Origin: Streptomyces sp. NBC_00341
GTDB lineage: Bacteria; Actinomycetota; Actinomycetes; Streptomycetales; Streptomycetaceae
Direction of reading: 5' to 3'
Assembly: GCF_041435055.1 (NCBI RefSeq)
Contig: NZ_CP108002.1
Span: forward strand, 4,278,001 to 4,342,000
Length of the DNA: 64,000 bases
Shown piece after piece: positions 1 to 64,000 of the stretch; position 1 is the stretch's first letter, and the number at the start of each line of letters is the position of its first letter. The translations under genes were made by a program, and so were the position numbers. The notes below the pieces were generated by a model, which had not been told where the DNA came from, searched no databases, and saw nothing but the letters and a program-made list of their open reading frames with translations.

Positions 1-245
1 AGCAGGAGCACGACATCATCGGCGGCATCGACGGACTCGTCGCGGAGGAGCGGAGCCTGCGCGACCGGGGCGCCCGCGATCCGGGCCTCACCGCCGACGA
101 GCGGCAGCGACTGCGTACGGTGGAGGTCCGGCTCGACCAGTGCTGGGACCTGCTGCGGCAGCGTCGCGCGCTGAGCGAGTTCGGGGAGGACCCGTCACAG
201 GCCAGGGTCCGCCCGGCCGACGAGGTCGAGGGATACCGCGGCTGA
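1..245 (+). CDS. DUF2630 family small protein (5' end missing)
   Basis: The window opens inside this gene: the frame beginning at base 3 is open for 80 codons and stops with TGA at 243-245. The visible sequence begins QEHDIIGGIDGLVAEE and contains a Leu/Arg-rich helix, then DQCWDLLRQRR and a terminal RPADEVEGY. I recognise this pattern from the DUF2630 family of actinobacterial proteins of about 80 residues, so only the first few codons are probably missing. Function is unknown for the family. The predicted structure is a short helical hairpin without membrane segments. It lies just upstream of the FUSC gene on the same strand with a gap of about 26 bases. Confidence 0.75.
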   Translation, partial: QEHDIIGGIDGLVAEERSLRDRGARDPGLTADERQRLRTVEVRLDQCWDLLRQRRALSEFGEDPSQARVRPADEVEGYRG

Positions 246-271
246 CCGCTGAGCACCGACGAGGGGGCGCA

Positions 272-2227
272 TTGACCGGCACCGGTTCCGCCGAGGCACC
301 ACGGCGGGGGATGCCGCCCGTCTGGCTCCGGTACGGACTGCGCCCGCAGCCCACCCCCGTCCCGTGGGCCGCCGTCGCCCGCGCGTCCGTCGCCCTGGCC
401 GCGCCGCTCGCCGTCGGATTCGCGGTCGACCGGCCGGTGTACGGGGCGCTCGTCTCGATGGGCGCGCTCTCCGGCGTGATCGGTGACACCGCCGACGCGT
501 ACCGGATGCGCATCCTCAACATCGCCGTACCGCAGGTGTTCGGCGCGCTCGGCATCATGATCGGCACCCTGGTGTACGGGACCGGCTGGGCCGCCGTCGC
601 CGTGCTGACGGTCGTCGGGCTCGTCTCCGGGATGATGTCGACGATCGGCGCCGTGGCCTCCGTATCCGGTCTGCTGCTCCTGCTCAACTCGGTGGTGGGC
701 GCCGGACTTCCGATGCCCGACCCGTGGTGGGTGGCGCCGCTGCTGCTGACGCTCGGCGGACTCTTCGTCCTCGTACTCACCCTGCTGGCCTGGCCGCTGC
801 GGCGGAAACTGCCGGAACGGGTCTCGGTCGCCGGGACGTACTGCGCGGTCGCGGATCTGCTCGCCGCCGCCGGAACCGACGCGTACGAGGAGAAGCGGCA
901 GGCCGTCACCCACTCCCTCAACACCTCCTACGACCTGGTCCTCGCCCGGCGCGCCCGCTACCACGGCCGCAGCGGCGCGATGGTGCGGCTGCTGTCCCAG
1001 CTCAACGTCGTCATCCCGCTCGTCGAGGCCGCCCCCGCGGTGCACCTGCGGCGCCGGCCGCTGCCGCCCGAGATCCCGGCGGCGGTACGGTCGCTGGCCG
1101 ACGACATCGAGGAGAGCCGCACCGGCCGCGGCGAACCCGCCCTGCCCGCGCCCGAGTCACCCGCCACCCTGGCCGTGGACAGCGCCCTGCGGCACGCCGC
1201 CGTCGTCGTGCACAAGGCCGAGCCCGACCCGTACAACGTCGACGACCGGCTCGGCCGTCCGGCCGCGCTGGGCGTACGGGTCCGGCGCGCCACCCGCAAC
1301 GTCCTGCTCTCCGGGCCCTCCTGGCGGTACGGGCTGCGCCTCGCGCTCTGCATCGGGCTGGCCCAGTCGCTGACCTCACTGATCGACGTGCCGCGCTCCT
1401 ACTGGGTCGCGCTCACCGTCACCTTCGTCCTCAAGCCCGACTTCGGCTCGGTGTTCTCCCGCGCGGTACTGCGTTCCGTGGGCACGGCGGCCGGCCTCGT
1501 CATCGCGGCTCCGGTGCTGGCGGAGGTGCCACTCGGCTGGTGGGACGTGCCGGTGATGGTGCTGCTCGCCGCGCTGATCCCGGCGTTCACGGCGAAGGGG
1601 TACGCCTTCCAGACGGCGGCCATCACGCCGGTCATCCTGCTCCTGTCGGACCTGCTGAACCACCAGGGCGTGCACCTGGTCTGGCCACGCTTCCTGGACA
1701 GCCTGATCGGCTGCGGCATCGTGCTGGTGGCCGGATACCTGCTCTGGCCGGAGAGCTGGCACGCCCGGATCGGCCACCGGCTGGCCGACGCGGTGACGGA
1801 CATCGCGGACTACGTGGCGTACGCCTTCGAGCCGGAGGCCCCCGGCGACCGGGCGGAGCGGGTCCGGGCGCGGCGCCGCATCTACCGGGACCTGTCGTCC
1901 GTACGCTCCGAGTTCCAGCGCGCCCTGACCGAGCCGCCCCCGACCGGCCGCCGGGCCGCCGCGTGGTGGCCCCTGGTCGTCGCGGTCGAACGCATCGTGG
2001 ACGCCACGACCGCCGCCCGGGTACGCGTCAACCACGGTGCCCCGGAACCGGATCCCGCCGAGGTGGCCGAGGTGCGGCGGCAGCTCCGCGAACTGGCGGC
2101 GGGCATCAGGGCGAGCAAGGTCCTGGTGGAGGTACGCGCCGAACTCCCGGGCGACGAGGAGGGCGTACTGGCCCCGCTGCGCCAGGAGGTGGCGGCGGCA
2201 AGGGCGATCGCCTCTCCAGAGCCGTAG
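272..2227 (+). CDS. FUSC family (aromatic acid exporter-like) membrane protein
   Basis: Predicted inner-membrane protein of 651 residues. It has the two-block layout of the FUSC/YccS/AaeB superfamily. A first cluster of hydrophobic helices lies at about residues 30-185, a soluble helical region runs to about 350, a second helix cluster spans about 355-500 (including ALTVTFVLKPDFGSVFSR, typical of the family), and a soluble helical tail follows. Families of this type are linked to efflux of aromatic acids, but the substrate here is unknown. I chose the TTG at 272 because GAGGGGG sits 4-10 bases upstream. ATG at 311 is an alternative. A longer in-frame ATG at 140 would run through the preceding gene and is unlikely. 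Confidence 0.8.
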   Translation: MTGTGSAEAPRRGMPPVWLRYGLRPQPTPVPWAAVARASVALAAPLAVGFAVDRPVYGALVSMGALSGVIGDTADAYRMRILNIAVPQVFGALGIMIGTLVYGTGWAAVAVLTVVGLVSGMMSTIGAVASVSGLLLLLNSVVGAGLPMPDPWWVAPLLLTLGGLFVLVLTLLAWPLRRKLPERVSVAGTYCAVADLLAAAGTDAYEEKRQAVTHSLNTSYDLVLARRARYHGRSGAMVRLLSQLNVVIPLVEAAPAVHLRRRPLPPEIPAAVRSLADDIEESRTGRGEPALPAPESPATLAVDSALRHAAVVVHKAEPDPYNVDDRLGRPAALGVRVRRATRNVLLSGPSWRYGLRLALCIGLAQSLTSLIDVPRSYWVALTVTFVLKPDFGSVFSRAVLRSVGTAAGLVIAAPVLAEVPLGWWDVPVMVLLAALIPAFTAKGYAFQTAAITPVILLLSDLLNHQGVHLVWPRFLDSLIGCGIVLVAGYLLWPESWHARIGHRLADAVTDIADYVAYAFEPEAPGDRAERVRARRRIYRDLSSVRSEFQRALTEPPPTGRRAAAWWPLVVAVERIVDATTAARVRVNHGAPEPDPAEVAEVRRQLRELAAGIRASKVLVEVRAELPGDEEGVLAPLRQEVAAARAIASPEP

Positions 2228-2241
2228 GGCCCCCCGTCCGG

Positions 2242-2646
2242 CTACTCCGCGGGTGGCCCGTCCCCCCGCAGCCGCTCCATCTCGCGCCGGTCCCGCTTCG
2301 TCGGCCGACCCGCTCCCCGGTCCCGTACCGGAACCTGGATCGCGGCCTCGCGCGGCGGCGGGGGCGGGCTGTTGTCGACGAAGCACTCCGCGGCCACCGG
2401 AGGCCCGACCCGCTTCTTCACGATCTTCGACACGACCACCACCCGGTCCCGTCCCGCGTGCCGCAGCCGTACCTCGTCGCCGACGTGCAGCGCCTGGGCC
2501 GGCTTGGCCCGCTCGCCCGCCACCTTCACATGCCCCGCGCGACAGGCGGCGGCAGCCTGCGCCCGCGTCTTCGTCAGCCGGACCGACCAGATCCAGACGT
2601 CGACCCGAACGCTGCCCGCCGCCTGCGGTGCCTCACCGGAAACCAT
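2242..2646 (-). CDS. S4-domain RNA-binding protein (Hsp15-like)
   Basis: A 134-residue protein with an S4 RNA-binding fold at about residues 13-75 (VDVWIWSVRLTKTRAQAAAA, then the VGDEVRLRH strand) and a basic, Pro-rich C-terminal tail (GRPTKRDRREMERLRG). This is the organisation of Hsp15/YrfH-type proteins, which in E. coli bind 50S subunits carrying a stalled peptidyl-tRNA. The function in actinobacteria is inferred by family only. It ends 15 bases from the end of the convergent FUSC gene. The stretch from 2647 to 2926 between this gene and the divergent VWA gene holds presumably both promoters. I see no other structure there. Confidence 0.8.
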   Translation of the reverse strand: MVSGEAPQAAGSVRVDVWIWSVRLTKTRAQAAAACRAGHVKVAGERAKPAQALHVGDEVRLRHAGRDRVVVVSKIVKKRVGPPVAAECFVDNSPPPPPREAAIQVPVRDRGAGRPTKRDRREMERLRGDGPPAE

Positions 2647-2926
2647 GCTGGCGACTCTAGTGCGCCCGATGCGCGCAGGCCCCGGACGTATCCGTCAACC
2701 AGGCAACTCGGCACTACAGAAATACATGTGAATGACGTACATCAGACCACCACCGCGCAGTTGCAGGACTCGGTCCGGGATCGGTTTCGGCTCGGTTGTC
2801 CCTCAGGCGGGCCGCGCCACCGAACGGCCGGATCCGGCCGCTAACCTTACGTATCCGCCCTGGCCAGGGATCAATTCCCGCAGTACGGACATTCATCGCA
2901 CCCAACTCACGTGAAAGGCCTCGCCC

Positions 2927-4369
2927 ATGGGCATTCGGAGCTTGCTGCGCAAGGTGTTCGGCCGTGACGCCACGGAGCAGGACGGCCCGACGACGGCCAC
3001 GGTCCCGCCCCAGGGCGAGCGCACCCGGCCCACGGAGTCGGCGTCGGTGGCGGTGGACGAACCGGTCGTGCAGGCCGAGTCGGAGCCCGAACCCGCCACG
3101 GCCGCCAAGGCATCGGTCCCGGCCCCGGCCTCCCCCGCCTCCTCCCGGACCACCACGTCCGGGTCCACCACGTCCGGGTCCACCACATCCCGGTCCACGT
3201 CGTCCCGGTCCACCGAGGACGACGACGACCTGGCGACGGACCTGGTGGCAGCCGCCTTCGACAAGGCCGCCGCCCCCGCGCCCAAGGCCACTCCCACGGT
3301 TCCGCCGCAGGGCTCCGGACCGAGGACGAAGACCACGGAGACAAAGCCGGAACCGGAACTTGAGTCGAAGCCGGAACCGGAGCTGGAGCTGAAGCCGGAA
3401 CCGGTCGTGGAGCCGGCAGCCGTCGTGACCCCGGAGCCCGTTGAGGCTCCAGTGGAAACCCCCGCTGTCGAGCCGGTCGAAGCCGAGGCCGCTCCCGAGC
3501 CGATCACCATCGACATGGACCCGGACCCCGAACCGGAACCGGAACCCATCACGGAACCGGAACCCGTCGCGGCAACAGCGGAGCCCGTCGCCGAGCCCGT
3601 CACCGCGGCCCCGCCCACCACCGAGGCTGCCGCCGCGCCCGCCCCGCCCGCCGCCGAGGCCACCACGGATGCCACCCCCGCCCCCGCCGACGGCAAGCCC
3701 GCGCTCTCCCTCGCCCGGGTCAGGTCCCGCGCGCCGGAGCTCGTCGTCCCGTACAAGGCCGCCCAGGCCTCGCTCAAGGCGAACGGGCTGACCGGCCTGC
3801 GGGCCACCGTCTATCTGGTGCTGGACCGTTCCGGCTCCATGCGGCCGTTCTACAAGGACGGCAGCGCCCAGCACCTGGGCGACCGCGCCGTCGCCCTCGC
3901 CGCGCACCTGGACGAGAGCGCCACCGTGCAGGTCGTCTTCTTCTCCACCGACATCGACGGCACCGGCACGGTCGAGCTGTCGGGCCACGAGGGCCGGATC
4001 GACGAGCTGAACGCGGGCCTCGGCCGGCTGGGCCGGACGAACTACCACCGCGCCGTCGAAGAGGTCGTCGCACACTACGAGAGGTCCGAGGCCACCGGCC
4101 CGGCAGTGGTGATCTTCCAGACGGACGGCCCGCCGGACGCCAAGCAGGCCGCCCGACAGGCACTGGCGGACGCGGCACGGCTGCCGCTGTTCTTCCAGTT
4201 CGTCGCCTTCGGTGACGAGGAGTCGAAGGGCTTCGACTTCCTGCGGAAGCTGGACGCCCCGAACGCCGGCTTCTTCCACTCGGGCCGCGCCCCGCGCGCG
4301 GTCGCGGACGCCGTGTTCTACCGCGAGGTGATCGCCGCGCTGGCCGCCTGGGACGGCACCGGCGCCTGA
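2927..4369 (+). CDS. VWA-domain protein with long Glu/Pro-rich N-terminal region
   Basis: A 480-residue protein. Residues about 1-260 are low complexity: Ser/Thr repeats built on TTSGS/TSRS, then Glu-Pro repeats (EPEPEPE type). Residues about 265-475 form a von Willebrand A domain of the kind found in TerF and other tellurium-resistance-associated proteins: a basic N-cap ([16 protein letters not shown]), a complete MIDAS motif DRSGSM at about residue 300, and the later metal-site residues TNY and QTDGPPD. Such domains bind a divalent cation and mediate protein contacts. No signal peptide or membrane helix is visible, so it is probably cytoplasmic. Its last 52 bases overlap the end of the convergent histidine kinase gene. 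Confidence 0.8.
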
Positions 4370-5514
4370 TCCACCGGCAGGCGTACGGTCACGGCGAGCC
4401 CGCCCTCCGGGCCCGGCACCGCCGTGACCGTACCGCCGTGCGCCTCCGCTATGGAGCGCACGATCGAGAGCCCCAGCCCCGAGCCGGGCCCCATCCGGTC
4501 CTTGCCCTCGCCCCGCCGGAACGGCTCGAACAGGCCTGGGATGTCCGCGCCGTCCACCACCGGACCGGTGTTGCACACCCGCAGCACCCCGTCCCCGCCC
4601 GCGACGGCCAGCGACACCCGCACCGTCCCGCCGGGCACGTTGTACGTCACCGCGTTGGCCAGCAGGTTGGCCACCAGCTGGGCCAGCAGCATCCGGTTCC
4701 CCCGCACCGCGCACCCAGCCGTCGTCACGGTCACCCCCGGGTGCCGGCCCGCCTCCTCCGCCACCACCCGGGCCAGGTCCACGTCCTCCCGCTCGCCCTT
4801 CGCGAGCCCGCGCTCGCTGCGCGCCAGCACCAGCAGGCCTTCTATGAGCCGCTCGCTGCGCCGGTTGTTGTCCAGGAGCGTCTGCCGGGTCCGTACGAGG
4901 TCGTCCGGCGTCGGGTCGTCCAGGCCGACCTGGATCGCCGCCCGCTGGGTGGCCAGCGGGGTCCGCAGCTCGTGCGAGGCGTTGGCGATGAACCGCCGCT
5001 GGCTGTCGAAGGCCTTCTCCAGCCGGGCGAGCAGCGCGTCCAGGGTGTCGCCCAGCTCCTTCAGCTCGTCGTCGGGGCCGCTGGAGGCAATCCGTTCGTG
5101 CAGGGTGTGCTCGGAGAGCCGGCGCGCCTTGGCGGTCATGGCGTGGACCGGCCGCAGGACCCGCCCCGCGGTCCACCATCCGACGCCCACCGCGCAGGCC
5201 GTCATCACGAGCAGCGCGGCGGCGGACCAGATGAGCAACTGGTGCCCGGCCGCATCGCTGACGTGGTCGGTGAGGTCGTACACGGTCGGCGGGCCGAGGC
5301 TCCGGCGGGTGACGAGGGGGCCGTTCACCGCGTAGCCGGGCTGGACGACCGCGGCCGTGCGGGCGATGGAGCGGGCCTGCGAGTCCGTACCGGCGCGGGA
5401 GGCCAGGTTGACGGTGGCGAGCAGGGCCGTGCCGAGCACCAGGAACACCCCGCCGTACACGAGCGCGATCCGGGTCCTGATCGTGGCGTGCGGCGCTCGG
5501 ACCGGCTGCTTCAC
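4318..5514 (-). CDS. Sensor histidine kinase
   Basis: A 398-residue membrane histidine kinase. There is a first transmembrane helix at about residues 12-34, an extracytoplasmic segment, a second helix at about 93-118, HAMP, a HisKA box with the phospho-acceptor His at about residue 180 (ASHELRTPL), and an HATPase_c domain with an N box (LLANAVTYN) and a G box (GSGLGLSIV). The GTG start at 5512-5514 overlaps the stop of the response regulator by 4 bases (GTGA), so the pair is translationally coupled. The stimulus is unknown. The 3' end runs 52 bases into the convergent VWA gene. Confidence 0.88.
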
Positions 5515-6164
5515 AGGGCGTACCCGACACCCTGCACGGTGCGGATCACCGCCGGTTCACCGAGTTTGCCGCGCAGCTTGCTCATGCAGACGCGGACGGC
5601 CCCCGTGAACGGGTCGGCGTTGGCGTCCCAGGCGCGCTCCAGCAGCTCCTCCGCGCTGACCGTCGCGCCGTCGGCCTCCAGCAGCAGCTGCAGCACGGTG
5701 AACTCCTTGGGTGAGAGGTCGAGCTCCTGCCCGTCCCGGGACGCGGTACGCCGCACGGTGTCGAGCCGGATGCCGTACCGCACCAGCTGCGGCGGCACCG
5801 GGCGGGCGCTGCGCCGCCGCAGCGCGCGGACCCGCGAGACCAGCTCGGGGAACTCGAACGGCTTGCCCAGATAGTCGTCGGCGCCCAGGTCGAGGCCGGA
5901 GACCCGGTCCTCCATGGAGCCGGCGGCGGTGAGCATCAGGATCCTGGTGCGGGAGCCGGAGGCCACGAGTCCGCGGGCCACGTCGTCGCCGTGGACCCGG
6001 GGCAGGTCCCGGTCCAGGACGACGACGTCATAGTCATGCAGCCCCAGGTAGGCCTGGGCGGCATCACCGCTGTACACCGTGTCGACGGCGAACCCCGCCC
6101 GCCGCAGCCCGGTGGCGACCAGCTCCGCCAGGATCTCCTCGTCCTCGGCGACCAGTACCCGCAT
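5511..6164 (-). CDS. OmpR/PhoB-family response regulator
   Basis: A 217-residue response regulator. The receiver domain (about 1-115) has the acidic pocket AEDEE, the phospho-acceptor Asp51 (VVVLDRDLP) and Lys101 (LGKPFEF). The winged-helix DNA-binding domain (about 125-215) carries LSPKEFTVLQLL and [10 protein letters not shown]. The start at 6164 gives the canonical MRVLVAEDE N-terminus and has GAGGAC upstream. Longer in-frame starts exist (6188, 6323) but would add a non-family extension. It resembles CutR-type regulators of Streptomyces, but I do not assign the symbol. It forms an operon with the downstream kinase and is divergent from metG. The 150-base gap must carry both promoters. Confidence 0.88.
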   Translation of the reverse strand: MRVLVAEDEEILAELVATGLRRAGFAVDTVYSGDAAQAYLGLHDYDVVVLDRDLPRVHGDDVARGLVASGSRTRILMLTAAGSMEDRVSGLDLGADDYLGKPFEFPELVSRVRALRRRSARPVPPQLVRYGIRLDTVRRTASRDGQELDLSPKEFTVLQLLLEADGATVSAEELLERAWDANADPFTGAVRVCMSKLRGKLGEPAVIRTVQGVGYAL

Positions 6165-6312
6165 CGTGATGTCCTCTGCCTCGTCCATGCGTGTCCACTC
6201 CATCCCAGGATGCGTCTTTGCTACCGGAAGGAATGTTTCGCAAAGCTCTCCGCGTCCGCTCCCGGGTTTATCGGTGTGAGTGGACCTCCCACGGACCGTT
6301 AGGATTTCGACC

Positions 6313-7923
6313 ATGGCGGCCACTGGATCAGAGAAGCAGGGGGGCGAGGACGTGAAGAGCTTCTACGTCTCGACCCCCATCTACTACGTGAACGACGCTC
6401 CTCACCTGGGCCACGCCTACACGACCGTCGCAGGCGACGTGCTCACCCGCTGGCACCGCCAGCGCGGCGAGAAGGTGTGGTACCTCACCGGCACGGACGA
6501 GCACGGTCAGAAGATCATGCGCACGGCCGAGGCGAACAACGTCTCGCCCCAGGCGTGGTGCGACAAGCTCGTCGAGGAGTCCTGGAAGCCCCTCTGGGAG
6601 CACCTCGGCATCGGGAACGACGACTTCATCCGTACGACGGAGAAGCGTCACACCGACCGTGTGCAGGAGTTCGTTCAGGACCTGTACGACAAGGACGAGA
6701 TCTACAAGGGCGGTTACGAAGGCCCTTACTGCGTGGGCTGTGAGGAGTACAAGCTCCCCGGCGACCTCATCGAGGCGGAGGACGGCACGAAGCTGTGCCC
6801 GATCCACAAGAAGCCGGTGGAGATCCTCAAGGAGGAGAACTACTTCTTCAAGCTGAGCCAGTACGGCCCGAAGCTGCTTGAGTTCTACGCGGCCAACCCC
6901 GGGTTCATCCAGCCCGAGTCGGCCCGCAACGAGGTCGTGAACTTCGTGAAGCAGGGCCTCCAGGACCTGTCGATCTCGCGCTCGACCTTCGACTGGGGCG
7001 TCCCGGTCCCGTGGGACGACAAGCACGTCATCTACGTGTGGGTCGACGCGCTGCTCAACTACGCGACGGCGGTCGGCTACGGCGCCAACCAGGAGAAGTT
7101 CGACGCCACGTTCCCGGCGAACGTGCACCTGGTCGGCAAGGACATCCTGCGCTTCCACGCGGTGATCTGGCCCGCGATGCTGATGGCGCAGGGCCTGCCG
7201 CTGCCCGGCAAGGTCGTCGCCAACGGCTGGCTGATGGTCGGCGGCGAGAAGATGTCGAAGTCGAACCTGACGGGCATCAAGCCGCAGGACCTCACCTCGC
7301 ACTTCGGCGTGGACGCGTACCGCTGGTACTTCCTGCGGGCCATCGCCTTCGGCAGCGACGGCTCGTTCTCCTGGGAGGACTTCACCGCCCGCTACACCTC
7401 CGAGCTCGCCAACGACTACGGCAACCTGGCCTCGCGCCTCGCGGCCATGGTCGGCAAGTACTACGGCGGTGCGCTCCCCGAGGCCACGGCCGCGGGTGAG
7501 CCCGAGCAGGCGGTGCGGGACGGGCTGACGAAGGCCGTCGCGGCGGCCGACCGGAAGATCGGCGAGGAGCTGGACTTCCAGGGCGGCATCCTGTCCATCT
7601 TCGACTTCGTGAAGCAGGTCAACGGCTACATCACGGAGCAGGAGCCGTGGAAGGTCGCCAAGGACGAGTCGCCGGAGGGCCGGGCCCGCCTCGCGACGAT
7701 CCTGTACACGGCCGCGGAGGCGCTGCGCGGTGTCGCGGTCCTGCTGAACCCCGTCATGCCGGACACCTCCCAGAAGCTGTGGGAGTCCCTGGGCGCGGAG
7801 GAGTCCCTGGGCGCGCTCTCCGACCAGCGCATGCTGGAGGCCGCCGACTGGGGCCGGCTGGCGCCGGGCGCGACGGTGACGAAGGGCGCGGTGCTGTTCC
7901 CGCGCCTGGAGGAGAAGCCGTAG
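6313..7923 (+). CDS. metG: Methionyl-tRNA synthetase
   Basis: Class I aminoacyl-tRNA synthetase of about 536 residues that charges tRNA-Met. Visible landmarks are the N-terminal STPIYYVNDAPHLGHAYTT with the HIGH-type motif, a zinc-knuckle insertion (CVGCEEY then KLCPIH), the WVDALLNY active-site segment, the KMSKS loop (GEKMSKS at about residue 314) and the helical anticodon-binding domain. There is no C-terminal tRNA-binding (EMAP-like) extension, which is normal for actinobacterial enzymes. The ATG at 6313 gives MAATGSEKQ. A GTG at 6352 is also plausible because AGGGGGG lies about 7 bases upstream and it yields a start nearer the conserved core. Confidence 0.95.
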   Translation: MAATGSEKQGGEDVKSFYVSTPIYYVNDAPHLGHAYTTVAGDVLTRWHRQRGEKVWYLTGTDEHGQKIMRTAEANNVSPQAWCDKLVEESWKPLWEHLGIGNDDFIRTTEKRHTDRVQEFVQDLYDKDEIYKGGYEGPYCVGCEEYKLPGDLIEAEDGTKLCPIHKKPVEILKEENYFFKLSQYGPKLLEFYAANPGFIQPESARNEVVNFVKQGLQDLSISRSTFDWGVPVPWDDKHVIYVWVDALLNYATAVGYGANQEKFDATFPANVHLVGKDILRFHAVIWPAMLMAQGLPLPGKVVANGWLMVGGEKMSKSNLTGIKPQDLTSHFGVDAYRWYFLRAIAFGSDGSFSWEDFTARYTSELANDYGNLASRLAAMVGKYYGGALPEATAAGEPEQAVRDGLTKAVAAADRKIGEELDFQGGILSIFDFVKQVNGYITEQEPWKVAKDESPEGRARLATILYTAAEALRGVAVLLNPVMPDTSQKLWESLGAEESLGALSDQRMLEAADWGRLAPGATVTKGAVLFPRLEEKP

Positions 7924-7968
7924 GCCTCTTTGGGGCCGGGTCTTCGGGTGGGCGTCGGGCCCCGTGTC

Positions 7969-8445
7969 GGTTGCCCCTTTCCGGGGCGCGGGGTTCCGTC
8001 CTCAATCGCCGGACGGGCTTGGGTACGGGGCCCCCGCTGGGCGCTTTCCCGGTGGGTGGGGGTTCGGGGTCCCTCCGGGGCGTCTCCTCAAACGACGAAC
8101 GTGCGGCGGGTACGCATTGCGTACCCGGGTCTGTGTTCGTCGTTCTGCGGGGACTCCCCTGCACGCCCCCGAACCCGGCCGTCGCGCGTCTGCGACAGTC
8201 GTATCGCCGGTGTTGTAGGCGCGAGTGGCGCTGGGGTGGGGACGTGCAGGGGAGTCCCCGCAGGAAATGGCGTACGACCCGGGTCCCTCACGTACCCGGG
8301 TGAACACGCCATTTTCGAGGAGACGCCCCGGAGGGGCACCGCCCCCCACCCACCGGGCAGGCGCACCCCGCACAGGCGGAGTACCCGCACACCAAGCCCG
8401 TCCGGCGATTGAGGACGGAACCCCGCGCCCCGGAAAGGGGCGACC
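7969..8445. repeat. Nested long inverted repeat (about 480 bp) between metG and the lipoprotein gene
   Basis: This fills the 553-base gap 7924-8476, which contains no gene. The outer arms (about 7972-8021 and 8394-8443) are near-perfect inverted copies, about 50 bp each, that include TCCTCAATCGCCGGACGGGC. A second pair of arms (about 8048-8089 and 8317-8356) contains CCTCCGGGGCGTCTCCTC. An inner pair (8145-8164 and 8244-8263) contains CTGCGGGGACTCCCCTGCA. Between the second and inner arms each side carries its own different small hairpin (8090-8144 left, 8266-8313 right). The centre is about 80 bp of unpaired sequence. The outer CGCCGGACGGGC module resembles short repeats I recall as widespread in Streptomyces intergenic regions. 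It could terminate metG and the gene opposite, or be a non-coding mobile repeat. Confidence 0.8.
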
Positions 8446-8476
8446 AACACCGGAAACCACAGGGCCCCAGGCCCTG

Positions 8477-9319
8477 TCAGCGCAGGAGCGACGCCGCGTC
8501 GCCCATCACGATGACGGGGTCCTGGGCCGGGTCCAGGAGGCCCAGGAGCTCCTTCATCCGGTCCTCCGTGAGCGAGACGCAGCCCTGGGTGGGGCCGCCG
8601 TGGTCGACGTGGATCCAGATGCCGCCGCCGCGCTCGTCGCCGAGGGGCCGGGTGTGGTCCAGCGGGGAGGTGCCGGGGAGGCGGTTGTAGTCGATGGCGA
8701 TGACGTAGTCGAACGAGCCCTCCAGCGGCTCCCCGTGGAACCCTTCGCCCTCCACCTTGAAGTCCGGGCTCAGGTCGTACGGGAACGCCGTGGCCGGGGG
8801 GTCGAGCCGGCCGCCGGCCGCGGTCAGGGTGAAGACGCCGGAGGGTGAGCGGAGGTCGCCCTCCCAGTGCTCGTCCGTCCAGCCGTTGAGGGCGTTGTGG
8901 GCGGGCCAGGGTGCCAGGGCCGCCCGCCAGTCCGCGGTGGGGCCGTCGCGGGTGTAGAGCACGGCGGTGGAGCGGTTGGAGTCGACGGACTCGCCGGTCA
9001 CGACGAACGCCTGGCGGGTACCGGGTGGGATCGCCGCCCTAGTCCGCGGGCCGAGCCCGGGGATCTCACGGGGCGGGGCCGGCGGCGGTCCGGGCCGCGC
9101 GGCGGGTCCGGCCGACGACGGCACGGGGGACGCCGCGGGCGGCGACGCGACGGTCCCGGTCGGGCCGGGGACACCGGAGGCACCCGAGGTCCCCTTGAGG
9201 GCGGCGCTGCCCCCCGTACCGAAGAGGCCGCCCGATCCGCACCCGGTCAGCAGCAGGACGAGGACGGCACAGAGGACGTACGGCAGCCGCAGGGGCACGC
9301 ACGGACGGGGCACGGACAC
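8477..9319 (-). CDS. Lipoprotein with L,D-transpeptidase/YkuD-like catalytic motif
   Basis: A 280-residue exported protein. The start is GTG at 9319, chosen because GAGGAG lies 8-13 bases upstream. The longer frame from 9433 has no ribosome site. A hydrophobic signal ends in a lipobox (LLTGC, Cys27), followed by a Gly/Pro/Ala/Ser-rich linker to about residue 95. The catalytic domain contains SPSGVFTLT, IWIHVDHGG and GPTQGCVSL with Cys247 as the probable nucleophile. This is the His..Cys arrangement of YkuD-fold enzymes, which cross-link or remodel peptidoglycan, although the spacing differs from classical Ldts, so the enzymatic role is inferred. It lies downstream of aspS, separated by a strong terminator. 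Confidence 0.75.
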   Translation of the reverse strand: MSVPRPCVPLRLPYVLCAVLVLLLTGCGSGGLFGTGGSAALKGTSGASGVPGPTGTVASPPAASPVPSSAGPAARPGPPPAPPREIPGLGPRTRAAIPPGTRQAFVVTGESVDSNRSTAVLYTRDGPTADWRAALAPWPAHNALNGWTDEHWEGDLRSPSGVFTLTAAGGRLDPPATAFPYDLSPDFKVEGEGFHGEPLEGSFDYVIAIDYNRLPGTSPLDHTRPLGDERGGGIWIHVDHGGPTQGCVSLTEDRMKELLGLLDPAQDPVIVMGDAASLLR

Positions 9320-9521
9320 GGAGGAGCTCCTCAGCAGTCGGTGGCGAAGCCGCAGGGGCTTGGCGGACACGGCCCGGGGTCCGCTGCGCCGATGTCCGCC
9401 CAGGCAGTCTTTGCCGCAGCCGGGACCGGCCAATCCGGCGCCGGGGCCATCCGGCTGTACCCGTTCAGGTGATTCGTGTACTTGTATGCCCGGGGTCCGC
9501 GTGTGGGCAGGTCCCGCCAGG

Positions 9522-9565
9522 ACGTGAAACAGCCCCCGGCCGGTCGGCCGGGGGCTGTTTCACGT
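9522..9565. terminator. 21-bp perfect hairpin downstream of aspS, carrying a parS-like core
   Basis: Perfect inverted repeat with arms 9522-9542 and 9545-9565 around GT, so strong that it should act in both directions. It lies 36 bases after the aspS stop and upstream of the lipoprotein gene. There is no U-tract, which is common in high-GC actinobacteria. Its right arm ends TGTTTCACGT followed by GGAAC, one base away from the Streptomyces ParB site TGTTTCACGTGAAAC. Confidence 0.8.
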
Positions 9566-9600
9566 GGAACCGAAGCGGAACCGAAGCGGAACCGCCGACG

Positions 9601-11418
9601 CTACTTCGCGCCGGTGTCCCTGACGACCGAGTCCTTGGCCTCGGCCTTCTCCTTCGCGGGCGCGACCGGCTTGCGGAGCTGGATGTTCAGCTCGCGCAGC
9701 CGCGTCTCGTCCAGCACCGTGGGCGCGCCCATCATCAGGTCCTGGGCGTTGCCGTTCAGCGGGAAGGCGATCGTCTCGCGGATGTTGGGCTCGTCGGCCA
9801 GCAGCATCACGATGCGGTCGACGCCGGGGGCGATGCCACCGTGCGGCGGGGCGCCGAGGCGGAAGGCGCGGAGCATGCCCGCGAACTCCTGCTCGACGGT
9901 CTCGCGGTCGTAACCGGCGATCTCGAAGGCCTTGAGCATCAGCTCGGGCTCGTGGTTACGGATGGCGCCGGAGGACAGCTCGATGCCGTTGCAGACGATG
10001 TCGTACTGCCAGGCGAGGATGTCCAGCGGGTCCTTCTCCTCCAGGTCCTTCAGTCCGCCCTGGGGCATCGAGAAGGGGTTGTGCGAGAAGTCGATCTTCC
10101 CGGTGTCCTCGTCCTTCTCGTACATCGGGAAGTCGACGATCCAGCAGAACCGGAAGACGCCGTCCTCGAAGTGACCGGCGCGCTTGGCGGCCTCGACGCG
10201 GACGACCGACATGATCTTGGAGACCTCGTCGAACTCACCGGCGCCGAAGAACACGGCGTGGCCGGGGACGAGGGAGAGCCGCTCGGTGAGCGTCTTGACG
10301 TCCGCCTCGGTGAGGAACTTGGCGATCGGGCCCGCCAGCTTGCCGTCCTCGCCGACCCGGACCCAGGCCAGGCCCTTGGCGCCGTGCTCGACGGCGTAGT
10401 CACCGAGGCCGTCGAAGAACTTCCGGGACTGGCCCGCGGTGTCCGGCACCGGGAGCGCGCGGACGTGCTTTCCGGCGAAGGCCTTGAACTCCGAGTCCGC
10501 GAAGACGTCGGAGATGTCGACGAGCTCCAGCTTGGCGCGCAGGTCCGGCTTGTCGTTGCCGTACTTCAGCATCGACTCGCGGAACGGGATGCGCGGGAAG
10601 GGCGAGGTGACGTGGCGGCCGTTGCCGAACTCCTCGAAGAGCTCGGTCATGAGCTTCTCGATCGGGCGGAAGACGTCCTCCTGCTCGACGAAGGACATCT
10701 CGACGTCGAGCTGGTAGAACTCGCCGGGCGACCGGTCGGCGCGTGCGTCCTCGTCGCGGAAGCACGGCGCGATCTGGAAGTAGCGGTCGAAGCCGGAGAT
10801 CATCAGCAGCTGCTTGAACTGCTGCGGGGCCTGCGGCAGCGCGTAGAACTTGCCGGGGTTCAGCCGGGACGGGACCACGAAGTCACGGGCGCCCTCGGGG
10901 GAGGTCGCGGTGAGGATCGGCGTCGCCATCTCGTTGAAGCCGAGGGCCACCATCTTGGAGCGGATCGAGGCGATCACGGAGGAGCGCAGCATGATGTTGC
11001 GGTGCATGCGCTCGCGGCGCAGGTCGAGGAAGCGGTACTCCAGGCGCCGCTCCTCGTTGACCCCGTCCTCCGCGTTGATCGTGAAGGGCAGCGGGGCGGC
11101 CTCGCCCAGCACCTCGACCTCGGTGACCTCGATCTCGATCTCGCCGGTCGGGAGCTCCGGGTTCACGTTGTCGGCGCCACGGGCGGACACCTTGCCGTCG
11201 ATCCGTACGACGGTCTCCTTGGTCAGCTTCGCCAGGGCGTCGTTGCCGGGGGTGCCGGGGCGGGCGACGAGCTGCACCAGACCGTAGTGGTCGCGCAGAT
11301 CGATGAAGAGGATGCCACCCAGGTCTCGGCGATTGTGCAGCCAGCCGCTCAGCCGGACGTCGGTGCCGACGTCAGAGGCGCGGAGCTCGCCGCAGGTGTG
11401 GGACCTGTACCGATGCAT
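9601..11418 (-). CDS. aspS: Aspartyl-tRNA synthetase
   Basis: Class II aminoacyl-tRNA synthetase of 605 residues, the usual bacterial length. It has an N-terminal OB-fold anticodon-binding domain (about 1-110; [15 protein letters not shown]), motif 2 ([23 protein letters not shown]), a GAD-type bacterial insertion domain (about 300-430) and motif 3 ([14 protein letters not shown]). It charges tRNA-Asp. Many actinobacteria use a relaxed AspRS together with GatCAB for Asn-tRNA, but whether this one is relaxed cannot be decided by eye. ATG start at 11416-11418. The divergent neighbour is the PAS/SpoIIE regulator, with a 163-base shared upstream region in which I see no distinctive site. Confidence 0.95.
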
Positions 11419-11582
11419 CGTCGTTCATCCAGTCTTCGCGGTTGGGGGCACATACAGCCACCCCAGGCTACCGCCCGCGACCCGGCCGTTTCATTGCCGT
11501 TGTCCCCGGCAAGGGCGCCGGGGGGCGTGGCCGCCGGGACCGCCGGTGGCGTTCGGCGGCCACATCTTCTTAAAGTGGGGCA

Positions 11583-13700
11583 ATGCGCACCGAGGAAGTC
11601 CTGGCCGCGACCGCGACCGGTCTCTGGCGCTGGGACAACGCCGCCGGGGTCGTCACGCTCGACGCGGAGGCGGCCCGGCTGCTGGAGCTGCCCTCCGAAT
11701 CGGGCGTCTTCCGTGAGTCGGAGGTGCGCTCCCGTTTCCATCCCGTCGACTGGAACGAGATCTACGGGGTGGTCAACCTGGCCGTCGCCGAGGGCACGCT
11801 GGCCGAGGCCCGGCTGCGGATCGTGGACGCCCACGGGCGGGTGATGCGTACCGTACGGAGCCGGTCCCGGCCGCTGCCGCCCGCGCAGGACAGCGACGCG
11901 GACTACGTGCTGGTCGGCACCCTCCAGGAGGTGGCGGAGCCGGAGCCGGGCGCCGACGGGGCGCAGAACCGGATCACCGGCGACTGGCGCCGGTCCCGGG
12001 AGGCGTTCCTGCTGGACGCGGGACGCGCGCTGGCCGAGGCCCGGTCGACGGCGGAGGTGCTGCGGGTCGCCTACTCGCTCTCCATGCCCGGGTTCTCGCC
12101 GGACGGGCTGGCGGTCTTCGGGGTCGAGGGCGAGCGGCTGACGATCGTCGGGCACCACGGGCACCACTCCGGTGACGAGGGACCGTTCAACGACATGCCG
12201 CTGGAGACCGACTATCCGGCCGCCGAGGTCGTACGGACGGGGCGGGCGATCTATCTGCCCAGCCCCGAGGAGTACGTCCACCGCTACCCGGCCACCTGGC
12301 CGCTGGCCCGCCGGTTCGGGCGCCGTTCCTGGGCCTTTCTGCCGCTGATCGTGGCGGGCCGCACGATGGGCGCCTGGATGGCCGGCTTCCGGCACCCGGT
12401 GTCGTTCTCGCCGGACGAGCGGTCGGTGCTGACGACGGTGGCCAGGATGCTCGCGCAGGCGCTGGCCCGCGCCGGGATCGCCGAGACCGAGCGGGAGCTG
12501 TCCGAGGGGCTCCAGCGCACGATGATGCCGTCCCTGGGGACCGGCATCCCGGGGATGACGGTGGCCGCACGGTACGTGCCGACCGGGGGCGGGCTCCAGG
12601 TCGGCGGCGACTGGTACGACATGATCCCGCTGCCCAACGGCCGGGTCGCCCTCGTCATCGGTGACGTCCAGGGCCATGACGTGCGGGCCGCAGGGCTGAT
12701 GGGCCAGTTGCGGATCGCCCTGCGCGCGTACGCCTCAGAGGGGCACCGCCCGGACGCGGTGCTCTCGCGGGCCTCGCGCTTCCTCTCCGGGCTCACCGAC
12801 GCGAACGAGGACGCGGAGCACACCGGGCCGCGCTTCGCGACCTGCCTGTACGCAGAGGCGGACCCGGCCACCGGCACCCTCGACATCGCGCGGGCCGGGC
12901 ACCCCGACCCCGTGGTGATGACGCCCGACGGGACCGCGTTCATCCGGCAGACCGCGGGCGGGCTCCCGCTGGGCATCGAGGCGGACACGGACTACCCGAC
13001 GACCCGGGTCACCCTGGAACCGGGAGAAACGATCATGCTCTGCACGGACGGGCTGATCGAGACCGGCGGGCACGACCTGGCCACCGGCTGGGTCCGGCTG
13101 CGGCCGATCCTGGAACGGCACACCAGCGATCTGGAGAAGCTCGCGGACGCCCTGGTGCAGGCGGTGCACGGGCCCACCTCGCACTACACGACGGGCCCGC
13201 TCGCGGACCGCCGCGAGGACGACGTCGCGGTGCTGCTGCTGCGCCGCGAGAGCCCGGCGACCCGGGTGACCCCGCCGCGGCGGACCGCGCTGACCATCGC
13301 CCAGGCCGAACCGGAACGGATCGCGGCGGCCCGGCAGCAGGTGCGCGAGATGCTGCACGACTGGGCGGACCCGGAGCAGGTCGACTCCGCCGTGCTGATG
13401 ATCTCCGAGATGGCCACGAACGTGCTGGTCCACACGGACGGCGACGCGCTGATGGTCGCGCAGGCCAGCGGGGAGCACGGGGAGCGGCGGCTGCGGGTGG
13501 AGGTGGCCGACGGCAGCGACGAGCTGCCGCACAAGCGGCGGCCCGGCGAGATGGCGTCCAGCGGGCGGGGGCTGGTGCTGATGGAGATGCTCGCCGACGC
13601 GTGGGGGGTGGACCCGCGCGGTGAGGGCAAGTCGATCTGGTTCGAGCTGTACGAGTCGACGGAGCCGGTGGAACTGGCGGGGGTGGAGGCGGAGCTCTAG
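11583..13700 (+). CDS. PAS-GAF-PP2C(SpoIIE)-HATPase regulatory protein
   Basis: A 705-residue multidomain signalling protein. A PAS-like sensor lies at about 1-115 (TATGLWRWDNAAGVV), a GAF domain at about 145-300, and a SpoIIE/RsbU-type PP2C phosphatase at about 315-545 (GGDWYDMIPLPNGRVALVIG, CTDGLIE, REDDVAVLLLR). An RsbW-like ATPase/anti-sigma kinase domain lies at about 570-695 (MISEMATNVLVHTDGD, GRGLVLMEMLADAWGVD). Having both the phosphatase and the kinase of a partner-switching module in one chain is typical of Streptomyces regulators that act on anti-sigma-factor antagonists. No transmembrane helix is visible. Its TAG stop shares the palindromic CTAG (13697-13700) with the stop of the convergent permease gene. 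Confidence 0.88.
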   Translation: MRTEEVLAATATGLWRWDNAAGVVTLDAEAARLLELPSESGVFRESEVRSRFHPVDWNEIYGVVNLAVAEGTLAEARLRIVDAHGRVMRTVRSRSRPLPPAQDSDADYVLVGTLQEVAEPEPGADGAQNRITGDWRRSREAFLLDAGRALAEARSTAEVLRVAYSLSMPGFSPDGLAVFGVEGERLTIVGHHGHHSGDEGPFNDMPLETDYPAAEVVRTGRAIYLPSPEEYVHRYPATWPLARRFGRRSWAFLPLIVAGRTMGAWMAGFRHPVSFSPDERSVLTTVARMLAQALARAGIAETERELSEGLQRTMMPSLGTGIPGMTVAARYVPTGGGLQVGGDWYDMIPLPNGRVALVIGDVQGHDVRAAGLMGQLRIALRAYASEGHRPDAVLSRASRFLSGLTDANEDAEHTGPRFATCLYAEADPATGTLDIARAGHPDPVVMTPDGTAFIRQTAGGLPLGIEADTDYPTTRVTLEPGETIMLCTDGLIETGGHDLATGWVRLRPILERHTSDLEKLADALVQAVHGPTSHYTTGPLADRREDDVAVLLLRRESPATRVTPPRRTALTIAQAEPERIAAARQQVREMLHDWADPEQVDSAVLMISEMATNVLVHTDGDALMVAQASGEHGERRLRVEVADGSDELPHKRRPGEMASSGRGLVLMEMLADAWGVDPRGEGKSIWFELYESTEPVELAGVEAEL

Positions 13701-14776
13701 GCCCTGTCGGGTGGGGCGTCCGGGGTGCCTGTCGGCGGCAGCCGGCCCTCGCGCAGTTCGCCGAGGACGCCGAACGCCGCCGCGCACACCGGGACCGCGA
13801 GCAGCATCCCCAGCAGGCCCGCCACGCTCGCGCCCGCCGTCAGCGCGATCATGATGGTGGCGGGGTGCATCTGGACCGTACGGCTCTGGATCATCGGCTG
13901 GAGGATGTGGCCCTCCAGCACCTGCACGGCGAGCACGATCCCGAGCGCCCAGAGCGCGATCACGAAGCCCCGGTCCGCGAGCGCCACCAGGACCGCGACG
14001 GCCCCCGAGATGAACGCCCCCAGGTACGGGATGTAGGCGCCGACCAGCACGAGCGCGCCCAGCCCCACCGCACCGGGCACCCGCAGGATCAGCAGGCCGA
14101 CCGTGATGCAGACGGCGTCGATGAGCGCGATGAGCGTCGTACCGCGCATGAAGCCCTCGACGGCCTCGAACGCGCGCCGCCCCATCGCCTCGACCAGGTC
14201 ACCGGCGCCGCGCGGGGCGATGGAGTGCGCGAGGTGCGCGGCCCGGTCGGCGTCACGCAGGAAGAAGAAGGTCAGCAGCAGCGCGAGGACGCTCGTGGCG
14301 ATGAGCGAACCGACCAGGCTGATGCCGGTCAGCAGCCCGCCCGCGGCGCTCGCGCCGAACTTCTCGACGAGCTTCTTCGCGTTGGTGGCGAGGTCGTCCA
14401 CATTCGTGTTGCCCTCGACCCCGAAGTGGTCGGCGACCCACTGACCGGCGTCCTTGAGCGACTGGACGATCTGGTCACCGGTGTCGATGAGCGCGGTGAC
14501 GACGATGTATCCGGCGCCGCCGACCACCGCGACGAGCAGCACGCAGGTGAGGCCGGCCGCCACAGAACGGTTCACCCCGTGCTTGGTCAGCCGGCGGTGC
14601 ACGGGGCCGAGCAGCGCCGTACCGAGCAGCGCGAGCAGGACGGGGGTGACGGCGGTCTTGAGCGCGACGCAGAGCCAGATGGCCACCGCGGCGACGCCGG
14701 TGACCAGCAGGACGACACCGCACCAGGCGGCCAGTCGCCGGGCACCGACGGGCAGGAGGGGCTTGGGTGTCTGCAC
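13697..14776 (-). CDS. AI-2E family transporter (UPF0118 permease)
   Basis: A 359-residue polytopic membrane protein with the AI-2E/UPF0118 layout. Paired helices lie near the N-terminus (about 15-65), with another helix at about 75-95 and a long soluble loop (about 95-165) with a conserved amphipathic helix. A helix bundle with TFFFLRDADR follows, then a C-terminal set including GALVLVGAYIPYLGAFISG and LEGHILQPMIQSR, the family signature. Members have been described as autoinducer-2 exporters or Na+/H+ antiporters, so the substrate here is open. GTG start at 14776. The gene converges on the PAS/SpoIIE gene with a 4-base overlap of stops. Confidence 0.85.
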   Translation of the reverse strand: MQTPKPLLPVGARRLAAWCGVVLLVTGVAAVAIWLCVALKTAVTPVLLALLGTALLGPVHRRLTKHGVNRSVAAGLTCVLLVAVVGGAGYIVVTALIDTGDQIVQSLKDAGQWVADHFGVEGNTNVDDLATNAKKLVEKFGASAAGGLLTGISLVGSLIATSVLALLLTFFFLRDADRAAHLAHSIAPRGAGDLVEAMGRRAFEAVEGFMRGTTLIALIDAVCITVGLLILRVPGAVGLGALVLVGAYIPYLGAFISGAVAVLVALADRGFVIALWALGIVLAVQVLEGHILQPMIQSRTVQMHPATIMIALTAGASVAGLLGMLLAVPVCAAAFGVLGELREGRLPPTGTPDAPPDRA

Positions 14777-14883
14777 CCTCCCACCCGATCACGCCCCGGG
14801 GACGGTGTCCCGCCCGCGCCGCCGTACGAGTGACGAACCGTCATACGGCGGCGGCGCGGCTCACATCCCGCGGACGCCGTGGC

Positions 14884-15840
14884 TCACATCCCGTGGACGG
14901 CGGGCACGGTGCCGAGGCGGCCGGCCTGGAAGTCCTCGAAGGCCTGCTTCAGTTCGGCCTGGCTGTTCATCACGAACGGCCCGTAGTGCGCCATCGGCTC
15001 CCGGATGGGACGCCCGCCGAGCAGGACGACCTCCAGCTCCGGGGTGTTGCCGTCCTGCTGCTCGTCCGCGCGGACGGTCAGCGAGGAGCCGGCGCCGAAG
15101 ACGGCGGTCTGGCCCATGTGGACGGGCCTGCGGTCCTCGCCCACGGTGCCGCGGCCGGCCAGCACGTACGCGAGGCCGTTGAAGTCCTCGCGCCACGGCA
15201 GGGTCACCTCGGCGCCGGGGCGCACGGTCGCGTGGATCATCGTGATGGGGGTGTGGGTGGCACCGGGGCCCTGGTGGCCGTCCAGCTCGCCCGCGATCAC
15301 CCGGAGCAGCGCGCCGCCGTCCGGGGAGGCGAGCAGCTGCACCTGGCCGCCGCGGATGTCCTGGTAGCGCGGGGCCATCATCTTGTCGGCCTTGGGCAGG
15401 TTCACCCAGAGCTGGAGGCCGTGGAAGAGGCCGCCCGAGGTGACGAGGGACTCCGGCGGGGCCTCGATGTGGAGCAGCCCGGACCCGGCGGTCATCCACT
15501 GGGTGTCGCCGTTCTGGATGGTGCCGCCGCCACCGTTGGAGTCCTGGTGCACGAAGGTGCCGTCGATCAGGTAGGTGACGGTCTCGAAGCCGCGGTGCGG
15601 GTGCCAGGGGGTGCCCTTCGGCTCACCGGCCGCGTACTCCACCTCGCCCATCTGGTCCATCATGATGAACGGGTCGAGGTACTTGTAGTTGATTCCCGCG
15701 AAGGCGCGGCGCACGGGGAATCCCTCGCCCTCGAACCCGCTGGGTGCCGTGGTCACGGCGAGCACGGGACGGGCGACGGCGTCGCCAGAGGCGGCGACCT
15801 TGGGCAGGGTCAGCGGGTTTTCGACGGTTACTGCGGGCAT
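14884..15840 (-). CDS. Pirin family protein
   Basis: A 318-residue bicupin. The N-terminal pirin cupin (about 20-140) has the metal-binding pattern HPHRGFETVTYLIDG and the GDTQWMTAGSGLLHIE segment. The C-terminal cupin (about 185-300) ends in HYGPFVMNS. Bacterial pirins are usually cytoplasmic Fe-binding proteins, some with quercetinase activity and some regulatory. The role here is not determined. I chose ATG at 15840, which has GGAGGTGG upstream. The longer frame from 15939 would add 33 non-family residues. The 220-base gap to the divergent LuxR-type gene includes an AT-rich stretch (about 15875-15900) that probably holds the pirin promoter. Confidence 0.88.
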   Translation of the reverse strand: MPAVTVENPLTLPKVAASGDAVARPVLAVTTAPSGFEGEGFPVRRAFAGINYKYLDPFIMMDQMGEVEYAAGEPKGTPWHPHRGFETVTYLIDGTFVHQDSNGGGGTIQNGDTQWMTAGSGLLHIEAPPESLVTSGGLFHGLQLWVNLPKADKMMAPRYQDIRGGQVQLLASPDGGALLRVIAGELDGHQGPGATHTPITMIHATVRPGAEVTLPWREDFNGLAYVLAGRGTVGEDRRPVHMGQTAVFGAGSSLTVRADEQQDGNTPELEVVLLGGRPIREPMAHYGPFVMNSQAELKQAFEDFQAGRLGTVPAVHGM

Positions 15841-16060
15841 GGGAGCCACCTCCGGGGACTGTTCTGCGACCAATTTAGTTGAATGGTGAACATCTAGCAA
15901 GGCGACTTCCATTCCCGCGGCCCCGCAGGGCGCGAGCATCGACTCTCCCGTGGGGCGGGTGGTACCTATGGGTCACCCTGGGCCCTCCGGGCACACTGCG
16001 GGGAAGGGCACGACGTCCCACCGCGACGGAGGGGGAGCCGAGCCGACAAGAGGGGGACGA

Positions 16061-17050
16061 GTGAACAAGCTGACCGAACAGGTGCGCCAGCGCTTCTACG
16101 GGCTGATCCACCGGAATCCCGGCTGGTCGCTCGAACAGATGGCGGCCGAGGTCCACTGCTCCCTCGCCGAGGCGGATCAGGCCTGCGACGCCCTCTGCGC
16201 CGTCGGCCTGCTGCTCCCCGCGTCGTCGGCCCCCTGCGGCTACGTGACCGTCACCCCGGAGGCCGCGCTCACCCGGCTGTTCTCCGCCGAGGAACGCCAG
16301 ACCGCGGCGCACCTGCAGCATCTGGCCAGGATCCGGGGTGCGGTCGCCTCCCTGATCGGCGACTACCCGCGCCTGCACGACGAGCGCCGGGAGTCCGTCG
16401 AGATCGAGACCCTGCCGACACCGGCACTGGTGAACGCCTTCCTGGAGGACGCGGGCAGCACCTGCAACGTACGCATGCGGTCGATGCACCCCGGCGGACC
16501 GCCGCCGGAGGAACTCATGGACGACATGCTGCTGCGCGACAAGGAGATGGAGAGCCGCGGCATCCGGGTGGAGACGCTCTACTCGCGACGGACCGCCGAG
16601 GTCCCCTACATGGCCGCGTATCTGACCGACGCGGAGCGGATCGGGCGCGAGGCGCGCACCGCGGACTACCTGCCGCTGCGCATGATCCTCTTCGACGACG
16701 ACCTCGCGGTCCTGCCGATCGACCCGCAGGACTCCAGCGAGGGGGCCTTCGCCATCCACGGGCAGGCGCTGGTGAGATCCCTGCACGCGCTGTACGACTA
16801 CTGCTGGCACACCTCGGTCCCCGTCCGCCCCGCGCCCCCGCAGGCCGCCCTCGGGGCGGAACTCGACTCCCAGGACCTCGTCGTGGTGCGCATGCTCGCC
16901 GACGGCGTCAAGGACGAGGCGATCGCCCGCCACCTCGGCATCTCCTCCAGGACGCTGAGCCGGTACATGACCTGCCTGATGGAGCGGCTGGGCGTGCACA
17001 CCCGCTTCCAGGCGGCCCTGCGCGTCGCGGAGCGCGGGCTGCTGGACTGA
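16061..17050 (+). CDS. LuxR-type helix-turn-helix regulator (first gene of the island)
   Basis: A 329-residue transcription factor. An N-terminal winged-helix-like segment (about 1-65; FYGLIHRNPGWSLEQMAAEV) resembles TrmB-type domains. It is followed by a middle domain with RSMHPGGPPPEELM and YMAAYLTDAERIGREA, and a C-terminal LuxR HTH at about 270-325 (LADGVKDEAIARHLGISSRT, then RYMTCLMERLGV). GTG start at 16061 is preceded by AGAGGGGGA. Proteins with this plan are abundant in Streptomyces. Ligand and targets are unknown. It is followed, after a terminator-like hairpin, by a small secreted peptide gene and then the biosynthetic operon, so it is the likely cluster-linked regulator (inference). 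Confidence 0.82.
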   Translation: MNKLTEQVRQRFYGLIHRNPGWSLEQMAAEVHCSLAEADQACDALCAVGLLLPASSAPCGYVTVTPEAALTRLFSAEERQTAAHLQHLARIRGAVASLIGDYPRLHDERRESVEIETLPTPALVNAFLEDAGSTCNVRMRSMHPGGPPPEELMDDMLLRDKEMESRGIRVETLYSRRTAEVPYMAAYLTDAERIGREARTADYLPLRMILFDDDLAVLPIDPQDSSEGAFAIHGQALVRSLHALYDYCWHTSVPVRPAPPQAALGAELDSQDLVVVRMLADGVKDEAIARHLGISSRTLSRYMTCLMERLGVHTRFQAALRVAERGLLD

Positions 17051-17056
17051 GAGCGA

Positions 17057-17083
17057 TCCGGAAGAGGGCCCTCCCCTTCCGGA
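17057..17083. terminator. Hairpin after the LuxR-type gene
   Basis: Arms TCCGGAAG (17057-17064) and CTTCCGGA (17076-17083), with additional pairing AGGG/CCCT inside, 7 bases beyond the stop codon. Probable intrinsic terminator separating the regulator from the peptide gene. Confidence 0.6.
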
Positions 17084-17108
17084 AAGATCTCGCATGTTGA
17101 GACGGATG

Positions 17109-17133
17109 CATGGCGTGGCGCCCTGTCGCCATG
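17109..17133. promoter_or_regulatory. Candidate operator upstream of the peptide gene
   Basis: Inverted repeat CATGGCG (17109-17115) and CGCCATG (17127-17133) with an 11-base gap. It lies about 140 bases before the small peptide start, between the regulator's terminator and the island operon, and could be the binding site of the adjacent LuxR-type regulator. No expression evidence is available. Confidence 0.35.
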
Positions 17134-17269
17134 GCTGATGGCCGCCGCACGCAACATCTTGCTCCGTGGACGGGCGCGGCAGCAGCATGGGTTCCGCCGG
17201 CGGTGGGCGACCCCAACCGCCCTTATCTCCGCCGGACTTCGCACTCGCCAGACATACCGGGGGACAGCT

Positions 17270-17434
17270 ATGCCTGCACGATTCCGCGCCTTCCTCTGTA
17301 CCGCCCTCTTCTGTGCCTCCCTCCTCACCGCCGCGGGTACGGCCCATGCCGCGACGGCAGGGCCGACCACCGGCGCACCGGACCCCGGAACGGCCGTCGT
17401 GGACCGGCCCGACGGCGACAACGGCTGGTGGTAG
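17270..17434 (+). CDS. 54-residue secreted peptide ending in NGWW
   Basis: Short gene with ATG at 17270, CCGGGGGA 5 bases upstream, and a TAG stop at 17432-17434. The peptide has a standard Sec signal: basic start MPARFR, a hydrophobic core AFLCTALFCASLL, and a cleavage-type TAHA/A at about residue 27. It leaves a mature peptide of about 27 residues, acidic, Pro/Gly-rich and ending DGDNGWW. I recognise no family. There is no cysteine in the mature part and no visible RiPP recognition element or modification enzyme of an obvious type nearby. It sits between the LuxR-type regulator and the first biosynthetic gene, so a signalling role is conceivable but is only inference. Confidence 0.6.
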   Translation: MPARFRAFLCTALFCASLLTAAGTAHAATAGPTTGAPDPGTAVVDRPDGDNGWW

Positions 17435-17486
17435 GGGCGCCCCGCGCCACCCATCCACCTGCCCGGTCCGCGCACAGGAGAGCCCG

Positions 17487-18818
17487 ATGGACGTCATCGC
17501 CGCCGCACCACCCGGTCCACCCGAGCCGGTCCTCACGAACGGCCCCGCCCCGGCCGCACACCCCGACCGCACCGTCGACGTCGCCGTCGTGGGCATCGGC
17601 TACGCGGGCCTGCCGCTCGCCGTGGCCGCCGCCGGGGGCGGCCACCGCACCCGCGGACTGGACCTGAGCGACTTCCTGGTGGCTCAGGTCAACATCGGCC
17701 GGCCGCCCGTCGACACGGTGACCCGTGCCGAACTGGACGCCGTGGCGCCGTTGCTCGACGCCACCACGGACCCCGCGTTCCTGAGCGAATGCTCCGTCGT
17801 CGCCCTGTGCGTTCCCACACCGGTGGACACCCACGGTGTGCCGGACCTGGAGCCCCTGCTCTCCGCCGTGCGCACGGTCCGCCAGCACCTGGTGTCCGGA
17901 CAGCTGGTGATCATCGAGTCCACCACCTACCCCGGGACCACCGACGGCGTCATCCGCGAGATCCTGGAGGAGTCCGGGCTGACCGCGGGCACGGACTTCC
18001 ACCTGGCCTTCTCGCCGGAGCGGGTGGACCCGGGCAACACCCGGTACGGCTTCCACAACACGCCCAAGGTGGTCGGCGGGCTGACCGCGGCGTGCGGTGC
18101 CCGCGCCGCCGCGTTCTACGCGGGACTGACCGAGCGGGTGCACGTCACCCGCTCCAGCCGTGAGGCCGAGGCCGCCAAGATCCTGGAGAACACCTACCGC
18201 CAGGTGAACCTGGCCCTGGTCAACGAGTTCGCGCAGATCTGCCACCGGCTGGGTGTCGACGTCTGGGAGACCATCGAGGCCGCCGCGACCAAGCCCTTCG
18301 GCTTCACCCCGTTCCGTCCCGGCGCGGGTGTCGGGGGCCACTGCATTCCGGTCGACCCGCTCTACCTCGTGCACCGCGCGACGCAGGCCGGGGTGCCGTT
18401 CCGGATGGCCGAGCAGGCGCAGCGGATCAACGACTCGATTCCCGTCTGGGTCGCCTCCCGGGCGCGGGAACTGCTGACGGCGAACAGGATCAACGTCCGT
18501 GGGGCCAAGGTGCTCCTGCTGGGCGTCACCTACAAGCCGGACGTCGCCGACATCCGCCACTCGCCGGCCGAGCCGCTCGCCCTCGAACTGCTCGGCGCGG
18601 GCGCCGATGTGATGTTCCACGACCCGTACGTCACCACGTTCTCCGCACGCGGCCGGGCCGTACCCGCCGGGCACGACCTGGTGGCCGACCTCGCCGCCGC
18701 CGACCTGACGATCGTCGTGCAGCGGCACCGGATGTACGACAACGGGCTCCTGGCCCACGCACGGCTCGTCCTGGACCCCTGCGGCCCCGGCACGACGCAG
18801 GAGGTCGGGACCGCATGA
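17487..18818 (+). CDS. Nucleotide-sugar 6-dehydrogenase (UDP-ManNAc/UDP-Glc dehydrogenase family)
   Basis: A 443-residue NAD-dependent dehydrogenase that should oxidise the C6 hydroxyl of a UDP-hexose to a uronic acid. A Rossmann motif GIGYAGLPLA lies at about 36-45 and FSPERVDPGNT at about 175. The catalytic Cys286 sits in GVGGHCIPVDPLYL, and the C-terminal domain has GVTYKPDVADIRHSPA. The GGHCIPVDP form is closer to WecC/TviB-type (UDP-N-acetylhexosamine) enzymes than to Ugd, but the substrate is not certain. Start ATG 17487 has AGGAG upstream. Its TGA overlaps the ATG of the NRPS gene (ATGA), so the two are coupled. It is the first enzyme gene of the island operon and would supply an activated uronic acid. 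Confidence 0.88.
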   Translation: MDVIAAAPPGPPEPVLTNGPAPAAHPDRTVDVAVVGIGYAGLPLAVAAAGGGHRTRGLDLSDFLVAQVNIGRPPVDTVTRAELDAVAPLLDATTDPAFLSECSVVALCVPTPVDTHGVPDLEPLLSAVRTVRQHLVSGQLVIIESTTYPGTTDGVIREILEESGLTAGTDFHLAFSPERVDPGNTRYGFHNTPKVVGGLTAACGARAAAFYAGLTERVHVTRSSREAEAAKILENTYRQVNLALVNEFAQICHRLGVDVWETIEAAATKPFGFTPFRPGAGVGGHCIPVDPLYLVHRATQAGVPFRMAEQAQRINDSIPVWVASRARELLTANRINVRGAKVLLLGVTYKPDVADIRHSPAEPLALELLGAGADVMFHDPYVTTFSARGRAVPAGHDLVADLAAADLTIVVQRHRMYDNGLLAHARLVLDPCGPGTTQEVGTA

Positions 18819-21800
18819 CCCACACCCCCTGCGTCGTGGACCTGATCCGCGGCCACGCGGCCGGCCGCCCCGCGGACATCGCCCTGCGGACCCCGGCGGG
18901 CACCATGACCTACGCCCGGCTGTGGAACCGCGCCGAGCAGGCCGGGCGGGCCCTCGCGGGACGCGGTGTACGGCGCGGCGACACCGTCCTCGTGCGCCTG
19001 CCCTCCGGCCCGGAGGCGGTCGTCGCCATGCTCGGTACCTGGCTCGCCGGCGCCGCGTTCGTACCCGTCGACACGGCGACCCCCGCGGAACGCCTGGCGT
19101 ACGTGCTCCGCGACAGCGGCGCCACCGCGGTCCTCGACGACAGCACGGCGCTCCTGCCGCCCGCCGGGGACCCGGTGGAGCCCGCCGGGGACCTGGTGGA
19201 ATCCGCCGGCCCGCGCACCGCGGACGACGAGCACGGCGCCTACGTCATCTACACCTCCGGGTCCACCGGAGCGCCCAAGGGAGTCCTGGTCGGGCACGGG
19301 GCGCTGGCGCGCCATGCCGACGCGGCCGTGGACCTGTTCGCGCTCGGGCCGCACAGCACCGTGCTGCAGTTCGCGAGCCTCGGGTTCGATGTCGCCCAGG
19401 AGGAGATCTGGCCGACCCTCGCCGCGGGCGGAACCCTCGCCTTCCACGGCGCGGACGGCGTCCCCGGCGCCGCTCAACTCGCCTCGGTCGCGCAGGAGCT
19501 GGGGGTGACGGTCCTGCAACTCCCCACCGCCTACTGGCGCATGCTCTGTGCGGAGCTCGACGGCGAGCGGGAGCCGTCCTTCGCCGGGGTCCGCACGGTG
19601 GTCATCGGCGGCGAGAACGCCACGACCGCCGACGCCCGCGCCCACCGCCGTACCCCCCTCGCGCACACCGTGCTGGTGAACGGGTACGGCCCCACCGAGA
19701 CCGTGGTCACCGCGACCGCCCTGGTGCTCGCCCCCGGCGACGAGGTGCCCGGCACGGACGGGCTGCCCATCGGGGAACCGGTCGGCGACCGGGTGGCACG
19801 GGTGCTGGACGAGGACGGCCGGCCCGTCGCCGACGGCGCACCGGGCGAACTGTGGATCGGCGGCGAGCCGCTGGCCCTGGGCTACCTCAACGACCCGGCG
19901 CGGACCCGGGAGCGCTTCCTGCCGGATCCGTACGCGGCGACGCCCGGCACGCGGATGTACCGCACCGGCGACATGGTGGTGCGGCGGGAGAACGGCGGCC
20001 TCGAATTCCTGGGGCGCGTCGACAACCAGGTGAAGGTCCGCGGCCACCGCGTCGAACTCGACGAGGTCGACCGCCACCTGCTCGGAGCCCCCGGGATCAC
20101 CTCTGCCGTCTCCTTCACCCTGGACGACGGGGCAGGCGGGAACGTGCTGGCGGCCGCCGTCGCCCGCGACGGGGACGGCCCGGACCCCCGGGCGGTCCGG
20201 GAGCACCTGCGGGAGCGGGTCCCCGCCTATCTGGTGCCGGGCCGCATCGCCGTACTCGACCGGATGCCCCTCACCACCTCCGGCAAGACCGACCGCCGCG
20301 CGGCGGCAGAGGCCGCGGCGGCCGTCCTGGCCGCCGGGGTGACGCACGAGCGCGACGACGAGGCGCGGTCACCGCTGGACACGGTGGTCGCCCTGCTCCG
20401 CGAACTGCTGCTCGCGCCGGAACTCGGCCCCGACGACGACTTCCTCGCCCGGGGCGGCGACTCCCTCATGGCCCTGCGCGTCTGCGGCCGGATGCGGGCG
20501 CGGGGCATCTCCATGACCCCCGGCGACCTGCTCACCGGGCGCACCGCCCGCGCCGCCCTCTCCCGGGCGGAGGGCCGCCGCGCGCCCGACGCCGTCGAGG
20601 AGGAGCCCGCAGGGCCGCTCGGCCTGCTGCCCGCCCAGCACCGCTGGCTGAGCGACGGCGAACTGCCGGCCCGCGACCACTTCTGCCTGAACGCGCTGTT
20701 CACCACGGACTCCGGCATGTCCGCGGACCGCCTCGTCCGGGTGGCCGGGGCCCTGCGACGACGCCACCCCGCGCTGCGCACGGCGCTCCGCGCGGACGGC
20801 ACGGCGGAGCTGCGGGAGGCCGACCCCGCGGACGCCGTCCGCGTCATCGACCTGTCCCCCGTCCCGCCGCCCGAGCGGGCCGCCCGGCTGGAAGAGGCGC
20901 TGGCCGAGGCGCAGACCTCGATGTCGCTCGCCGAGGGCCGGGTCCTTCAACTGCTGTACGTGGACGGCGCGGAGAACGGGGCCCGGCTGCTGCTGACGGT
21001 CCACCACTTCGTCCTCGACGGGGTGTCGATGGGCCTGCTCACCGACGACCTCGAACTGCTGCTGGGCGACGGCCGGACGGGAGCCGCCGCGACGGGGCCC
21101 CGGGCCGTCGGCACCGCGCTGCGGGACTGGGTGCGCACCGCGCAGGCCCGGCAGGACGCCGCCGAATGGGCCCTCAGGACAGGGGAGTTCACCGTGCTGC
21201 GGCCCGACGCGGAAGGCTCCGCGCCGCTGCCCACGCTGCGCACCCACCGCTTCCGGCTGCCCCGGGACCTCACCGGCCAGGTGCTCCACCGTCTCCCCGC
21301 CGCGGGCATCGCCCCGCACGACTTCGCCCTCGGCTGCCTGGTCGGCGGCCTGGCGGCCTGGACCGGGGAGCCCGTGCACGGGGTGGACGTCTACGCGCAC
21401 AGCCGCGGCGTGTCCCCCGGGGACCTCGACCTGTCCCGCACGGTCGGCTACGTACAGAGCACCTACCCGGCCGTCCTGCGGTGGGAGGGCGAGGGCGTCC
21501 CCGCACTGGCCGCCGCGCTCGGCGGGCCGGCCGCCCTGCCCGAACGCCGTTACGGGTTCGACGCGTTGCGCTTCCTCTCGCCCGATCCCGCGGAGCGCGC
21601 CGCCCTGGCGGCCTGCCCGCGTCCCCGGGTCCGGCTCAACTTCCGAGGGCATCTGCTGCGGCTGGAACAGCGCGCGCCGGGTGCGGTGCTGCGGCCCGCG
21701 GACGAGAGCTTCGGCGCCCACCGCTCGCCGCTCCAGCGGGAGCGCTATCTGCTGATGGCCGAGGGGGACATCGTCGACGGGGAGCTGGAGATGAGCCTGA

Positions 21801-21925
21801 AGTACTCCACGGTCCACTGGAGCGCGGAACGGATCGAGGAGCTGGCCCGGCACGTCGACCGCGTGATGCGGCAGACCCTGGACTCCCCCGACGCCGGCCG
21901 TCCGGTGAACGGCGGTGCGCGATGA
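18815..21925 (+). CDS. Free-standing NRPS: adenylation, carrier protein and C/E-superfamily domain
   Basis: A 1036-residue protein. The A domain spans about 1-505, with A3 YTSGSTGAPKG, A4 FDVAQEEIW (keeping the Asp that binds an alpha-amino group), A5 NGYGPTET, A7 YRTGD and A10 TTSGKTDRR. The PCP at about 520-590 has the phosphopantetheine Ser550 in GGDSL. The last domain, about 600-1015, has the active-site motif HHFVLDG (His730-Gly736). Its start GLLPAQHRWL and later GYVQSTYP and NFRGHL segments resemble epimerization domains more than canonical condensation domains. There is no thioesterase. My alignment by eye to GrsA gives pocket residues D-V-E-Q-V-G-G-V-T; I do not assign a substrate. 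It overlaps both neighbours by 4 bases. Confidence 0.85.
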   Translation: MTHTPCVVDLIRGHAAGRPADIALRTPAGTMTYARLWNRAEQAGRALAGRGVRRGDTVLVRLPSGPEAVVAMLGTWLAGAAFVPVDTATPAERLAYVLRDSGATAVLDDSTALLPPAGDPVEPAGDLVESAGPRTADDEHGAYVIYTSGSTGAPKGVLVGHGALARHADAAVDLFALGPHSTVLQFASLGFDVAQEEIWPTLAAGGTLAFHGADGVPGAAQLASVAQELGVTVLQLPTAYWRMLCAELDGEREPSFAGVRTVVIGGENATTADARAHRRTPLAHTVLVNGYGPTETVVTATALVLAPGDEVPGTDGLPIGEPVGDRVARVLDEDGRPVADGAPGELWIGGEPLALGYLNDPARTRERFLPDPYAATPGTRMYRTGDMVVRRENGGLEFLGRVDNQVKVRGHRVELDEVDRHLLGAPGITSAVSFTLDDGAGGNVLAAAVARDGDGPDPRAVREHLRERVPAYLVPGRIAVLDRMPLTTSGKTDRRAAAEAAAAVLAAGVTHERDDEARSPLDTVVALLRELLLAPELGPDDDFLARGGDSLMALRVCGRMRARGISMTPGDLLTGRTARAALSRAEGRRAPDAVEEEPAGPLGLLPAQHRWLSDGELPARDHFCLNALFTTDSGMSADRLVRVAGALRRRHPALRTALRADGTAELREADPADAVRVIDLSPVPPPERAARLEEALAEAQTSMSLAEGRVLQLLYVDGAENGARLLLTVHHFVLDGVSMGLLTDDLELLLGDGRTGAAATGPRAVGTALRDWVRTAQARQDAAEWALRTGEFTVLRPDAEGSAPLPTLRTHRFRLPRDLTGQVLHRLPAAGIAPHDFALGCLVGGLAAWTGEPVHGVDVYAHSRGVSPGDLDLSRTVGYVQSTYPAVLRWEGEGVPALAAALGGPAALPERRYGFDALRFLSPDPAERAALAACPRPRVRLNFRGHLLRLEQRAPGAVLRPADESFGAHRSPLQRERYLLMAEGDIVDGELEMSLKYSTVHWSAERIEELARHVDRVMRQTLDSPDAGRPVNGGAR

Positions 21926-22692
21926 CACCGCTCCCGCCCGTGGTCCCCGGCGTCCCGGCCGAGCACCAGCCCGCCCTGGGCAGCGCCCCGCGGTGGCCCC
22001 TGGTGCTGTACTTCCACCACGTGCACCCGGACGTGCGGCACTACACCGCGCTGTCCCCGGACGCGTTCGAGCGGGGCCTTGAGCAGGTGCTCGAACAGTT
22101 CGCCCCGTACGACCCGGCGGACCTGCTGGCCGACGGGGGCCCTCGCCGGCCCGACCGCCCCACGGTGCTCGTCACCTTCGACGACGGCTACCGCGACAAC
22201 ACCACCCACGCACGGGACATCCTGGACCGTCTCGGCGTCCGTGCGGTGTTCTTCGTCTGCACCGGACTGCTCGGCCGGCGCAGCCCCCGTCCGCGCGAGG
22301 ACCACCTGACGTACGAGGAGTGCGACCAACTGGCCCGGGAGGGGCACCTGATCGGCGCCCACACCCGTACCCACCCGCACCTCGACCGGATCCCGCCGGC
22401 CGAGGCGCGCGCCGAGACCCTGGGCTCCCTCGACGACATCCGCGAGCGGTACGGAGCGGGCCCCGCCCGGCTGTTCGCCTACCCCTACGGCGGGGTGCCC
22501 GCCGAACCGCTGCTGCCCGAAGGCGTGCTGGCCTTCGGAACGGTCCGCTCGCCCGCCACGCCGTGGACCGCGGAGCACCAGCGGATCCGCAGAACCTATC
22601 TGCCCTCGGGGGCGGCCGACACCTGGGCCGGGCTGGTCCGCCACTGGCGCACCGAGTGGGACGGACCGACCGCTTCCGGGAGGGAAGAGTGA
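21922..22692 (+). CDS. Polysaccharide deacetylase family protein (CE4 fold)
   Basis: A 256-residue protein with the NodB/CE4 homology domain. The metal/base motif is TFDDGYRDN (Asp pair at about 87-88), and the metal-binding His motif is HTRTHPHL (about 147-154). LFAYPYGG follows. No signal peptide is visible, so unlike peptidoglycan deacetylases it probably works in the cytoplasm, possibly de-N-acetylating an amino sugar or related amide intermediate (inference). It starts with an ATGA overlap at the end of the NRPS gene, and its TGA shares one base with the ATG of the MFS gene. An equivalent enzyme would make a free amine available for one of the ATP-grasp ligases. Confidence 0.85.
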   Translation: MTPLPPVVPGVPAEHQPALGSAPRWPLVLYFHHVHPDVRHYTALSPDAFERGLEQVLEQFAPYDPADLLADGGPRRPDRPTVLVTFDDGYRDNTTHARDILDRLGVRAVFFVCTGLLGRRSPRPREDHLTYEECDQLAREGHLIGAHTRTHPHLDRIPPAEARAETLGSLDDIRERYGAGPARLFAYPYGGVPAEPLLPEGVLAFGTVRSPATPWTAEHQRIRRTYLPSGAADTWAGLVRHWRTEWDGPTASGREE

Positions 22693-23987
22693 TGACCGAA
22701 CACAAGACGTGGCGCACCCGGCTGACCGGGGCCCTGCCCGCCACCAGGGAGTCCCGGATCATCGCGGTCAACGCGTTGATCGGCTCCATGGGAACCGGCA
22801 TGTTCCTGGCGAGCTCCGCCCTCTACTTCACGCGCTTCGCCGGAATCAACGAGACCCAGCTCGGCGTGGGCCTGGGGATCGCGGGAGTGGTCGGGCTCGC
22901 CACCACCGTGCCGATGGGCATGCTCGCCGACCGCTTCGGCCCCAGGAACATCATCCTGGTGGTCTGCCTGTGGCGCGCCATCGGCTACCTCGCCTACCTG
23001 AGGGTCGACGGATTCAGCCAGTTCGTGGTGACGGCCAGCCTGCTGTACATCATGGACCGGGCCGGACAGCCCCTGAACCAGGCCCTGGTGGGCCGCCTGA
23101 TCACCGGAACCGAACGCAACCGCACGATGGGATTCATCCGGTCCCTGCGCAACCTCGGCTTCACCGTCGGGTTCTCGCTCGCCGGGATCGCCCTGACCAC
23201 CAATTCGAAGACCGCGTTCCACTGGCTCTTCATCGGCAACGCGATCAGCTTCCTGGTGGTGTTCTCCCTCGTCTGGATGCTGCCCCGGGTCGGCCCGGCG
23301 GTGGCCAAGGACAAGGGGGACGGGAAGGGCGCGAAGGCGGTGGTCCCGCCGATCCGCGACTGGCGGTTCGTCGCCGCCACGGCGGCCAACGGGGTGATGT
23401 TCCTGCACGACGCGATCCTGATCACCGTGCTGCCGCTCTGGGTGGCGGAGCACACCGCGTCGCCCATCTGGATGATCACCGTCCTCGTCACCACCAACAC
23501 GGTCCTCACGGTGCTGGCCCAGGTCAGGGTGACGCGCCACATCGGCGACCTGGCCACCGCGACCCGGGCCACCACCATGTCGTCGGTCCTGTTGCTGTTC
23601 GCCTGCGTCGCCTTCGCGGCGAGCGGCTGGTCGGACACGTCCGGCTGGGCGATCGTGACCCTCGTGGCCGCACTGCTCCTGCTGACCTTCGGGGAACTGC
23701 TGCACTCGGCGTCGTCCTGGGAGATCTCCTTCGCGATGTCGCCGGAGGCGGCCCAGGGCCGGTACTTCGCCTTCTTCAACGTGGGTTTCTCGGCGGCGGA
23801 GATCGCCGGGCCGGCCGTGGTGCTGTGGCTCCTCGCCCGGACGGGACCGAGCGGCTGGCTGATCATCGCGGTCTGCTTCCCGCTGTCCGCGGCCCTGAGC
23901 TGGCTCGGCACCCGGCAGAAGCCGGAACCGGCCACCACCGGGCCCGCGCCGCACTCGGAGCCCGTACCCGCCACAGAGGGTTCCTGA
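22692..23987 (+). CDS. MFS transporter (probable product exporter)
   Basis: A 431-residue major facilitator with about 12 predicted helices. The loop 2-3 signature is MGMLADRFGPRN, and GRLITGTERNR and an ALSWLGTRQKP-type C-terminus are present. The start MTEHKTW is coupled to the deacetylase stop. Position inside the biosynthetic operon suggests export of, or self-resistance to, the cluster product. No drug specificity can be read from sequence. The 57-base gap to the next gene contains a short imperfect hairpin (about 24012-24024). Confidence 0.85.
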   Translation: MTEHKTWRTRLTGALPATRESRIIAVNALIGSMGTGMFLASSALYFTRFAGINETQLGVGLGIAGVVGLATTVPMGMLADRFGPRNIILVVCLWRAIGYLAYLRVDGFSQFVVTASLLYIMDRAGQPLNQALVGRLITGTERNRTMGFIRSLRNLGFTVGFSLAGIALTTNSKTAFHWLFIGNAISFLVVFSLVWMLPRVGPAVAKDKGDGKGAKAVVPPIRDWRFVAATAANGVMFLHDAILITVLPLWVAEHTASPIWMITVLVTTNTVLTVLAQVRVTRHIGDLATATRATTMSSVLLLFACVAFAASGWSDTSGWAIVTLVAALLLLTFGELLHSASSWEISFAMSPEAAQGRYFAFFNVGFSAAEIAGPAVVLWLLARTGPSGWLIIAVCFPLSAALSWLGTRQKPEPATTGPAPHSEPVPATEGS

Positions 23988-24044
23988 CCGACCGCACCGA
24001 CCCATTCCCACCCCTCGGTGGAATGCGCACTGACGGAGGAAAGC

Positions 24045-25337
24045 ATGTCAGACACACTCCCGCCCCAGCATCTCCTGATCGTCAGCGGCGGGCGCGATCT
24101 GCCCGATCGCGCCCGCGGCGCCTGGCCGGGACTGCGCACGACCGTCATCTGCCGGCCGGAGGTGGTGCCGCGGCTGCGCAGCCGGGAGAAGATCCAGCGC
24201 CTGATCGTGCTCCGCGAGGACGCCCCGGTCGAGGAGTGGGTGGCCGCGGCGCGGTTCGTGCACGCGGTCGACCCGGTCGACCGGCTGACCAACTTCACCG
24301 AGAAGGACACCGAGAAGACCGCGGCCATCGGGCTCGACCTCGGCCTCGACTGGCACAGCGCGGAGACGGTACGGGCGGTGGCCGACAAGTACGCGATGCG
24401 CCGGGTGCTGGCCGAGGCCGGGGTCGGCCAGGTCGTCGCCGAGACCGTCCACGACGTCGAGGGCGTCCTCAAGGTCGCGGAGCGGACCGGCTACCCGCTG
24501 ATCTGCAAGCCCGTGCGCGGGGTCGCCAGCAAGGGCGTCACCCGTATCGACGGACCGGCCGACATCCCCCGCGCCCTTGAGTGGGGCGCCGAGGGAGCCG
24601 GCGACCTGGACGCGCCGGACCTGCTCGTCGAACAGTTCCTGAGCGGCGACGAGTACAGCGTGGAGTGCGTCAGCGAGGACGGCGAGCACCTGGCCGTGGG
24701 CGTCACCCGCAAGATTTCCGAGCACGATCACTTCGTCGAGGTCGGCCACGTCGTCCCGGCCCCCCTTCCGGACGCGGACGACCAGCGGATCCGTACCACC
24801 GTGACCGACATGCTGACGGCCCTCGGAGTCCGGCGGGGCGTCACCCACACCGAGGTCATCGTGGCCGCGGACGCGGTCCACATCGTGGAGACGCACCTGC
24901 GTCCGGCGGGCGACGAGATCCCCGAGCTGTGGGCGCGGGTCAGCGGGGTCGACCTGATCGACGTCGTCGCCCGCCAGGCCGTGGGCCTCAAGGTCCTCGA
25001 CGGCCTCCGCGCCACCCTCGCCGCCCCGCACGACGGTCCGGGCGCGGCGGCCATCTGGTACGCCTGCCCGGACGCGGTGGGCGAGATCGTGGAGGTGGCG
25101 GGCGAGGAGGAGGCCCGCGCGCTGGAGGGCGTCGTCGACGTCGAGGTGCTGCGCGAACCGGGCAAGCGGCTCAAGGGAGTCACCGGTTCCTTCGCCCGGG
25201 GTGCACATGTCTGCGCGGTGGGCACGTCACAGGACGAGGCGTTGCGGCGTGCCCAGGAGGGCGTACGGAAACTGTCGTTCACCGTACGCAGTGACGGCAT
25301 GGCCGCACGCCACGAGGCGCTCGCCTCGACCGGCTGA
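24045..25337 (+). CDS. ATP-grasp ligase 1
   Basis: A 430-residue ATP-grasp enzyme of the carboxylate-amine ligase type. The N-terminal Rossmann-like domain runs to about 115. The ATP-binding subdomain contains YPLICKPVRGVASKGVTRI and the LLVEQFLSGDEYSVECV strand. Metal ligands lie in HTEVIV and IVETHLRPAGDEIPELW. A C-terminal domain (about 320-430) resembles those of carnosine synthase/BacD-like ligases. Start ATG 24045 is set by GGAGGA 6 bases upstream. These enzymes form an acyl-phosphate and then an amide bond. Substrates here are unknown. It is clearly paralogous to the ligase at 30891-32162 (shared HTE...IE.H.R.GGD/AGD.I.EL pattern). Confidence 0.85.
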   Translation: MSDTLPPQHLLIVSGGRDLPDRARGAWPGLRTTVICRPEVVPRLRSREKIQRLIVLREDAPVEEWVAAARFVHAVDPVDRLTNFTEKDTEKTAAIGLDLGLDWHSAETVRAVADKYAMRRVLAEAGVGQVVAETVHDVEGVLKVAERTGYPLICKPVRGVASKGVTRIDGPADIPRALEWGAEGAGDLDAPDLLVEQFLSGDEYSVECVSEDGEHLAVGVTRKISEHDHFVEVGHVVPAPLPDADDQRIRTTVTDMLTALGVRRGVTHTEVIVAADAVHIVETHLRPAGDEIPELWARVSGVDLIDVVARQAVGLKVLDGLRATLAAPHDGPGAAAIWYACPDAVGEIVEVAGEEEARALEGVVDVEVLREPGKRLKGVTGSFARGAHVCAVGTSQDEALRRAQEGVRKLSFTVRSDGMAARHEALASTG

Positions 25338-25404
25338 CACCGCGTCGGCCGATCCGGACGGCACCGGTCCGGTGCCCGCACAACAGAGAGAAGAGAGACG
25401 AGAC

Positions 25405-25809
25405 ATGACCGATCAGAGCAACGAACAGACCGGCTCCGACTACGCGTTCGGTGGCCTGCACCACGTCCAGCTGGCCATCCCGCCGGGCGGCGAGGACCAG
25501 TGCCGGGCGTTCTGGGGCGAGGTGCTCGGAATGACGGAGCTGGAGAAGCCCCCGGTCCTCGCCGCCCGCGGCGGGTGCTGGTTCCGCGGCGGCGGCCTGG
25601 AGGTCCACCTCGGCGTCGAGCAGGACTTCGCTCCCGCGCGCAAGGCGCACCCCGGAATCCTCGTCGAGTCGCTGCGCGGCCTGGCCAAGCGGCTGGAAGA
25701 GGGCGGCCACGAGGTGACGTGGGACGACAACTTCCCGGGCCACGACCGCTTCTACGCGTTCGACAAGTTCGGCAACCGGCTGGAGTTCCTGGAGCCGACG
25801 GCCGCGTAG
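25405..25809 (+). CDS. VOC/glyoxalase-fold protein
   Basis: A 134-residue protein with two beta-alpha-beta-beta-beta modules of the vicinal oxygen chelate fold: LHHVQLAIPPG at residue about 14, CRAFWGEVLGM, LEVHLGVEQDF, and FYAFDKFGNRLEFLEP at the end. Candidate metal ligands are the early His, His in VHLGVE and the terminal Glu. Members include glyoxalases, dioxygenases, epimerases and drug-binding resistance proteins. As the last gene before a strong hairpin in a biosynthetic operon it could be a tailoring or self-resistance protein (inference). Confidence 0.8.
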   Translation: MTDQSNEQTGSDYAFGGLHHVQLAIPPGGEDQCRAFWGEVLGMTELEKPPVLAARGGCWFRGGGLEVHLGVEQDFAPARKAHPGILVESLRGLAKRLEEGGHEVTWDDNFPGHDRFYAFDKFGNRLEFLEPTAA

Positions 25810-25822
25810 GCCGTGTCCGCAA

Positions 25823-25874
25823 GGGCCTGCACGGGGTCGTCCCGTGATGTCGCGGGACGACCCCGTGCAGGCCC
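25823..25874. terminator. Perfect 22-bp hairpin closing the first island operon
   Basis: Arms 25823-25844 and 25853-25874 are exact inverted copies (GGGCCTGCACGGGG type) with an 8-base loop, 13 bases after the VOC stop. Strong Rho-independent-type structure lacking a U-tract. It separates the upstream and downstream halves of the island transcription. Confidence 0.85.
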
Positions 25875-25932
25875 CGCCCCGGGCGACCCGGTGGAGTTCC
25901 GACCCCTACCACGGCATATCGAGGAGCCAGCA

Positions 25933-27477
25933 ATGACCGAATCAGCGGGCAGGCCGCCCGCATTCCGCATCGCGGACCTGATCGTGGCCGAGGGCCCCGA
26001 GGGGGCGGAGCGCATCCTGATCGCGGGGCTGACCGTCACCGTGTCCGCCGGCGAGATCGTCGCGGTGCTCGCGGACGACACCGCGTCCGCGGCGGCCCTG
26101 ATCCAGGTGCTCGCCGGACGGCGGCGGGCCCAGTACGGGGCCATCGACGCCGGCGGGGCCGGCCGGTCCCGGCGGATCAGGCCGTCCCTCCCGGCGGGCG
26201 TGAGCGTGGTGGCCGCGCACGAGCGCTGCCCGGACGGACCGGCCCACGTCGTGGTCGTCGACGCCACCGGGACGCGGCCCGCGGAGTCCGGCGCGAAACC
26301 GGCACACACCGCGGCCCGGCGGGGCGGCGCGGTGCTCCTGGTCACCACCGACGCAGAGGTGGCGGCGTCCGCCGACCGGACCGTCCACCTCAATCGCGCG
26401 CCCCGTCCCGAGCACCGGCCGAAGGCGGCGGTCCGCTTCACCACGCAGGCGCTGCGGGAGGCGGCGGCCGGATCACTGACCGCCGCAGGCGTCGACGCCG
26501 AGCGCGCCGCCCTGGTCGCCCGGGTCCTCGTGGACGCCGATGTGCGGGGTCACTTCTCGCACGGTGTCGGCCTGCTGCCGATGTACCTCGACCGGCTGCG
26601 CGAGGGAGGCATCGACCCCACCGCGGAGCCGGAGTGGAGCCAGGAGGAGGGGTCCGTCGTACGCCTCGACGCCCGCGGCGGGTTCGGGCAGGTGGCCGCG
26701 GAGCTCGCGGCAGAGCGATGCGCCGAGCGGGCCGCCCGCACCGGGCTGGCCGCCGTCGCCGTCCGGGGCAACAACCACGTCGGCATGCTCGCCGCCTACC
26801 GCGAGCACTTCGTCCGCCACGGCGTCGTCGGCCTCGTCCTCAACGTCTCCGGCCCGAGCGTCGCAGCCCCCGGCGCGGGACGCCCGACGCTCGGGAACGA
26901 CGCCGTGTGCATGGTCGTCCCCCGTGCGGGCGGGTCCCCGCTCGTCGTGGACTTCGCCACCGGGACGGTCGCCAGCGGAAAGATCCGGCATGCCGCGCAC
27001 CGCGGCGAACGGGTGCCCCCGAACTGGCTGGTGGACCGCGAGGGCCGCCCCACCACCGATCCGGAGGAGCTCGACCGCGGCGGCGCCGTCCCGGTCTTCG
27101 GCGGATACAAGGGCCTCGGGGTCGCGGTGATCACCGAGGTGCTGGCCGGCATCCTGGCCGGCGGCACGGTGAGCCCCCTCGTCCACAAGCAGCGCGCCGA
27201 GCCCGAGCGGGCGATGGACTGCTCCCAGCTGTTCCTCGCCCTGTCGCCGGACGCGTTCGGCAACCCCCCTGTGGAGGAACTCCTCGACGTCCTGTCGGGC
27301 GCGGTGGCCGCCGGCTACCCGCAGGGACCGCCCGAGGTCCATCTGCCGGAACAGCAGGAGCGGCTGGCCGAGACCATGGCCGCCGAACACGGCGTCCCGG
27401 TACCGGCGTCGGTCGTCGAGCAGCTCGGCTGGGGCGCCGTCCGGACCGCCCCGGCCACAGCGGGAGGTACCGCATGA
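25933..27477 (+). CDS. Ldh family 2-hydroxyacid dehydrogenase with N-terminal decayed ABC-ATPase-like domain
   Basis: A 514-residue fusion. Residues about 165-500 are a type 2 malate/L-lactate dehydrogenase (Ldh/ComC/YiaK family, normally about 340-360 residues): RVLVDADVRGHFSHGV with the catalytic His, AVRGNNHVGMLAAY, PTLGNDAVCMVVP, VDFATGTVASGKI and FGGYKGLGVAV. Such enzymes reduce 2-keto acids with NAD(P)H. The N-terminal 160 residues read like an ABC ATPase (a LTVTVSAGEIVAVL strand, then VLAGRRRAQYGAID, and late LLVTTDAEVAASADR) but lack the Walker A lysine loop, signature motif and Walker B Glu. Start ATG 25933 has GAGGAG upstream. It overlaps the next gene by ATGA. Confidence 0.85.
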   Translation: MTESAGRPPAFRIADLIVAEGPEGAERILIAGLTVTVSAGEIVAVLADDTASAAALIQVLAGRRRAQYGAIDAGGAGRSRRIRPSLPAGVSVVAAHERCPDGPAHVVVVDATGTRPAESGAKPAHTAARRGGAVLLVTTDAEVAASADRTVHLNRAPRPEHRPKAAVRFTTQALREAAAGSLTAAGVDAERAALVARVLVDADVRGHFSHGVGLLPMYLDRLREGGIDPTAEPEWSQEEGSVVRLDARGGFGQVAAELAAERCAERAARTGLAAVAVRGNNHVGMLAAYREHFVRHGVVGLVLNVSGPSVAAPGAGRPTLGNDAVCMVVPRAGGSPLVVDFATGTVASGKIRHAAHRGERVPPNWLVDREGRPTTDPEELDRGGAVPVFGGYKGLGVAVITEVLAGILAGGTVSPLVHKQRAEPERAMDCSQLFLALSPDAFGNPPVEELLDVLSGAVAAGYPQGPPEVHLPEQQERLAETMAAEHGVPVPASVVEQLGWGAVRTAPATAGGTA

Positions 27478-28418
27478 GCACGCCACTCGGTGTGGGCGTC
27501 GTCGGATTCGGCATCGCGGCCCAGCAGCACGCCACCGCGCTGGAGCAACTGCCGGAGGCCGGGATCGTGTCCGTCCTGGAGCAGGACCCCACGGTCGACA
27601 CCGGCAGCCACCACCGGGCCGGTTCCTGGGAGGAGCTCCTGGACGACCCCTGCGTCGACCTGGTCGCCCTGTGCGTCCCGCCCGGCGGGCGCGCGCGGAT
27701 GGCGGTCCAGGCGCTGGAGGCGGGCAAGGCCGTCCTGCTGGAGAAGCCGCCCGCGGTGTCGGTGGCCGAGATCGACGGTGTCGCGGCCGCCGCCCGGCGT
27801 ACCGGCCTGCCGGTCGGCGTGATGCTCCAGCACCGGATGCGGCTGCCGGAGGCGGCCCTCGCCGCCGCCTGGTCGGCGTCCTCCGTCACAGCGGTCCTGG
27901 AGGTGTCGCGGTTCCGGCCGCCGGCCCACTACCGGCGTGCCGGGTGGCGCAGCGACCCCACCGTGGCGCTGGGCGGGATCTCCGCCCACCTGGGAGTCCA
28001 CTACCTCGACCTGGCGTGTCAGCTGCTCGGGCGGCCGGAGTCGGTGCGCCTGACGCCGACCAGGGAGGTCGCCGCGGGCATCGACACCCGCGTCACGGGA
28101 ATGGTCGCCTTCCGGTCCGGGGCCACCCTCGCGTTCACCGTGACCGCCGAGTCGATGGTCCGTACCGAACGGCTCCAGATCCTCGGGCCCGACGGGGGGT
28201 TCAACATCACCGACGGCACGGTGATGACCCAGCTCGACGGCACGGAACAGACCTGGCCCACGGTGCCGACCTCGCACCTGCGCACCGAGGTCTACCGGGA
28301 GATGGCAGAGGCGGTGGCGACGGGCCGTCCCCCGGCGCGCTGCCACCTCGACGGCGCCCGTGCGGTGACCGAGATCCTCTCGTCGATCGCCACCGCCGCG
28401 CCGGCGGTGGCCGCGTGA
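27474..28418 (+). CDS. Gfo/Idh/MocA family oxidoreductase
   Basis: A 314-residue NAD(P)-dependent sugar or cyclitol oxidoreductase. The N-terminal dinucleotide fold has GVVGFGIAAQQHATAL. The conserved LEKPPAVS motif with the catalytic Lys lies at about residue 90, and the active-site His is in GGISAHLGVHYLDLACQLLG. A C-terminal beta-sheet domain follows. The family oxidises inositols, glucose-type sugars or nucleotide sugars. With two TIM-barrel isomerases behind it, a sugar or inositol-derived intermediate is likely (inference). It is coupled at both ends by 4-base overlaps. Confidence 0.87.
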   Translation: MSTPLGVGVVGFGIAAQQHATALEQLPEAGIVSVLEQDPTVDTGSHHRAGSWEELLDDPCVDLVALCVPPGGRARMAVQALEAGKAVLLEKPPAVSVAEIDGVAAAARRTGLPVGVMLQHRMRLPEAALAAAWSASSVTAVLEVSRFRPPAHYRRAGWRSDPTVALGGISAHLGVHYLDLACQLLGRPESVRLTPTREVAAGIDTRVTGMVAFRSGATLAFTVTAESMVRTERLQILGPDGGFNITDGTVMTQLDGTEQTWPTVPTSHLRTEVYREMAEAVATGRPPARCHLDGARAVTEILSSIATAAPAVAA

Positions 28419-29167
28419 AGCCGCTGATCGGTATCTCCTCCGGCTCCGCGCCGCGCCTGGACGCCGGGGCCCTGGCCGGCCTCGTCCTCTCGTGCGGCGG
28501 CACGGCCGTCGACGTCAGGGAGGGCAAGGGCCACGCGTGGGAGGCCGGCGGGCTGGACGCCCTGCGCACCGCCGGGGCCGAGGTCTGCTTCGTCGGCGTC
28601 TCCACCGTGCTGGGCGCGGCCGAGCACCCGCCCGCCTCCGTCGACGGCCTGCACATGCCCGAGCGGGGCCTGCCGGTGAAGGTCTTCGCGGCCGCCGGGT
28701 GCACCGCCCCCGACCGTTTCGCCCTGACGCTCGCGCAGATCGCGGCGCTGGCCGCCAGGGTCGGCGACGCCTCCCTCGTCCTGGTGGAGACCCACCACGG
28801 ATACGCGCCCGTGGCCGAACTCGACGAGCTGTGCCGTCGCGCGGGCACCTCGGTCCTGCTCGACACGATGGGCCTCGCCCGGATCGACGGCGATCCCGTC
28901 GCGGCGGCGGCCCGGCTCGCCCGCTGGATCCCCTACGCCCAGGTCAAGGGGTTCGACTGGGACGAGCCCGCCACCTCGCGGCACCGGCCGCTCGCCGCCG
29001 CCCGGCCCGAGCTGACCCGGAAGGTCCTCGACGCGGCGGGTGAACTGCGCGCGGTCACCGTCGAGTCGAAGGCACCGTCCCTCACCGAGGACATCGCCCT
29101 CCTGCGCGAGTGGTACCCGCCGGACCCACGCCTCCCCCAGGCCGTCAGCGAGGAGATCCTTCCGTGA
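28415..29167 (+). CDS. Xylose-isomerase-like TIM-barrel protein 1 (altered metal site)
   Basis: A 250-residue protein starting GTG at 28415 (overlapping the previous TGA as GTGA). The alternating beta-alpha pattern fits the AP-endonuclease-2/xylose isomerase-like superfamily: VLVETHHGYAPVAEL (first Glu), SVLLDTMGLA (Asp), YAQVKGFDWD where metal-binding members usually have a His-x-His or His-x-Lys pattern, and VTVESKAPS (last Glu). The third ligand therefore appears replaced by Gln, so activity or metal dependence may differ. Members include inosose dehydratases/isomerases and sugar epimerases. Shorter than most family members (250-300). Confidence 0.7.
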   Translation: MKPLIGISSGSAPRLDAGALAGLVLSCGGTAVDVREGKGHAWEAGGLDALRTAGAEVCFVGVSTVLGAAEHPPASVDGLHMPERGLPVKVFAAAGCTAPDRFALTLAQIAALAARVGDASLVLVETHHGYAPVAELDELCRRAGTSVLLDTMGLARIDGDPVAAAARLARWIPYAQVKGFDWDEPATSRHRPLAAARPELTRKVLDAAGELRAVTVESKAPSLTEDIALLREWYPPDPRLPQAVSEEILP

Positions 29168-30063
29168 GACTCGCCGTCATCAACGACGAACTGTCCCAGG
29201 ACATCGAGCAGGCGGCGGCCACGACGTCCCGCCTCGGCTTCGACGGACTGGAGATCCGATCCAGCGGCGGCGTGGCGCCGCATCGCATGGACGACGCCGC
29301 CCTGGCCCGAATACGGGCGACGGTGGCCCGGCACGGACTGCGGGTGGCCGGCTTCGACCCGCCGGCGCTGAAGTGCGAACTGCCCCGCACCGCCGCCGAG
29401 ACGGACTCCGCCCGCGCACTGGTGACGGACTCCGTGCGCCGGGCCGAGCTGCTCGGAGCACCGTTCGTCCGCATCTTCACCTTCTACCGGCAGGGCGATC
29501 CGGACCCCCGCCGGGCCGCCGCCGCCGCCCGGGAGGTACTGGACGGCGTCCCCCTCGGACGCGTCCCCCTGCTCGTCGAGACGGGCATGCGGACCAACAG
29601 CCCGACCATGCGCCACACCCTGGAGTTCCTGGACGCGCTGGGCGACGACCGGCTCGGCATCCTGTGGGATCCGGGCAACAGCGTCTTCAGCGGCTGGGAC
29701 CCGGCCCCGTTCCCGCAGGACTACGCGCTCGGCCGCGAACGCATCCGGCACGTCCACGTGAAGGACCCGGACGGCCGGCGGGCCTACGTCCGCCTCGGCG
29801 ACGGGGACCTGCCCTGGCCCGCGATCATCGCCCGGCTGGCCGAGGACGGCTACCGGGACTGGATCTCCCTGGAGACGCACTGGCGCGTCGGCCGGGTGCT
29901 GAACCAGGCGCAGCGGGACGAGCCGTGGGGCGAGGAGTTCACCGCCGGCGGATTCGAGGCCAGCAGCACCTGCATGCGGCTGCTCCGCGAGATGACGCGG
30001 AGCACGGGCGAGGACGCCGTCCCCGCCGGCCCCGACGCGCACACGGTGGAGGCCGGCGCATGA
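29164..30063 (+). CDS. Sugar-phosphate isomerase/epimerase family TIM barrel 2
   Basis: A 299-residue xylose-isomerase-like TIM barrel with an intact metal set: Glu in LLVETGMRTNSPT, Asp in LGILWDPGNSVF, His in RIRHVHVKDPDG and Glu in WISLETHWRVG. The N-terminus MRLAVINDELSQDI is the usual first strand. Related enzymes (IolE, IolI, IolH, hydroxypyruvate isomerase, 3-keto sugar epimerases) interconvert keto forms of sugars or inosose, which matches the preceding Gfo/Idh/MocA dehydrogenase. GTG start at 29164 overlaps the previous stop (GTGA). Its TGA overlaps the ATG of the sulfotransferase. Confidence 0.82.
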   Translation: MRLAVINDELSQDIEQAAATTSRLGFDGLEIRSSGGVAPHRMDDAALARIRATVARHGLRVAGFDPPALKCELPRTAAETDSARALVTDSVRRAELLGAPFVRIFTFYRQGDPDPRRAAAAAREVLDGVPLGRVPLLVETGMRTNSPTMRHTLEFLDALGDDRLGILWDPGNSVFSGWDPAPFPQDYALGRERIRHVHVKDPDGRRAYVRLGDGDLPWPAIIARLAEDGYRDWISLETHWRVGRVLNQAQRDEPWGEEFTAGGFEASSTCMRLLREMTRSTGEDAVPAGPDAHTVEAGA

Positions 30064-30860
30064 ACGACTCACCCGTGATCCTGCTCGGGGGCCAGCGCTG
30101 CGGCACCACCGCCCTCGCCTACGCGCTGAATCTGGCCTTCCACGACGCGGGCGGCCACTTCACCGTCAACGGCAAACTCCCCTATCTGCTGCACCGCTGG
30201 CTGAACCGGCAGGACCTGGCCGACCACCATCTGCGCACGGACGAGATCCTGCACGCCCTGGACCGCCGCCCGCCGGACGGCTCGGGCGTCGAACGCTGGC
30301 GCGCCCGGGTGGAACAGAGCCTGCGGGCCGCCGCCAGGGACGTCGCAGAGGGCTCGTGCGGAGACGACCCGGTGGACCTGGCACGGCGGATCCTGGCCGA
30401 CACCCAGGGCGAACTGCCGCACTGCGGGGACAAGTACAACGAGTACCTGCTGCATCTGCCCTGGTTCGGCGAGGTACTGCCGAACGCCCGCTACGTGATG
30501 CTGGTGCGCCACCCGGAGGAGGCCGCCCGCTCGATGCTGCGCTGGAAGGGCGACCGGCCCTATGTGCCCCTCACGCGGGAGGCCGCCCTCGCCAAGTGGA
30601 CGGCCTGGAACCGGCACTGGCTCGATTTCGCACCGGCGGTACCGGACCGGAACGCCCTGGTCGTCGAGTACCACGCACTGTGCCGGGGCGAGGAGACCGA
30701 GCGCCTGTCGCGGTTCACCGGACTCGACCTCGCCCCGTACCTCGCCGGGCTGAAGCCCCGTTCCCCGGCGGCGGACACCGACGACGCACTCCCGGCGGAC
30801 ACCGCCTCCGTGTGGGAGGCGCTGCGTCTCTCCGCGCTTCCCGCCCCCGCCCCCGCCTGA
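30060..30860 (+). CDS. PAPS-dependent sulfotransferase
   Basis: A 266-residue cytoplasmic sulfotransferase. The 5'-phosphosulfate-binding loop is GGQRCGTTAL (about 10-19), and the 3'-phosphate-binding region is YVMLVRHPEEAARSM (about 144-158) with Arg and Ser in the expected places. VVEYHALC and a C-terminal ETERLSRFTGL follow. It should move sulfate from PAPS to a hydroxyl or amine. The acceptor is unknown. Its placement upstream of cysD and cysN, which make the PAPS precursor APS, strongly supports a sulfation step in the pathway. Confidence 0.85.
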   Translation: MNDSPVILLGGQRCGTTALAYALNLAFHDAGGHFTVNGKLPYLLHRWLNRQDLADHHLRTDEILHALDRRPPDGSGVERWRARVEQSLRAAARDVAEGSCGDDPVDLARRILADTQGELPHCGDKYNEYLLHLPWFGEVLPNARYVMLVRHPEEAARSMLRWKGDRPYVPLTREAALAKWTAWNRHWLDFAPAVPDRNALVVEYHALCRGEETERLSRFTGLDLAPYLAGLKPRSPAADTDDALPADTASVWEALRLSALPAPAPA

Positions 30861-30890
30861 TCCGCCGAACCCCTACCGAAGGTGATTCCC

Positions 30891-32162
30891 TTGCCCTCAA
30901 CCCGTGTTCTCGTCGTCGGCGGAAAGGCCGGCATCGTCCGCAAGGCCGCAGCGCTCGGCCTCGACGTGGTGCACATCCAGAAGCCGTCCGCGTTCGACCC
31001 GGATGTGGTGGAGCACTGTTCGCAGCTGCTGCTCGTCGACTACCAGGACGTTCCCACCGTCACCGCCCTGGTGCGCGCCCTGCACGAACAGCGGCCGTTC
31101 GCCCGGGTCTTCACCCAGACCGAGGCGGCCCAGGTGGTGGCGGGCCATCTCACCGACGCGCTCGGACTGCCCGGCAACGGCGAGCGGACCACCCGGCTGC
31201 TGCACGACAAGCCGGCCCTGCGTGCGCTGCTGAACGAACAGGGCATCGGACCGGTGCGGACGGTGACCCGGCCGACCGCCGCCGAGCTGCGCGACTTCGT
31301 GAAGGCGGCGGGCTCCGCCGTGCTCAAGCCGACCATGGGCTCCGGCAGCCTGGGCGTCCGCCGGATCGCCTCCGTCGACGAGGTCGACGAGGCGTGGGCG
31401 TGGCGCGAGGCCTTCGGCCTCGACGACTTCATGGCCGAGGAGTGGCTGACCGGCGAGGAACTCAGCGTCGAGACGTTCTCCCGGGCCGGGGCGCACACCG
31501 TCGTCGCGGTGACCGGCAAGGAGACCGGGCAGGGCGTGGTCGAGCTCGGTCACGTGGTGCCCGCGCCGCTGGACGGAGCCGGACGAGAGGCCGTCGTGTC
31601 GACGGTCGAGGCCCTGCTGGACGCCGTGGGCCTCGTGGACGGGCCGGCGCACACCGAACTGATCCTCACCGCCGCCGGTCCCCGCGTCATCGAGTCGCAC
31701 AGCCGTCGCGGCGGGGACCGCATCAACGAACTGGTCCGCCTGGTCCACGGTGTCGACCTGGAGGAGGCCGCCTACCGGCTCGCCCTGGACGGCGACCCGC
31801 TGCCGCGCCGGGCGGAGCCGACGGGTGCGGCCGCCATCCGCTTCCTCGTCGCGGAGCCGGGAACCGTCACCTCGGTGACGGGCGCTTCGGAGGCCGAGGC
31901 GATGGACGGCGTCGTCCAGGTCGACGTCCAGGTCGAGCCCGGGGACACGGTGCACGAACTGCGCTGGTCGGAGGACCGCTGCGGCCATGTCGTGGTCCGC
32001 GCGGCCGACGCGCAGGCCGCCGTGCGGCTCGCCGCGGACGTCGCGGCCCGCATCGTGATCACCACGGAACCGGCCGCCGACGACGGGCGGTCCGCCACCC
32101 TCGGCACGCTCCTCGACGAGGTGGACGAGGTCCTCGACCCGTTCGCCGCGGCGTCCCGGTGA
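30891..32162 (+). CDS. ATP-grasp ligase 2
   Basis: A 423-residue ATP-grasp ligase, paralogous to the one at 24045-25337. It has an N-terminal domain (STRVLVVGGKAGIVRKAAAL), an ATP-binding region (GSAVLKPTMGSGSLGVRRI), FMAEEWLTGEELSVETF, metal ligands in HTELILT and VIESHSRRGGDRINELV, and a C-terminal lid-like domain. I prefer the TTG at 30891 because AAGGTG lies 7-12 bases upstream. A GTG at 30882 is in frame but its only purine tract is too close. It probably forms a second amide bond in the product. Confidence 0.83.
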   Translation: MPSTRVLVVGGKAGIVRKAAALGLDVVHIQKPSAFDPDVVEHCSQLLLVDYQDVPTVTALVRALHEQRPFARVFTQTEAAQVVAGHLTDALGLPGNGERTTRLLHDKPALRALLNEQGIGPVRTVTRPTAAELRDFVKAAGSAVLKPTMGSGSLGVRRIASVDEVDEAWAWREAFGLDDFMAEEWLTGEELSVETFSRAGAHTVVAVTGKETGQGVVELGHVVPAPLDGAGREAVVSTVEALLDAVGLVDGPAHTELILTAAGPRVIESHSRRGGDRINELVRLVHGVDLEEAAYRLALDGDPLPRRAEPTGAAAIRFLVAEPGTVTSVTGASEAEAMDGVVQVDVQVEPGDTVHELRWSEDRCGHVVVRAADAQAAVRLAADVAARIVITTEPAADDGRSATLGTLLDEVDEVLDPFAAASR

Positions 32163-32246
32163 CCTGCCGCGTCCCGCCGCACCCCACGAGCCCCGCCCGG
32201 CCCCCGCAGGTGGCCGCCACGAACGTCCGCAAGGAGTAGAACTGCG

Positions 32247-33068
32247 ATGAGCACGACACCCTCAGACGGCGGCAAGCAGGTCTCCGTCGTGGTCGCCACC
32301 CGGAACCGCCCCACCGACATCGACGCACTGCTGACCGCGATCGCGGCGTGCGACACGGGCATCGTCCACGAGGTGATCCTGGTCGACGACGCCTCGGAGA
32401 TCCCCCTGCGCGTCGACGAGTCGGCCCACCGCTTCCCCATCCGCCTGCTGCGCCACGAACGGCGTCGCGGCGCGGCGGCCGGCCGCAACCTCGCGGGCCA
32501 GGAGGCGACCGGCGACGTCCTGGCCTTCCTCGACGACGACGCCCGGCCCCTGCCCGACTGGTTCGACGTCCTCGATACGGCGCTCACCCCCGAGCGGGCT
32601 GCGATCACCGGCCGGGTGCTGCCGTTCGACAGCAGCGTGGTCTCACGCGCCCGCCAGTACCGCTACGAGGTCCGCTACGCACAGCACGTCCCCGGCAGCG
32701 AGGTCACGTTCTTCGCGGGCGGCAACTCGGCGGTGTGGACGGAGGCGTTCCGCGCTGCCGGGGGGTTCCCCGACCAGGTCACCGCGAGTGACAACGGTCT
32801 CGTGGAACGGCTCGCCGAGTCCGGCGGCCGGGTGCACTTCGTGCCGGGGCTCCGCGTGGCCCACCGCAACAGCAAGGGCGCCGGAATCGCGCTGCGCGAG
32901 GCCTGGCGCGCGGGCCGGCTGGCCCCGCGCAGCGCGCCCGCGTCCGCGCTGCGCCGGTTCGCGGCCAGCGCCCGGTCCCAGCCCTGGTCGGACGACCCGG
33001 CAGCCGCAGGCCTCAACCTGGGTCTCCAGGCGGCGAATTCACTGGCCACCGCCCTTCCGGCGGCCTGA
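32247..33068 (+). CDS. Family 2 (GT-A fold) glycosyltransferase
   Basis: A 273-residue inverting-type glycosyltransferase: VSVVVATRNRPTDID at the N-terminus, the nucleotide-binding VDDAS, RGAAAGRNLAG, the metal-binding AFLDDDARPLPDW, and FFAGGNSAVWTEAF. The usual catalytic ED before the acceptor helix reads SDN here (GGFPDQVTASDNGLVERL), which may change activity. No membrane helix is visible, so it probably acts on a soluble acceptor. It could use the uronic or amino sugar made by the first gene of the island (inference). It ends 3 bases before cysD. Confidence 0.83.
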   Translation: MSTTPSDGGKQVSVVVATRNRPTDIDALLTAIAACDTGIVHEVILVDDASEIPLRVDESAHRFPIRLLRHERRRGAAAGRNLAGQEATGDVLAFLDDDARPLPDWFDVLDTALTPERAAITGRVLPFDSSVVSRARQYRYEVRYAQHVPGSEVTFFAGGNSAVWTEAFRAAGGFPDQVTASDNGLVERLAESGGRVHFVPGLRVAHRNSKGAGIALREAWRAGRLAPRSAPASALRRFAASARSQPWSDDPAAAGLNLGLQAANSLATALPAA

Positions 33069-33071
33069 GCG

Positions 33072-34004
33072 ATGGCGAGTACGGGGGCAGTGCGCCGAGT
33101 GGACGCGGGAGCCACGCTCTCCCATCTGGACGTCCTGGAGTCGGAGGCGGTGCACATCTTCCGTGAGGTGGCGGGGGAGTTCGAGCGTGCGGTGATCCTG
33201 TTCTCCGGCGGCAAGGACTCGATCCTGATGCTGCACCTGGCGCTCAAGGCCTTCGCGCCCGCGCCGGTGCCGTTCACACTGCTGCACGTGGACACCGGGC
33301 ACAACTTCCCCGAGGTCCTGGAGTACCGCGACCGCACGGTCGCCGAGCACGGGCTGCGGCTGCACGTCGCCTCCGTCCAGGAGTACATCGACGCCGGGAA
33401 GCTCCGCGAACGCCCCGACGGCACCCGCAACCCGCTGCAGACCGTGCCGTTGACGGAGGCGATCCAGCAGCACCGCTTCGACGCGGTGTTCGGCGGCGGG
33501 CGGCGTGACGAGGAGAAGGCGCGGGCGAAGGAGCGGGTGTTCTCGCTGCGCGACGAGTTCTCCCAGTGGGACCCGCGCCGCCAGCGCCCCGAGCTGTGGC
33601 AGCTCTACAACGGCCGGCACGCCCCGGGTGAGCACGTCCGGGTCTTCCCGATCTCCAACTGGACCGAGCTGGACGTGTGGCAGTACATCGAGCGCGAGGG
33701 CATCGAGCTCCCGCAGATCTACTTCGCCCATGAGCGCGAGGTCTTCAGCCGCTCCGGCATGTGGCTGACCGCGGGCGACTGGGGCGGCCCCAAGGAGCAC
33801 GAGCGGACCGAGACCCGCCAGGTCCGCTACCGCACGGTCGGTGACATGTCCTGCACCGGCGCCGTCGACTCCGACGCCACCACCCTGGACGCAGTGATCA
33901 CCGAGATCGCCGCCTCCCGGCTCACCGAGCGGGGCGCGACCCGCGCCGACGACAAGATGTCAGAGGCCGCGATGGAAGACCGCAAGCGCGAGGGGTACTT
34001 CTAG
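33072..34004 (+). CDS. cysD: Sulfate adenylyltransferase subunit 2
   Basis: A 310-residue PP-loop ATP pyrophosphatase with FSGGKDSILMLHL (loop at 45-50), LLHVDTGHNFPE, FGGGRRDEEKARAKERVFS and the C-terminal RYRTVGDMSCTGAV. Together with CysN it converts sulfate and ATP to adenosine phosphosulfate (APS). It lies 2 bases upstream of cysN. In primary sulfur assimilation loci this pair usually accompanies cysC or cysH. Neither is present here, and the neighbours are a sulfotransferase and glycosyltransferase, so this copy probably serves product sulfation. Confidence 0.93.
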   Translation: MASTGAVRRVDAGATLSHLDVLESEAVHIFREVAGEFERAVILFSGGKDSILMLHLALKAFAPAPVPFTLLHVDTGHNFPEVLEYRDRTVAEHGLRLHVASVQEYIDAGKLRERPDGTRNPLQTVPLTEAIQQHRFDAVFGGGRRDEEKARAKERVFSLRDEFSQWDPRRQRPELWQLYNGRHAPGEHVRVFPISNWTELDVWQYIEREGIELPQIYFAHEREVFSRSGMWLTAGDWGGPKEHERTETRQVRYRTVGDMSCTGAVDSDATTLDAVITEIAASRLTERGATRADDKMSEAAMEDRKREGYF

Positions 34005-34006
34005 AG

Positions 34007-35347
34007 ATGACCGAGACGATTCAGCGGCCCGGCGTCAGACCGCCGGCGACCCTGTTGCGCTTCGCCACCGCCGGGTCCGTGGACGACGGCAAGTCCACCC
34101 TCGTGGGACGGCTGCTGCACGACTCCAAGTCGGTCCTCACCGACCAGCTGGAGGCGGTCGAGGACGCGTCCCGCAAGCGCGGCCAGGAGGCACCCGACCT
34201 CGCACTGCTGACCGACGGACTGCGCGCGGAGCGCGAACAGGGCATCACCATCGATGTCGCCTACCGCTACTTCGCCACACCCCGGCGCCGGTTCATCCTC
34301 GCCGACACCCCGGGCCATGTGCAGTACACCCGCAACATGGTCACGGGCGCCTCCACCGCCGAACTGACGGTGATCCTGGTCGACGCCCGCCACGGCGTGG
34401 TCGAGCAGACCCGCCGGCACGCGGCGCTGACCGCGCTGCTGCGGGTCCCGCACGTGGTCCTCGCGGTCAACAAGATGGACCTGGTCGACTACGCGGAACC
34501 GGTGTTCGCCGCAATCACCAGGGAGTTCACGGCGTACGCGGCCGAGCTCGGCATCCCCGCGGCCACCGCGATCCCGATCTCCGCGCTGGCCGGCGACAAC
34601 GTGGTGGAACCGTCCTCCCACATGGACTGGTACGGCGGCCCGACCGTCCTGGAACACCTGGAGACGGTCCCGGTCAGCCACGACCTCACCGACTGCCACG
34701 CCCGCTTCCCGGTCCAGTACGTGATCCGGCCCCAAACGGCCGAGCACCGCGACTACCGGGGCTATGCAGGCCGGATCGAGGCAGGGGCCTTCCGGGTGGG
34801 CGACGCGGTCACCGTGCTGCCGTCCGGCCGCACCTCGGCAGTCACCGGGATCGACCTGCTGGGCCGGTCCGTGCACACGGCGCGGGCGCCGCAGTCGGTC
34901 ACCCTCCTACTGGCGGACGACATCGACATCTCGCGCGGCGACCTCATCGTGCCGAGCACCGACGCGCCCCCCACCACCCAGGACGTCGAGGCGACCGTCT
35001 GCCACGTCGCGGACCGGCCCCTCACCGTGGGCCAGCGAGTGCTGATCAAACACACCACCCGCACCGTCAAAGCCATAGTCAAGGACATCCCCTCCCGCCT
35101 CACCCTCGACGACCTCTCCCAGCACCCGGCCCCCGGGCAGCTCGTCGCCAACGACATCGGCCGCGTCCTCGTACGCACCGCCGAACCGCTCGCGCTCGAC
35201 GCGTACGCCGACTCGCGCCGCACCGGCTCGTTCCTGCTGATCGACCCCGCCGACGGAACCACGCTCGCCGCCGGGATGGCGGGCGGTTCCTTCGCCGCCG
35301 CGGCCACCGGCATCCCCGAACCGGACGCCGCGGGCTGGGACTTCTGA
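34007..35347 (+). CDS. cysN: Sulfate adenylyltransferase subunit 1 (GTPase)
   Basis: A 446-residue translational-type GTPase that drives APS synthesis by CysD. G1 is GSVDDGKST (23-31), the switch II DTPGHVQYTRNM, and G4 NKMD. Two beta-barrel domains follow (HFPVQYVIRPQ-type and a later barrel ending in FLLIDP). The length excludes a fused CysC APS-kinase domain (CysNC proteins exceed 600 residues), so PAPS formation needs an APS kinase encoded elsewhere. It starts 2 bases after cysD and is followed 1 base later by the ABC ATPase gene. Confidence 0.93.
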   Translation: MTETIQRPGVRPPATLLRFATAGSVDDGKSTLVGRLLHDSKSVLTDQLEAVEDASRKRGQEAPDLALLTDGLRAEREQGITIDVAYRYFATPRRRFILADTPGHVQYTRNMVTGASTAELTVILVDARHGVVEQTRRHAALTALLRVPHVVLAVNKMDLVDYAEPVFAAITREFTAYAAELGIPAATAIPISALAGDNVVEPSSHMDWYGGPTVLEHLETVPVSHDLTDCHARFPVQYVIRPQTAEHRDYRGYAGRIEAGAFRVGDAVTVLPSGRTSAVTGIDLLGRSVHTARAPQSVTLLLADDIDISRGDLIVPSTDAPPTTQDVEATVCHVADRPLTVGQRVLIKHTTRTVKAIVKDIPSRLTLDDLSQHPAPGQLVANDIGRVLVRTAEPLALDAYADSRRTGSFLLIDPADGTTLAAGMAGGSFAAAATGIPEPDAAGWDF

Positions 35348-35348
35348 G

Positions 35349-36110
35349 ATGACGGGGCACAACACCACGGCCGTCGAGGTCTGCGGCGTCACGAAGGGGT
35401 ACGGCACGGGTGCGGCCCGTCGCGTCGTGCTGGAGGACGTCGATCTGCGGCTCGCGAAGGGCGAGTTCGTGTGCGTCGTCGGTGCCTCCGGTTCGGGCAA
35501 GTCGACCCTGCTCCACCTGGTCGCCGGGCTGGAGACGGCGAGCGCGGGGAGGATCTCCGTCACGGGCGGACGTCCCGCCGTGATGTTCCAGGACCACGCC
35601 CTGTTCCCGTGGCTCACGGCGGGCCGGAACGTCGAACTGGCGCTCCGCCTCGCGGGCGTCCCACCCGGCCCCCGCCGCGACCGGGCCCGGAGCCTCCTCG
35701 CCCTGGTGGGGCTCCCCGAGAACTACGGGCACCGGGTGCACGAGCTGTCCGGCGGCATGCGCCAGCGGGTCGCCCTGGCCCGTGCCCTGGCGCAGGGCGC
35801 GGACGTGCTGCTGATGGACGAGCCGTTCGCGGCGCTCGACACCGTGACCCGGGGGACGCTGCACGGCGAGCTCGTCCGCGTCTGCGCGGAACGGGGGGCG
35901 ACGGTGCTCTTCGTGACCCACGACGTCAGGGAGGCCGTGGCGCTGGGGGACCGCGTGGTGCTGATGGCGCCGGGGCCCGGCCGGGTGGTGGCCGAGTGGT
36001 CCGTCGGCCCCCGCTCCGCGCGAGGCGCCAAGGCCCCGGACGCGGCCCGTCTCGTCGACGAGATCACGGCCCGGCTCGGCGAGGAGGCCGACCGCCGTGC
36101 CCGCTGTTGA
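35349..36110 (+). CDS. Sulfonate/nitrate/taurine-type ABC transporter ATPase
   Basis: A 253-residue ABC ATPase of the SsuB/TauB/NrtD class: Walker A VVGASGSGKST (about 44-53), the class-specific Q loop MFQDHALFPWLT, signature LSGGMRQR, Walker B VLLMDEPFAALD and the switch His in FVTHDVREAV. It energises uptake of sulfonates, sulfate esters or similar anions. It overlaps the permease gene by 14 bases. The normal partner substrate-binding lipoprotein is absent from the visible cluster. Placement directly behind cysDN suggests it feeds sulfur to sulfate activation. Confidence 0.88.
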   Translation: MTGHNTTAVEVCGVTKGYGTGAARRVVLEDVDLRLAKGEFVCVVGASGSGKSTLLHLVAGLETASAGRISVTGGRPAVMFQDHALFPWLTAGRNVELALRLAGVPPGPRRDRARSLLALVGLPENYGHRVHELSGGMRQRVALARALAQGADVLLMDEPFAALDTVTRGTLHGELVRVCAERGATVLFVTHDVREAVALGDRVVLMAPGPGRVVAEWSVGPRSARGAKAPDAARLVDEITARLGEEADRRARC

Positions 36111-37002
36111 CAGCGCGGCCCGCCCGGCGAACGCGCTGCCCGACGGAGCCGGGCGGCCCGCCTCCGGCCGTACCCGGGAGTCGCCCGGCGGGGGCTTTCG
36201 CCGAGGCCTGACCGGAGCAGCGGTGAGGCGCCTCGCGGCCCGCGTCGGGCCGGGCTGCTCTGCGGTCCTGTTGGTGGCGGGCGTCTGGCAGCTGGTTCAC
36301 CTGCTCGGACTGTCGCCGGTGCTGCCCGCACCGGCGGCGGTCCTGCGCGACCTGTCCGACGCCTGGTCCGCGGGGACGCTCGGCCCAGGACTGCTGCACA
36401 GCCTGGGCCGCTGCCTCGCGGGGTTCGCGGCGTCCGCGGCGGTGGGGGTGCCCCTCGGTCTGCTGCTGCACCGGTTCGGGTTCCTGCGGGTGCCCCTCGC
36501 TCCGGCGCTGAGTGCCTTCCAGTCACTGCCGGCGGCGGTCCTGGTGCCCATCGCCGTGATCTGCCTCGGCACCTCGCAGGCCGCGGTGTACCTGGTGGTG
36601 CTCCTCGGCGCCGTTCCCTCGGTGGCGACCGGGGTCCTCACCGCGCTGGACCAGGTGCCGCCGCTCCTGGTGCGGGCGGGCCGGACCATGGGGGCGACGG
36701 GAGCGGCCGGGGTGCGCCACGTCCTGCTTCCGGCCGCCCTGCCCGGTGTGGTGGCCGCGCTCCGGCAGGGCTGGGCGTTCGGCTGGCGGGCCCTGATGAC
36801 GGCGGAGCTCATGGCGTCCACCCCCTTGCCCGGCCTCGGCCAGGTGCTCGACGCCGGGCGGCGCAGCGGTCGCCTGGGCCCGGTGCTGGCCGCCGCCCTG
36901 GTGATCCTGGCCGTCGGGGTGGTGGTCGAGACGGGGGTCTTCGGACCGGTGCAGCGCCGGGTCCTGCGCGCCCGCGGCCTGCCCGCAGCACAGGAGCGGT
37001 GA
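36097..37002 (+). CDS. Sulfonate-type ABC transporter permease
   Basis: A 301-residue integral membrane protein of the SsuC/TauC class with about six helices after a 45-residue polar N-terminus. It carries the permease EAA-type loop GRTMGATGAAGVRHVLLPAALPG, followed by GWAFGWRALMTAELM. It partners with the preceding ATPase (14-base overlap, GTG start at 36097). No substrate-binding protein gene follows. The next gene is convergent and belongs to the core chromosome, so this is the last gene of the island. A start within the frame further downstream cannot be excluded. Confidence 0.87.
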   Translation: MPAVDSAARPANALPDGAGRPASGRTRESPGGGFRRGLTGAAVRRLAARVGPGCSAVLLVAGVWQLVHLLGLSPVLPAPAAVLRDLSDAWSAGTLGPGLLHSLGRCLAGFAASAAVGVPLGLLLHRFGFLRVPLAPALSAFQSLPAAVLVPIAVICLGTSQAAVYLVVLLGAVPSVATGVLTALDQVPPLLVRAGRTMGATGAAGVRHVLLPAALPGVVAALRQGWAFGWRALMTAELMASTPLPGLGQVLDAGRRSGRLGPVLAAALVILAVGVVVETGVFGPVQRRVLRARGLPAAQER

Positions 37003-37050
37003 GCCCTGCGAGAGGCGGTCAGGGCCTTTCGTCCGGATCGGGCTGGGCTC

Positions 37051-37491
37051 TCAGCCGTACATCCGGCGCATCGCGAAGTCGACCATCTGCTCCACCGCCT
37101 TGGCGTCGAAGACCATGCGGTGCTCGCCCTCCATGTCGAGGACGAAGCCGTAGCCGGTGGGCAGCAGGTCGATCACCTCGGCACCCGTGATCACGAAGTA
37201 CTTGGACTCCTTGCCCGCGTAGAGCCGCAGCTCCTTGAGCGTGGTGAACATCGGGATGACGGGCTGCTGGGTGTTGTGCAGCGCGAGGAAGCCCGGGTTG
37301 TCACCGCGCGGGCAGTAGACCTTCGACGTCGCGAAGATCTGCTGGAAGTCCTCCGCGGCCAGCGAGCCGGTCGTGAAGGCCCGTACCGCGTCGCCCAGCG
37401 AGGGCGGCGAGGGTTCGGGATACAGCGGCTGCTCGCCGTAGCCGCCACCCATCGGCTGCTGTGCGCCCTGATTCTGGTCGTAGCCGTACAT
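37051..37491 (-). CDS. SseB family protein
   Basis: A 146-residue protein with a flexible Gly/Gln/Pro-rich N-terminus (MYGYDQNQGAQQPMGGGYG) and an SseB-type domain at about 40-140: AEDFQQIFATSKVYCPRGD, VIPMFTTLKELRLYAG, and LLPTGYGFVLDMEGEHRM. The function of SseB domains in actinobacteria is unclear. I chose ATG at 37491 for the family-like N-terminus, though its ribosome site is weak. ATG at 37515, preceded by AAGGTGGAG, is an alternative. In my recollection an equivalent gene sits just before the acyl-CoA dehydrogenase in other Streptomyces, which marks the right border of the island. Confidence 0.8.
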   Translation of the reverse strand: MYGYDQNQGAQQPMGGGYGEQPLYPEPSPPSLGDAVRAFTTGSLAAEDFQQIFATSKVYCPRGDNPGFLALHNTQQPVIPMFTTLKELRLYAGKESKYFVITGAEVIDLLPTGYGFVLDMEGEHRMVFDAKAVEQMVDFAMRRMYG

Positions 37492-37655
37492 GGGACAAAG
37501 AGTAATCGGACACATCTCCACCTTGAGGGGTTGCGTCTTATTACTGGCGGGTAGCATCATCGTACGGGGTCACCTGACAACGACCCCGTCCGCGAGTCCG
37601 GGCCACCCCTCCACGGGGCGCTGCGCGCCACTGCTATTGATTACGGAGCCTTCCC

Positions 37656-39482
37656 ATGGGGCACTACAAGTCGAATCTCCGCGACATCGAGTTCAACCTC
37701 TTCGAGGTCCTCGGGCGCGACAAGGTGTACGGCACCGGACCGTTCGCGGAGATGGACGTCGAGACCGCGAAGAGCATCCTCGACGAGGTCACCCGCCTCG
37801 CGGAGAACGAGCTCGCCGACTCCTACGCCGACGCCGACCGCAACCCGCCGGTCTTCGACCCGGAGACCAACACCGCACCGGTCCCGGACACCTTCAAGAA
37901 GTCGTACCAGGCGTTCATGGACTCCGAGTACTGGCGCCTGGGCCTCCCCGAGGAGATCGGCGGCACCACCTCCCCGCGCTCCCTGATCTGGGGTTACGCG
38001 GAGCTGCTGCTCGGCGCCAACCCGGCCGTGTGGATGTACTCCTCCGGTCCGGCCTTCGCCGGCATCCTCTTCGACGAGGGCAACGACGCGCAGAAGAAGA
38101 TCGCCGAGATCGCCGTCGAGAAGCAGTGGGGCTCGACGATGGTGCTGACCGAGCCGGACGCCGGTTCCGACGTCGGCGCGGGCCGCACGAAGGCCGTCGA
38201 GCAGGAGGACGGCTCCTGGCACATCGAGGGTGTGAAGCGCTTCATCACCTCGGGCGAGCACGACATGTCCGAGAACATCATCCACTACGTGCTGGCCCGC
38301 CCCGAGGGCGCCGGACCGGGCACCAAGGGCCTCTCGCTCTTCATGGTCCCGAAGTTCCACTTCGACTGGACCACCGGCGAGCTGGCCGAGCGCAACGGCG
38401 TGTACGCGACGAACGTCGAGCACAAGATGGGCCTCAAGGCGTCCAACACCTGCGAGATGACGTTCGGCGACCAGCACCCCGCCAAGGGCTGGCTGATCGG
38501 TGACAAGCACGACGGCATCCGCCAGATGTTCCGCATCATCGAGTTCGCCCGCATGATGGTCGGCACGAAGGCCATCGCGGCGCTCTCGACCGGTTACCTC
38601 AACGCGCTGGAGTACGCCAAGGAGCGCGTCCAGGGCACCGACCTGTCGCAGTTCATGGACAAGACGGCTCCCAAGGTCACCATCACGCACCACCCCGACG
38701 TGCGCCGCTCCCTCATGACGCAGAAGGCGTACGCCGAGGGCATGCGCTCGCTCGTGCTCTACACCGCCTCCGTCCAGGACGCGATCCAGGAGAAGGAGAC
38801 CGCGGGCGAGGACGCGAAGGCGCTGCACGGCCTCAACGACCTGCTCCTCCCGATCGTGAAGGGCTACGGCTCGGAGAAGTCGTACGAGCAGCTCGCGCAG
38901 TCGCTCCAGACCTTCGGCGGCTCCGGGTACCTCCAGGAGTACCCGATCGAGCAGTACATCCGTGACGCCAAGATCGACACGCTGTACGAGGGCACGACGG
39001 CCATCCAGGGCCAGGACTTCTTCTTCCGGAAGATCGTCCGCGACCAGGGCGCCTCGCTCAACGCGCTCTCCGAGGAGATCAAGAAGTTCCTCGCGGGCGC
39101 CCAGGGCAACGAGGAGCTGTCCGGCGCGCTGGACTCGCTCGCCAAGGCCGCCGTGGACCTGGAGGCGATCGTCGGCACGATGATCACCGACCTCACCGCG
39201 ACCGGCGAGGACGTGAAGAACATCTACAAGGTGGGCCTGAACACCACCCGCCTGCTGCTGGCCTCCGGCGATGTCGTCGTCGGCTACCTGCTGCTCAAGG
39301 GCGCGGCCGTGGCCGCCGAGAAACTGCCGAGCGCCTCCGCCAAGGACGTCGCCTTCTACCAGGGCAAGATCGCCGCCGCGAAGTTCTTCGCCGCGAACGT
39401 CCTGCCCGGCGTCGGCGCGGAGCGCGCACTCGCCGAGTCCGTCGACAACTCCCTGATGGAGCTGGACGAGGCCGCGTTCTAG
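37656..39482 (+). CDS. Acyl-CoA dehydrogenase (FadE type, 608 residues)
   Basis: A large acyl-CoA dehydrogenase with an N-terminal helical extension ([20 protein letters not shown]), FAD-binding segments ([28 protein letters not shown]), [20 protein letters not shown], the [12 protein letters not shown] segment containing the usual C-terminal catalytic Glu, and a C-terminal extension of about 120 residues. It introduces a double bond in acyl-CoA during beta-oxidation. Chain-length preference is not readable. The 164-base upstream region shows no clear operator. Transcribed away from the SseB gene. Confidence 0.9.
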
Positions 39483-39603
39483 GCTTCACCGCTCAAGATC
39501 GTCAACACGCACCGTCACCCGGACACGCTTTCGGGTGGCGGTGCTGTCGTATGGGGTGGGTACGCTGAGTAAAGGTCCGAGAATCCCGTCCATGGGAGGA
39601 ACC

Positions 39604-40215
39604 ATGACTGCCGAGGCACTGCCCGAAGCGTCGCAGCTGCGCCGCGACGATTCCACGTGGCCGGTCCCGCCGGAGGACGGCTACACCGTGGACGAATTCT
39701 TCACGCTTGACCTCCCGCCGCACACAGAGCTGATCGACGGGAGCCTGGTTTTCGTGAGTCCGCAGCGAAAATTCCACACGCTGGCGATGTACCTGCTGGA
39801 GCAGGGGCTGCGCCTGCACGTTCCCGAGGCTCTGCGGGTACGCCGGGAGATGGCGGTCGTACTGGGCAGGCGGAATGTGCCGGAGCCGGATCTCGTCGTG
39901 GTGAAGGCGGACGGTGAGGGAGGCCTTCGGCAGACCCGGTACCAAGCCGCCGACGTCCTGCTCGCCGTAGAAGTCGTCTCGCCCGACTCCGAGGACCGCG
40001 ACCGTGACACCAAGCCGCACAAGTACGCGGCGGCGGGCATCCCGCACTTCTGGCGGGTCGAGATGAGCGGCGAGCACGACCGGCCCGCGGTGTGGACGTA
40101 CGAATACGACGCGACGCACAAGACCTACGTCTCCACCGGCGTCCACCGCGACCGGCTCAAGCTCTCCGTTCCCTACGACATCGATATCGATCTGACAGCG
40201 ATCGACACGCTCTGA
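39604..40215 (+). CDS. Uma2 family restriction-endonuclease-fold protein
   Basis: A 203-residue protein of the Uma2/DUF820 family, a PD-(D/E)XK nuclease-like fold greatly expanded in Streptomyces and cyanobacteria: YTVDEFFTLDLPPHTELIDG, then VPEPDLVVVKAD, LLAVEVVSPDSEDRDRDTK with the candidate catalytic Glu and downstream Lys, and KYAAAGIPHFWRVE. Cellular role unknown. ATG at 39604 is supported by GGGAGGA upstream. It is preceded by a 120-base gap after the dehydrogenase gene that holds an imperfect GC-rich repeat, and is followed 60 bases later by a lipoprotein gene. Confidence 0.85.
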   Translation: MTAEALPEASQLRRDDSTWPVPPEDGYTVDEFFTLDLPPHTELIDGSLVFVSPQRKFHTLAMYLLEQGLRLHVPEALRVRREMAVVLGRRNVPEPDLVVVKADGEGGLRQTRYQAADVLLAVEVVSPDSEDRDRDTKPHKYAAAGIPHFWRVEMSGEHDRPAVWTYEYDATHKTYVSTGVHRDRLKLSVPYDIDIDLTAIDTL

Positions 40216-40274
40216 CAGCCGCCGTCCGTGCCTTCCCTATGATCGGAGCCCGATTCCGAGGGGGAGGCCGGCAC

Positions 40275-40949
40275 ATGAGTCGTCCGGGCAAGCGGTGGTA
40301 CGTACGGGGCGCGGCGGTCGGGACGGTGGCGCTGCTGCTCGCGGGCTGCGGTGGCGGGGACGGCGGTGGCGGGGACGCCTCGAAGGCGCTCGGCAAGGCG
40401 GAGCTCCTGTCGGTGCTGCCGGACGCGAAGGCGCTGCCGGGCTGGCGGACCGTGGCGGAGCCGGAGGCGCAGAAGCCGGTGGCCGAGTACCCGCCGCCGG
40501 TCTGCCAGGTGCCCGACAAGAAGAAGCGGCAGGCCACCTGCGGGGAGATCACGTTCTGGGGCGTTTCCTCGTTCGTCCGCAAGCCCGACGTGACCTCGCT
40601 GAACTTCTGGACCCTCGCCTACAAGGACGAGAAGACGGCCGACGCCGCCTATGACGCGCTGAACGCGTACTACGGCGGGGACAGGGTCGGGGTGGGCGCG
40701 AAACCGGTCGGGATAGGTGAGCCGGGGGCGGAGCGCGAGGCCAACCGGGCCGGAACGGGCACCATGGGCGGCCCCGCCACCATCACCCAACTCCGGGTCG
40801 GCACCCTCGTCCTGGGCATCAGCACCGGGACCCAGGGCAAGTCGGCCGTACCCGACGCGGAGGTCAAGGCCCTCGCCGCGATGGTCGCGGACCGGGCCCA
40901 GCAGGCGCAGGACGGCGAGAAGCCGTCCGCCGCGGTGACCGGACGATAG
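40275..40949 (+). CDS. Secreted lipoprotein of unknown function
   Basis: A 224-residue protein starting at ATG 40275 with GGGGAGG upstream. A basic, hydrophobic signal ends in lipobox LLAGC (Cys25) and a Gly/Asp-rich spacer. The mature domain contains LLSVLPDAKALPGWRTV, a cysteine pair (CQVPDKKKRQATC) that may form a disulfide, and SLNFWTLAYKDEKTADAAYD. I recognise the general pattern of Streptomyces lipoproteins with a PknH-sensor-like or similar extracellular fold but cannot name a family. It follows the Uma2 gene on the same strand. Confidence 0.75.
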   Translation: MSRPGKRWYVRGAAVGTVALLLAGCGGGDGGGGDASKALGKAELLSVLPDAKALPGWRTVAEPEAQKPVAEYPPPVCQVPDKKKRQATCGEITFWGVSSFVRKPDVTSLNFWTLAYKDEKTADAAYDALNAYYGGDRVGVGAKPVGIGEPGAEREANRAGTGTMGGPATITQLRVGTLVLGISTGTQGKSAVPDAEVKALAAMVADRAQQAQDGEKPSAAVTGR

Positions 40950-41010
40950 CGGTGCGTCACCGGGGGGCGACGGTGAAAACTCCCGCTCATGCCTGGTTAA
41001 AGTGAAGAAC

Positions 41011-42339
41011 ATGAGTTCTTCCCTCCGCTTCGACCGCGGGCACACCGACGATCTGATGGCCTTCCTGATGGACTGCCCCTCCCCGTACCACGCCGTGGCG
41101 ACCGCCGCGTCGAGGCTGGAGAGGGCCGGTTTCCGGCAGGTCGAGGAGACGGCGGCCTGGGACGGGTCCAGCGGCGGGAAGTACGTGCTGCGCGGCGGCG
41201 CGATCGTGGCCTGGTACGTGCCGGAGGGCGCCGAGGCCCACACCCCGTTCCGGATCGCGGGCGCGCACACCGACTCACCGAACCTGCGCGTGAAGCCGCT
41301 GCCCGACACGGGCGCCCACGGCTGGCGGCAGGTCGCCGTGGAGGTCTACGGCGGCACGCTCCTCAACACCTGGCTGGACCGGGACCTCGGCCTCGCCGGG
41401 CGCATCTCGCTCCGAGGGGGCACCTCCCAGGCCGGAGGCTCTGGGGGAGGCACGCAGCGGCTGGTCAACATCGACCGGCCGCTGCTGCGTGTCCCGCAGC
41501 TGGCCGTGCACCTGGACCGGTCGGCCAACCCCGACGGGCTCAAGCTCGACCGGCAGAAGCACATGCAGCCGATCTGGGGCCTGGGCGACGTGGAGGAGGG
41601 CGACCTCATCCGGTTCGTCGCCGAGGAGGCGGGGGTCGACGCCGAGGACATCACCGGCTGGGACCTGATGCCGCACCCCGTCGAGGCGCCGTCCTACCTG
41701 GGCCGTGACCGCGAGCTGGTGGCCGGGCCCCGGATGGACAACCTGCTCTCGGTGCACGCGGCGGTCGCCGCGCTCGCCGCCGTCGCCGGACAGCCCGACG
41801 CGGAGATCCCGTACATCCCGGTACTGGCCGCCTTCGACCACGAGGAGAACGGCTCGCAGTCCGACACGGGTGCGGACGGACCGCTGCTCGGCACGGTCCT
41901 GGAGCGCTCGGTGTTCGCCCGCGGCGGTACGTACGAGGACCGGGCCCGCGCCTTCGCCGGGACCGTCTGCCTCTCCTCCGACACCGGCCACGCGATCCAC
42001 CCCAACTACGCCGAGCGGCACGACCCGACGCACCACCCGGTCGTCAACGGCGGACCGATCCTCAAGACCAACGTCAACATGCGGTACGCGACCGACGGCA
42101 GCGGCCGGGCCGTCTTCGCGGCCTCGTGCGAGAAGGCGGGCGTGCCGTGGCAGACGTTCGTCTCCAACAACTCGATGCCCTGCGGCACCACGATCGGGCC
42201 GATCACCGCCGCCCGGCACGGCATCCAGACCGTCGACATCGGCGTCGCCATCCTGTCGATGCACAGCGCCCGTGAGCTGTGCGGGGCCGACGACCCGCAC
42301 CTGCTGGCGACCGCCCTGGCGTCGTTCCTGGCGGGCTGA
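41011..42339 (+). CDS. apeB: M18 family aminopeptidase
   Basis: A 442-residue cytosolic metallo-aminopeptidase: CPSPYHAVATAASRLERAGF, the zinc ligands in IAGAHTDSPNLRVKPLPD, MDNLLSVHAAVAAL, FDHEENGSQSDTGADGPLL and the C-terminal STGHAIHPNYAERHDP-like block (here SDTGHAIHPNYAERHDP). It removes N-terminal, often acidic, residues from peptides. The N-terminus MSSSLRFDRGHTDD is taken from ATG 41011. A GTG at 41002 is in frame. An inserted loop of about 13 residues (GGTSQAGGSGGG) is encoded by a palindromic repeat at 41416-41453. Confidence 0.9.
   Translation: MSSSLRFDRGHTDDLMAFLMDCPSPYHAVATAASRLERAGFRQVEETAAWDGSSGGKYVLRGGAIVAWYVPEGAEAHTPFRIAGAHTDSPNLRVKPLPDTGAHGWRQVAVEVYGGTLLNTWLDRDLGLAGRISLRGGTSQAGGSGGGTQRLVNIDRPLLRVPQLAVHLDRSANPDGLKLDRQKHMQPIWGLGDVEEGDLIRFVAEEAGVDAEDITGWDLMPHPVEAPSYLGRDRELVAGPRMDNLLSVHAAVAALAAVAGQPDAEIPYIPVLAAFDHEENGSQSDTGADGPLLGTVLERSVFARGGTYEDRARAFAGTVCLSSDTGHAIHPNYAERHDPTHHPVVNGGPILKTNVNMRYATDGSGRAVFAASCEKAGVPWQTFVSNNSMPCGTTIGPITAARHGIQTVDIGVAILSMHSARELCGADDPHLLATALASFLAG
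41416..41453. repeat. In-frame palindromic repeat within the aminopeptidase gene
   Basis: Sequence GGGGGCACCTCCCAG, a 10-base centre, then CTGGGGGAGGCAC. Arms CCTCCCAG (41423-41430) and CTGGGGGAGG (41441-41450) can pair. I recall this GGGGGCACCTCCC...GGGGGAGGCAC pattern as a common small Streptomyces repeat. It encodes a Gly/Ser-rich loop and keeps the frame. Confidence 0.7.
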
Positions 42340-42438
42340 CCGAAACACCAACCGTGTTCTCGGACATGGGTGTTGCCGGGCCGGGTATCCGCTCGATACA
42401 CGGCCCGGAGCTTCCGGGGCGTCGAGGAGGCGGAACTC

Positions 42439-42657
42439 ATGGGACTCGGAGGATGCATCCTTCTCATCGGTGCAGGGGCGATACTCGCCTTCGCGACCGA
42501 CTGGGAGATGGACAGCGTCAACGTCGACATGGTCGGCTGGATCATGATGATCGTCGGCATCATCGGCGTGTTCGTCTACGCGAGTGTCATGCGGCGCCGC
42601 CGCATGGTCGTACCCCCCACCACCACAGTGGTTTCCGAGGACGAACGCCACCTGTGA
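42439..42657 (+). CDS. DUF6458-like small membrane protein
   Basis: A 72-residue protein with two predicted transmembrane helices (GCILLIGAGAILAFA and MVGWIMMIVGIIGVFVYASV) joined by an acidic hairpin (TDWEMDSVNVD) and a short basic/Pro tail. The pattern GLGxxLLxxGAILxFAV..DVDMVGxIL is typical of the DUF6458 family of actinobacteria. Function unknown. The ATG at 42439 is preceded by GAGGAGG. Stands alone between the aminopeptidase and the SARP gene. Confidence 0.75.
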   Translation: MGLGGCILLIGAGAILAFATDWEMDSVNVDMVGWIMMIVGIIGVFVYASVMRRRRMVVPPTTTVVSEDERHL

Positions 42658-42780
42658 CCCGGGCGGGTGCGCCCCGTGGACCGGGCGCACCCCCTCCCAG
42701 CCCCCGGGCGGCGCCGGATATTCTGGCGCCCTGTCCGTGACCCGGCACCGGGCGCGTCACACCCGGAAGGGGAGCCGCTC

Positions 42781-45663
42781 GTGGAGTTCCGGCTGCTGGG
42801 CACCGTCTGCGTCGACACGCTGACGGGTCCGCTGCCACTCGGCCCCGCCAAACGCCGCAGCCTGCTCGCCGCGCTCCTGCTGCGCGCCAACACCCCCGTT
42901 TCCGTGGCCCGGTTGACGGGCTCCCTGTGGGACGACGCCCCGCCGCTGCACGCCCGTACGGTCATCCAGGGGCATGTGTCCCGGCTGCGCGCCCTGCTGA
43001 CCGGCGCGGACGCGGAGGCGTACGGGGTCGAGCTGACCACGCTCGGGGACGCGTACGTGCTGCGGGTGCCGGAGACCCTGCTGGACTCCCAGCGGTTCGA
43101 GGAACTCCTGATGCTGGCCCGGGAGCAGCGCAGTCCGGCCGACAGCGTGCTGATGCTGAGGGAGGCCCTGTCGCTGTGGGAGGGGCCCGCGCTGACCGGC
43201 ACCTACCCCAGCGCACCGCTCCAGGCCGCCGCGCAGGCGCTGGAGGAGTCCCGGCTCACGACGGTCGAGCAGCTGGCGCACGCCTACGCAGAGCTGGGCG
43301 AGCACCACCGGGCGGCGGCGGTGCTCCGGGACGAGGCCGTGGCCCATCCGATGCGGGAGTCCCTCGCCGCGGCCCTGATGTCGGCGCTGCACGGCTCGGG
43401 GCGCCAGTCGGAGGCGCTGGACTGGTTCCACCGCACCCGGCGGCTCCTCGCGGACGAGCTGGGCATCGACCCCGGCCGCGAGCTGGCGGACGCGTACGCC
43501 CGGATCCTGCGCGGCGACCAGCAGCCGCAGCCGAACGGGCTCGGTGGTGCGACGGATACGAGCACAAGCACGGGTACGGGTACGGCTGCGGGGGGCGGTC
43601 CCGCGACAGGGGCTCCTGCCGCCGGGGTGCCCGCTGTCGGGCTGTCTGCTGTCGGGGTGTCTGCTGTCGGGGTGTCTGCTTCAGGTCCGTCGGCCGCAGG
43701 CGCGTCGGCCGCAGGTGCACCGGGCGGCGTCCGGGGCGTCGAACCCCACCCCGTCGATCTGCTCCCGCGCGCCCCCCGGGGCTTCCAGGGGCGGGCCGCC
43801 GAGCTGGCCGCGCTCTCCCGGGCGGCGGCGGGCGAGGCGCCCATCTGCCTGGTCACCGGACCGGCAGGGGTGGGCAAGACCGCGCTGGCCCTGCACTGGG
43901 CGCGCCGCGCCCCCGCCGCGTTCCCGGACGGGCGGCTCTTCGCCGATCTGCGCGGGTTCGGCGACACGGGGCAGCCGACGCCGCTGGAGGTGCTGCGCGA
44001 GTTCCTGCTGGCGCTCGGTGTCGCGCCCCGCCGGGTCCCGGAGTCCGTCCAGGGCGCCGCCGCGCTCTTCCGCTCGCTGACCGACCGGCGCAGCCTGCTC
44101 GTCGTGCTGGACAACGCCCGCGACTCGGCCCAGGTCAGGCCGTTGCTGCCGGGCGGCACCGACTGCGTCACGCTGGTCACCAGCAGGCACCGGCTGGACG
44201 GCCTCATCGCCTCCGACGCCGCCCGCCCGGTACCGCTGGACGTGCTCGAACCGCCGGACGGCACCGCGCTGCTGGCCGGGGTGCTGGGCGAGGAGCGGGT
44301 GCTCGCGGAACCGGTGGCGGCCCGTCGGCTGGCCGAGCTGTGCGGCGGACTGCCGCTCGCCCTGCGGGTCACGGCGGCCCGGCTGGCGGGCCGCCCGCAC
44401 CGGACGCTCGCCGGGACGGCCGACGAACTGGCCGACGAGCGCAGCCGGCTGAGCTATCTCGACGTGGAGGACACCGGGGTCTCCGCCGCGCTGCGGCTCA
44501 CCGTGCAACAGTTGCCGCCGGACGCCGTCCACCACTTCGCCCGGCTCGGCCACCACCCCGGCAGCCACTTCGACCGGTACACCGCCGCCGCGCTGGCCGG
44601 CAGCGATCCGGTCGTCGCGGCGGCGGCGCTGGAGCGGCTCGCCGCCGCCCACCTGGTCAGCGAGACGAGCCCCGGACGCTGGGAGCTGCACGATCTGGTG
44701 CGCCTCTACGCCCGGGGGATCGATCCCGAGTCCGGCCCGGACGCCCTGCTCGGTGTACTCGACCACTGCATCGCGACCGCGCTCGCCGCCGCCGACACGG
44801 CGGAACCGGGCGGCGAGCCCTGCTTCGTCCTGCCGGAGGGCTACCGCAGGCCGGCCGCCGTACGGGACTTCACCGACCGGGCAGAGGCGATGAGCTGGCT
44901 GGCCACCGAGCGCGAGGACCTGTCCCTGGCCGCCGCCGCCGCGCGCGGCGCCGGTCTCGACGACCGGGCCTGGCGGATCATCCTGCTCCAGTGGCCGCAC
45001 GTGGTGTGGCGGGTCCGGGACGGCTGGGCACCGGCCCTGGGCCTGGCGCTGGACGCGGCGGTCGCGCGGGACGACCCGTACGCCGAGTCGCGGGTGCGCA
45101 ACCTGCTGGGCTGGGTGCTGTCGGAGGAGGGCAGGACCACGGAGGCCGCCGCACTGCTGGAGCCCTCGCCCGGTCTCGCGCGGCAGGCCGGGGACCGGCT
45201 GGGCGAGGCGACGGCGCTGATCAACCTGGCCGTCGTCCAGGCAGAGCAGGGCGGTCTGGACGAGGCGCTGGAGGGCTGCGAGCGGGCCGTCGCGCTGGCC
45301 CGGCGGGAGCGCGACGCGCACACCGAGATGCTCGCCCTCCAGCACCTGGCCAGGCTGCGGCTCGTGGCCGGGCGGCCGCAGGAGGCGCTGGACTGCGCCC
45401 GGACCGCGTTCGACCTGGGCCCCGAGCACGAGGAGGCCGCCCGGCGCGTGCTCCTGCTGGCCGTCAGCGGCGAGGCGCACCTCGCCCTCGGCGCGGAGGA
45501 CGAGGGCGTCCGGCTGCTGGACCAGGCGGCGGCGGAGGCGGAGCGCGCCGGGTACGACGAGGGCGCGGTACGGGCGCTGGAGGCGCTGCTGCGGGTGGCC
45601 TCGGGGGCGGAGTACGTACGGCGGTACGAACGGGCGGTGCGGCGGCTCGCCGACGACAGCTGA
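42781..45663 (+). CDS. SARP/AfsR-type transcriptional regulator (BTAD, NB-ARC, TPR)
   Basis: A 960-residue large SARP. An OmpR-type winged helix lies at about 1-95 (MEFRLLGTVCVDT, VIQGHVSRLRALL) and the bacterial transcriptional activator domain (BTAD) at about 98-240 (DELGIDPGRELADAY). A Gly/Ala/Ser/Val linker of five-residue repeats (about 260-325) follows, then an NB-ARC/STAND ATPase with P-loop GPAGVGKTA (about 359-367) and Walker B LLVVLDNARD, and a C-terminal TPR region (about 740-950). SARPs activate promoters by binding 11-bp-spaced heptamer repeats at the -35 region. Four such repeats lie immediately downstream at 45691-45730. GTG start at 42781 has AAGGGGA upstream. Confidence 0.9.
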   Translation: MEFRLLGTVCVDTLTGPLPLGPAKRRSLLAALLLRANTPVSVARLTGSLWDDAPPLHARTVIQGHVSRLRALLTGADAEAYGVELTTLGDAYVLRVPETLLDSQRFEELLMLAREQRSPADSVLMLREALSLWEGPALTGTYPSAPLQAAAQALEESRLTTVEQLAHAYAELGEHHRAAAVLRDEAVAHPMRESLAAALMSALHGSGRQSEALDWFHRTRRLLADELGIDPGRELADAYARILRGDQQPQPNGLGGATDTSTSTGTGTAAGGGPATGAPAAGVPAVGLSAVGVSAVGVSASGPSAAGASAAGAPGGVRGVEPHPVDLLPRAPRGFQGRAAELAALSRAAAGEAPICLVTGPAGVGKTALALHWARRAPAAFPDGRLFADLRGFGDTGQPTPLEVLREFLLALGVAPRRVPESVQGAAALFRSLTDRRSLLVVLDNARDSAQVRPLLPGGTDCVTLVTSRHRLDGLIASDAARPVPLDVLEPPDGTALLAGVLGEERVLAEPVAARRLAELCGGLPLALRVTAARLAGRPHRTLAGTADELADERSRLSYLDVEDTGVSAALRLTVQQLPPDAVHHFARLGHHPGSHFDRYTAAALAGSDPVVAAAALERLAAAHLVSETSPGRWELHDLVRLYARGIDPESGPDALLGVLDHCIATALAAADTAEPGGEPCFVLPEGYRRPAAVRDFTDRAEAMSWLATEREDLSLAAAAARGAGLDDRAWRIILLQWPHVVWRVRDGWAPALGLALDAAVARDDPYAESRVRNLLGWVLSEEGRTTEAAALLEPSPGLARQAGDRLGEATALINLAVVQAEQGGLDEALEGCERAVALARRERDAHTEMLALQHLARLRLVAGRPQEALDCARTAFDLGPEHEEAARRVLLLAVSGEAHLALGAEDEGVRLLDQAAAEAERAGYDEGAVRALEALLRVASGAEYVRRYERAVRRLADDS

Positions 45664-45690
45664 GCCGGGCGGCGGCCGGGGTGCGGACCA

Positions 45691-45730
45691 CGTCAGCGGA
45701 ACGTTAGCCGCACGTCAGCGAGGCGTCAGC
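45691..45730 (+). promoter_or_regulatory. Candidate SARP operator: four heptamers with 11-bp period
   Basis: CGTCAGC at 45691, 45713 and 45724, and CGTTAGC at 45702, each separated by exactly 4 bases. This is the classical SARP-binding architecture (heptameric direct repeats on one helix face). It lies 28 bases after the stop of the adjacent SARP gene and about 93 bases before the DUF4232 lipoprotein start. AAGACT at 45740-45745 lies at about the right distance for a -10 element. Confidence 0.7.
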
Positions 45731-45822
45731 GGTGCCCGGAAGACTCATGGCTGTCAGCACGCCGGGGGCGACTCACCACCGCACCGGGCTCTCGTCTCAC
45801 CGTCACACTCGGGGGAAATTCC

Positions 45823-46554
45823 ATGTCTGCCTTCCGGACCCGCAGCCGCGCCACGGCCCTGGCCGCCACGACCACCGCCGTACTCGCCCTGGCGCTCACC
45901 GCCTGCGGCGGCAGTGACAGCGGCACCGGCACCAGGTCGGAGGGCCCGGCGAACAACGCCGCACCGGCCTCCGCCGCGAAGTCCGCCACCGGCTCCGGCT
46001 CCGCCGCCAAGACCTCCGTGGCCGCGAAGGGCACCACCGCTGGAGGCACCACCACCGGCGGCAGCGGAAACGGCGGCACCGGGACCGGAAGCAGCACCGG
46101 CGGCGCGGCGAAGGGCGCCACCGGGTCCGCGAGCGCCCCGCTCTGCACCACCGAGGACGTCAGGATCACTGCCGCCACCCAGGACGGCCCGCTCTACACG
46201 CACATCGTCCTGACGGCCAAGAACACCTCGGGCCACAGGTGCGAGATGAAGGGCTTCCCGGAGATCCAGTTCCTGGAGAGCCACAAGCAGAACATCCCTT
46301 CGGTCGCGAAGAGCAAGCCGGCCACCCGCATCGTGCTCGACGCGGGCGCACCCGCGTACGCGCTGGTGAAGCTGTCCAACGGCGGCGCGGACGAGGACGT
46401 GCAGCCCGTGACGGCGTTCGCCGTGTGGCTCCAGGGCGGCAGCGGCCAGGCCACCGTGCGGGCACCCGGCGCCGAGGGCATCGCCGTCGACCCGGCGGCG
46501 TACAGGACCGGCTACTGGACGTACGAGCTGCGCAACGGCGCCGACGACTTCTGA
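45823..46554 (+). CDS. DUF4232 lipoprotein
   Basis: A 243-residue exported lipoprotein: signal with lipobox ALTAC (Cys28), a Ser/Gly/Ala/Thr-rich linker (about 30-105), and a DUF4232 domain at about 105-235 (APLCTTEDVRITAATQDG, LTAKNTSGHRCEMKGFPEI, ending ELRNGADDF) with two cysteines likely to form a disulfide. DUF4232 proteins are abundant in Streptomyces and have no known function. ATG at 45823 preceded by GGGGGA. The four SARP-type heptamers at 45691-45730 lie in its promoter, so it is the probable direct target of the SARP encoded upstream (inference). Confidence 0.85.
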   Translation: MSAFRTRSRATALAATTTAVLALALTACGGSDSGTGTRSEGPANNAAPASAAKSATGSGSAAKTSVAAKGTTAGGTTTGGSGNGGTGTGSSTGGAAKGATGSASAPLCTTEDVRITAATQDGPLYTHIVLTAKNTSGHRCEMKGFPEIQFLESHKQNIPSVAKSKPATRIVLDAGAPAYALVKLSNGGADEDVQPVTAFAVWLQGGSGQATVRAPGAEGIAVDPAAYRTGYWTYELRNGADDF

Positions 46555-46594
46555 GCCGCCCGCGTCCGAACCCTCCCCGTCCCCGGTACGGCTG

Positions 46595-48403
46595 TCAGCC
46601 CTGCTCGTCCATCCCCGCGAGCACGAGCGGCAGCCGGGGCGTCCCCTCCGCGACCACGCGGACGGGGACGCCCCAGTCCTGCTGGTGGACATGGCAGGCC
46701 GGGTACTCGTTCGCGGGGTCGTCGTCGCAGGACGCGGCCATCGCGGAGACGTGCAGGACGCCCTCGGTCACCCCGTCCGCGAGGACCAGGTCGCGGAACA
46801 GGTCGGTGCCCGCGCCCTCGCCCCCGGCCAGCAGCTCCGGCGGGGTCGAGGAGACCAGCAGCCGGGTCGAGGGCCCGTACCGGGTGTCCAGCTTCTGACC
46901 GGCGGGCGCCTGGAAGACGACGTCGAGCCGGAGCGTGCCCGGGGCGATCTCGGTGGCGGCGCGCTGGGTGCGGTGCGCCGAGTCGGCGACGCGTACCGCC
47001 TCCTCGGGCAGCCGCAGCCGGGTCAGCCGGTGCCGGGCGGACTCGACGACCACGAGATCGCCGTCCACCAGCACGGCGTCGCTGGGCTCGCGCAGATCCG
47101 TGGCGAGCGTGCTGACCTCACCGCTCGCCGGGTCGTAGCGGCGCAGGGCGTGGTTGTACGTGTCGCAGACGGCGACCGATCCGTCGGGCAGCGCGGTGAC
47201 GCCCAGCGGGTGCTGGAACAGCGCCTGCTCAGCGGCCCCGTCGCGGTGGCCGAAGTCGAAGAGCCCGGTGCCGACGGCGGTGTGGACGGCGCCCTCCAGG
47301 TCGACATAGCGCAGTGAGGACGTCTCCGAGTCCGCGACCCAGAGCCGCTCGGCGGTGGCGGCGAGCCCGGACGGCTGGGCGAACCAGGCCTCCGCTCCCG
47401 GACCGTCGACCAGCCCCTCGTTGGTCGTCCCGGCCGCGACCCGCACGGTGCCGTCCTCCGCGTCGTACGTCCACAGCTGGTGGACGCCCGCCATGGCGAT
47501 CCAGAGCCTGCCGTCGAACCAGGCGACGTCCCACGGCGAGGAGAGGTCCACCTCACGCCCTGCACCACTGGTGGGCGCCCCCTGCCACCACTGGCGGCCG
47601 GTACCCGCGAGGGTGGTCGTCACGCCGGTCGTGAGGTCGAGCGCGCGGATCGCGTGGTTCACCGTGTCCGCGACGGCGATCCGCCCGTCGGGCAGCACGG
47701 TCAGGCCCTGCGGCTCGCTGAACCGGACCTCCTCGGGCCCGCCGTCGGTGAACCCGCGGTCGCCGGTGCCGAAGCTGCGCCGGACGGTCTCGCCGTCCGC
47801 CTCCAGCTCGACCAGCCGGTGGCGGGTGGTGTCGGAGACCAGGAAGCCGCCGTCGTCCAGCAGCAGCGCCTTGCCGGGGAACCGCAGATGCGTCGCCACC
47901 GGCTCGGGCGCCACGTACGGCCCGTCGCCACGCCGCAGGGTGCCCTTGGCGGCGTGCTCGGCCTCCAGCTCCTCGACCAGCTTCTCGATGGCGTGGGCGT
48001 GGCCCTCGCCCGCGTGCTGGGCGACGACATAGCCCTCGGGATCGACGACGACGAGCGTCGGCCAGGCGCGTACGGCGTACTGCTTCCAGGTCGCCAGCTC
48101 GGGATCGTCGAGCACCGGGTGGTGCACCTCGTACCGCTCGACGGCGTCGACCACGGCCTGGTGCTCCGCCTCGTGGACGAACTTCGGCGAGTGGACGCCG
48201 ATGATCACCAGGGTGTCGCGGTGCTTCTCCTCCAGCTCGCGCAGCTCATCGAGGACATGCAGGCAGTTCACACAGCAGAACGTCCAGAAATCCAGCACCA
48301 GTGTGCGACCTCGGAAGTCCGCGAGGGACAGCTCCTTGCCGCCGGTGTTGATCCAGGACCGTCCTTGCAGCTCAGGGGCGCGGACGCGGGCTCGCTTGCT
48401 CAT
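46595..48403 (-). CDS. Thioredoxin-like/NHL-repeat protein
   Basis: A 602-residue protein. An N-terminal thioredoxin-fold (TlpA/AhpC-like) domain lies at about 1-155, with VLDFWTFCCVNCLHVLDEL giving Cys43, Cys44 and Cys47 (the CxxC-type pair is C44-x-x-C47). A beta-propeller of NHL repeats spans about 170-490 (GLTVLPDGRIAVADTVNHAI, HPLGVTALPDGSVAVCDTYN, GLAATAERLWVADSE), and a C-terminal beta domain is Cys-containing (CDDDPANEYPACHVH). No signal peptide, so cytoplasmic. The family is conserved in actinobacteria and similar to NHLRC2. A redox role is inferred. The ATG at 48403 gives the family N-terminus MSKRARVRAPEL. The longer frame from 48481 is unlikely. Confidence 0.85.
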   Translation of the reverse strand: MSKRARVRAPELQGRSWINTGGKELSLADFRGRTLVLDFWTFCCVNCLHVLDELRELEEKHRDTLVIIGVHSPKFVHEAEHQAVVDAVERYEVHHPVLDDPELATWKQYAVRAWPTLVVVDPEGYVVAQHAGEGHAHAIEKLVEELEAEHAAKGTLRRGDGPYVAPEPVATHLRFPGKALLLDDGGFLVSDTTRHRLVELEADGETVRRSFGTGDRGFTDGGPEEVRFSEPQGLTVLPDGRIAVADTVNHAIRALDLTTGVTTTLAGTGRQWWQGAPTSGAGREVDLSSPWDVAWFDGRLWIAMAGVHQLWTYDAEDGTVRVAAGTTNEGLVDGPGAEAWFAQPSGLAATAERLWVADSETSSLRYVDLEGAVHTAVGTGLFDFGHRDGAAEQALFQHPLGVTALPDGSVAVCDTYNHALRRYDPASGEVSTLATDLREPSDAVLVDGDLVVVESARHRLTRLRLPEEAVRVADSAHRTQRAATEIAPGTLRLDVVFQAPAGQKLDTRYGPSTRLLVSSTPPELLAGGEGAGTDLFRDLVLADGVTEGVLHVSAMAASCDDDPANEYPACHVHQQDWGVPVRVVAEGTPRLPLVLAGMDEQG

Positions 48404-48624
48404 GCGTCCAAGGGTGCCACTACCGGCGCTCTTCCCTGCGCGCGCCCTGCCCCGCCCCTGCTGCGGCGCGGGGAACCCCACCCGTAAGGACTCGGAGATG
48501 GGAATACGCCGACGGTCTCGAAGGCCCGCTTTCGGACCCCCGCCTCATCCCATGACCGCTGCTTCCTCACCCGACTCGGAGAGCAGCAGTGCTGGTCAAG
48601 AGCCCCCTCGAACTCGCCATCTGA

Positions 48625-48942
48625 TCAGGACGGAAGAGGCTCTTCCCTATCCGGTGTCGAATCATTCCAGAACGGTTCACCCACCCGAACTCTGATTTGC
48701 CTCTTTCGTTCGTCGTGGAACGCCACTTCGACAGAGACTCTTGCTCCAACCCCAGGCAGGTCGAGCACCGGTGGATTGGGGTTGTACGAGGCAATGTCCA
48801 GGAATCCGATCACTTCGGGAGCGCCGTCGAGCTCGATGAACACCCCGAACGGGCGTCGGATACGGACCACTCCGTGAGTCTTACTGCCGACCGGATGCCG
48901 GAACTTTGCATTTTCCCATTCGTCTTCCATAACTGCTGGCAT
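48625..48942 (-). CDS. Small S1/OB-fold domain protein
   Basis: A 105-residue protein containing a single S1-like RNA-binding OB fold: GSKTHGVVRIRRPFGVFIEL, GFLDIASY, then VGARVSVEVAFHDERKRQIRVRV. It resembles short cytosolic S1-domain proteins found next to mobile or lineage-specific genes in Streptomyces. It lacks the other ribosomal protein S1 repeats. The region 48404-48960 has slightly lower GC than its neighbours. The start is uncertain: ATG at 48942 or 48930. The 221-base stretch 48404-48624 separating it from the NHL gene holds no other gene that I can support. Confidence 0.65.
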   Translation of the reverse strand: MPAVMEDEWENAKFRHPVGSKTHGVVRIRRPFGVFIELDGAPEVIGFLDIASYNPNPPVLDLPGVGARVSVEVAFHDERKRQIRVRVGEPFWNDSTPDREEPLPS

Positions 48943-49054
48943 CGTAGAACACGAGGCCCGACAGAGTTGGCACAGTTCTCATTACGGCGCAGTTCGTCGC
49001 CGATTCGTGCGATACCACTACACGTTGAGGAACCAGGCGGCTGTCGGGCTGGTC

Positions 49055-49120
49055 GCCTGGATTGAGCCAGCCGCCCTTGCCGATCAGTTCGGGGGCCCTG
49101 ACGCGCGCACGTGTTGCCAT
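49055..49120 (-). pseudogene. Remnant of a thioredoxin/NHL-type gene (5' end only)
   Basis: Reading from ATG at 49120, the first 22 codons give MATRARVRAPELIGKGGWLN, almost the N-terminus of the intact NHL gene (MSKRARVRAPEL at 48403) and closer still to the form I recall in other Streptomyces homologues. After this point the frame diverges into unrelated sequence (QPDSRLVPQRVVV) and lacks any thioredoxin or NHL motif. The open frame continues to 48881 and runs into the S1-domain gene, without a recognisable product. I interpret it as a truncated second copy of the NHL gene start. Confidence 0.6.
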
Positions 49121-49184
49121 GTCGACCGTGAACATCACCGTGGCGTCCACGCATTCCACAGGTACCTCGGGGAACCTGTGAGCC

Positions 49185-49676
49185 ATGAGACTTCTCGTAC
49201 GTGAACGACTCTTCAGTATCGGTGACGACTACTGGATCGAGGACGCCGACGGCCACAAGGTCTTCCTCGTCGACGGCAAGGCCATGCGGGTGCGCGACAC
49301 CTTCGAGCTGAAGGACGCGCAGGGCCGGATCGTCGTCGAGATCAAGCAGAAGCTGCTGAGCCTGCGGGACACGATGCTCATCGAGCGGGACGGCGAGCAG
49401 CTCGCCAAGGTCAAGCGGAAGCATCTGTCGCTGCTGCGCAATCACTACCGGGTGACCCTGGCGGACGGCACCGAGCTGGATGTCAGCGGCAAGATCCTGG
49501 ACCGCGAGTTCGCGGTGGACTACGACGGGGAGCTGCTGGCCCAGATCTCGCGCCGCTGGCTGTCCGTCCGGGACACGTACGGGATCGACATCGTGCGGGA
49601 GGACGCCGACACGCCGCTGCTGATCGCGGTGGCGGTGTGCGTGATCGTGCTGGCGGAGAAGGAGCACGAGGACTGA
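49185..49676 (+). CDS. LURP-one-related (scramblase-like tubby fold) family protein
   Basis: A 163-residue protein of the LURP-one-related/DUF567 family: ERLFSIGDDYWIEDADGHKV, VDGKAMRVRDTFELKDAQGR, then repeated IKQKLLSLRDTMLIE and VKRKHLSLLRNHYRVT, and a C-terminal hydrophobic helix (LLIAVAVCVIVLA) that could be membrane-embedded. The fold is a tubby-like 12-stranded barrel around a central helix, and family members in other organisms are implicated in membrane or stress functions. Role here unknown. Convergent with the nitrilase gene across the parS palindrome. Confidence 0.85.
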   Translation: MRLLVRERLFSIGDDYWIEDADGHKVFLVDGKAMRVRDTFELKDAQGRIVVEIKQKLLSLRDTMLIERDGEQLAKVKRKHLSLLRNHYRVTLADGTELDVSGKILDREFAVDYDGELLAQISRRWLSVRDTYGIDIVREDADTPLLIAVAVCVIVLAEKEHED

Positions 49677-49682
49677 GCACAC

Positions 49683-49714
49683 CCGGTGCCTGTTTCACGT
49701 GAAACAGGCACCGG
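49683..49714. other. Perfect ParB-binding (parS) site inside a 32-bp palindrome
   Basis: TGTTTCACGTGAAAC at 49691-49705 exactly matches the Streptomyces parS core GTTTCACGTGAAAC. The match is extended on both sides to a perfect 32-bp palindrome (49683-49714) lying between two convergent genes, so it may also terminate transcription from both sides. Known Streptomyces parS sites cluster around oriC. Confidence 0.85.
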
Positions 49715-49747
49715 CCCGAAAAGGGGGTCCCGGTTGAAGGGCCCCGG

Positions 49748-50548
49748 CTATCCGAGGACTGTCGGCGGTGCTAGTCCCAGTCGGCGGTCCTTGAGCGCGG
49801 GGAACTGCTCCCGGGTGGTGGCCACCCGGGACGGGTCGAACTCCACGCTCAGCACCTCTTCGTCCGCGCCCGCCTCCGCGAGCACCTCGCCCCAGGGGTC
49901 GACGACGATGCTGTGCCCGGCCTGCGGGACCCCGGCATGGGTACCGGCGCAGCCGACGGCCAGCACGTACGCCTGGTTCTCGACGGCCCGCGCCTGGGCG
50001 AGCAGTGTCCAGTGGGCGCGGCGGCGCTCGGGCCAGCCCGCCGCGACGACCAGGGTCTCGGCGCCCGCGTCGACCAGCCCGCGGAACATCTCCGGGAAGC
50101 GCAGGTCGTAGCAGGTGGCGAGACCGATCGTGGTCTGCGGAAGAGCGAGCGTGACCAGCTCTTCTCCGGCGCCCATCATGACCGCCTCGCCCTTGTCGAA
50201 GCCGAAGCGGTGGATCTTGCGGTAGGCGGCGGCCCGCTCGCCCTCGGGGGTGAAGACGAGCGTGGTGTTGTAGAGGGTGCCGTCGTCGGCCCGCTCGACG
50301 AAGGAGCCGGCGTGCAGCCAGACCCCGGCGTCGGCGGCGGCCTTGGACATCGCCTCGTGCGTGGGGCCGAGCAGCGGTTCGGCCTCGGTCTCGAACACCG
50401 GGTAGGCGAAGGCTCCGACCGGCCAGAGTTCGGGCAGGACCACCAGATCCGCGCCCCGCTGGGCCGCGACCAGCGAAGCCGCCCGCTCTCTGCGCGCGTC
50501 GATGGATTCGTCCGGGTCTACTGCGATCTGGATGAGAGAGGCGCGCAC
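49748..50548 (-). CDS. Carbon-nitrogen hydrolase (nitrilase superfamily)
   Basis: A 266-residue amidohydrolase with the Glu-Lys-Cys triad of the nitrilase superfamily: Glu40 (VVLPEL), Lys111 (YRKIHRF) and Cys146 (ATCYDLRFPE). VVAAGWPERR, ARAVENQAYVLAVGCAG and GHSIVVDPWGEVLAEAG follow. It probably hydrolyses a small amide or omega-amidic acid (omega-amidase or Nit-type). The exact substrate is not readable. GTG start at 50548. Divergent from the mycothiol-dependent isomerase gene with a 184-base gap that has no striking feature. Confidence 0.88.
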   Translation of the reverse strand: MRASLIQIAVDPDESIDARRERAASLVAAQRGADLVVLPELWPVGAFAYPVFETEAEPLLGPTHEAMSKAAADAGVWLHAGSFVERADDGTLYNTTLVFTPEGERAAAYRKIHRFGFDKGEAVMMGAGEELVTLALPQTTIGLATCYDLRFPEMFRGLVDAGAETLVVAAGWPERRRAHWTLLAQARAVENQAYVLAVGCAGTHAGVPQAGHSIVVDPWGEVLAEAGADEEVLSVEFDPSRVATTREQFPALKDRRLGLAPPTVLG

Positions 50549-50733
50549 ACTACCACCGTCCTGGCATATGAGCCGTCAACACGGGCCTACGATCGTCACA
50601 CGAAAGCACTGCCGGGGTGCCTGCTCGCAGCGTAACTTGGAGCGACCGAACCTCATCGCAGCCCGCAGCCCGCAGCCCGCCGTCCGCGCCCAGTTCTCCA
50701 GCCCATGCACCGCAGAACCGCCCGAGGGGTCCC

Positions 50734-51558
50734 GTGACCGTCCATCCCAGCCTCCAGACCTACGCCGATGCCTGGACCCACTCCATCGAGTCGATAGCCG
50801 AGCTGGTGAGCCCACTCGCCGAGGGGGAGTGGAACGGCCGTACTCCATGCCCCAACTGGTCGGTGCGCGACATCGTGTCGCACATCATCGGCATGGAGTG
50901 TGAGCAGCTCGGTGACCCGCGCCCCATCCACACCCTGCCGCGCGATCTCTACCATGTGCAGAGCGACTTCGCCCGCTACATGGAGATGCAGGTCGATGTG
51001 CGGCGTCACCACACCGCGCCGGAGATGACCTCCGAGCTGGAGTACACGATCATCCGGCGGTCCCGTCAGCTGCGCAACGAGACGCGTGACCCGGAAACCA
51101 TGACGCGCGCGCCGCTCGGTGCCGAGCAGACCCTCGAACTGGCGCTGCGGATGCGCGCCTTCGACGTCTGGGTGCACGAGCAGGATCTGCGGACGACGCT
51201 GGGGAAGCCCGGCAACCTGGACTCCCCCGGTGCCGTGATCGTCCGGGACACGCTGCTGGCCGCGCTGCCGGCGGTGGTCGCCAAGGACGCGGGCGCACCG
51301 GCCAACTCGGCCGTCGTGCTGGATGTGCACGGTCCGGTGGAGTTCCTGCGGACGGTCCGGGTCGACGCGGAGGGCCGCGGCTCCGTGGACGGTGCGCCGT
51401 CGCTGGGTCCCGCGGTGACGCTGGCGATGGACTGGGAGACGTACGTACGGCTGGCCTGCGGCCGGGTGCGGGCGAGCACGGTCGCGGACGGCATCAAGAC
51501 CGAGGGCGATCAGGAGCTGGCCGCCGCCATCCTGCGGAACTTCGCCGTCACTCCGTAG
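50734..51558 (+). CDS. Mycothiol-dependent maleylpyruvate isomerase family protein
   Basis: A 274-residue DinB/MDMPI-type four-helix metalloprotein: YADAWTHSIESIAELVSPLA, EWNGRTPCPNWSVRDIVSHI with a metal His, MRAFDVWVHEQDLR with the later His/Asp ligand, and a C-terminal SCP2-like sterol-carrier domain (about 180-270). Family members carry out mycothiol-dependent isomerisation or other thiol-transferase reactions. The substrate here is unknown. GTG at 50734 preceded by GAGGGGT. Confidence 0.82.
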   Translation: MTVHPSLQTYADAWTHSIESIAELVSPLAEGEWNGRTPCPNWSVRDIVSHIIGMECEQLGDPRPIHTLPRDLYHVQSDFARYMEMQVDVRRHHTAPEMTSELEYTIIRRSRQLRNETRDPETMTRAPLGAEQTLELALRMRAFDVWVHEQDLRTTLGKPGNLDSPGAVIVRDTLLAALPAVVAKDAGAPANSAVVLDVHGPVEFLRTVRVDAEGRGSVDGAPSLGPAVTLAMDWETYVRLACGRVRASTVADGIKTEGDQELAAAILRNFAVTP

Positions 51559-51662
51559 CGCGTCACTCCGTAGCCCGTCCCCGTCACTTCGCAGTCACGG
51601 CAACCGGCGCGCCCGCCCCGCAGGGGGGACGGGCGCGCCGCCGCCGTTTTCGCGGTCACACG

Positions 51663-51753
51663 GGGCGGTCACGCCGGGCGGTCACGCCGGGCGGTCACGC
51701 CGGGCGGTCACGCCGGGCGGTCACGCCGGGCGGTCACGCCGGGCGGTCACGCG
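51663..51753. repeat. Tandem repeat, 7 copies of a 13-bp unit
   Basis: Consensus GGGCGGTCACGCC repeated with 13-bp period from about 51663 to 51753, running into the stop codon of the MFS gene (its TCA, 51747-51749, is part of the last unit). The unit is not a multiple of three, so it is non-coding. The stretch 51559-51746 contains no gene. Confidence 0.85.
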
Positions 51754-53057
51754 GGTACGTGCACGGCCTCCACGCGGCTGATCACATGGTGCTCGCGCTC
51801 CCGGTGCGCGGCCCTGAGCCGCAGCCGCAGGATCTGCGTGATGCCGAGGGCCTCCAGGACGAAGACCGAGGCGAACGCGATGCGGAAGTTGTCGCCGGTC
51901 GCGTCCAGCAGCACGCCGACCGCGAACAGTGTGGTCATCGACGCGATGAAGCCGCCCATGTTGACGATCCCCGACGCGGTGCCCTGGCGCTCCGGCGGGT
52001 TGGCCGGGCGGGCGAAGTCGAAGCCGATCATCGACGCGGGCCCACAGGCGCCGAGCACCACGCACAGCGTGATCAGCAGCCACATCGGCGCATGGTCGCC
52101 CGGGTACAGGATGGCCGACGCCCACAGCAGTGCCGTCGCCGCGACCGTGCCCAGCGCGAGCGGCAGCCGGGCCGCGTGGTGCCGGGCGATGATCTGGCCG
52201 TAGACCAGGCCGACGGCCATGTTGGAGAGCACCACCAGGGTGAGCAGCTCGCCCGCCGTCCCCCGGCTCAGCCCCTGCGCCTCGACCAGGAACGGCATGC
52301 CCCACAGCAGCAGGAACACCATGGCCGGGAACTGCGTGGTGAAGTGCACCCACATTCCGAGCCGGGTGCCGGGTTCCCGCCAGGCGGCGGCGATCTGCTT
52401 GCGCACGTACGCGGCTCCGGCGTGCTCCGCGGGCGGCGGTTCGTGGCCCTCCGGGTGGTCCTTCAGGAAGAGCAGCAGCAGGACCAGCACCACGACCCCG
52501 GCCAGCGAGCTGCCGACGAAGGTGGTGGTCCAGCCGAGGCCGTGCAGCGAGCGGGCGATCACCAGCGTCGAGACGAGGTTGCCCGCCATCCCGAAGAGGG
52601 CGGCGACCTGACCGATCATCGGGCCGCGCCGGGCCGGGAACCAGCGCGTCCCCAGCCGCAGCACGCTGATGAACGTCATCGCGTCGCCGCAGCCCAGCAG
52701 GGCGCGGGAGGCCAGCGCGGCACCGTACGAGGGGGAGAGCGCGAAGCCGAGCTGTCCGAGGGTGAACAGGACGGCGCCGATGGCGAGGACCTTCTTGGTG
52801 CCCAGCCGGTCCACCATCAGGCCGACGGGTATCTGCATGCCCGCGTAGACGAGCAGCTGGAGGATGGAGAAGGTGGAGAGCGCGGAGGCGTTGACGTCGA
52901 ACCGGTCGGCGGCGTCGAGTCCGGCGACGCCCAGGCTGGTGCGGAAGATGATGGCGACGAAGTAGACGGCGACCCCGACGCCCCAGACCCGGGCGGCACG
53001 CCGGCCGCCGGGCGGATCGCCGGGCAGGGAGAGGGTGGGGGAGGCGGCGGAGCTCAC
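51747..53057 (-). CDS. MFS transporter
   Basis: A 436-residue major facilitator with about 12 transmembrane helices: IPVGLMVDRLGTKK (loop 2-3 motif), ASRALLGCGDAMTFISVLRL, FPARRGPMIGQVAALFGMAG, and a basic C-terminus (RAAHREREHHVISRV). The pattern resembles sugar-acid or organic-acid permeases (ACS-like), but specificity is uncertain. The GTG at 53057 overlaps the TGA of the upstream GntR regulator by 4 bases, so the regulator and transporter form one operon and the GntR protein probably controls it. Confidence 0.87.
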   Translation of the reverse strand: MSSAASPTLSLPGDPPGGRRAARVWGVGVAVYFVAIIFRTSLGVAGLDAADRFDVNASALSTFSILQLLVYAGMQIPVGLMVDRLGTKKVLAIGAVLFTLGQLGFALSPSYGAALASRALLGCGDAMTFISVLRLGTRWFPARRGPMIGQVAALFGMAGNLVSTLVIARSLHGLGWTTTFVGSSLAGVVVLVLLLLFLKDHPEGHEPPPAEHAGAAYVRKQIAAAWREPGTRLGMWVHFTTQFPAMVFLLLWGMPFLVEAQGLSRGTAGELLTLVVLSNMAVGLVYGQIIARHHAARLPLALGTVAATALLWASAILYPGDHAPMWLLITLCVVLGACGPASMIGFDFARPANPPERQGTASGIVNMGGFIASMTTLFAVGVLLDATGDNFRIAFASVFVLEALGITQILRLRLRAAHREREHHVISRVEAVHVPA

Positions 53058-53728
53058 CGGTCCTCCCCCCTGACCAGCACCTTGACCCGGCTCACATGGC
53101 GGCGCACGACCTGCGCGGCACCGTCCGCGTCACCGGACCTGATCGCCTCCAGCAGCTCACCGTGCTCGGTGATGTTCGCGGCGATCCTGCCGGGGTGGGC
53201 CTCCATGACGGCGACGCCCATCCGCAGCTGCCGGTCGCGCAGCTGGTCGTAGAGGCGGGACAGGATCTCGTTGCCGGCGTGCCGGACGATCTCGGCGTGG
53301 AAACAGCGGTCCTTCACGGAGACGGCCGCCAGATCACCCGCCTCCGACATCTGCCGCTGCTCATCGAGGAGCTCCTCCAGCCGGGCGATCAGCTTCGCGG
53401 AGGCGGGCACGGCCCGGCGCACGGCGAACTCCTCGACCAGCAGCCGGGTCTCCACGACGTCCGCGATCTCCTGCGCGGAGACGGCGAGCACCAGGGCGCC
53501 CTTCTTCGGGTAGAGCTTGATCAGCCCCTCCACCTCCAGCCGCAGCAGCGCCTCGCGCACGGGCGTGCGGGAGACCCCGACGGCGTCCGCGAGATCGCCC
53601 TCGGTGAGGAGCGTCCCGCCCTCGTAACGGCGGTCCAGGACCGCTTCCTTGATGTGGGTGTAGACGCGCTCGGCGGCGGGGGGCCGCTTCACGGGCGGGC
53701 GGACGGGCGAGGAGGCTGGGGCAGGCAT
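53054..53728 (-). CDS. GntR (FCD) family transcriptional regulator
   Basis: A 224-residue FadR-type GntR regulator: winged helix at about 15-80 (ERVYTHIKEAVLDRRYEGG, DLADAVGVSRTPVREALLRL) and an all-helical FCD ligand-binding domain at about 90-215 with the metal-site residues in VETRLLVEEFAVRRA, FHAEIVRHAGN and HGELLEAIRSGD. It probably represses the co-transcribed MFS gene and responds to a carboxylate ligand. Start at ATG 53728. The longer upstream frame would encode a repetitive tail unlike the family. Confidence 0.88.
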   Translation of the reverse strand: MPAPASSPVRPPVKRPPAAERVYTHIKEAVLDRRYEGGTLLTEGDLADAVGVSRTPVREALLRLEVEGLIKLYPKKGALVLAVSAQEIADVVETRLLVEEFAVRRAVPASAKLIARLEELLDEQRQMSEAGDLAAVSVKDRCFHAEIVRHAGNEILSRLYDQLRDRQLRMGVAVMEAHPGRIAANITEHGELLEAIRSGDADGAAQVVRRHVSRVKVLVRGEDR

Positions 53729-53844
53729 GCGCACAGCATAGATACAACATGGATGCAGACAACGGCGCGTCCGGATAATGGACTGCGCCGTGCGCGCCGC
53801 CAAGGGCCGCGCGGACGGCGCGTACGGCGGAACTGCTGGGCGCG

Positions 53845-53909
53845 CACGGCGGACGCGCTTCTTCGCCAGGTCACGGCGGACGCGCTTCTTCGCCAGGTCA
53901 CGGCGGACG
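53845..53909. repeat. Two 27-bp direct repeats plus a partial third
   Basis: Exact tandem copies at 53845-53871 and 53872-53898 (starting CACGGCGGACGCGCTTCTTC), followed by the first 11 bases again at 53899-53909. They lie in the 216-base gap between the GntR and TetR genes, which contains no convincing gene. Confidence 0.85.
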
Positions 53910-53944
53910 TACACGTACTTCTCCGGCCCGGGGAGGGCCGGGCC

Positions 53945-54517
53945 TCACGCCTCCTTGGGTGCCGCCTCGGGAAGGTGGGCGGCCAGTGCCCGCAACCCCT
54001 CCAGCACCTCATCGGCGGTGGGCGCGCTTCCGGGGTCGGTGAGGTGCTGCATCATCAGACCGCTGACGAGGGCCAGTTGCACCGAGCCGAGGGTGCGGAT
54101 CGTCGCTTCGGAGAGCTCGGTCTCCGCGGTTCCGGTGACCTCCCGCGCCATGCCGCTGCGCCCTTGGCGCAGCCCGGCGGTCACCTGCTCACGCAGTTCC
54201 GGATCGCGCTGGGCACGCAGGACGGTCTCCAGGTTGGCGATCCAGAAGGTCTCGTTGGCCGAGAACGCCTCGATCAGCCGGCGCCACAGCGCGCCGAGGC
54301 CGGCGTCGCCCTCCGAGGGCCCGAAGGCCTGGCCCCCCGAGTCGAGCGCCTCGAAGAGCGCCTGGTTGAGCAGCGCTTCCTTCGAGCCGAAGTGATAGCC
54401 GATCGCCGCCATGCTCACACCCGCCGCGGAGGCGAGGTCGCGGACCGTCGTGCGCTCGTAGCCCTTCGCGAAGAGGCACTGACCGGCCGCCTCCAGCAGC
54501 TTCTCCCGGTTTCCCAT
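53945..54517 (-). CDS. TetR family transcriptional regulator
   Basis: A 190-residue TetR-type regulator. The N-terminal HTH lies at about 5-50 (KLLEAAGQCLFAKGYERTTV, DLASAAGVSMAAIGYHFGSK). An all-helical ligand-binding domain follows (ALDSGGQAFGPSEGDAGLGA, then LALVSGLMMQHLTDPG). Divergently transcribed from the secreted esterase gene with a 155-base shared promoter region that carries a palindromic half-site pair at 54590-54620. It most likely represses itself and the esterase. Confidence 0.88.
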   Translation of the reverse strand: MGNREKLLEAAGQCLFAKGYERTTVRDLASAAGVSMAAIGYHFGSKEALLNQALFEALDSGGQAFGPSEGDAGLGALWRRLIEAFSANETFWIANLETVLRAQRDPELREQVTAGLRQGRSGMAREVTGTAETELSEATIRTLGSVQLALVSGLMMQHLTDPGSAPTADEVLEGLRALAAHLPEAAPKEA

Positions 54518-54589
54518 GCGGCGGAGCCTAACAACGCCCTGAACGCTTGCGCCAGGCGATCGTCTGAAACAAACGCCTTATACATTCGT

Positions 54590-54620
54590 ATTGGGCGAAC
54601 GCATTGCGCAACTGCCCAAT
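54590..54620. promoter_or_regulatory. Inverted repeat, probable TetR operator
   Basis: ATTGGGC (54590-54596) and GCCCAAT (54614-54620) are perfect inverted half-sites with 17 bases between, in the AT-richer region shared by the divergent TetR and esterase genes. Confidence 0.5.
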
Positions 54621-54672
54621 TTCTGGCTACGGTTCCGGGCATCGAAGCCCACGCCGACCCTCAGGAGTCCGG

Positions 54673-56280
54673 ATGAGCACCAGGAAGTCCCGCGCCTCAG
54701 CCCTTGCCGCGGTCGCCGTCGCCCTCGCCGCGATGTTCGCCGCCACGGTGGACGCGAGCGGAGTCGCCCAGGCGAACTCCGGCACCCCGTCCGCCCTCCC
54801 CACCCTGGTGACGACGGCCGAGGGCCCGGTCCGGGGCACGGCCACGGGTGCGGTGCGCACGTTCCAGGGCATCCCCTACGCGGCCCCGCCGACCGGTTCG
54901 CACAGGTGGAAGGAGCCGCAGCCGGTGAGCCGCTGGACGTCGCCGCTGGACGCCCGCACCCCGGGGAGCGCCTGCGGACAGCCGACCGACCAGCCCATCG
55001 CGATCGCGGGCGGCGGCAGCGAGGACTGCCTCAGCCTGAATGTCACGACTCCGGCCGCGCGGACGAAGGGGCGGCTGCCGGTCATCGTCTGGATCCACGG
55101 CGGCAGCTTCACCTACGGCGACGGCGCCACCTACCACGCGGCCAAGCTGGCCGCCGCGCAGCAGGGCGCGATGGTCGTGACGGTCAACTACCGGCTCGGA
55201 GCGTTCGGCTTCCTCACCGCACCCGGCCTGCACGCACCGGCCAACCTGGGCCTCCTCGACCAGCAGTCCGCGCTGAAATGGGTCAGGCGCAACGCCGGTG
55301 CCTTCGGCGGCGACCCCCGCAACGTCACGATCATGGGGCAGTCCGGCGGCGGCTACAGCGTCTGCGCCCAGCTCGTGTCGCCCGGCGCGCGCGGGCTCTT
55401 CAGCAAGGCGATCGTGCAGAGTGCGGGCTGCGTCGGCCCGGACGGCTCGTTCACCCGCGCGGAGGCGGAGGCCAACGGCCGGACCGTCGCAGAGGCCGCG
55501 GGCTGCGACGACCCGCGCACCGTCGACTCCTGCCTGCGGGGCAGATCCACCGAAGAGCTCATCGAGGCGTCCCTCTCCGGACACGACGGCTACCGGCCCG
55601 TGGTCGACGGCAAGGTTCTGCCCGAGGCCCCGTCACAGGCGATCACCGCCGGACGGTTCACGCGGGTACCGGTGCTCCACGGCTCCAACCACGACGAGAT
55701 GAGCGGGCTGGCCGCGCTCGACGAGGTCTCGACCGGACAGCCGCTGACCGCCGAGGGATACGCCGGGAAGGTCACCGAGCAGTTCGGGCAGAACGCTCCC
55801 GCGGTCCTGGCCGAGTACCCGGCCGCGCGCTACCCGGCGCCCGGAGCGGCGCTGTCGGCCGTGCTGACCGACTCGGAGTGGTCGACCGCGGCGCTCGACA
55901 CCCAGCGGGCGCTGGCCCGCTACACCCCCGTGCACGCCTACGACTTCGCCGAGGCCTCGTCCCCGTACTTCCGGGGCGCGCCCCGGCCGGCCGGCTTCTC
56001 GCTCGGCACCGGCCACATGATCGACCTGGCCTACCTGTTCGAGAACGACCTCTTCGAGCCGCTCGACGCCGCCCAGGCCGGGCTGTCGGACACGGTGACC
56101 GCCTACTGGAGTCGGTTCGCCGCCACGGGACAGATGAACGGACATGACAGTCCCGCATGGAAGCCGTTCACGACGCGCGCCCCCTACGTGCAGCGGCTCG
56201 CCTCCGACCGCATCGGGCCCACCGACTTCGCGGCCGACCACCACTACGCCTTCTGGAAGGCGCTCGCCCCCTCGCAGTGA
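54673..56280 (+). CDS. Secreted type-B carboxylesterase/lipase
   Basis: A 535-residue exported alpha/beta hydrolase. The signal peptide is MSTRKSRASALAAVAVALAA, with cleavage after about residue 35. The oxyanion-hole region is VIVWIHGGSF, followed by the TVNYRLGAFGFL segment, the nucleophile Ser224 in IMGQSGGGYS, the acid in HGSNHDEMSG and the C-terminal His in TGHMIDLAYLFEND. Several cysteines probably form disulfides (GCDDPRTVDSC). It hydrolyses carboxylic esters outside the cell. ATG at 54673 with AGGAGT upstream. Confidence 0.9.
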   Translation: MSTRKSRASALAAVAVALAAMFAATVDASGVAQANSGTPSALPTLVTTAEGPVRGTATGAVRTFQGIPYAAPPTGSHRWKEPQPVSRWTSPLDARTPGSACGQPTDQPIAIAGGGSEDCLSLNVTTPAARTKGRLPVIVWIHGGSFTYGDGATYHAAKLAAAQQGAMVVTVNYRLGAFGFLTAPGLHAPANLGLLDQQSALKWVRRNAGAFGGDPRNVTIMGQSGGGYSVCAQLVSPGARGLFSKAIVQSAGCVGPDGSFTRAEAEANGRTVAEAAGCDDPRTVDSCLRGRSTEELIEASLSGHDGYRPVVDGKVLPEAPSQAITAGRFTRVPVLHGSNHDEMSGLAALDEVSTGQPLTAEGYAGKVTEQFGQNAPAVLAEYPAARYPAPGAALSAVLTDSEWSTAALDTQRALARYTPVHAYDFAEASSPYFRGAPRPAGFSLGTGHMIDLAYLFENDLFEPLDAAQAGLSDTVTAYWSRFAATGQMNGHDSPAWKPFTTRAPYVQRLASDRIGPTDFAADHHYAFWKALAPSQ

Positions 56281-56402
56281 GGCGACGACGCACAGCGGAG
56301 AATTCACCCCCCTCTTCCTACAACCCTTCATCCGACTCATACGTCTCACAACGCGCGGCACCCTCATGAGGCCGCATTCCAGGGGCATTTGGAGCGTTCA
56401 AC

Positions 56403-57302
56403 GTGAATATCGGCATTAAGGGCATAAGCCGCGTATCGGCCACCGCAACGGTCGCCCTCACCGCAGGTGCCGTCATCGCGGGAGGCGCGTTCGCCTCCCA
56501 GGCCCAGGCCGCAGCGCCGAAGCCGCCGACGATCGTCGCCAAGGGCGGCTACGTGATGAACAACGGCACCGGAAAATCCCTGTTCAGCAAGGCCGCGGAC
56601 ACCCGTCGTTCCACCGGCTCCACCACCAAGATCATGACCGCCCGGGTGGTGCTGGCCACGAAGGGCCTCAACCTGGACTCCAAGGTCACGATCCAGAAGG
56701 CGTACAGCGACTACATCGTCTCCAAGGGCGCGTCCTCGGCCCGCCTCATCGTGGGCGACAAGGTCACGGTCCGCCAGCTGATGTACGGGCTGATGCTGCC
56801 GTCCGGCTGCGACGCCGCGTACGCCCTGGCCGACAAGTTCGGCTCCGGCTCCACGCGCGCGGCCCGGGTGAAGTCGTTCATCGGCAAGATGAACAGCACG
56901 GCCAAGACCCTCGGCCTGAAGAACACGCACTTCGACTCCTTCGACGGCATAGGGAACGGGTCCAACTACTCGACCCCGAAGGACCTCACGAAGATCGCGA
57001 GCAGCGCGATGAAGTACTCCACCTTCCGCAGCGTCGTCAAGACCAAGTCGACCAAGCAGAAGGTCACGACGAAGAGCGGTGGCTACCGCTACATGTCGTG
57101 GACCAACACCAACAAGCTGCTGGGTTCGTACAGCGGCGCGATCGGTGTGAAGACGGGCTCCGGCCCCTCGGCCAAGTACTGCCTGGTCTTCGCCGCGACC
57201 CGCAAGGGCAAGACGGTCATCGGCACGGTCCTGACGGCCACGTCCGAGTCCACCCGGACCTCGGACGCGAAGAAGCTCATGGACTACGGCTTCAAGAAGT
57301 AG
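56403..57302 (+). CDS. D-alanyl-D-alanine carboxypeptidase (peptidase S11)
   Basis: A 299-residue secreted low-molecular-weight PBP that trims the terminal D-Ala from peptidoglycan stem peptides. Signal peptide about 1-36 ending ASQAQA. The active-site SxxK is Ser73-Thr-Thr-Lys76 (STGSTTKIM). The second motif is Ser134-Gly-Cys136 (LPSGCDAAYAL), where most S11 enzymes have Ser-x-Asn. Lys250-Thr-Gly252 is in GVKTGSG. No C-terminal membrane anchor. GTG start at 56403 with only a weak ribosome site. Followed by a strong terminator. Confidence 0.92.
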   Translation: MNIGIKGISRVSATATVALTAGAVIAGGAFASQAQAAAPKPPTIVAKGGYVMNNGTGKSLFSKAADTRRSTGSTTKIMTARVVLATKGLNLDSKVTIQKAYSDYIVSKGASSARLIVGDKVTVRQLMYGLMLPSGCDAAYALADKFGSGSTRAARVKSFIGKMNSTAKTLGLKNTHFDSFDGIGNGSNYSTPKDLTKIASSAMKYSTFRSVVKTKSTKQKVTTKSGGYRYMSWTNTNKLLGSYSGAIGVKTGSGPSAKYCLVFAATRKGKTVIGTVLTATSESTRTSDAKKLMDYGFKK

Positions 57303-57352
57303 CCCTGCCGGGCACTGCCCGACGTCACGGGTCCTGCCCGACGTCACACAAG

Positions 57353-57398
57353 ACACAAGAGGGGCCCTGCGGGAAAGTCCGCAGGGCCCCTCTTGTGT
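57353..57398. terminator. 20-bp perfect hairpin after the carboxypeptidase gene
   Basis: Arms 57353-57372 and 57379-57398 (containing GAGGGGCCCTGCGG) with loop GAAAGT, 50 bases after the stop of the D-Ala-D-Ala carboxypeptidase gene and just before the convergent small membrane protein gene. Confidence 0.85.
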
Positions 57399-57424
57399 GC
57401 CCGGCCTGATCCAAACGAAAGGCC

Positions 57425-57700
57425 CTAGCTGTCCTGCCGTTCCTCAGACTCCGTCGCACGCGTACGACGGCTGCGGAAGCGTTCCAGGACGGCTGTGCCG
57501 AGGAGCACCAGCCCGATGGCGACGACTTTGCTCGTCTGGTAGCCGGCCGTCGTGTCGTCCATGGCGTCGGACCACACGAACACCCACAGCGTCCCGGCGA
57601 TCCCGATGACGATGAGGAGGACGGCCCCCACCGGGCCGATGCCCCACCACCACGGTGCCTCGGGGCGGGCGTCGGACCGGTCGTGTTCGTCGTTCGACAA
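57425..57700 (-). CDS. Small two-helix membrane protein
   Basis: A 91-residue protein. The TTG at 57700 is chosen because AGGAG lies 8-12 bases upstream. A His/Asp/Arg-rich N-terminus is followed by PWWWGIGPVGAVLLIVIGIAG, an acidic hairpin, VVAIGLVLLGTAVL and a basic tail (RFRSRRTRATESEERQDS). Two transmembrane helices are predicted. The family is not recognised. The PWWWGxGPV pattern is typical of small actinobacterial hypothetical membrane proteins. Transcribed convergently to the carboxypeptidase gene and divergently from the VOC gene. Confidence 0.7.
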   Translation of the reverse strand: MSNDEHDRSDARPEAPWWWGIGPVGAVLLIVIGIAGTLWVFVWSDAMDDTTAGYQTSKVVAIGLVLLGTAVLERFRSRRTRATESEERQDS

Positions 57701-57915
57701 GACAACTCTCCTGCTGATGAAGCGGTAGCGGCCCCTGGCGCCGTCACGGGCCAGGTACATGGAAGGACGCGTGGGGCGGGCTGTCGGGTTGCCCGCGGCA
57801 CGACTCCGGCCCGTCGCCTGCCCAGAACTCCGAGGCGTAGTCCCCCGTTTCGGGGACATCGGTGTCCGGGCCGCCGACCGGGTCGACTGTCAGAGGCGCG
57901 CAGTACGGTCGTCCC

Positions 57916-58350
57916 ATGGCAGCCACCATCGATCTGACCCTGGACGCCGCGGACGCGCAGGCCCTCGCAGCTTTCTGGAGGACCGCCCTCGGCTACATCG
58001 ACGAACCACCGCCCGCGCCCTTCCGCACCCGCGAGGAATGGCACGCGTCCTTCGACCTGCCGGAGGACGACTCCGTGGACGACGGCGCGTGGCTCTGCGA
58101 TCCCGACGGCAACGGCCCCCGCCTGGCCATCCTCAAGGTCCCCGAGCCCAAGACCGCGAAGAACCGGCTCCACATGGACGTCCGGGTGCCGGGGCACGGC
58201 ACGCCCGACGAGCGCTGGGCCCGGATCAGAGCGGAGTCCGAACGCCTGGTGGGGGCGGGCGGCACCGTCCTGGAGGCGTTCGACGGCCACCACATCATGA
58301 TGGCGGACCCGGAGGGCAACGAGTTCTGCGTGGCGGCCGGTCCCGCCTGA
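57916..58350 (+). CDS. VOC/glyoxalase-like protein
   Basis: A 144-residue protein of the glyoxalase-like domain type: IDLTLDAADAQALAAFWRTALG, then DPDGNGPRLAILKVPEPKTAKN, HMDVRVPG, and the end HHIMMADPEGNEFCVAA. Paired beta-alpha-beta-beta-beta modules. Members are found with detoxification and resistance roles but the substrate is not evident. ATG at 57916. Stands alone. Confidence 0.82.
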   Translation: MAATIDLTLDAADAQALAAFWRTALGYIDEPPPAPFRTREEWHASFDLPEDDSVDDGAWLCDPDGNGPRLAILKVPEPKTAKNRLHMDVRVPGHGTPDERWARIRAESERLVGAGGTVLEAFDGHHIMMADPEGNEFCVAAGPA

Positions 58351-58383
58351 GAGCCCGCCGGCCGGACCGGTAGCGGAAGGGCT

Positions 58384-59721
58384 TCAGTGGCGCAACGCCG
58401 CCACCGCCGCGTCGAACGCCGAGTCGCGGTTCTTCGTGAACTCCTCCTCGGTGAAGACCGGCGTACGGATGTGCGGCGGGATGCCCGCCCCGTCGAAGGT
58501 CCGGCCGGAACGGGTCAGGAACTCCTCGTTCGGCAGCCACAGCGCCATGCCGTTCGGCAGCACCCGGTCCATCGTGTCCGAGAAGACGCCCTGGGTCGGC
58601 TCCCCGATCCGGATCGTCCGGCCGGGCCGGTCGATGAGCGCCTGCGTGAAGGTCTCGCCCGCGCTGTACGTCGTCCCGGAGGTCAGTACGGCGACGGGGC
58701 CGGTGTAACGCGGCCTGCCCTTCGCGGGCTGTACGGGGACGGGCCGGGGCCGGGTGTACTGGGTGCGCTTGCGGTAGGCGACGTACGGGGTGTCCGTGAG
58801 CCGCTCCGCGATGTGCACGCCGAGCGCGTCGGAGCCGCCGCCGTTGATCCGTACGTCGATGACCAGCCCCTGGAGCGACGCCGTGCGCCCGGCGGTCAGG
58901 ACGGTGTCCAGCGCCTCGTCGAGCCGGGCCAACTGGGCGGCGTAGGCGGGGTCCTCCGTGTCGTACCCGGCGAATCCGGAGATCCGCAGATAGCCCAGCC
59001 CTTCCGGCAGGTCCGCGTAGCTGATCCGCCCGCTCGCGAACTCCCTGGGCTTCTTGCCCTTGAGGTCGCGGGCCACGATGTGGTTCTTGATCCTAGTGTC
59101 CAGCTCCGGACCGGGCACCGCCGTTCCCGGCCGGCTCACCGCGAAGTAGCGGTCTCCGTCGAAGACGGCCACATGCGCGTCGTACAGCGGCTTCACCATC
59201 TCGCTGAACAGCGCGAACAGTTCGTCGCGCTCCGTGGTCGCGTGCACCTTCGGCCGGTACGTCTCGCGCACGGCGTGCCAGTCGATGCCCTTGGCGTCGA
59301 AGAACGGGTAGTTCTCCCCGAAGGACTGCCAGAAGACGTCGAACGTCGTCACCGGGTCCGTGGCGGTGGGGCGTTCGCACGCCTGCGGCAGCCGCCCGAT
59401 CCGCCGCAGTTCCCTGCGCCCCACAGAACCGGACAGCTCCAGCGAACCGGCGTCCGGCCGCACGGTGAGGATCGTCCCGTCACCGGCCCGGAACACGCCC
59501 TGCCCCGTCTGCTGCGCGGACTCGCCCTCCAGGCAGCTCACCGAGGTCGTCTGGTACTCCTGCAACCGACCGTCCGCGATGCGCAGGACGGTGCCGTACC
59601 CGTTCACCCGCCAGGTGCCGTCGGCCGACCCCGGTCGCGCCGCCGCGGCGGGCGCGATCGCCCCGCCGGTGAGGGCCAGCGCCACGAGTACCGTCGCGGC
59701 CTTGGAACTCCGAAGTCGCAC
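58384..59721 (-). CDS. Secreted S41 family peptidase
   Basis: A 445-residue exported C-terminal processing-type peptidase. The signal is MRLRSSKAATVLVALALTGG ending AAA near residue 27. A tri-helical/beta N-terminal domain (about 28-115) is followed by the S41 domain with the substrate-binding GLGYLRISGFAGYD and VIDVRINGGGSDALG, the catalytic Ser near residue 355 in TSGTTYSAGETF, and EPTQGVFSDTMDRVLPNG. It lacks an obvious PDZ domain, like tricorn-core or retinol-binding-protein-like S41 members. GTG start at 59721. Confidence 0.85.
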   Translation of the reverse strand: MRLRSSKAATVLVALALTGGAIAPAAAARPGSADGTWRVNGYGTVLRIADGRLQEYQTTSVSCLEGESAQQTGQGVFRAGDGTILTVRPDAGSLELSGSVGRRELRRIGRLPQACERPTATDPVTTFDVFWQSFGENYPFFDAKGIDWHAVRETYRPKVHATTERDELFALFSEMVKPLYDAHVAVFDGDRYFAVSRPGTAVPGPELDTRIKNHIVARDLKGKKPREFASGRISYADLPEGLGYLRISGFAGYDTEDPAYAAQLARLDEALDTVLTAGRTASLQGLVIDVRINGGGSDALGVHIAERLTDTPYVAYRKRTQYTRPRPVPVQPAKGRPRYTGPVAVLTSGTTYSAGETFTQALIDRPGRTIRIGEPTQGVFSDTMDRVLPNGMALWLPNEEFLTRSGRTFDGAGIPPHIRTPVFTEEEFTKNRDSAFDAAVAALRH

Positions 59722-59828
59722 AGTCTCCCCTTTCCCCGTACGCGCTCTGCGTCACGGAACCGACGATCGCGCACGGCCCGCCGGGGCGACACCGGGCAGG
59801 CAGGCGGATCGGCAGGGGGGATACCCCC

Positions 59829-60320
59829 TCACTCCTGGCGGCCGGGGTTCGCGCTCGGGTCCTCCGCCTCGAAGGCCCGTGCCACCGCGAGGCTGTCCTC
59901 GTAGACGTGGTGCCGGGTGACCAACCCGTCCTCGAACGTGAGGTGCAGGGCGAACCGTGCGCGGTAGGCGCGTCCGGTGGACCGGGCCGTCTGCCGGATC
60001 TCCCCGACCACGACCGCGTCGTCGCCCTCCACCAGGACGCGCTCGATCTCGGTGGCAGCGGACCCGGGCACGTGGTGCTCGCCCAGCTCGCGGTAGTGCG
60101 CGGCGGCGTCGGCCCGGGTGGAGCGGTGCCGGATCCACGGGGTGGCGGTCCGGCCGTGCTCGGCCTCCGGCCAGTCCAGCTTCCAGTCACCCCGCTCGGC
60201 GTACAGCTCGGCGATGCGCTCCGGGTCCCCCGCACCGATCCGGCGCAGCAGCTCCTCCACGGCGGCACGGGTGGTCGTGGACGCGGATGCGAGCACGGGC
60301 ACAGGCGCGTTAACTGCCAT
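59829..60320 (-). CDS. SnoaL/NTF2-like fold protein
   Basis: A 163-residue protein with an NTF2/SnoaL-like cone fold: TTRAAVEELLRRIGAGDPER, IAELYAERGDWKLDWPEA, HYRELGEHHVPG, RVLVEGDDAVVVGEIRQ and FALHLTFEDGLVTRHHVYED. Such proteins are often small isomerases, cyclases or polyketide-associated enzymes. No specific role can be assigned. The start ATG 60320 has GGAGG upstream. An upstream frame to 60392 is less likely. Confidence 0.8.
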   Translation of the reverse strand: MAVNAPVPVLASASTTTRAAVEELLRRIGAGDPERIAELYAERGDWKLDWPEAEHGRTATPWIRHRSTRADAAAHYRELGEHHVPGSAATEIERVLVEGDDAVVVGEIRQTARSTGRAYRARFALHLTFEDGLVTRHHVYEDSLAVARAFEAEDPSANPGRQE

Positions 60321-60512
60321 GGCTGATCCTCCAGTTCGGGTCCCGCCCCGGTCGGAGCGGTGATCGCCATCCTGGCCCGCACCGGCCGCCACCGCGATTA
60401 CCTCCCGGGTAAGCGGGGCCCCACGGCGAGGCGCGGAAAACCAGTGGATCGCCGCCCCCGCGCACGATTACCGTGCTGCCGATCCCCGTCGTCCAGGCAA
60501 GGGCGTTCCGTT

Positions 60513-60616
60513 GTACACCGTTTGAGACCTCCCACGAGCTGATCTGTCGCGCGTCGCACGCACCTGTGCGCCGTGCTGATTCCCGCTGCGGATTTCTCAC
60601 ACTGAAAACGGTGTAC
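60513..60616. promoter_or_regulatory. Pair of 11-bp inverted half-sites upstream of the DUF1062 gene
   Basis: GTACACCGTTT (60513-60523) and AAACGGTGTAC (60606-60616) are perfect inverted copies 82 bases apart in the 300-base gap 60321-60620, the second ending 4 bases before the GTG start of the DUF1062 gene. Candidate operator pair or remnant of element ends. Nothing else is visible in this gap. Confidence 0.5.
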
Positions 60617-60620
60617 CCCT

Positions 60621-61199
60621 GTGCTCAACAACTGGGTCGTCATGCCCACTTGCCTTCCGCTCGTCCTGCGCCGCTGCCATACGTGCGCGTCCGGGAGCTT
60701 CCGGGCGAACGGCAAGTTCCGCGTCAACGCCAACCACAAGCTCCTCGATGCGTGGCTCCTCGCGCTCTGCACCACGTGCGGGGAGACCACCAAGCTCACG
60801 GTCCTGGAACGGGCGCACGTGCGCTCCATCCGGCCCGAACTGCTGGACCGGATGCACGACAACGATCCCGGCCTGGCGGCCGAGCTGCTCCAGGACCCGG
60901 TCCTACGGCGCCGCAACCACATCGCCCTCGACTGGACCGACGCCTGGCGCCTCGACACCGGCGAACCGGCTGGACCGGCTGAACCGGATGGACCGGATGG
61001 TGACATGGACCGCGAGGTGATCGACGTATCGGTCCGCTTCGCGGCGCGGATTCCGGTCCGGCCGGTGCGGCTGATCGCCGACGGGTGCGGTCTCTCGCGG
61101 GCGGAGGCCGGCAGGCTGATCACGGACGGAAAGCTCGTCTTTGCGATCCGCCTGACCGGCAGAACGGCCGCCGACTTCACCTTCATGCTGAAGCGCTGA
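60621..61199 (+). CDS. DUF1062 family protein
   Basis: A 192-residue protein with the DUF1062 pattern: WVVMPTCLPLVLRRCHTCAS, RANGKFRVNANHKLLDAWLL, CTTCGETTKLTVLERAHVRS, PELLDRMHDNDPGLAAELLQ and NHIALDWTDAWRLD. Four cysteines (CHTC and CTTC) could bind zinc. The C-terminal part (about 130-190; IADGCGLSRAEAGRLITDGK) resembles S4-type RNA-binding helices. Function unknown. GTG start at 60621. The stop codon lies within a short tandem repeat. Confidence 0.8.
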   Translation: MLNNWVVMPTCLPLVLRRCHTCASGSFRANGKFRVNANHKLLDAWLLALCTTCGETTKLTVLERAHVRSIRPELLDRMHDNDPGLAAELLQDPVLRRRNHIALDWTDAWRLDTGEPAGPAEPDGPDGDMDREVIDVSVRFAARIPVRPVRLIADGCGLSRAEAGRLITDGKLVFAIRLTGRTAADFTFMLKR

Positions 61200-61226
61200 A
61201 GTGCTGAAGTGCTGAAGTGCTGAAGG
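61187..61226. repeat. Five copies of an 8-bp unit across the DUF1062 stop codon
   Basis: GCTGAAGT-type unit at 61187, 61195, 61203, 61211 and 61219. The second copy contains the TGA stop (61197-61199). Confidence 0.85.
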
Positions 61227-61250
61227 CTCTACCGGCGGCGCGCTGAGTGA

Positions 61251-61286
61251 GCCGGGCCCGGTTCCGTATGTCGGACCGGGCCCGGC
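61251..61286. terminator. Hairpin between convergent genes
   Basis: Arms GCCGGGCCCGGT (61251-61262) and ACCGGGCCCGGC (61275-61286) with a 12-base loop that itself contains CCG/CGG pairing, between the DUF1062 gene and the convergent secreted phytase-like gene. Confidence 0.75.
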
Positions 61287-61297
61287 GACAGGGCTCG

Positions 61298-62482
61298 TCA
61301 GCGGGAGCGGATTCCCAGCGCGACGAACTGAGTGACCGCGTCGTCCGCGAAGTTGTCGTCACTGACCAGGACCAGCGACCGTTCGCCGCCCCGAAGGGCC
61401 GGGCCCCACGTCATGCCCTCGGTGTTGTCGACGGTGGACAGGCCCAGGTCGTCGAAGTCCGCGACCAGCTTCTTCCGCATCGGCTGGACCCGGTGGCCGG
61501 CGAGCGAGTCGACGTTCCGCACGTCGGTCGCACCCCGGGTGGTGGCGTCGTAGAGCCGGATCTTGTAGCCGGAGCCCGCGACCCAGCTGCGTTCGAGTAC
61601 GAGGAAGCGGCTGGGGTCGTCGGGGAACGCGAGGATCGAGGACACCCCGGTGTCCGGCCCCCACGGGCTGGTCGGGTCCGACGCGGCGAAGATCTTCTCC
61701 AGCGGATAGGCGAACTGCCCGAGCACGTCGCCCTTGCGGCTCTGCTGCGTGACGCGGACCAGGGCGCCGTGTTCCAGGGTCGGTTCCGGCCCGTCCTGGA
61801 GCAGCGGGCCCTCGACCGCGCTGGTCAGCACCCGGTCCCTGTCCCCGAACGTGATCGCCTCGACGGCCTTGTTCCGCCGCAGGCCCCGATCGGTCATCGT
61901 GTTCTCGTAGTTGGCCGGCAGCGGCAGCTGTCCCCGGTAGGCACCGTGGCGTCCGGCGAACTGGATGGACGGCTGGATCAGCGGTTCACTCGCCGACTTG
62001 GGCCGGTCGCCCTCCTGGGCCCACCAGTACCGGCAGCTGCGCGGGTCCACCCGCACCTCCTCCGGGTCCACCGCCTTGCCGTCCCCGGCGCTCGCGGGCG
62101 GGTAGACGGAACCGTCGGGCTGGAGGAACGGGTGCGTGCCGGTGAAGTCGACGGAATGCACCCCGGCGCCGTCCACCGCGATCTTCGCGGTGTAGAAGCG
62201 GGCGGGCTGAAGAACAGAGCGGTCGTCGCTGATCGCGACGTACTCACCCGTGCACGGGTTCCGGTCGAGGCCGGACAGACCGCCGACCGTCGTGCCCTGG
62301 AAAGCGAGTTTGTGCGGAACGATCTTCTCGCCCAGCAACCGGGCCTGCGCCCCGATGCGGGACTTCACAACGGATTCCGTCCGCGCGGCAGCGCCGTCCG
62401 ACTGGGCCGCCACAGCGGGGGCCACCGTCGTCACCAGCACCAGGGCCGCGAGAGAGGCGCGGCGGAACAAGGAAGATTTCAT
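61298..62482 (-). CDS. Secreted esterase-like/phytase-like beta-propeller protein
   Basis: A 394-residue exported protein. The signal is MKSSLFRRASLAALVLVTTV ending AVAA at about residue 26. The domain is of the esterase-like activity of phytase (phytase-like) family: VGGLSGLDRNPCTGEYVAIS, FYTAKIAVDG, DGKAVDPEEVRVDPRSCRYW, NKAVEAITFGDRDRVLTSAV, FLVLERSWVAGSGYKIRLYD and NTEGMTWGPALRGGERSLVLV. A beta-propeller fold is likely. Hydrolytic substrate unknown. Confidence 0.85.
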   Translation of the reverse strand: MKSSLFRRASLAALVLVTTVAPAVAAQSDGAAARTESVVKSRIGAQARLLGEKIVPHKLAFQGTTVGGLSGLDRNPCTGEYVAISDDRSVLQPARFYTAKIAVDGAGVHSVDFTGTHPFLQPDGSVYPPASAGDGKAVDPEEVRVDPRSCRYWWAQEGDRPKSASEPLIQPSIQFAGRHGAYRGQLPLPANYENTMTDRGLRRNKAVEAITFGDRDRVLTSAVEGPLLQDGPEPTLEHGALVRVTQQSRKGDVLGQFAYPLEKIFAASDPTSPWGPDTGVSSILAFPDDPSRFLVLERSWVAGSGYKIRLYDATTRGATDVRNVDSLAGHRVQPMRKKLVADFDDLGLSTVDNTEGMTWGPALRGGERSLVLVSDDNFADDAVTQFVALGIRSR

Positions 62483-62624
62483 GTAAGCGATCTTGTCCCG
62501 GTGCGCCTACAGCTCGCAGTCACCCGTAAGCGTGATGGGGTGACGCAACAGAGTGACGTGAGGATTGGACGGTTACCGGCCTTGTCCCGCAGGCGAGTTG
62601 GCCGGTGGTCACATCACCGAGCGA

Positions 62625-63068
62625 TCACGCGTGCTTGACCAGGGTCTTGGAGCAGGTGGACGCGGAGCCCTTCACGTAGCAGACGCTGAGGAGGACCGTC
62701 TCTCCCTCCGTCAGATTGCCGGTCGTCCACGGGCTCTCGTACCCGGCGGAGTGGCCGCGCGTGGTGGCGATGCGGTGGATGGTCCCGGAGTCGAGGTGCG
62801 CCTCGATGCCGTAACCATCGGCCAGGCCGTCGGACGCCAAGAACGCGTCCCCGGGCCAGCCCAGCTCCGGCTTCGGGTCGGAGTTCCAGTACATGTAACC
62901 GGCGTGCTTGCCGTCCCTGAGAACCACGATCTGACCCCAGCCGTCCCCGGACGAGGTACTGAACGTGATCGACGCGGCGCTCGCGGGGGCGGCGCCGGCC
63001 ATGAGCGTCCCGGCGGCGGCCAGGGCGGTCGCGGCGAACAGGGTGGTGGCCCTCTGAATGAACTTCAC
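62625..63068 (-). CDS. Small secreted protein of unknown function
   Basis: A 147-residue protein. The GTG at 63068 is chosen for AGGAAG upstream. Signal peptide MKFIQRATTLFAATALAAAG with cleavage after ASAA (about residue 32). The mature protein is beta-rich and aromatic: ITFSTSSGDGWGQIVVLRDG, HAGYMYWNSDPKPELGWPG, and a C-terminal cysteine pair (CYVKGSASTC). I do not recognise a family. Divergent from the next secreted protein gene across a 300-base gap (63069-63368) in which I see no clear site. Confidence 0.7.
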   Translation of the reverse strand: MKFIQRATTLFAATALAAAGTLMAGAAPASAASITFSTSSGDGWGQIVVLRDGKHAGYMYWNSDPKPELGWPGDAFLASDGLADGYGIEAHLDSGTIHRIATTRGHSAGYESPWTTGNLTEGETVLLSVCYVKGSASTCSKTLVKHA

Positions 63069-63368
63069 TGGCTTCCTCAACTCCGCATAACTGCATGGCG
63101 AACTGACGTACGAACAGCTGAGTCGCGATCATAGGCTTCGCTCAGCACCATTTACTACGGCCCGTTCCCAGGAACCCAGCTCCGCCGACGCTCGTTTCGC
63201 GCGCTCCGCCACAGGAGGGAACGGTCAGGTCGGCCGCACTGCCCTACGTGCGTGCCGGGGTGGCGAGGCAGCCTCGTACGGGTGGAACGCAGCATCAACC
63301 GTTGAACACGGAGCGAGGTCACCCACATGCTCTACGTGACCGAATGCCGGGCTCCAGCGGGAGAACTC

Positions 63369-63800
63369 ATGATCAGCATCAAGCGGACACACGTCGCCGT
63401 CGCCGCCTCCGTCGCCCTCGCGCTCGCCGCGGGAGGAGCGATCGCCACCGCCGCCACGGGTGACACCCGCGCGCCTTCCGCCGCACCGGTAGCGGTGGCC
63501 CCCTACGCACGGGCCGCTGTGCTCGCGGACGCCACCGGCAAGGTGGTTCGGGCCAAGGGGGTCACGTCGGTCACGCGTGTCTCGAAGGGCCGGTACTGCG
63601 TGAAGGTCTCGGCGTCCGGCTTCGACGTCAGGACGGCGGTACCGCAGGTGTCCCTGGGGATCACGACCGCGCTGAACGTCGGCATCGGAGTCTCACGCAC
63701 CCTTCAGCCCGCCTGCAAGAACGACCCCAAGTCAGTGCTTGTCCGGACCATCCGCGCCAACGCGGTCAACGACGAACCCTTCAGCCTGACCATCGCCTGA
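63369..63800 (+). CDS. Small secreted protein of unknown function
   Basis: A 143-residue protein from ATG 63369 (GGGAGA upstream; the longer frame from 63327 lacks a ribosome site). Signal MISIKRTHVAVAASVALALA with cleavage near residue 31. The mature part contains VLADATGKVVRAKGVTSVTR, RYCVKVSASGFDVRTAVPQV and LQPACKND, with two cysteines that may pair. The pattern is typical of small secreted Streptomyces proteins of unknown function. Followed by a terminator-like hairpin. Confidence 0.75.
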   Translation: MISIKRTHVAVAASVALALAAGGAIATAATGDTRAPSAAPVAVAPYARAAVLADATGKVVRAKGVTSVTRVSKGRYCVKVSASGFDVRTAVPQVSLGITTALNVGIGVSRTLQPACKNDPKSVLVRTIRANAVNDEPFSLTIA

Positions 63801-63823
63801 GCGCGGCGCCCTCGGGGGCGCCA

Positions 63824-63862
63824 GGGTGGGCGAGAGCGGCGGCGCCGCAACCTCGCCCACCC
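63824..63862. terminator. Hairpin between the secreted protein gene and the gene at the window end
   Basis: Arms GGGTGGGCGAG (63824-63834) and CTCGCCCACCC (63852-63862) around a GC-rich loop that contains a second stem (GCGGC/GCCGC). Lies between convergent genes. Confidence 0.75.
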
Positions 63863-63888
63863 CATGTCCCCGTCCGGGACGCGGGTGA

Positions 63889-64000
63889 CTAGTCCTCGTC
63901 GTTCGAGTCAAAGCCGCCGTTGGTGTCCAGCGTGTACTGGATCCCCCCACTGGTGTCACCATTGCTGTACTGCGCGCTGAAATTCTGGAAGTCCGTGTCG
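63889..64000 (-). CDS. Protein of unknown function (N-terminal part outside the window)
   Basis: Only the last 36 codons are visible, ending in TAG (complement of CTA at 63889-63891). The C-terminus reads DTDFQNFSAQYSNGDTSGGI, then QYTLDTNGGFDSNDED, rich in Asn, Gly, Asp and Ser. No family is recognised. The acidic tail would suit a secreted or cell-surface protein but this cannot be tested from the fragment. Confidence 0.55.
   Translation of the reverse strand, partial: DTDFQNFSAQYSNGDTSGGIQYTLDTNGGFDSNDED

Follow-up and report, generated by a model that had tools for sequence, protein, structure and literature searches.

The window analysed here, a stretch of 64,000 nucleotides forming part of the 9.06-Mb genome of a Streptomyces strain, carries a block of co-directional genes in which predicted sugar-modifying, aminoacylating, sulfating and export functions are combined. 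This raises the question of what such a gene set may produce, and of how it came to be located at this site. A first-pass annotation of the same DNA had described the block as an insertion of approximately 20 kb encoding an undescribed pathway for a sulfated and exported, sugar-bearing aminoacyl compound.

Extent and insertion site of the island

Gene calling and domain scans identified seventeen genes between positions 17487 and 37002, all on one strand. Sixteen had been counted previously, although the genes listed at the time sum to seventeen; the family names, gene order and single strand given then all stand. With the start codons chosen in the present analysis, on which the junction figures depend, eight of the 16 junctions in this run are overlapping, four have gaps of 1 to 21 bp and four have gaps of 57 to 123 bp. 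Homology to six relatives in which the site is empty breaks off at 15841-15917 and is regained at 37051-37055, and the island and its first two genes are delimited as follows:

15918..37050, no strand assigned: whole island, outer limits (flank homology to six empty-site relatives)
16061..17050, + strand: A, LuxR-type regulator with a GerE helix-turn-helix at the C-terminus (PF00196, 36 bits)
17270..17434, + strand: small secreted-type peptide of 54 aa, ending in DNGWW (hydrophobic short-ORF search; 6/6 loci)

Since the left homology break is located at 15841-15917, the regulator and peptide genes fall within the island, which then totals approximately 19 genes. The start at 17487 given in the first-pass annotation must therefore be moved upstream, while the insertion itself is upheld by the empty site in the six selected relatives and by the distribution of the sulfotransferase. 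The latter is found in at least 8 of 295 genomes of the genus, own genome included, a lower bound as 8 candidates were scored per genome. The island is thus not core, and a conserved pathway of all Streptomyces, which would have contradicted the earlier proposal, is at odds with both observations.

A pirin match is present in 30 of 31 genomes and an ACAD match in all 31 (own genome counted), and 17 of the 18 same-genus relatives searched carry both on one contig. The two are 21.7 kb apart in the window and 0.26 to 1.0 kb apart in nine of these 17 relatives; the six empty-site relatives were selected from these nine, and all six join pirin, SseB and ACAD without the island. In the other eight of the 17 the interval measures 1.8 to 7.3 kb, and the site may accept other DNA too. 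Relative G179 harbors the island at the same place and with the same flanks as the window, while no match to any tested flank gene was found in the stretch around the island in G107, G204, G025 and G230. Island copies are also present on linear plasmids, and a variant is carried by pFRL2. The lack of flank-gene matches in these four relatives, together with the linear-plasmid copies, indicates that the island moves between sites.

Sugar, acylation and transport genes

Nine genes of the run encode predicted sugar-modifying, amino acid-activating and transport proteins, where fractions refer to the 24 related loci described below:

17487..18818, + strand: B, nucleotide-sugar 6-dehydrogenase, nearer UDP-HexNAc than UDP-Glc types (TIGR03026, 371 bits over cut-off)
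18815..21925, + strand: C, stand-alone NRPS with A-PCP-C domains (PF00501, PF00550, PF00668)
21922..22692, + strand: D, CE4 deacetylase (PF01522, 83 bits; 24/24 loci)
22692..23987, + strand: E, MFS exporter (PF07690, 99 bits; 20/24 loci)
24045..25337, + strand: F, ATP-grasp ligase of the L-amino acid ligase type (PF13535; PF18603, LAL_C2)
30882..32162, + strand: M, second ATP-grasp ligase (PF18603, 82.5 bits; PF13535, 53.7 bits)
32247..33068, + strand: N, family 2 glycosyltransferase, GT2 (PF00535, 74 bits; 24/24 loci)
35349..36110, + strand: Q, ABC transporter ATPase (PF00005, 99 bits)
36097..37002, + strand: R, ABC transporter permease (PF00528, 58 bits)

The B protein is matched by UDP-ManNAc/GlcNAc dehydrogenase models at 207 to 232 bits, compared to 168 bits for AglM and 107 bits for TuaD, all of these scores being under the equivalog cut-offs. 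As the UDP-HexNAc models outscore the UDP-glucose models, B likely forms a HexNAc-uronate. A UDP-dehydrogenase is encoded in 11 of the 24 related stretches, many of which are cut, and the uronate may therefore not be universal in the family. The SGSTG, GGDSL and HHFVLDG motifs of the NRPS are intact. A tRNA-Ser predicted by ARAGORN within the GT2 gene (32886-32980) is most likely a false positive; ten related stretches show no such call, and one of the ten has a different tRNA call elsewhere.

VOC, oxidoreductase and isomerase-like proteins

The centre of the run encodes a series of small-molecule enzymes, including one fusion protein (H), here divided into its N- and C-terminal parts:

25405..25809, + strand: G, small VOC protein (profile match to 2qqz, 145 bits; 23/24 loci)
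25933..26427, + strand: H-N, decayed ABC-type P-loop domain fused to Ldh (alignment; ABC_tran in relatives)
26431..27477, + strand: H-C, Ldh_2 dehydrogenase (PF02615, 321 bits; 22/24 loci)
27474..28418, + strand: I, Gfo/Idh/MocA oxidoreductase (PF01408, 64.5 bits; 24/24 loci)
28415..29167, + strand: J, sugar-isomerase-like protein of an unnamed family (relatives by sequence; 23/24 loci)
29164..30063, + strand: K, AP_endonuc_2 TIM-barrel protein, ketose-3-epimerase-like (PF01261, 110 bits; 24/24 loci)

As a single sequence, G has no Pfam or NCBIfam match at E ≤ 0.001. A profile of 12 homologues, however, scores 145 bits against 2qqz, a solved chain of the glyoxalase family, and on this account the VOC label proposed previously is correct. 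The Ldh fusion reported at the same time also exists, and the partner of Ldh_2 can now be specified as a decayed ABC-type P-loop domain. By alignment, read by eye, an N-terminal domain of this type is fused to Ldh in the window and in 19 of the 24 relatives; it forms a separate gene in G029 and L047, Ldh occurs alone in L045, and no Ldh was seen in the stretches of G014 and L044. No Pfam match was obtained for H-N of the window, while ABC_tran scores 26.6 to 36.8 bits (cut-off 25) in three tested relatives drawn from the five loci that keep the Walker-A pattern (L034, L035, L036, L038 and L039). H-N has the appearance of a degenerating ATPase domain that is becoming a structural element. Neither H-N nor J has a match in PHROGs.

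The Ldh_2 profile matches 1vbi (228 bits), the sulfolactate dehydrogenase 2x06 (212 bits) and the delta1-piperideine-2-carboxylate reductase 1wtj (188 bits), and fails to separate malate, sulfolactate, ureidoglycolate and piperideine-carboxylate enzymes. A role of the Ldh in sulfolactate synthesis was considered and rejected, as NF040650 scores 169 bits, below its 500-bit cut-off, and the sulfolactate enzyme is not the best profile match. The best matches of the Gfo profile are 3e18, 3q2i and 3q2k (79-92 bits), the latter two of which we take to be WlbA, a UDP-GlcNAcA 3-dehydrogenase, and glucuronide-3-dehydrogenase and inositol dehydrogenases are also matched. Enzymes of these types make 3-keto-sugar or cyclitol chemistry plausible for the island. 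The solved enzymes matched by the Ldh_2 and Gfo profiles differ in their substrates, and the acceptor can thus not be named, a cyclitol being merely one of several options.

Two TIM barrels had been reported in the block. For K this is confirmed by PF01261, while J has no Pfam match and no profile match in the PDB, a single-sequence PDB search gave one weak match (E 0.078), and the likeness of J to its neighbour K lies in motif order alone, as read by eye. Among the 8000 best word-sharing candidates, 80 relatives of J were recovered, all at E ≤ 3.4e-51, and the source names seen for these are "hypothetical protein" except for one generic isomerase label. In K, residues E139, D169, H196, H198 and E237, presumably metal ligands, are invariant in 18 aligned rows. 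Against the K profile, solved D-tagatose 3-epimerases score up to 45 bits, with lower scores for a 2-hydroxy-3-keto-glucal hydratase (24 bits) and IolI (22 bits); a literature search on Art22, a solved relative of K, returned nothing relevant. The K family is wider, with 565 proteins at E ≤ 1e-25, and the best 120 of these include the Paenibacillus and Priestia entries P0198, P0200 and P0213 (44-51%).

Predicted sulfation and PAPS supply

Three further genes encode a sulfotransferase and the two subunits of an ATP sulfurylase:

30060..30860, + strand: L, sulfotransferase (PF13469, 51.6 bits, scanned within a longer ORF, 29040-30860)
33072..34004, + strand: O, CysD, ATP sulfurylase subunit (PF01507, 155 bits)
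34007..35347, + strand: P, CysN, ATP sulfurylase GTPase subunit (PF00009, PF22594)

The QRxGTT start and the R..P...S region of L, presumably its 5'- and 3'-phosphate-binding stretches, are conserved in eight aligned rows, as expected of a PAPS-dependent sulfotransferase; a single-sequence PDB search with L gave no match. The supply of PAPS recurs with the sulfotransferase across loci. A cysC gene is located between the GT2 gene and cysD in all six of the relatives' gaps scanned and in the annotated plasmid copy, and cysC, cysD and cysN are all present in an Allokutzneria variant. In the window, cysC is absent, with 3 bp between the GT2 stop and the cysD start, and no APS kinase domain was found in CysN, so that the island does not itself encode a complete APS/PAPS supply. 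The only cysC match found in this genome lies at 7.18 Mb, near a second cysDN, and PAPS formation in this strain must therefore use the core CysC.

The island CysD is 99% identical to the core CysD of the genome over 296 aa. When compared in 150-base steps, positions 33114-34013 share 94-100% identity with the core copy, versus 80-92% with the G179 island copy, while over 33114-34613 the corresponding values are 86-100% and 80-96%. As 33114-34013 is nearer to the core copy than to the island copy of G179, the comparison suggests that the island cysD was converted by the core copy of the genome, an event which was perhaps also the cause of the cysC loss.

Distribution and an eight-gene core

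A set of 24 related loci was compiled from seven genus genomes, 15 contig loci and two plasmids, some of them closely related to each other (e.g., L036 and L038), and the individual genes were located in these by tblastn (E ≤ 1e-5); the scan of genome contigs identified at least 15 loci. The set comprises actinobacteria, the two linear plasmids and one Blastocatellia MAG. Eight genes constitute a core, encoding the CE4 deacetylase, VOC protein, Ldh_2, Gfo/Idh/MocA enzyme, the two TIM-type proteins, sulfotransferase and GT2. It is complete in 20 of the 24 loci, while seven genes are present in the remaining four (G014, L037, L044 and L045), and it spans 4.8 to 12.7 kb. The CE4, Gfo, second TIM-type and GT2 genes occur in all 24 loci, the VOC and first TIM-type genes in 23 and Ldh_2 in 22; the sulfotransferase served to retrieve nearly all of the loci and scores 24/24 for that reason. 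With seven or eight core genes together in all 24 loci across distant hosts, the family has the distribution of a specialised-metabolite cluster. Of 396 genomes from the whole phylum, at least 2, that of this strain included, have a K profile match at E ≤ 1e-60, a lower bound as 6 candidates were scored per genome.

Additional genes vary around this core. An NRPS A domain is encoded in 17 of the 24 loci, the first and second L-amino acid ligases in 11 and 10, the UDP-dehydrogenase in 11 and CysD in nine, and since many of the stretches are cut, the absence of an add-on is weak evidence. An MFS match is found in 20 of the loci, with several at no more than 28-42% identity. Genes of the phenylacetate-CoA-ligase type and of an enolase-like type accompany another variant, and further ones carry a thioesterase, a P450-like gene, or an FMN dehydrogenase or deformylase.

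Relation to described clusters and compounds

The closest counterpart of the island considered here is located on a 439-kb linear plasmid of S. albidoflavus (NZ_CP109227.1, L046), where the gene order from B to R is the same, at 58-88% identity and with generic annotation. It differs in the cysC gene between GT2 and cysD and shows neither LuxR A nor the DNGWW peptide within the stretch; its neighbors include a large NRPS gene and a PKS of type I, and the record names no product. In mycothiol biosynthesis, a pseudodisaccharide is formed by glycosyl transfer, deacetylated at nitrogen and ligated to an amino acid, with MshA of the GT4 type and MshB of the LmbE type among the enzymes. The island follows the same logic of glycosylation, deacetylation and ligation. 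However, its enzymes are of the GT2 and CE4 families instead, sulfation takes the place of a cysteine thiol, and it is not core. The ascamycin cluster likewise couples a PAPS-dependent sulfotransferase to a cluster-borne ATP sulfurylase and APS kinase; its product is, however, a nucleoside sulfamate, and the accessible portion of its description mentions no counterpart of the eight-gene core (PMC9113183).

Sulfating biosynthetic clusters are a known kind, while the core, its pattern of add-ons and the peptide appear new within the literature searched. That search, confined to the open literature and thus without MIBiG and most subscription papers, found no cluster with this combination of genes, in line with the earlier remark that the combination was not recognised. 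The spread of the family over many genera makes a known member quite possible, and the compound could already have been described under another name, with its cluster held in MIBiG or the subscription literature. We regard this as unlikely, though it is the alternative that survives best, since the accessible parts of the open literature on the gene set yielded other compounds, including a glycopeptide, and no such cluster, and since the J relatives bear hypothetical or generic names.

Somewhat less probable is a product resembling the bulgecins. The Gfo enzyme, TIM barrels and Ldh_2, the last in the role of a cyclic-imine reductase, would form bulgecinine or another imino-sugar acid, GT2 would add the aminosugar, L would sulfate it and a ligase would add the amide. 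The available portion of the source describes the bulgecins as sulfated glycopeptides built on hydroxymethylproline and leaves the location of their gene set open (PMC5472815). The likeness, a sulfated aminosugar linked to an amino-acid part, is drawn from the compound and not from a comparison of genes. The Ldh_2 profile match to 1wtj would agree with this chemistry; 1vbi and 2x06, however, score above 1wtj, and we consider a bulgecin-like product rather doubtful in comparison with an aminoacylated aminosugar glycoside.

A LuxR-type regulator and a peptide with a conserved DNGWW ending

Orthologues of regulator A occur at the same place in five relatives (69-91% identity), and L042 encodes a distant LuxR (30-31%). 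The interval between the LuxR gene and B was searched for hydrophobic short ORFs, the ending not serving as a criterion. An ORF of 52 to 61 aa ending in DNGWW was recovered in all six loci with such a gap (the window, G179, G107, G204, G025 and G230), together with unrelated ORFs in G107 and G204. The secreted type of these peptides was judged by eye and is weak in the G204 copy; on this reading a secreted-type propeptide gene lies beside the regulator in all six loci with regulator A, the arrangement of a peptide-signal pair. When the six peptides are aligned with that of G015, invariance is confined to M1 and the five C-terminal residues. A DNGWW coding pattern followed by a true stop occurs seven times in the 295 genus genomes, in the six clusters and in G015, TGG-ending and DDGWW sites that also matched the pattern having been left out of the count. 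A database search with the peptide returned 18 proteins (E ≤ 10), every one of which terminates in DNGWW, a count that is biased because words of the ending help retrieval.

We suggest that the DNGWW peptide is probably a signalling propeptide, although the lack of both regulator and peptide in the L046 stretch, and of the ending in the stretches of the core-only variants, speaks against this. To our knowledge, few such peptide signals have been described in Streptomyces. The accessible literature on peptide signals contained no Streptomyces system of the kind, and the sole occurrence of the letters DNGWW, in a needle-therapy trial, is unrelated as judged from its title and abstract. The genome of the strain encodes five LuxR paralogues of A (27-31%); four of these were checked for adjoining secreted-type peptides, and the short ORFs there were unconvincing.

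In G015 (L091, 8602-9731), the DNGWW peptide gene directly precedes a homologue of the Gfo gene (55% identity). The neighborhood comprises a LuxR-type gene, NRPS parts, an MFS gene and an SAM synthetase, and represents a different NRPS-type setting. This adjacency, along with an invariant C-terminus on an otherwise variable peptide, might also be expected if the peptide were processed into the product, as a ribosomal peptide, instead of serving as a signal. Such a role is, however, very unlikely: the core is retained in the plasmid copy as well as in the variant clusters, no GWW-stop ending was found in the stretches of the core-only variants examined, neither LuxR A nor a GWW-stop ORF is present in the L046 stretch, which reaches upstream of B, and the G015 Gfo homologue has EAP where the others have EKP.

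Proposed product and significance

The gene content and the recurrence of the core in 24 loci agree with the sulfated and exported, sugar-bearing aminoacyl compound that had been proposed, the structure itself being a prediction. We consider it reasonably probable that the island is a horizontally mobile, undescribed cluster whose product is an exported, sulfated and aminoacylated aminosugar glycoside, with the chemistry read from enzyme families. B would oxidise a UDP-HexNAc to the uronate, while I, J, K and H-C, perhaps with G, would either remodel the sugar or form the acceptor, a polyol or an imino acid. Sugar and acceptor would be linked by GT2 (N), the CE4 enzyme (D) would free an amine, and the NRPS (C) and the ligases F and M would place amino acids onto amines. 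Sulfate would be added from PAPS by L, with O and P supplying the APS precursor and the core CysC the second step, before export by E; Q and R probably import a sulfur source, and the control of expression probably falls to regulator A together with the DNGWW peptide of secreted type. The order of the biosynthetic steps is a guess. Points against the model are the UDP-dehydrogenase and CysD genes, seen in 11 and nine of the 24 stretches, the missing cysC of this copy, and the plasmid copy with neither regulator nor peptide.

Nod-factor genes (nodBC, nodH and nodPQ) likewise direct a GT2, a CE4 deacetylase, a sulfotransferase and a dedicated ATP sulfurylase to one aminosugar compound, all four of which have counterparts in the island, which differs in its amino-acid ligases and NRPS; no NodA-type acyltransferase family was found among the island genes scanned (E ≤ 0.001). 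That the genes decorate a cell-surface glycan in Nod-factor or capsule fashion, with no small molecule released, is nevertheless the least credible alternative, as the NodB-family match of 28.6 bits falls far below the 240-bit cut-off, no polymerase or flippase family is present among the island genes scanned, and the NRPS, ligases and MFS exporter suit a released metabolite.

More speculatively, and with considerably less confidence than we place in the glycoside itself, the core may build a new class of sulfated aminosugar scaffold that is furnished with host-specific amino acids, the chromosomal Streptomyces form being switched on by a novel type of secreted signal, the pentapeptide DNGWW, read by the LuxR-type regulator. 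The presence of the core in many actinobacteria and one Blastocatellia MAG, together with swappable acylation modules, points to a family of sulfated, sugar-based natural products that has likely gone unexplored, and complete copies on both chromosomes and plasmids make this family movable and testable. If DNGWW is indeed a signal, it would provide a simple chemical inducer for silent Streptomyces clusters.
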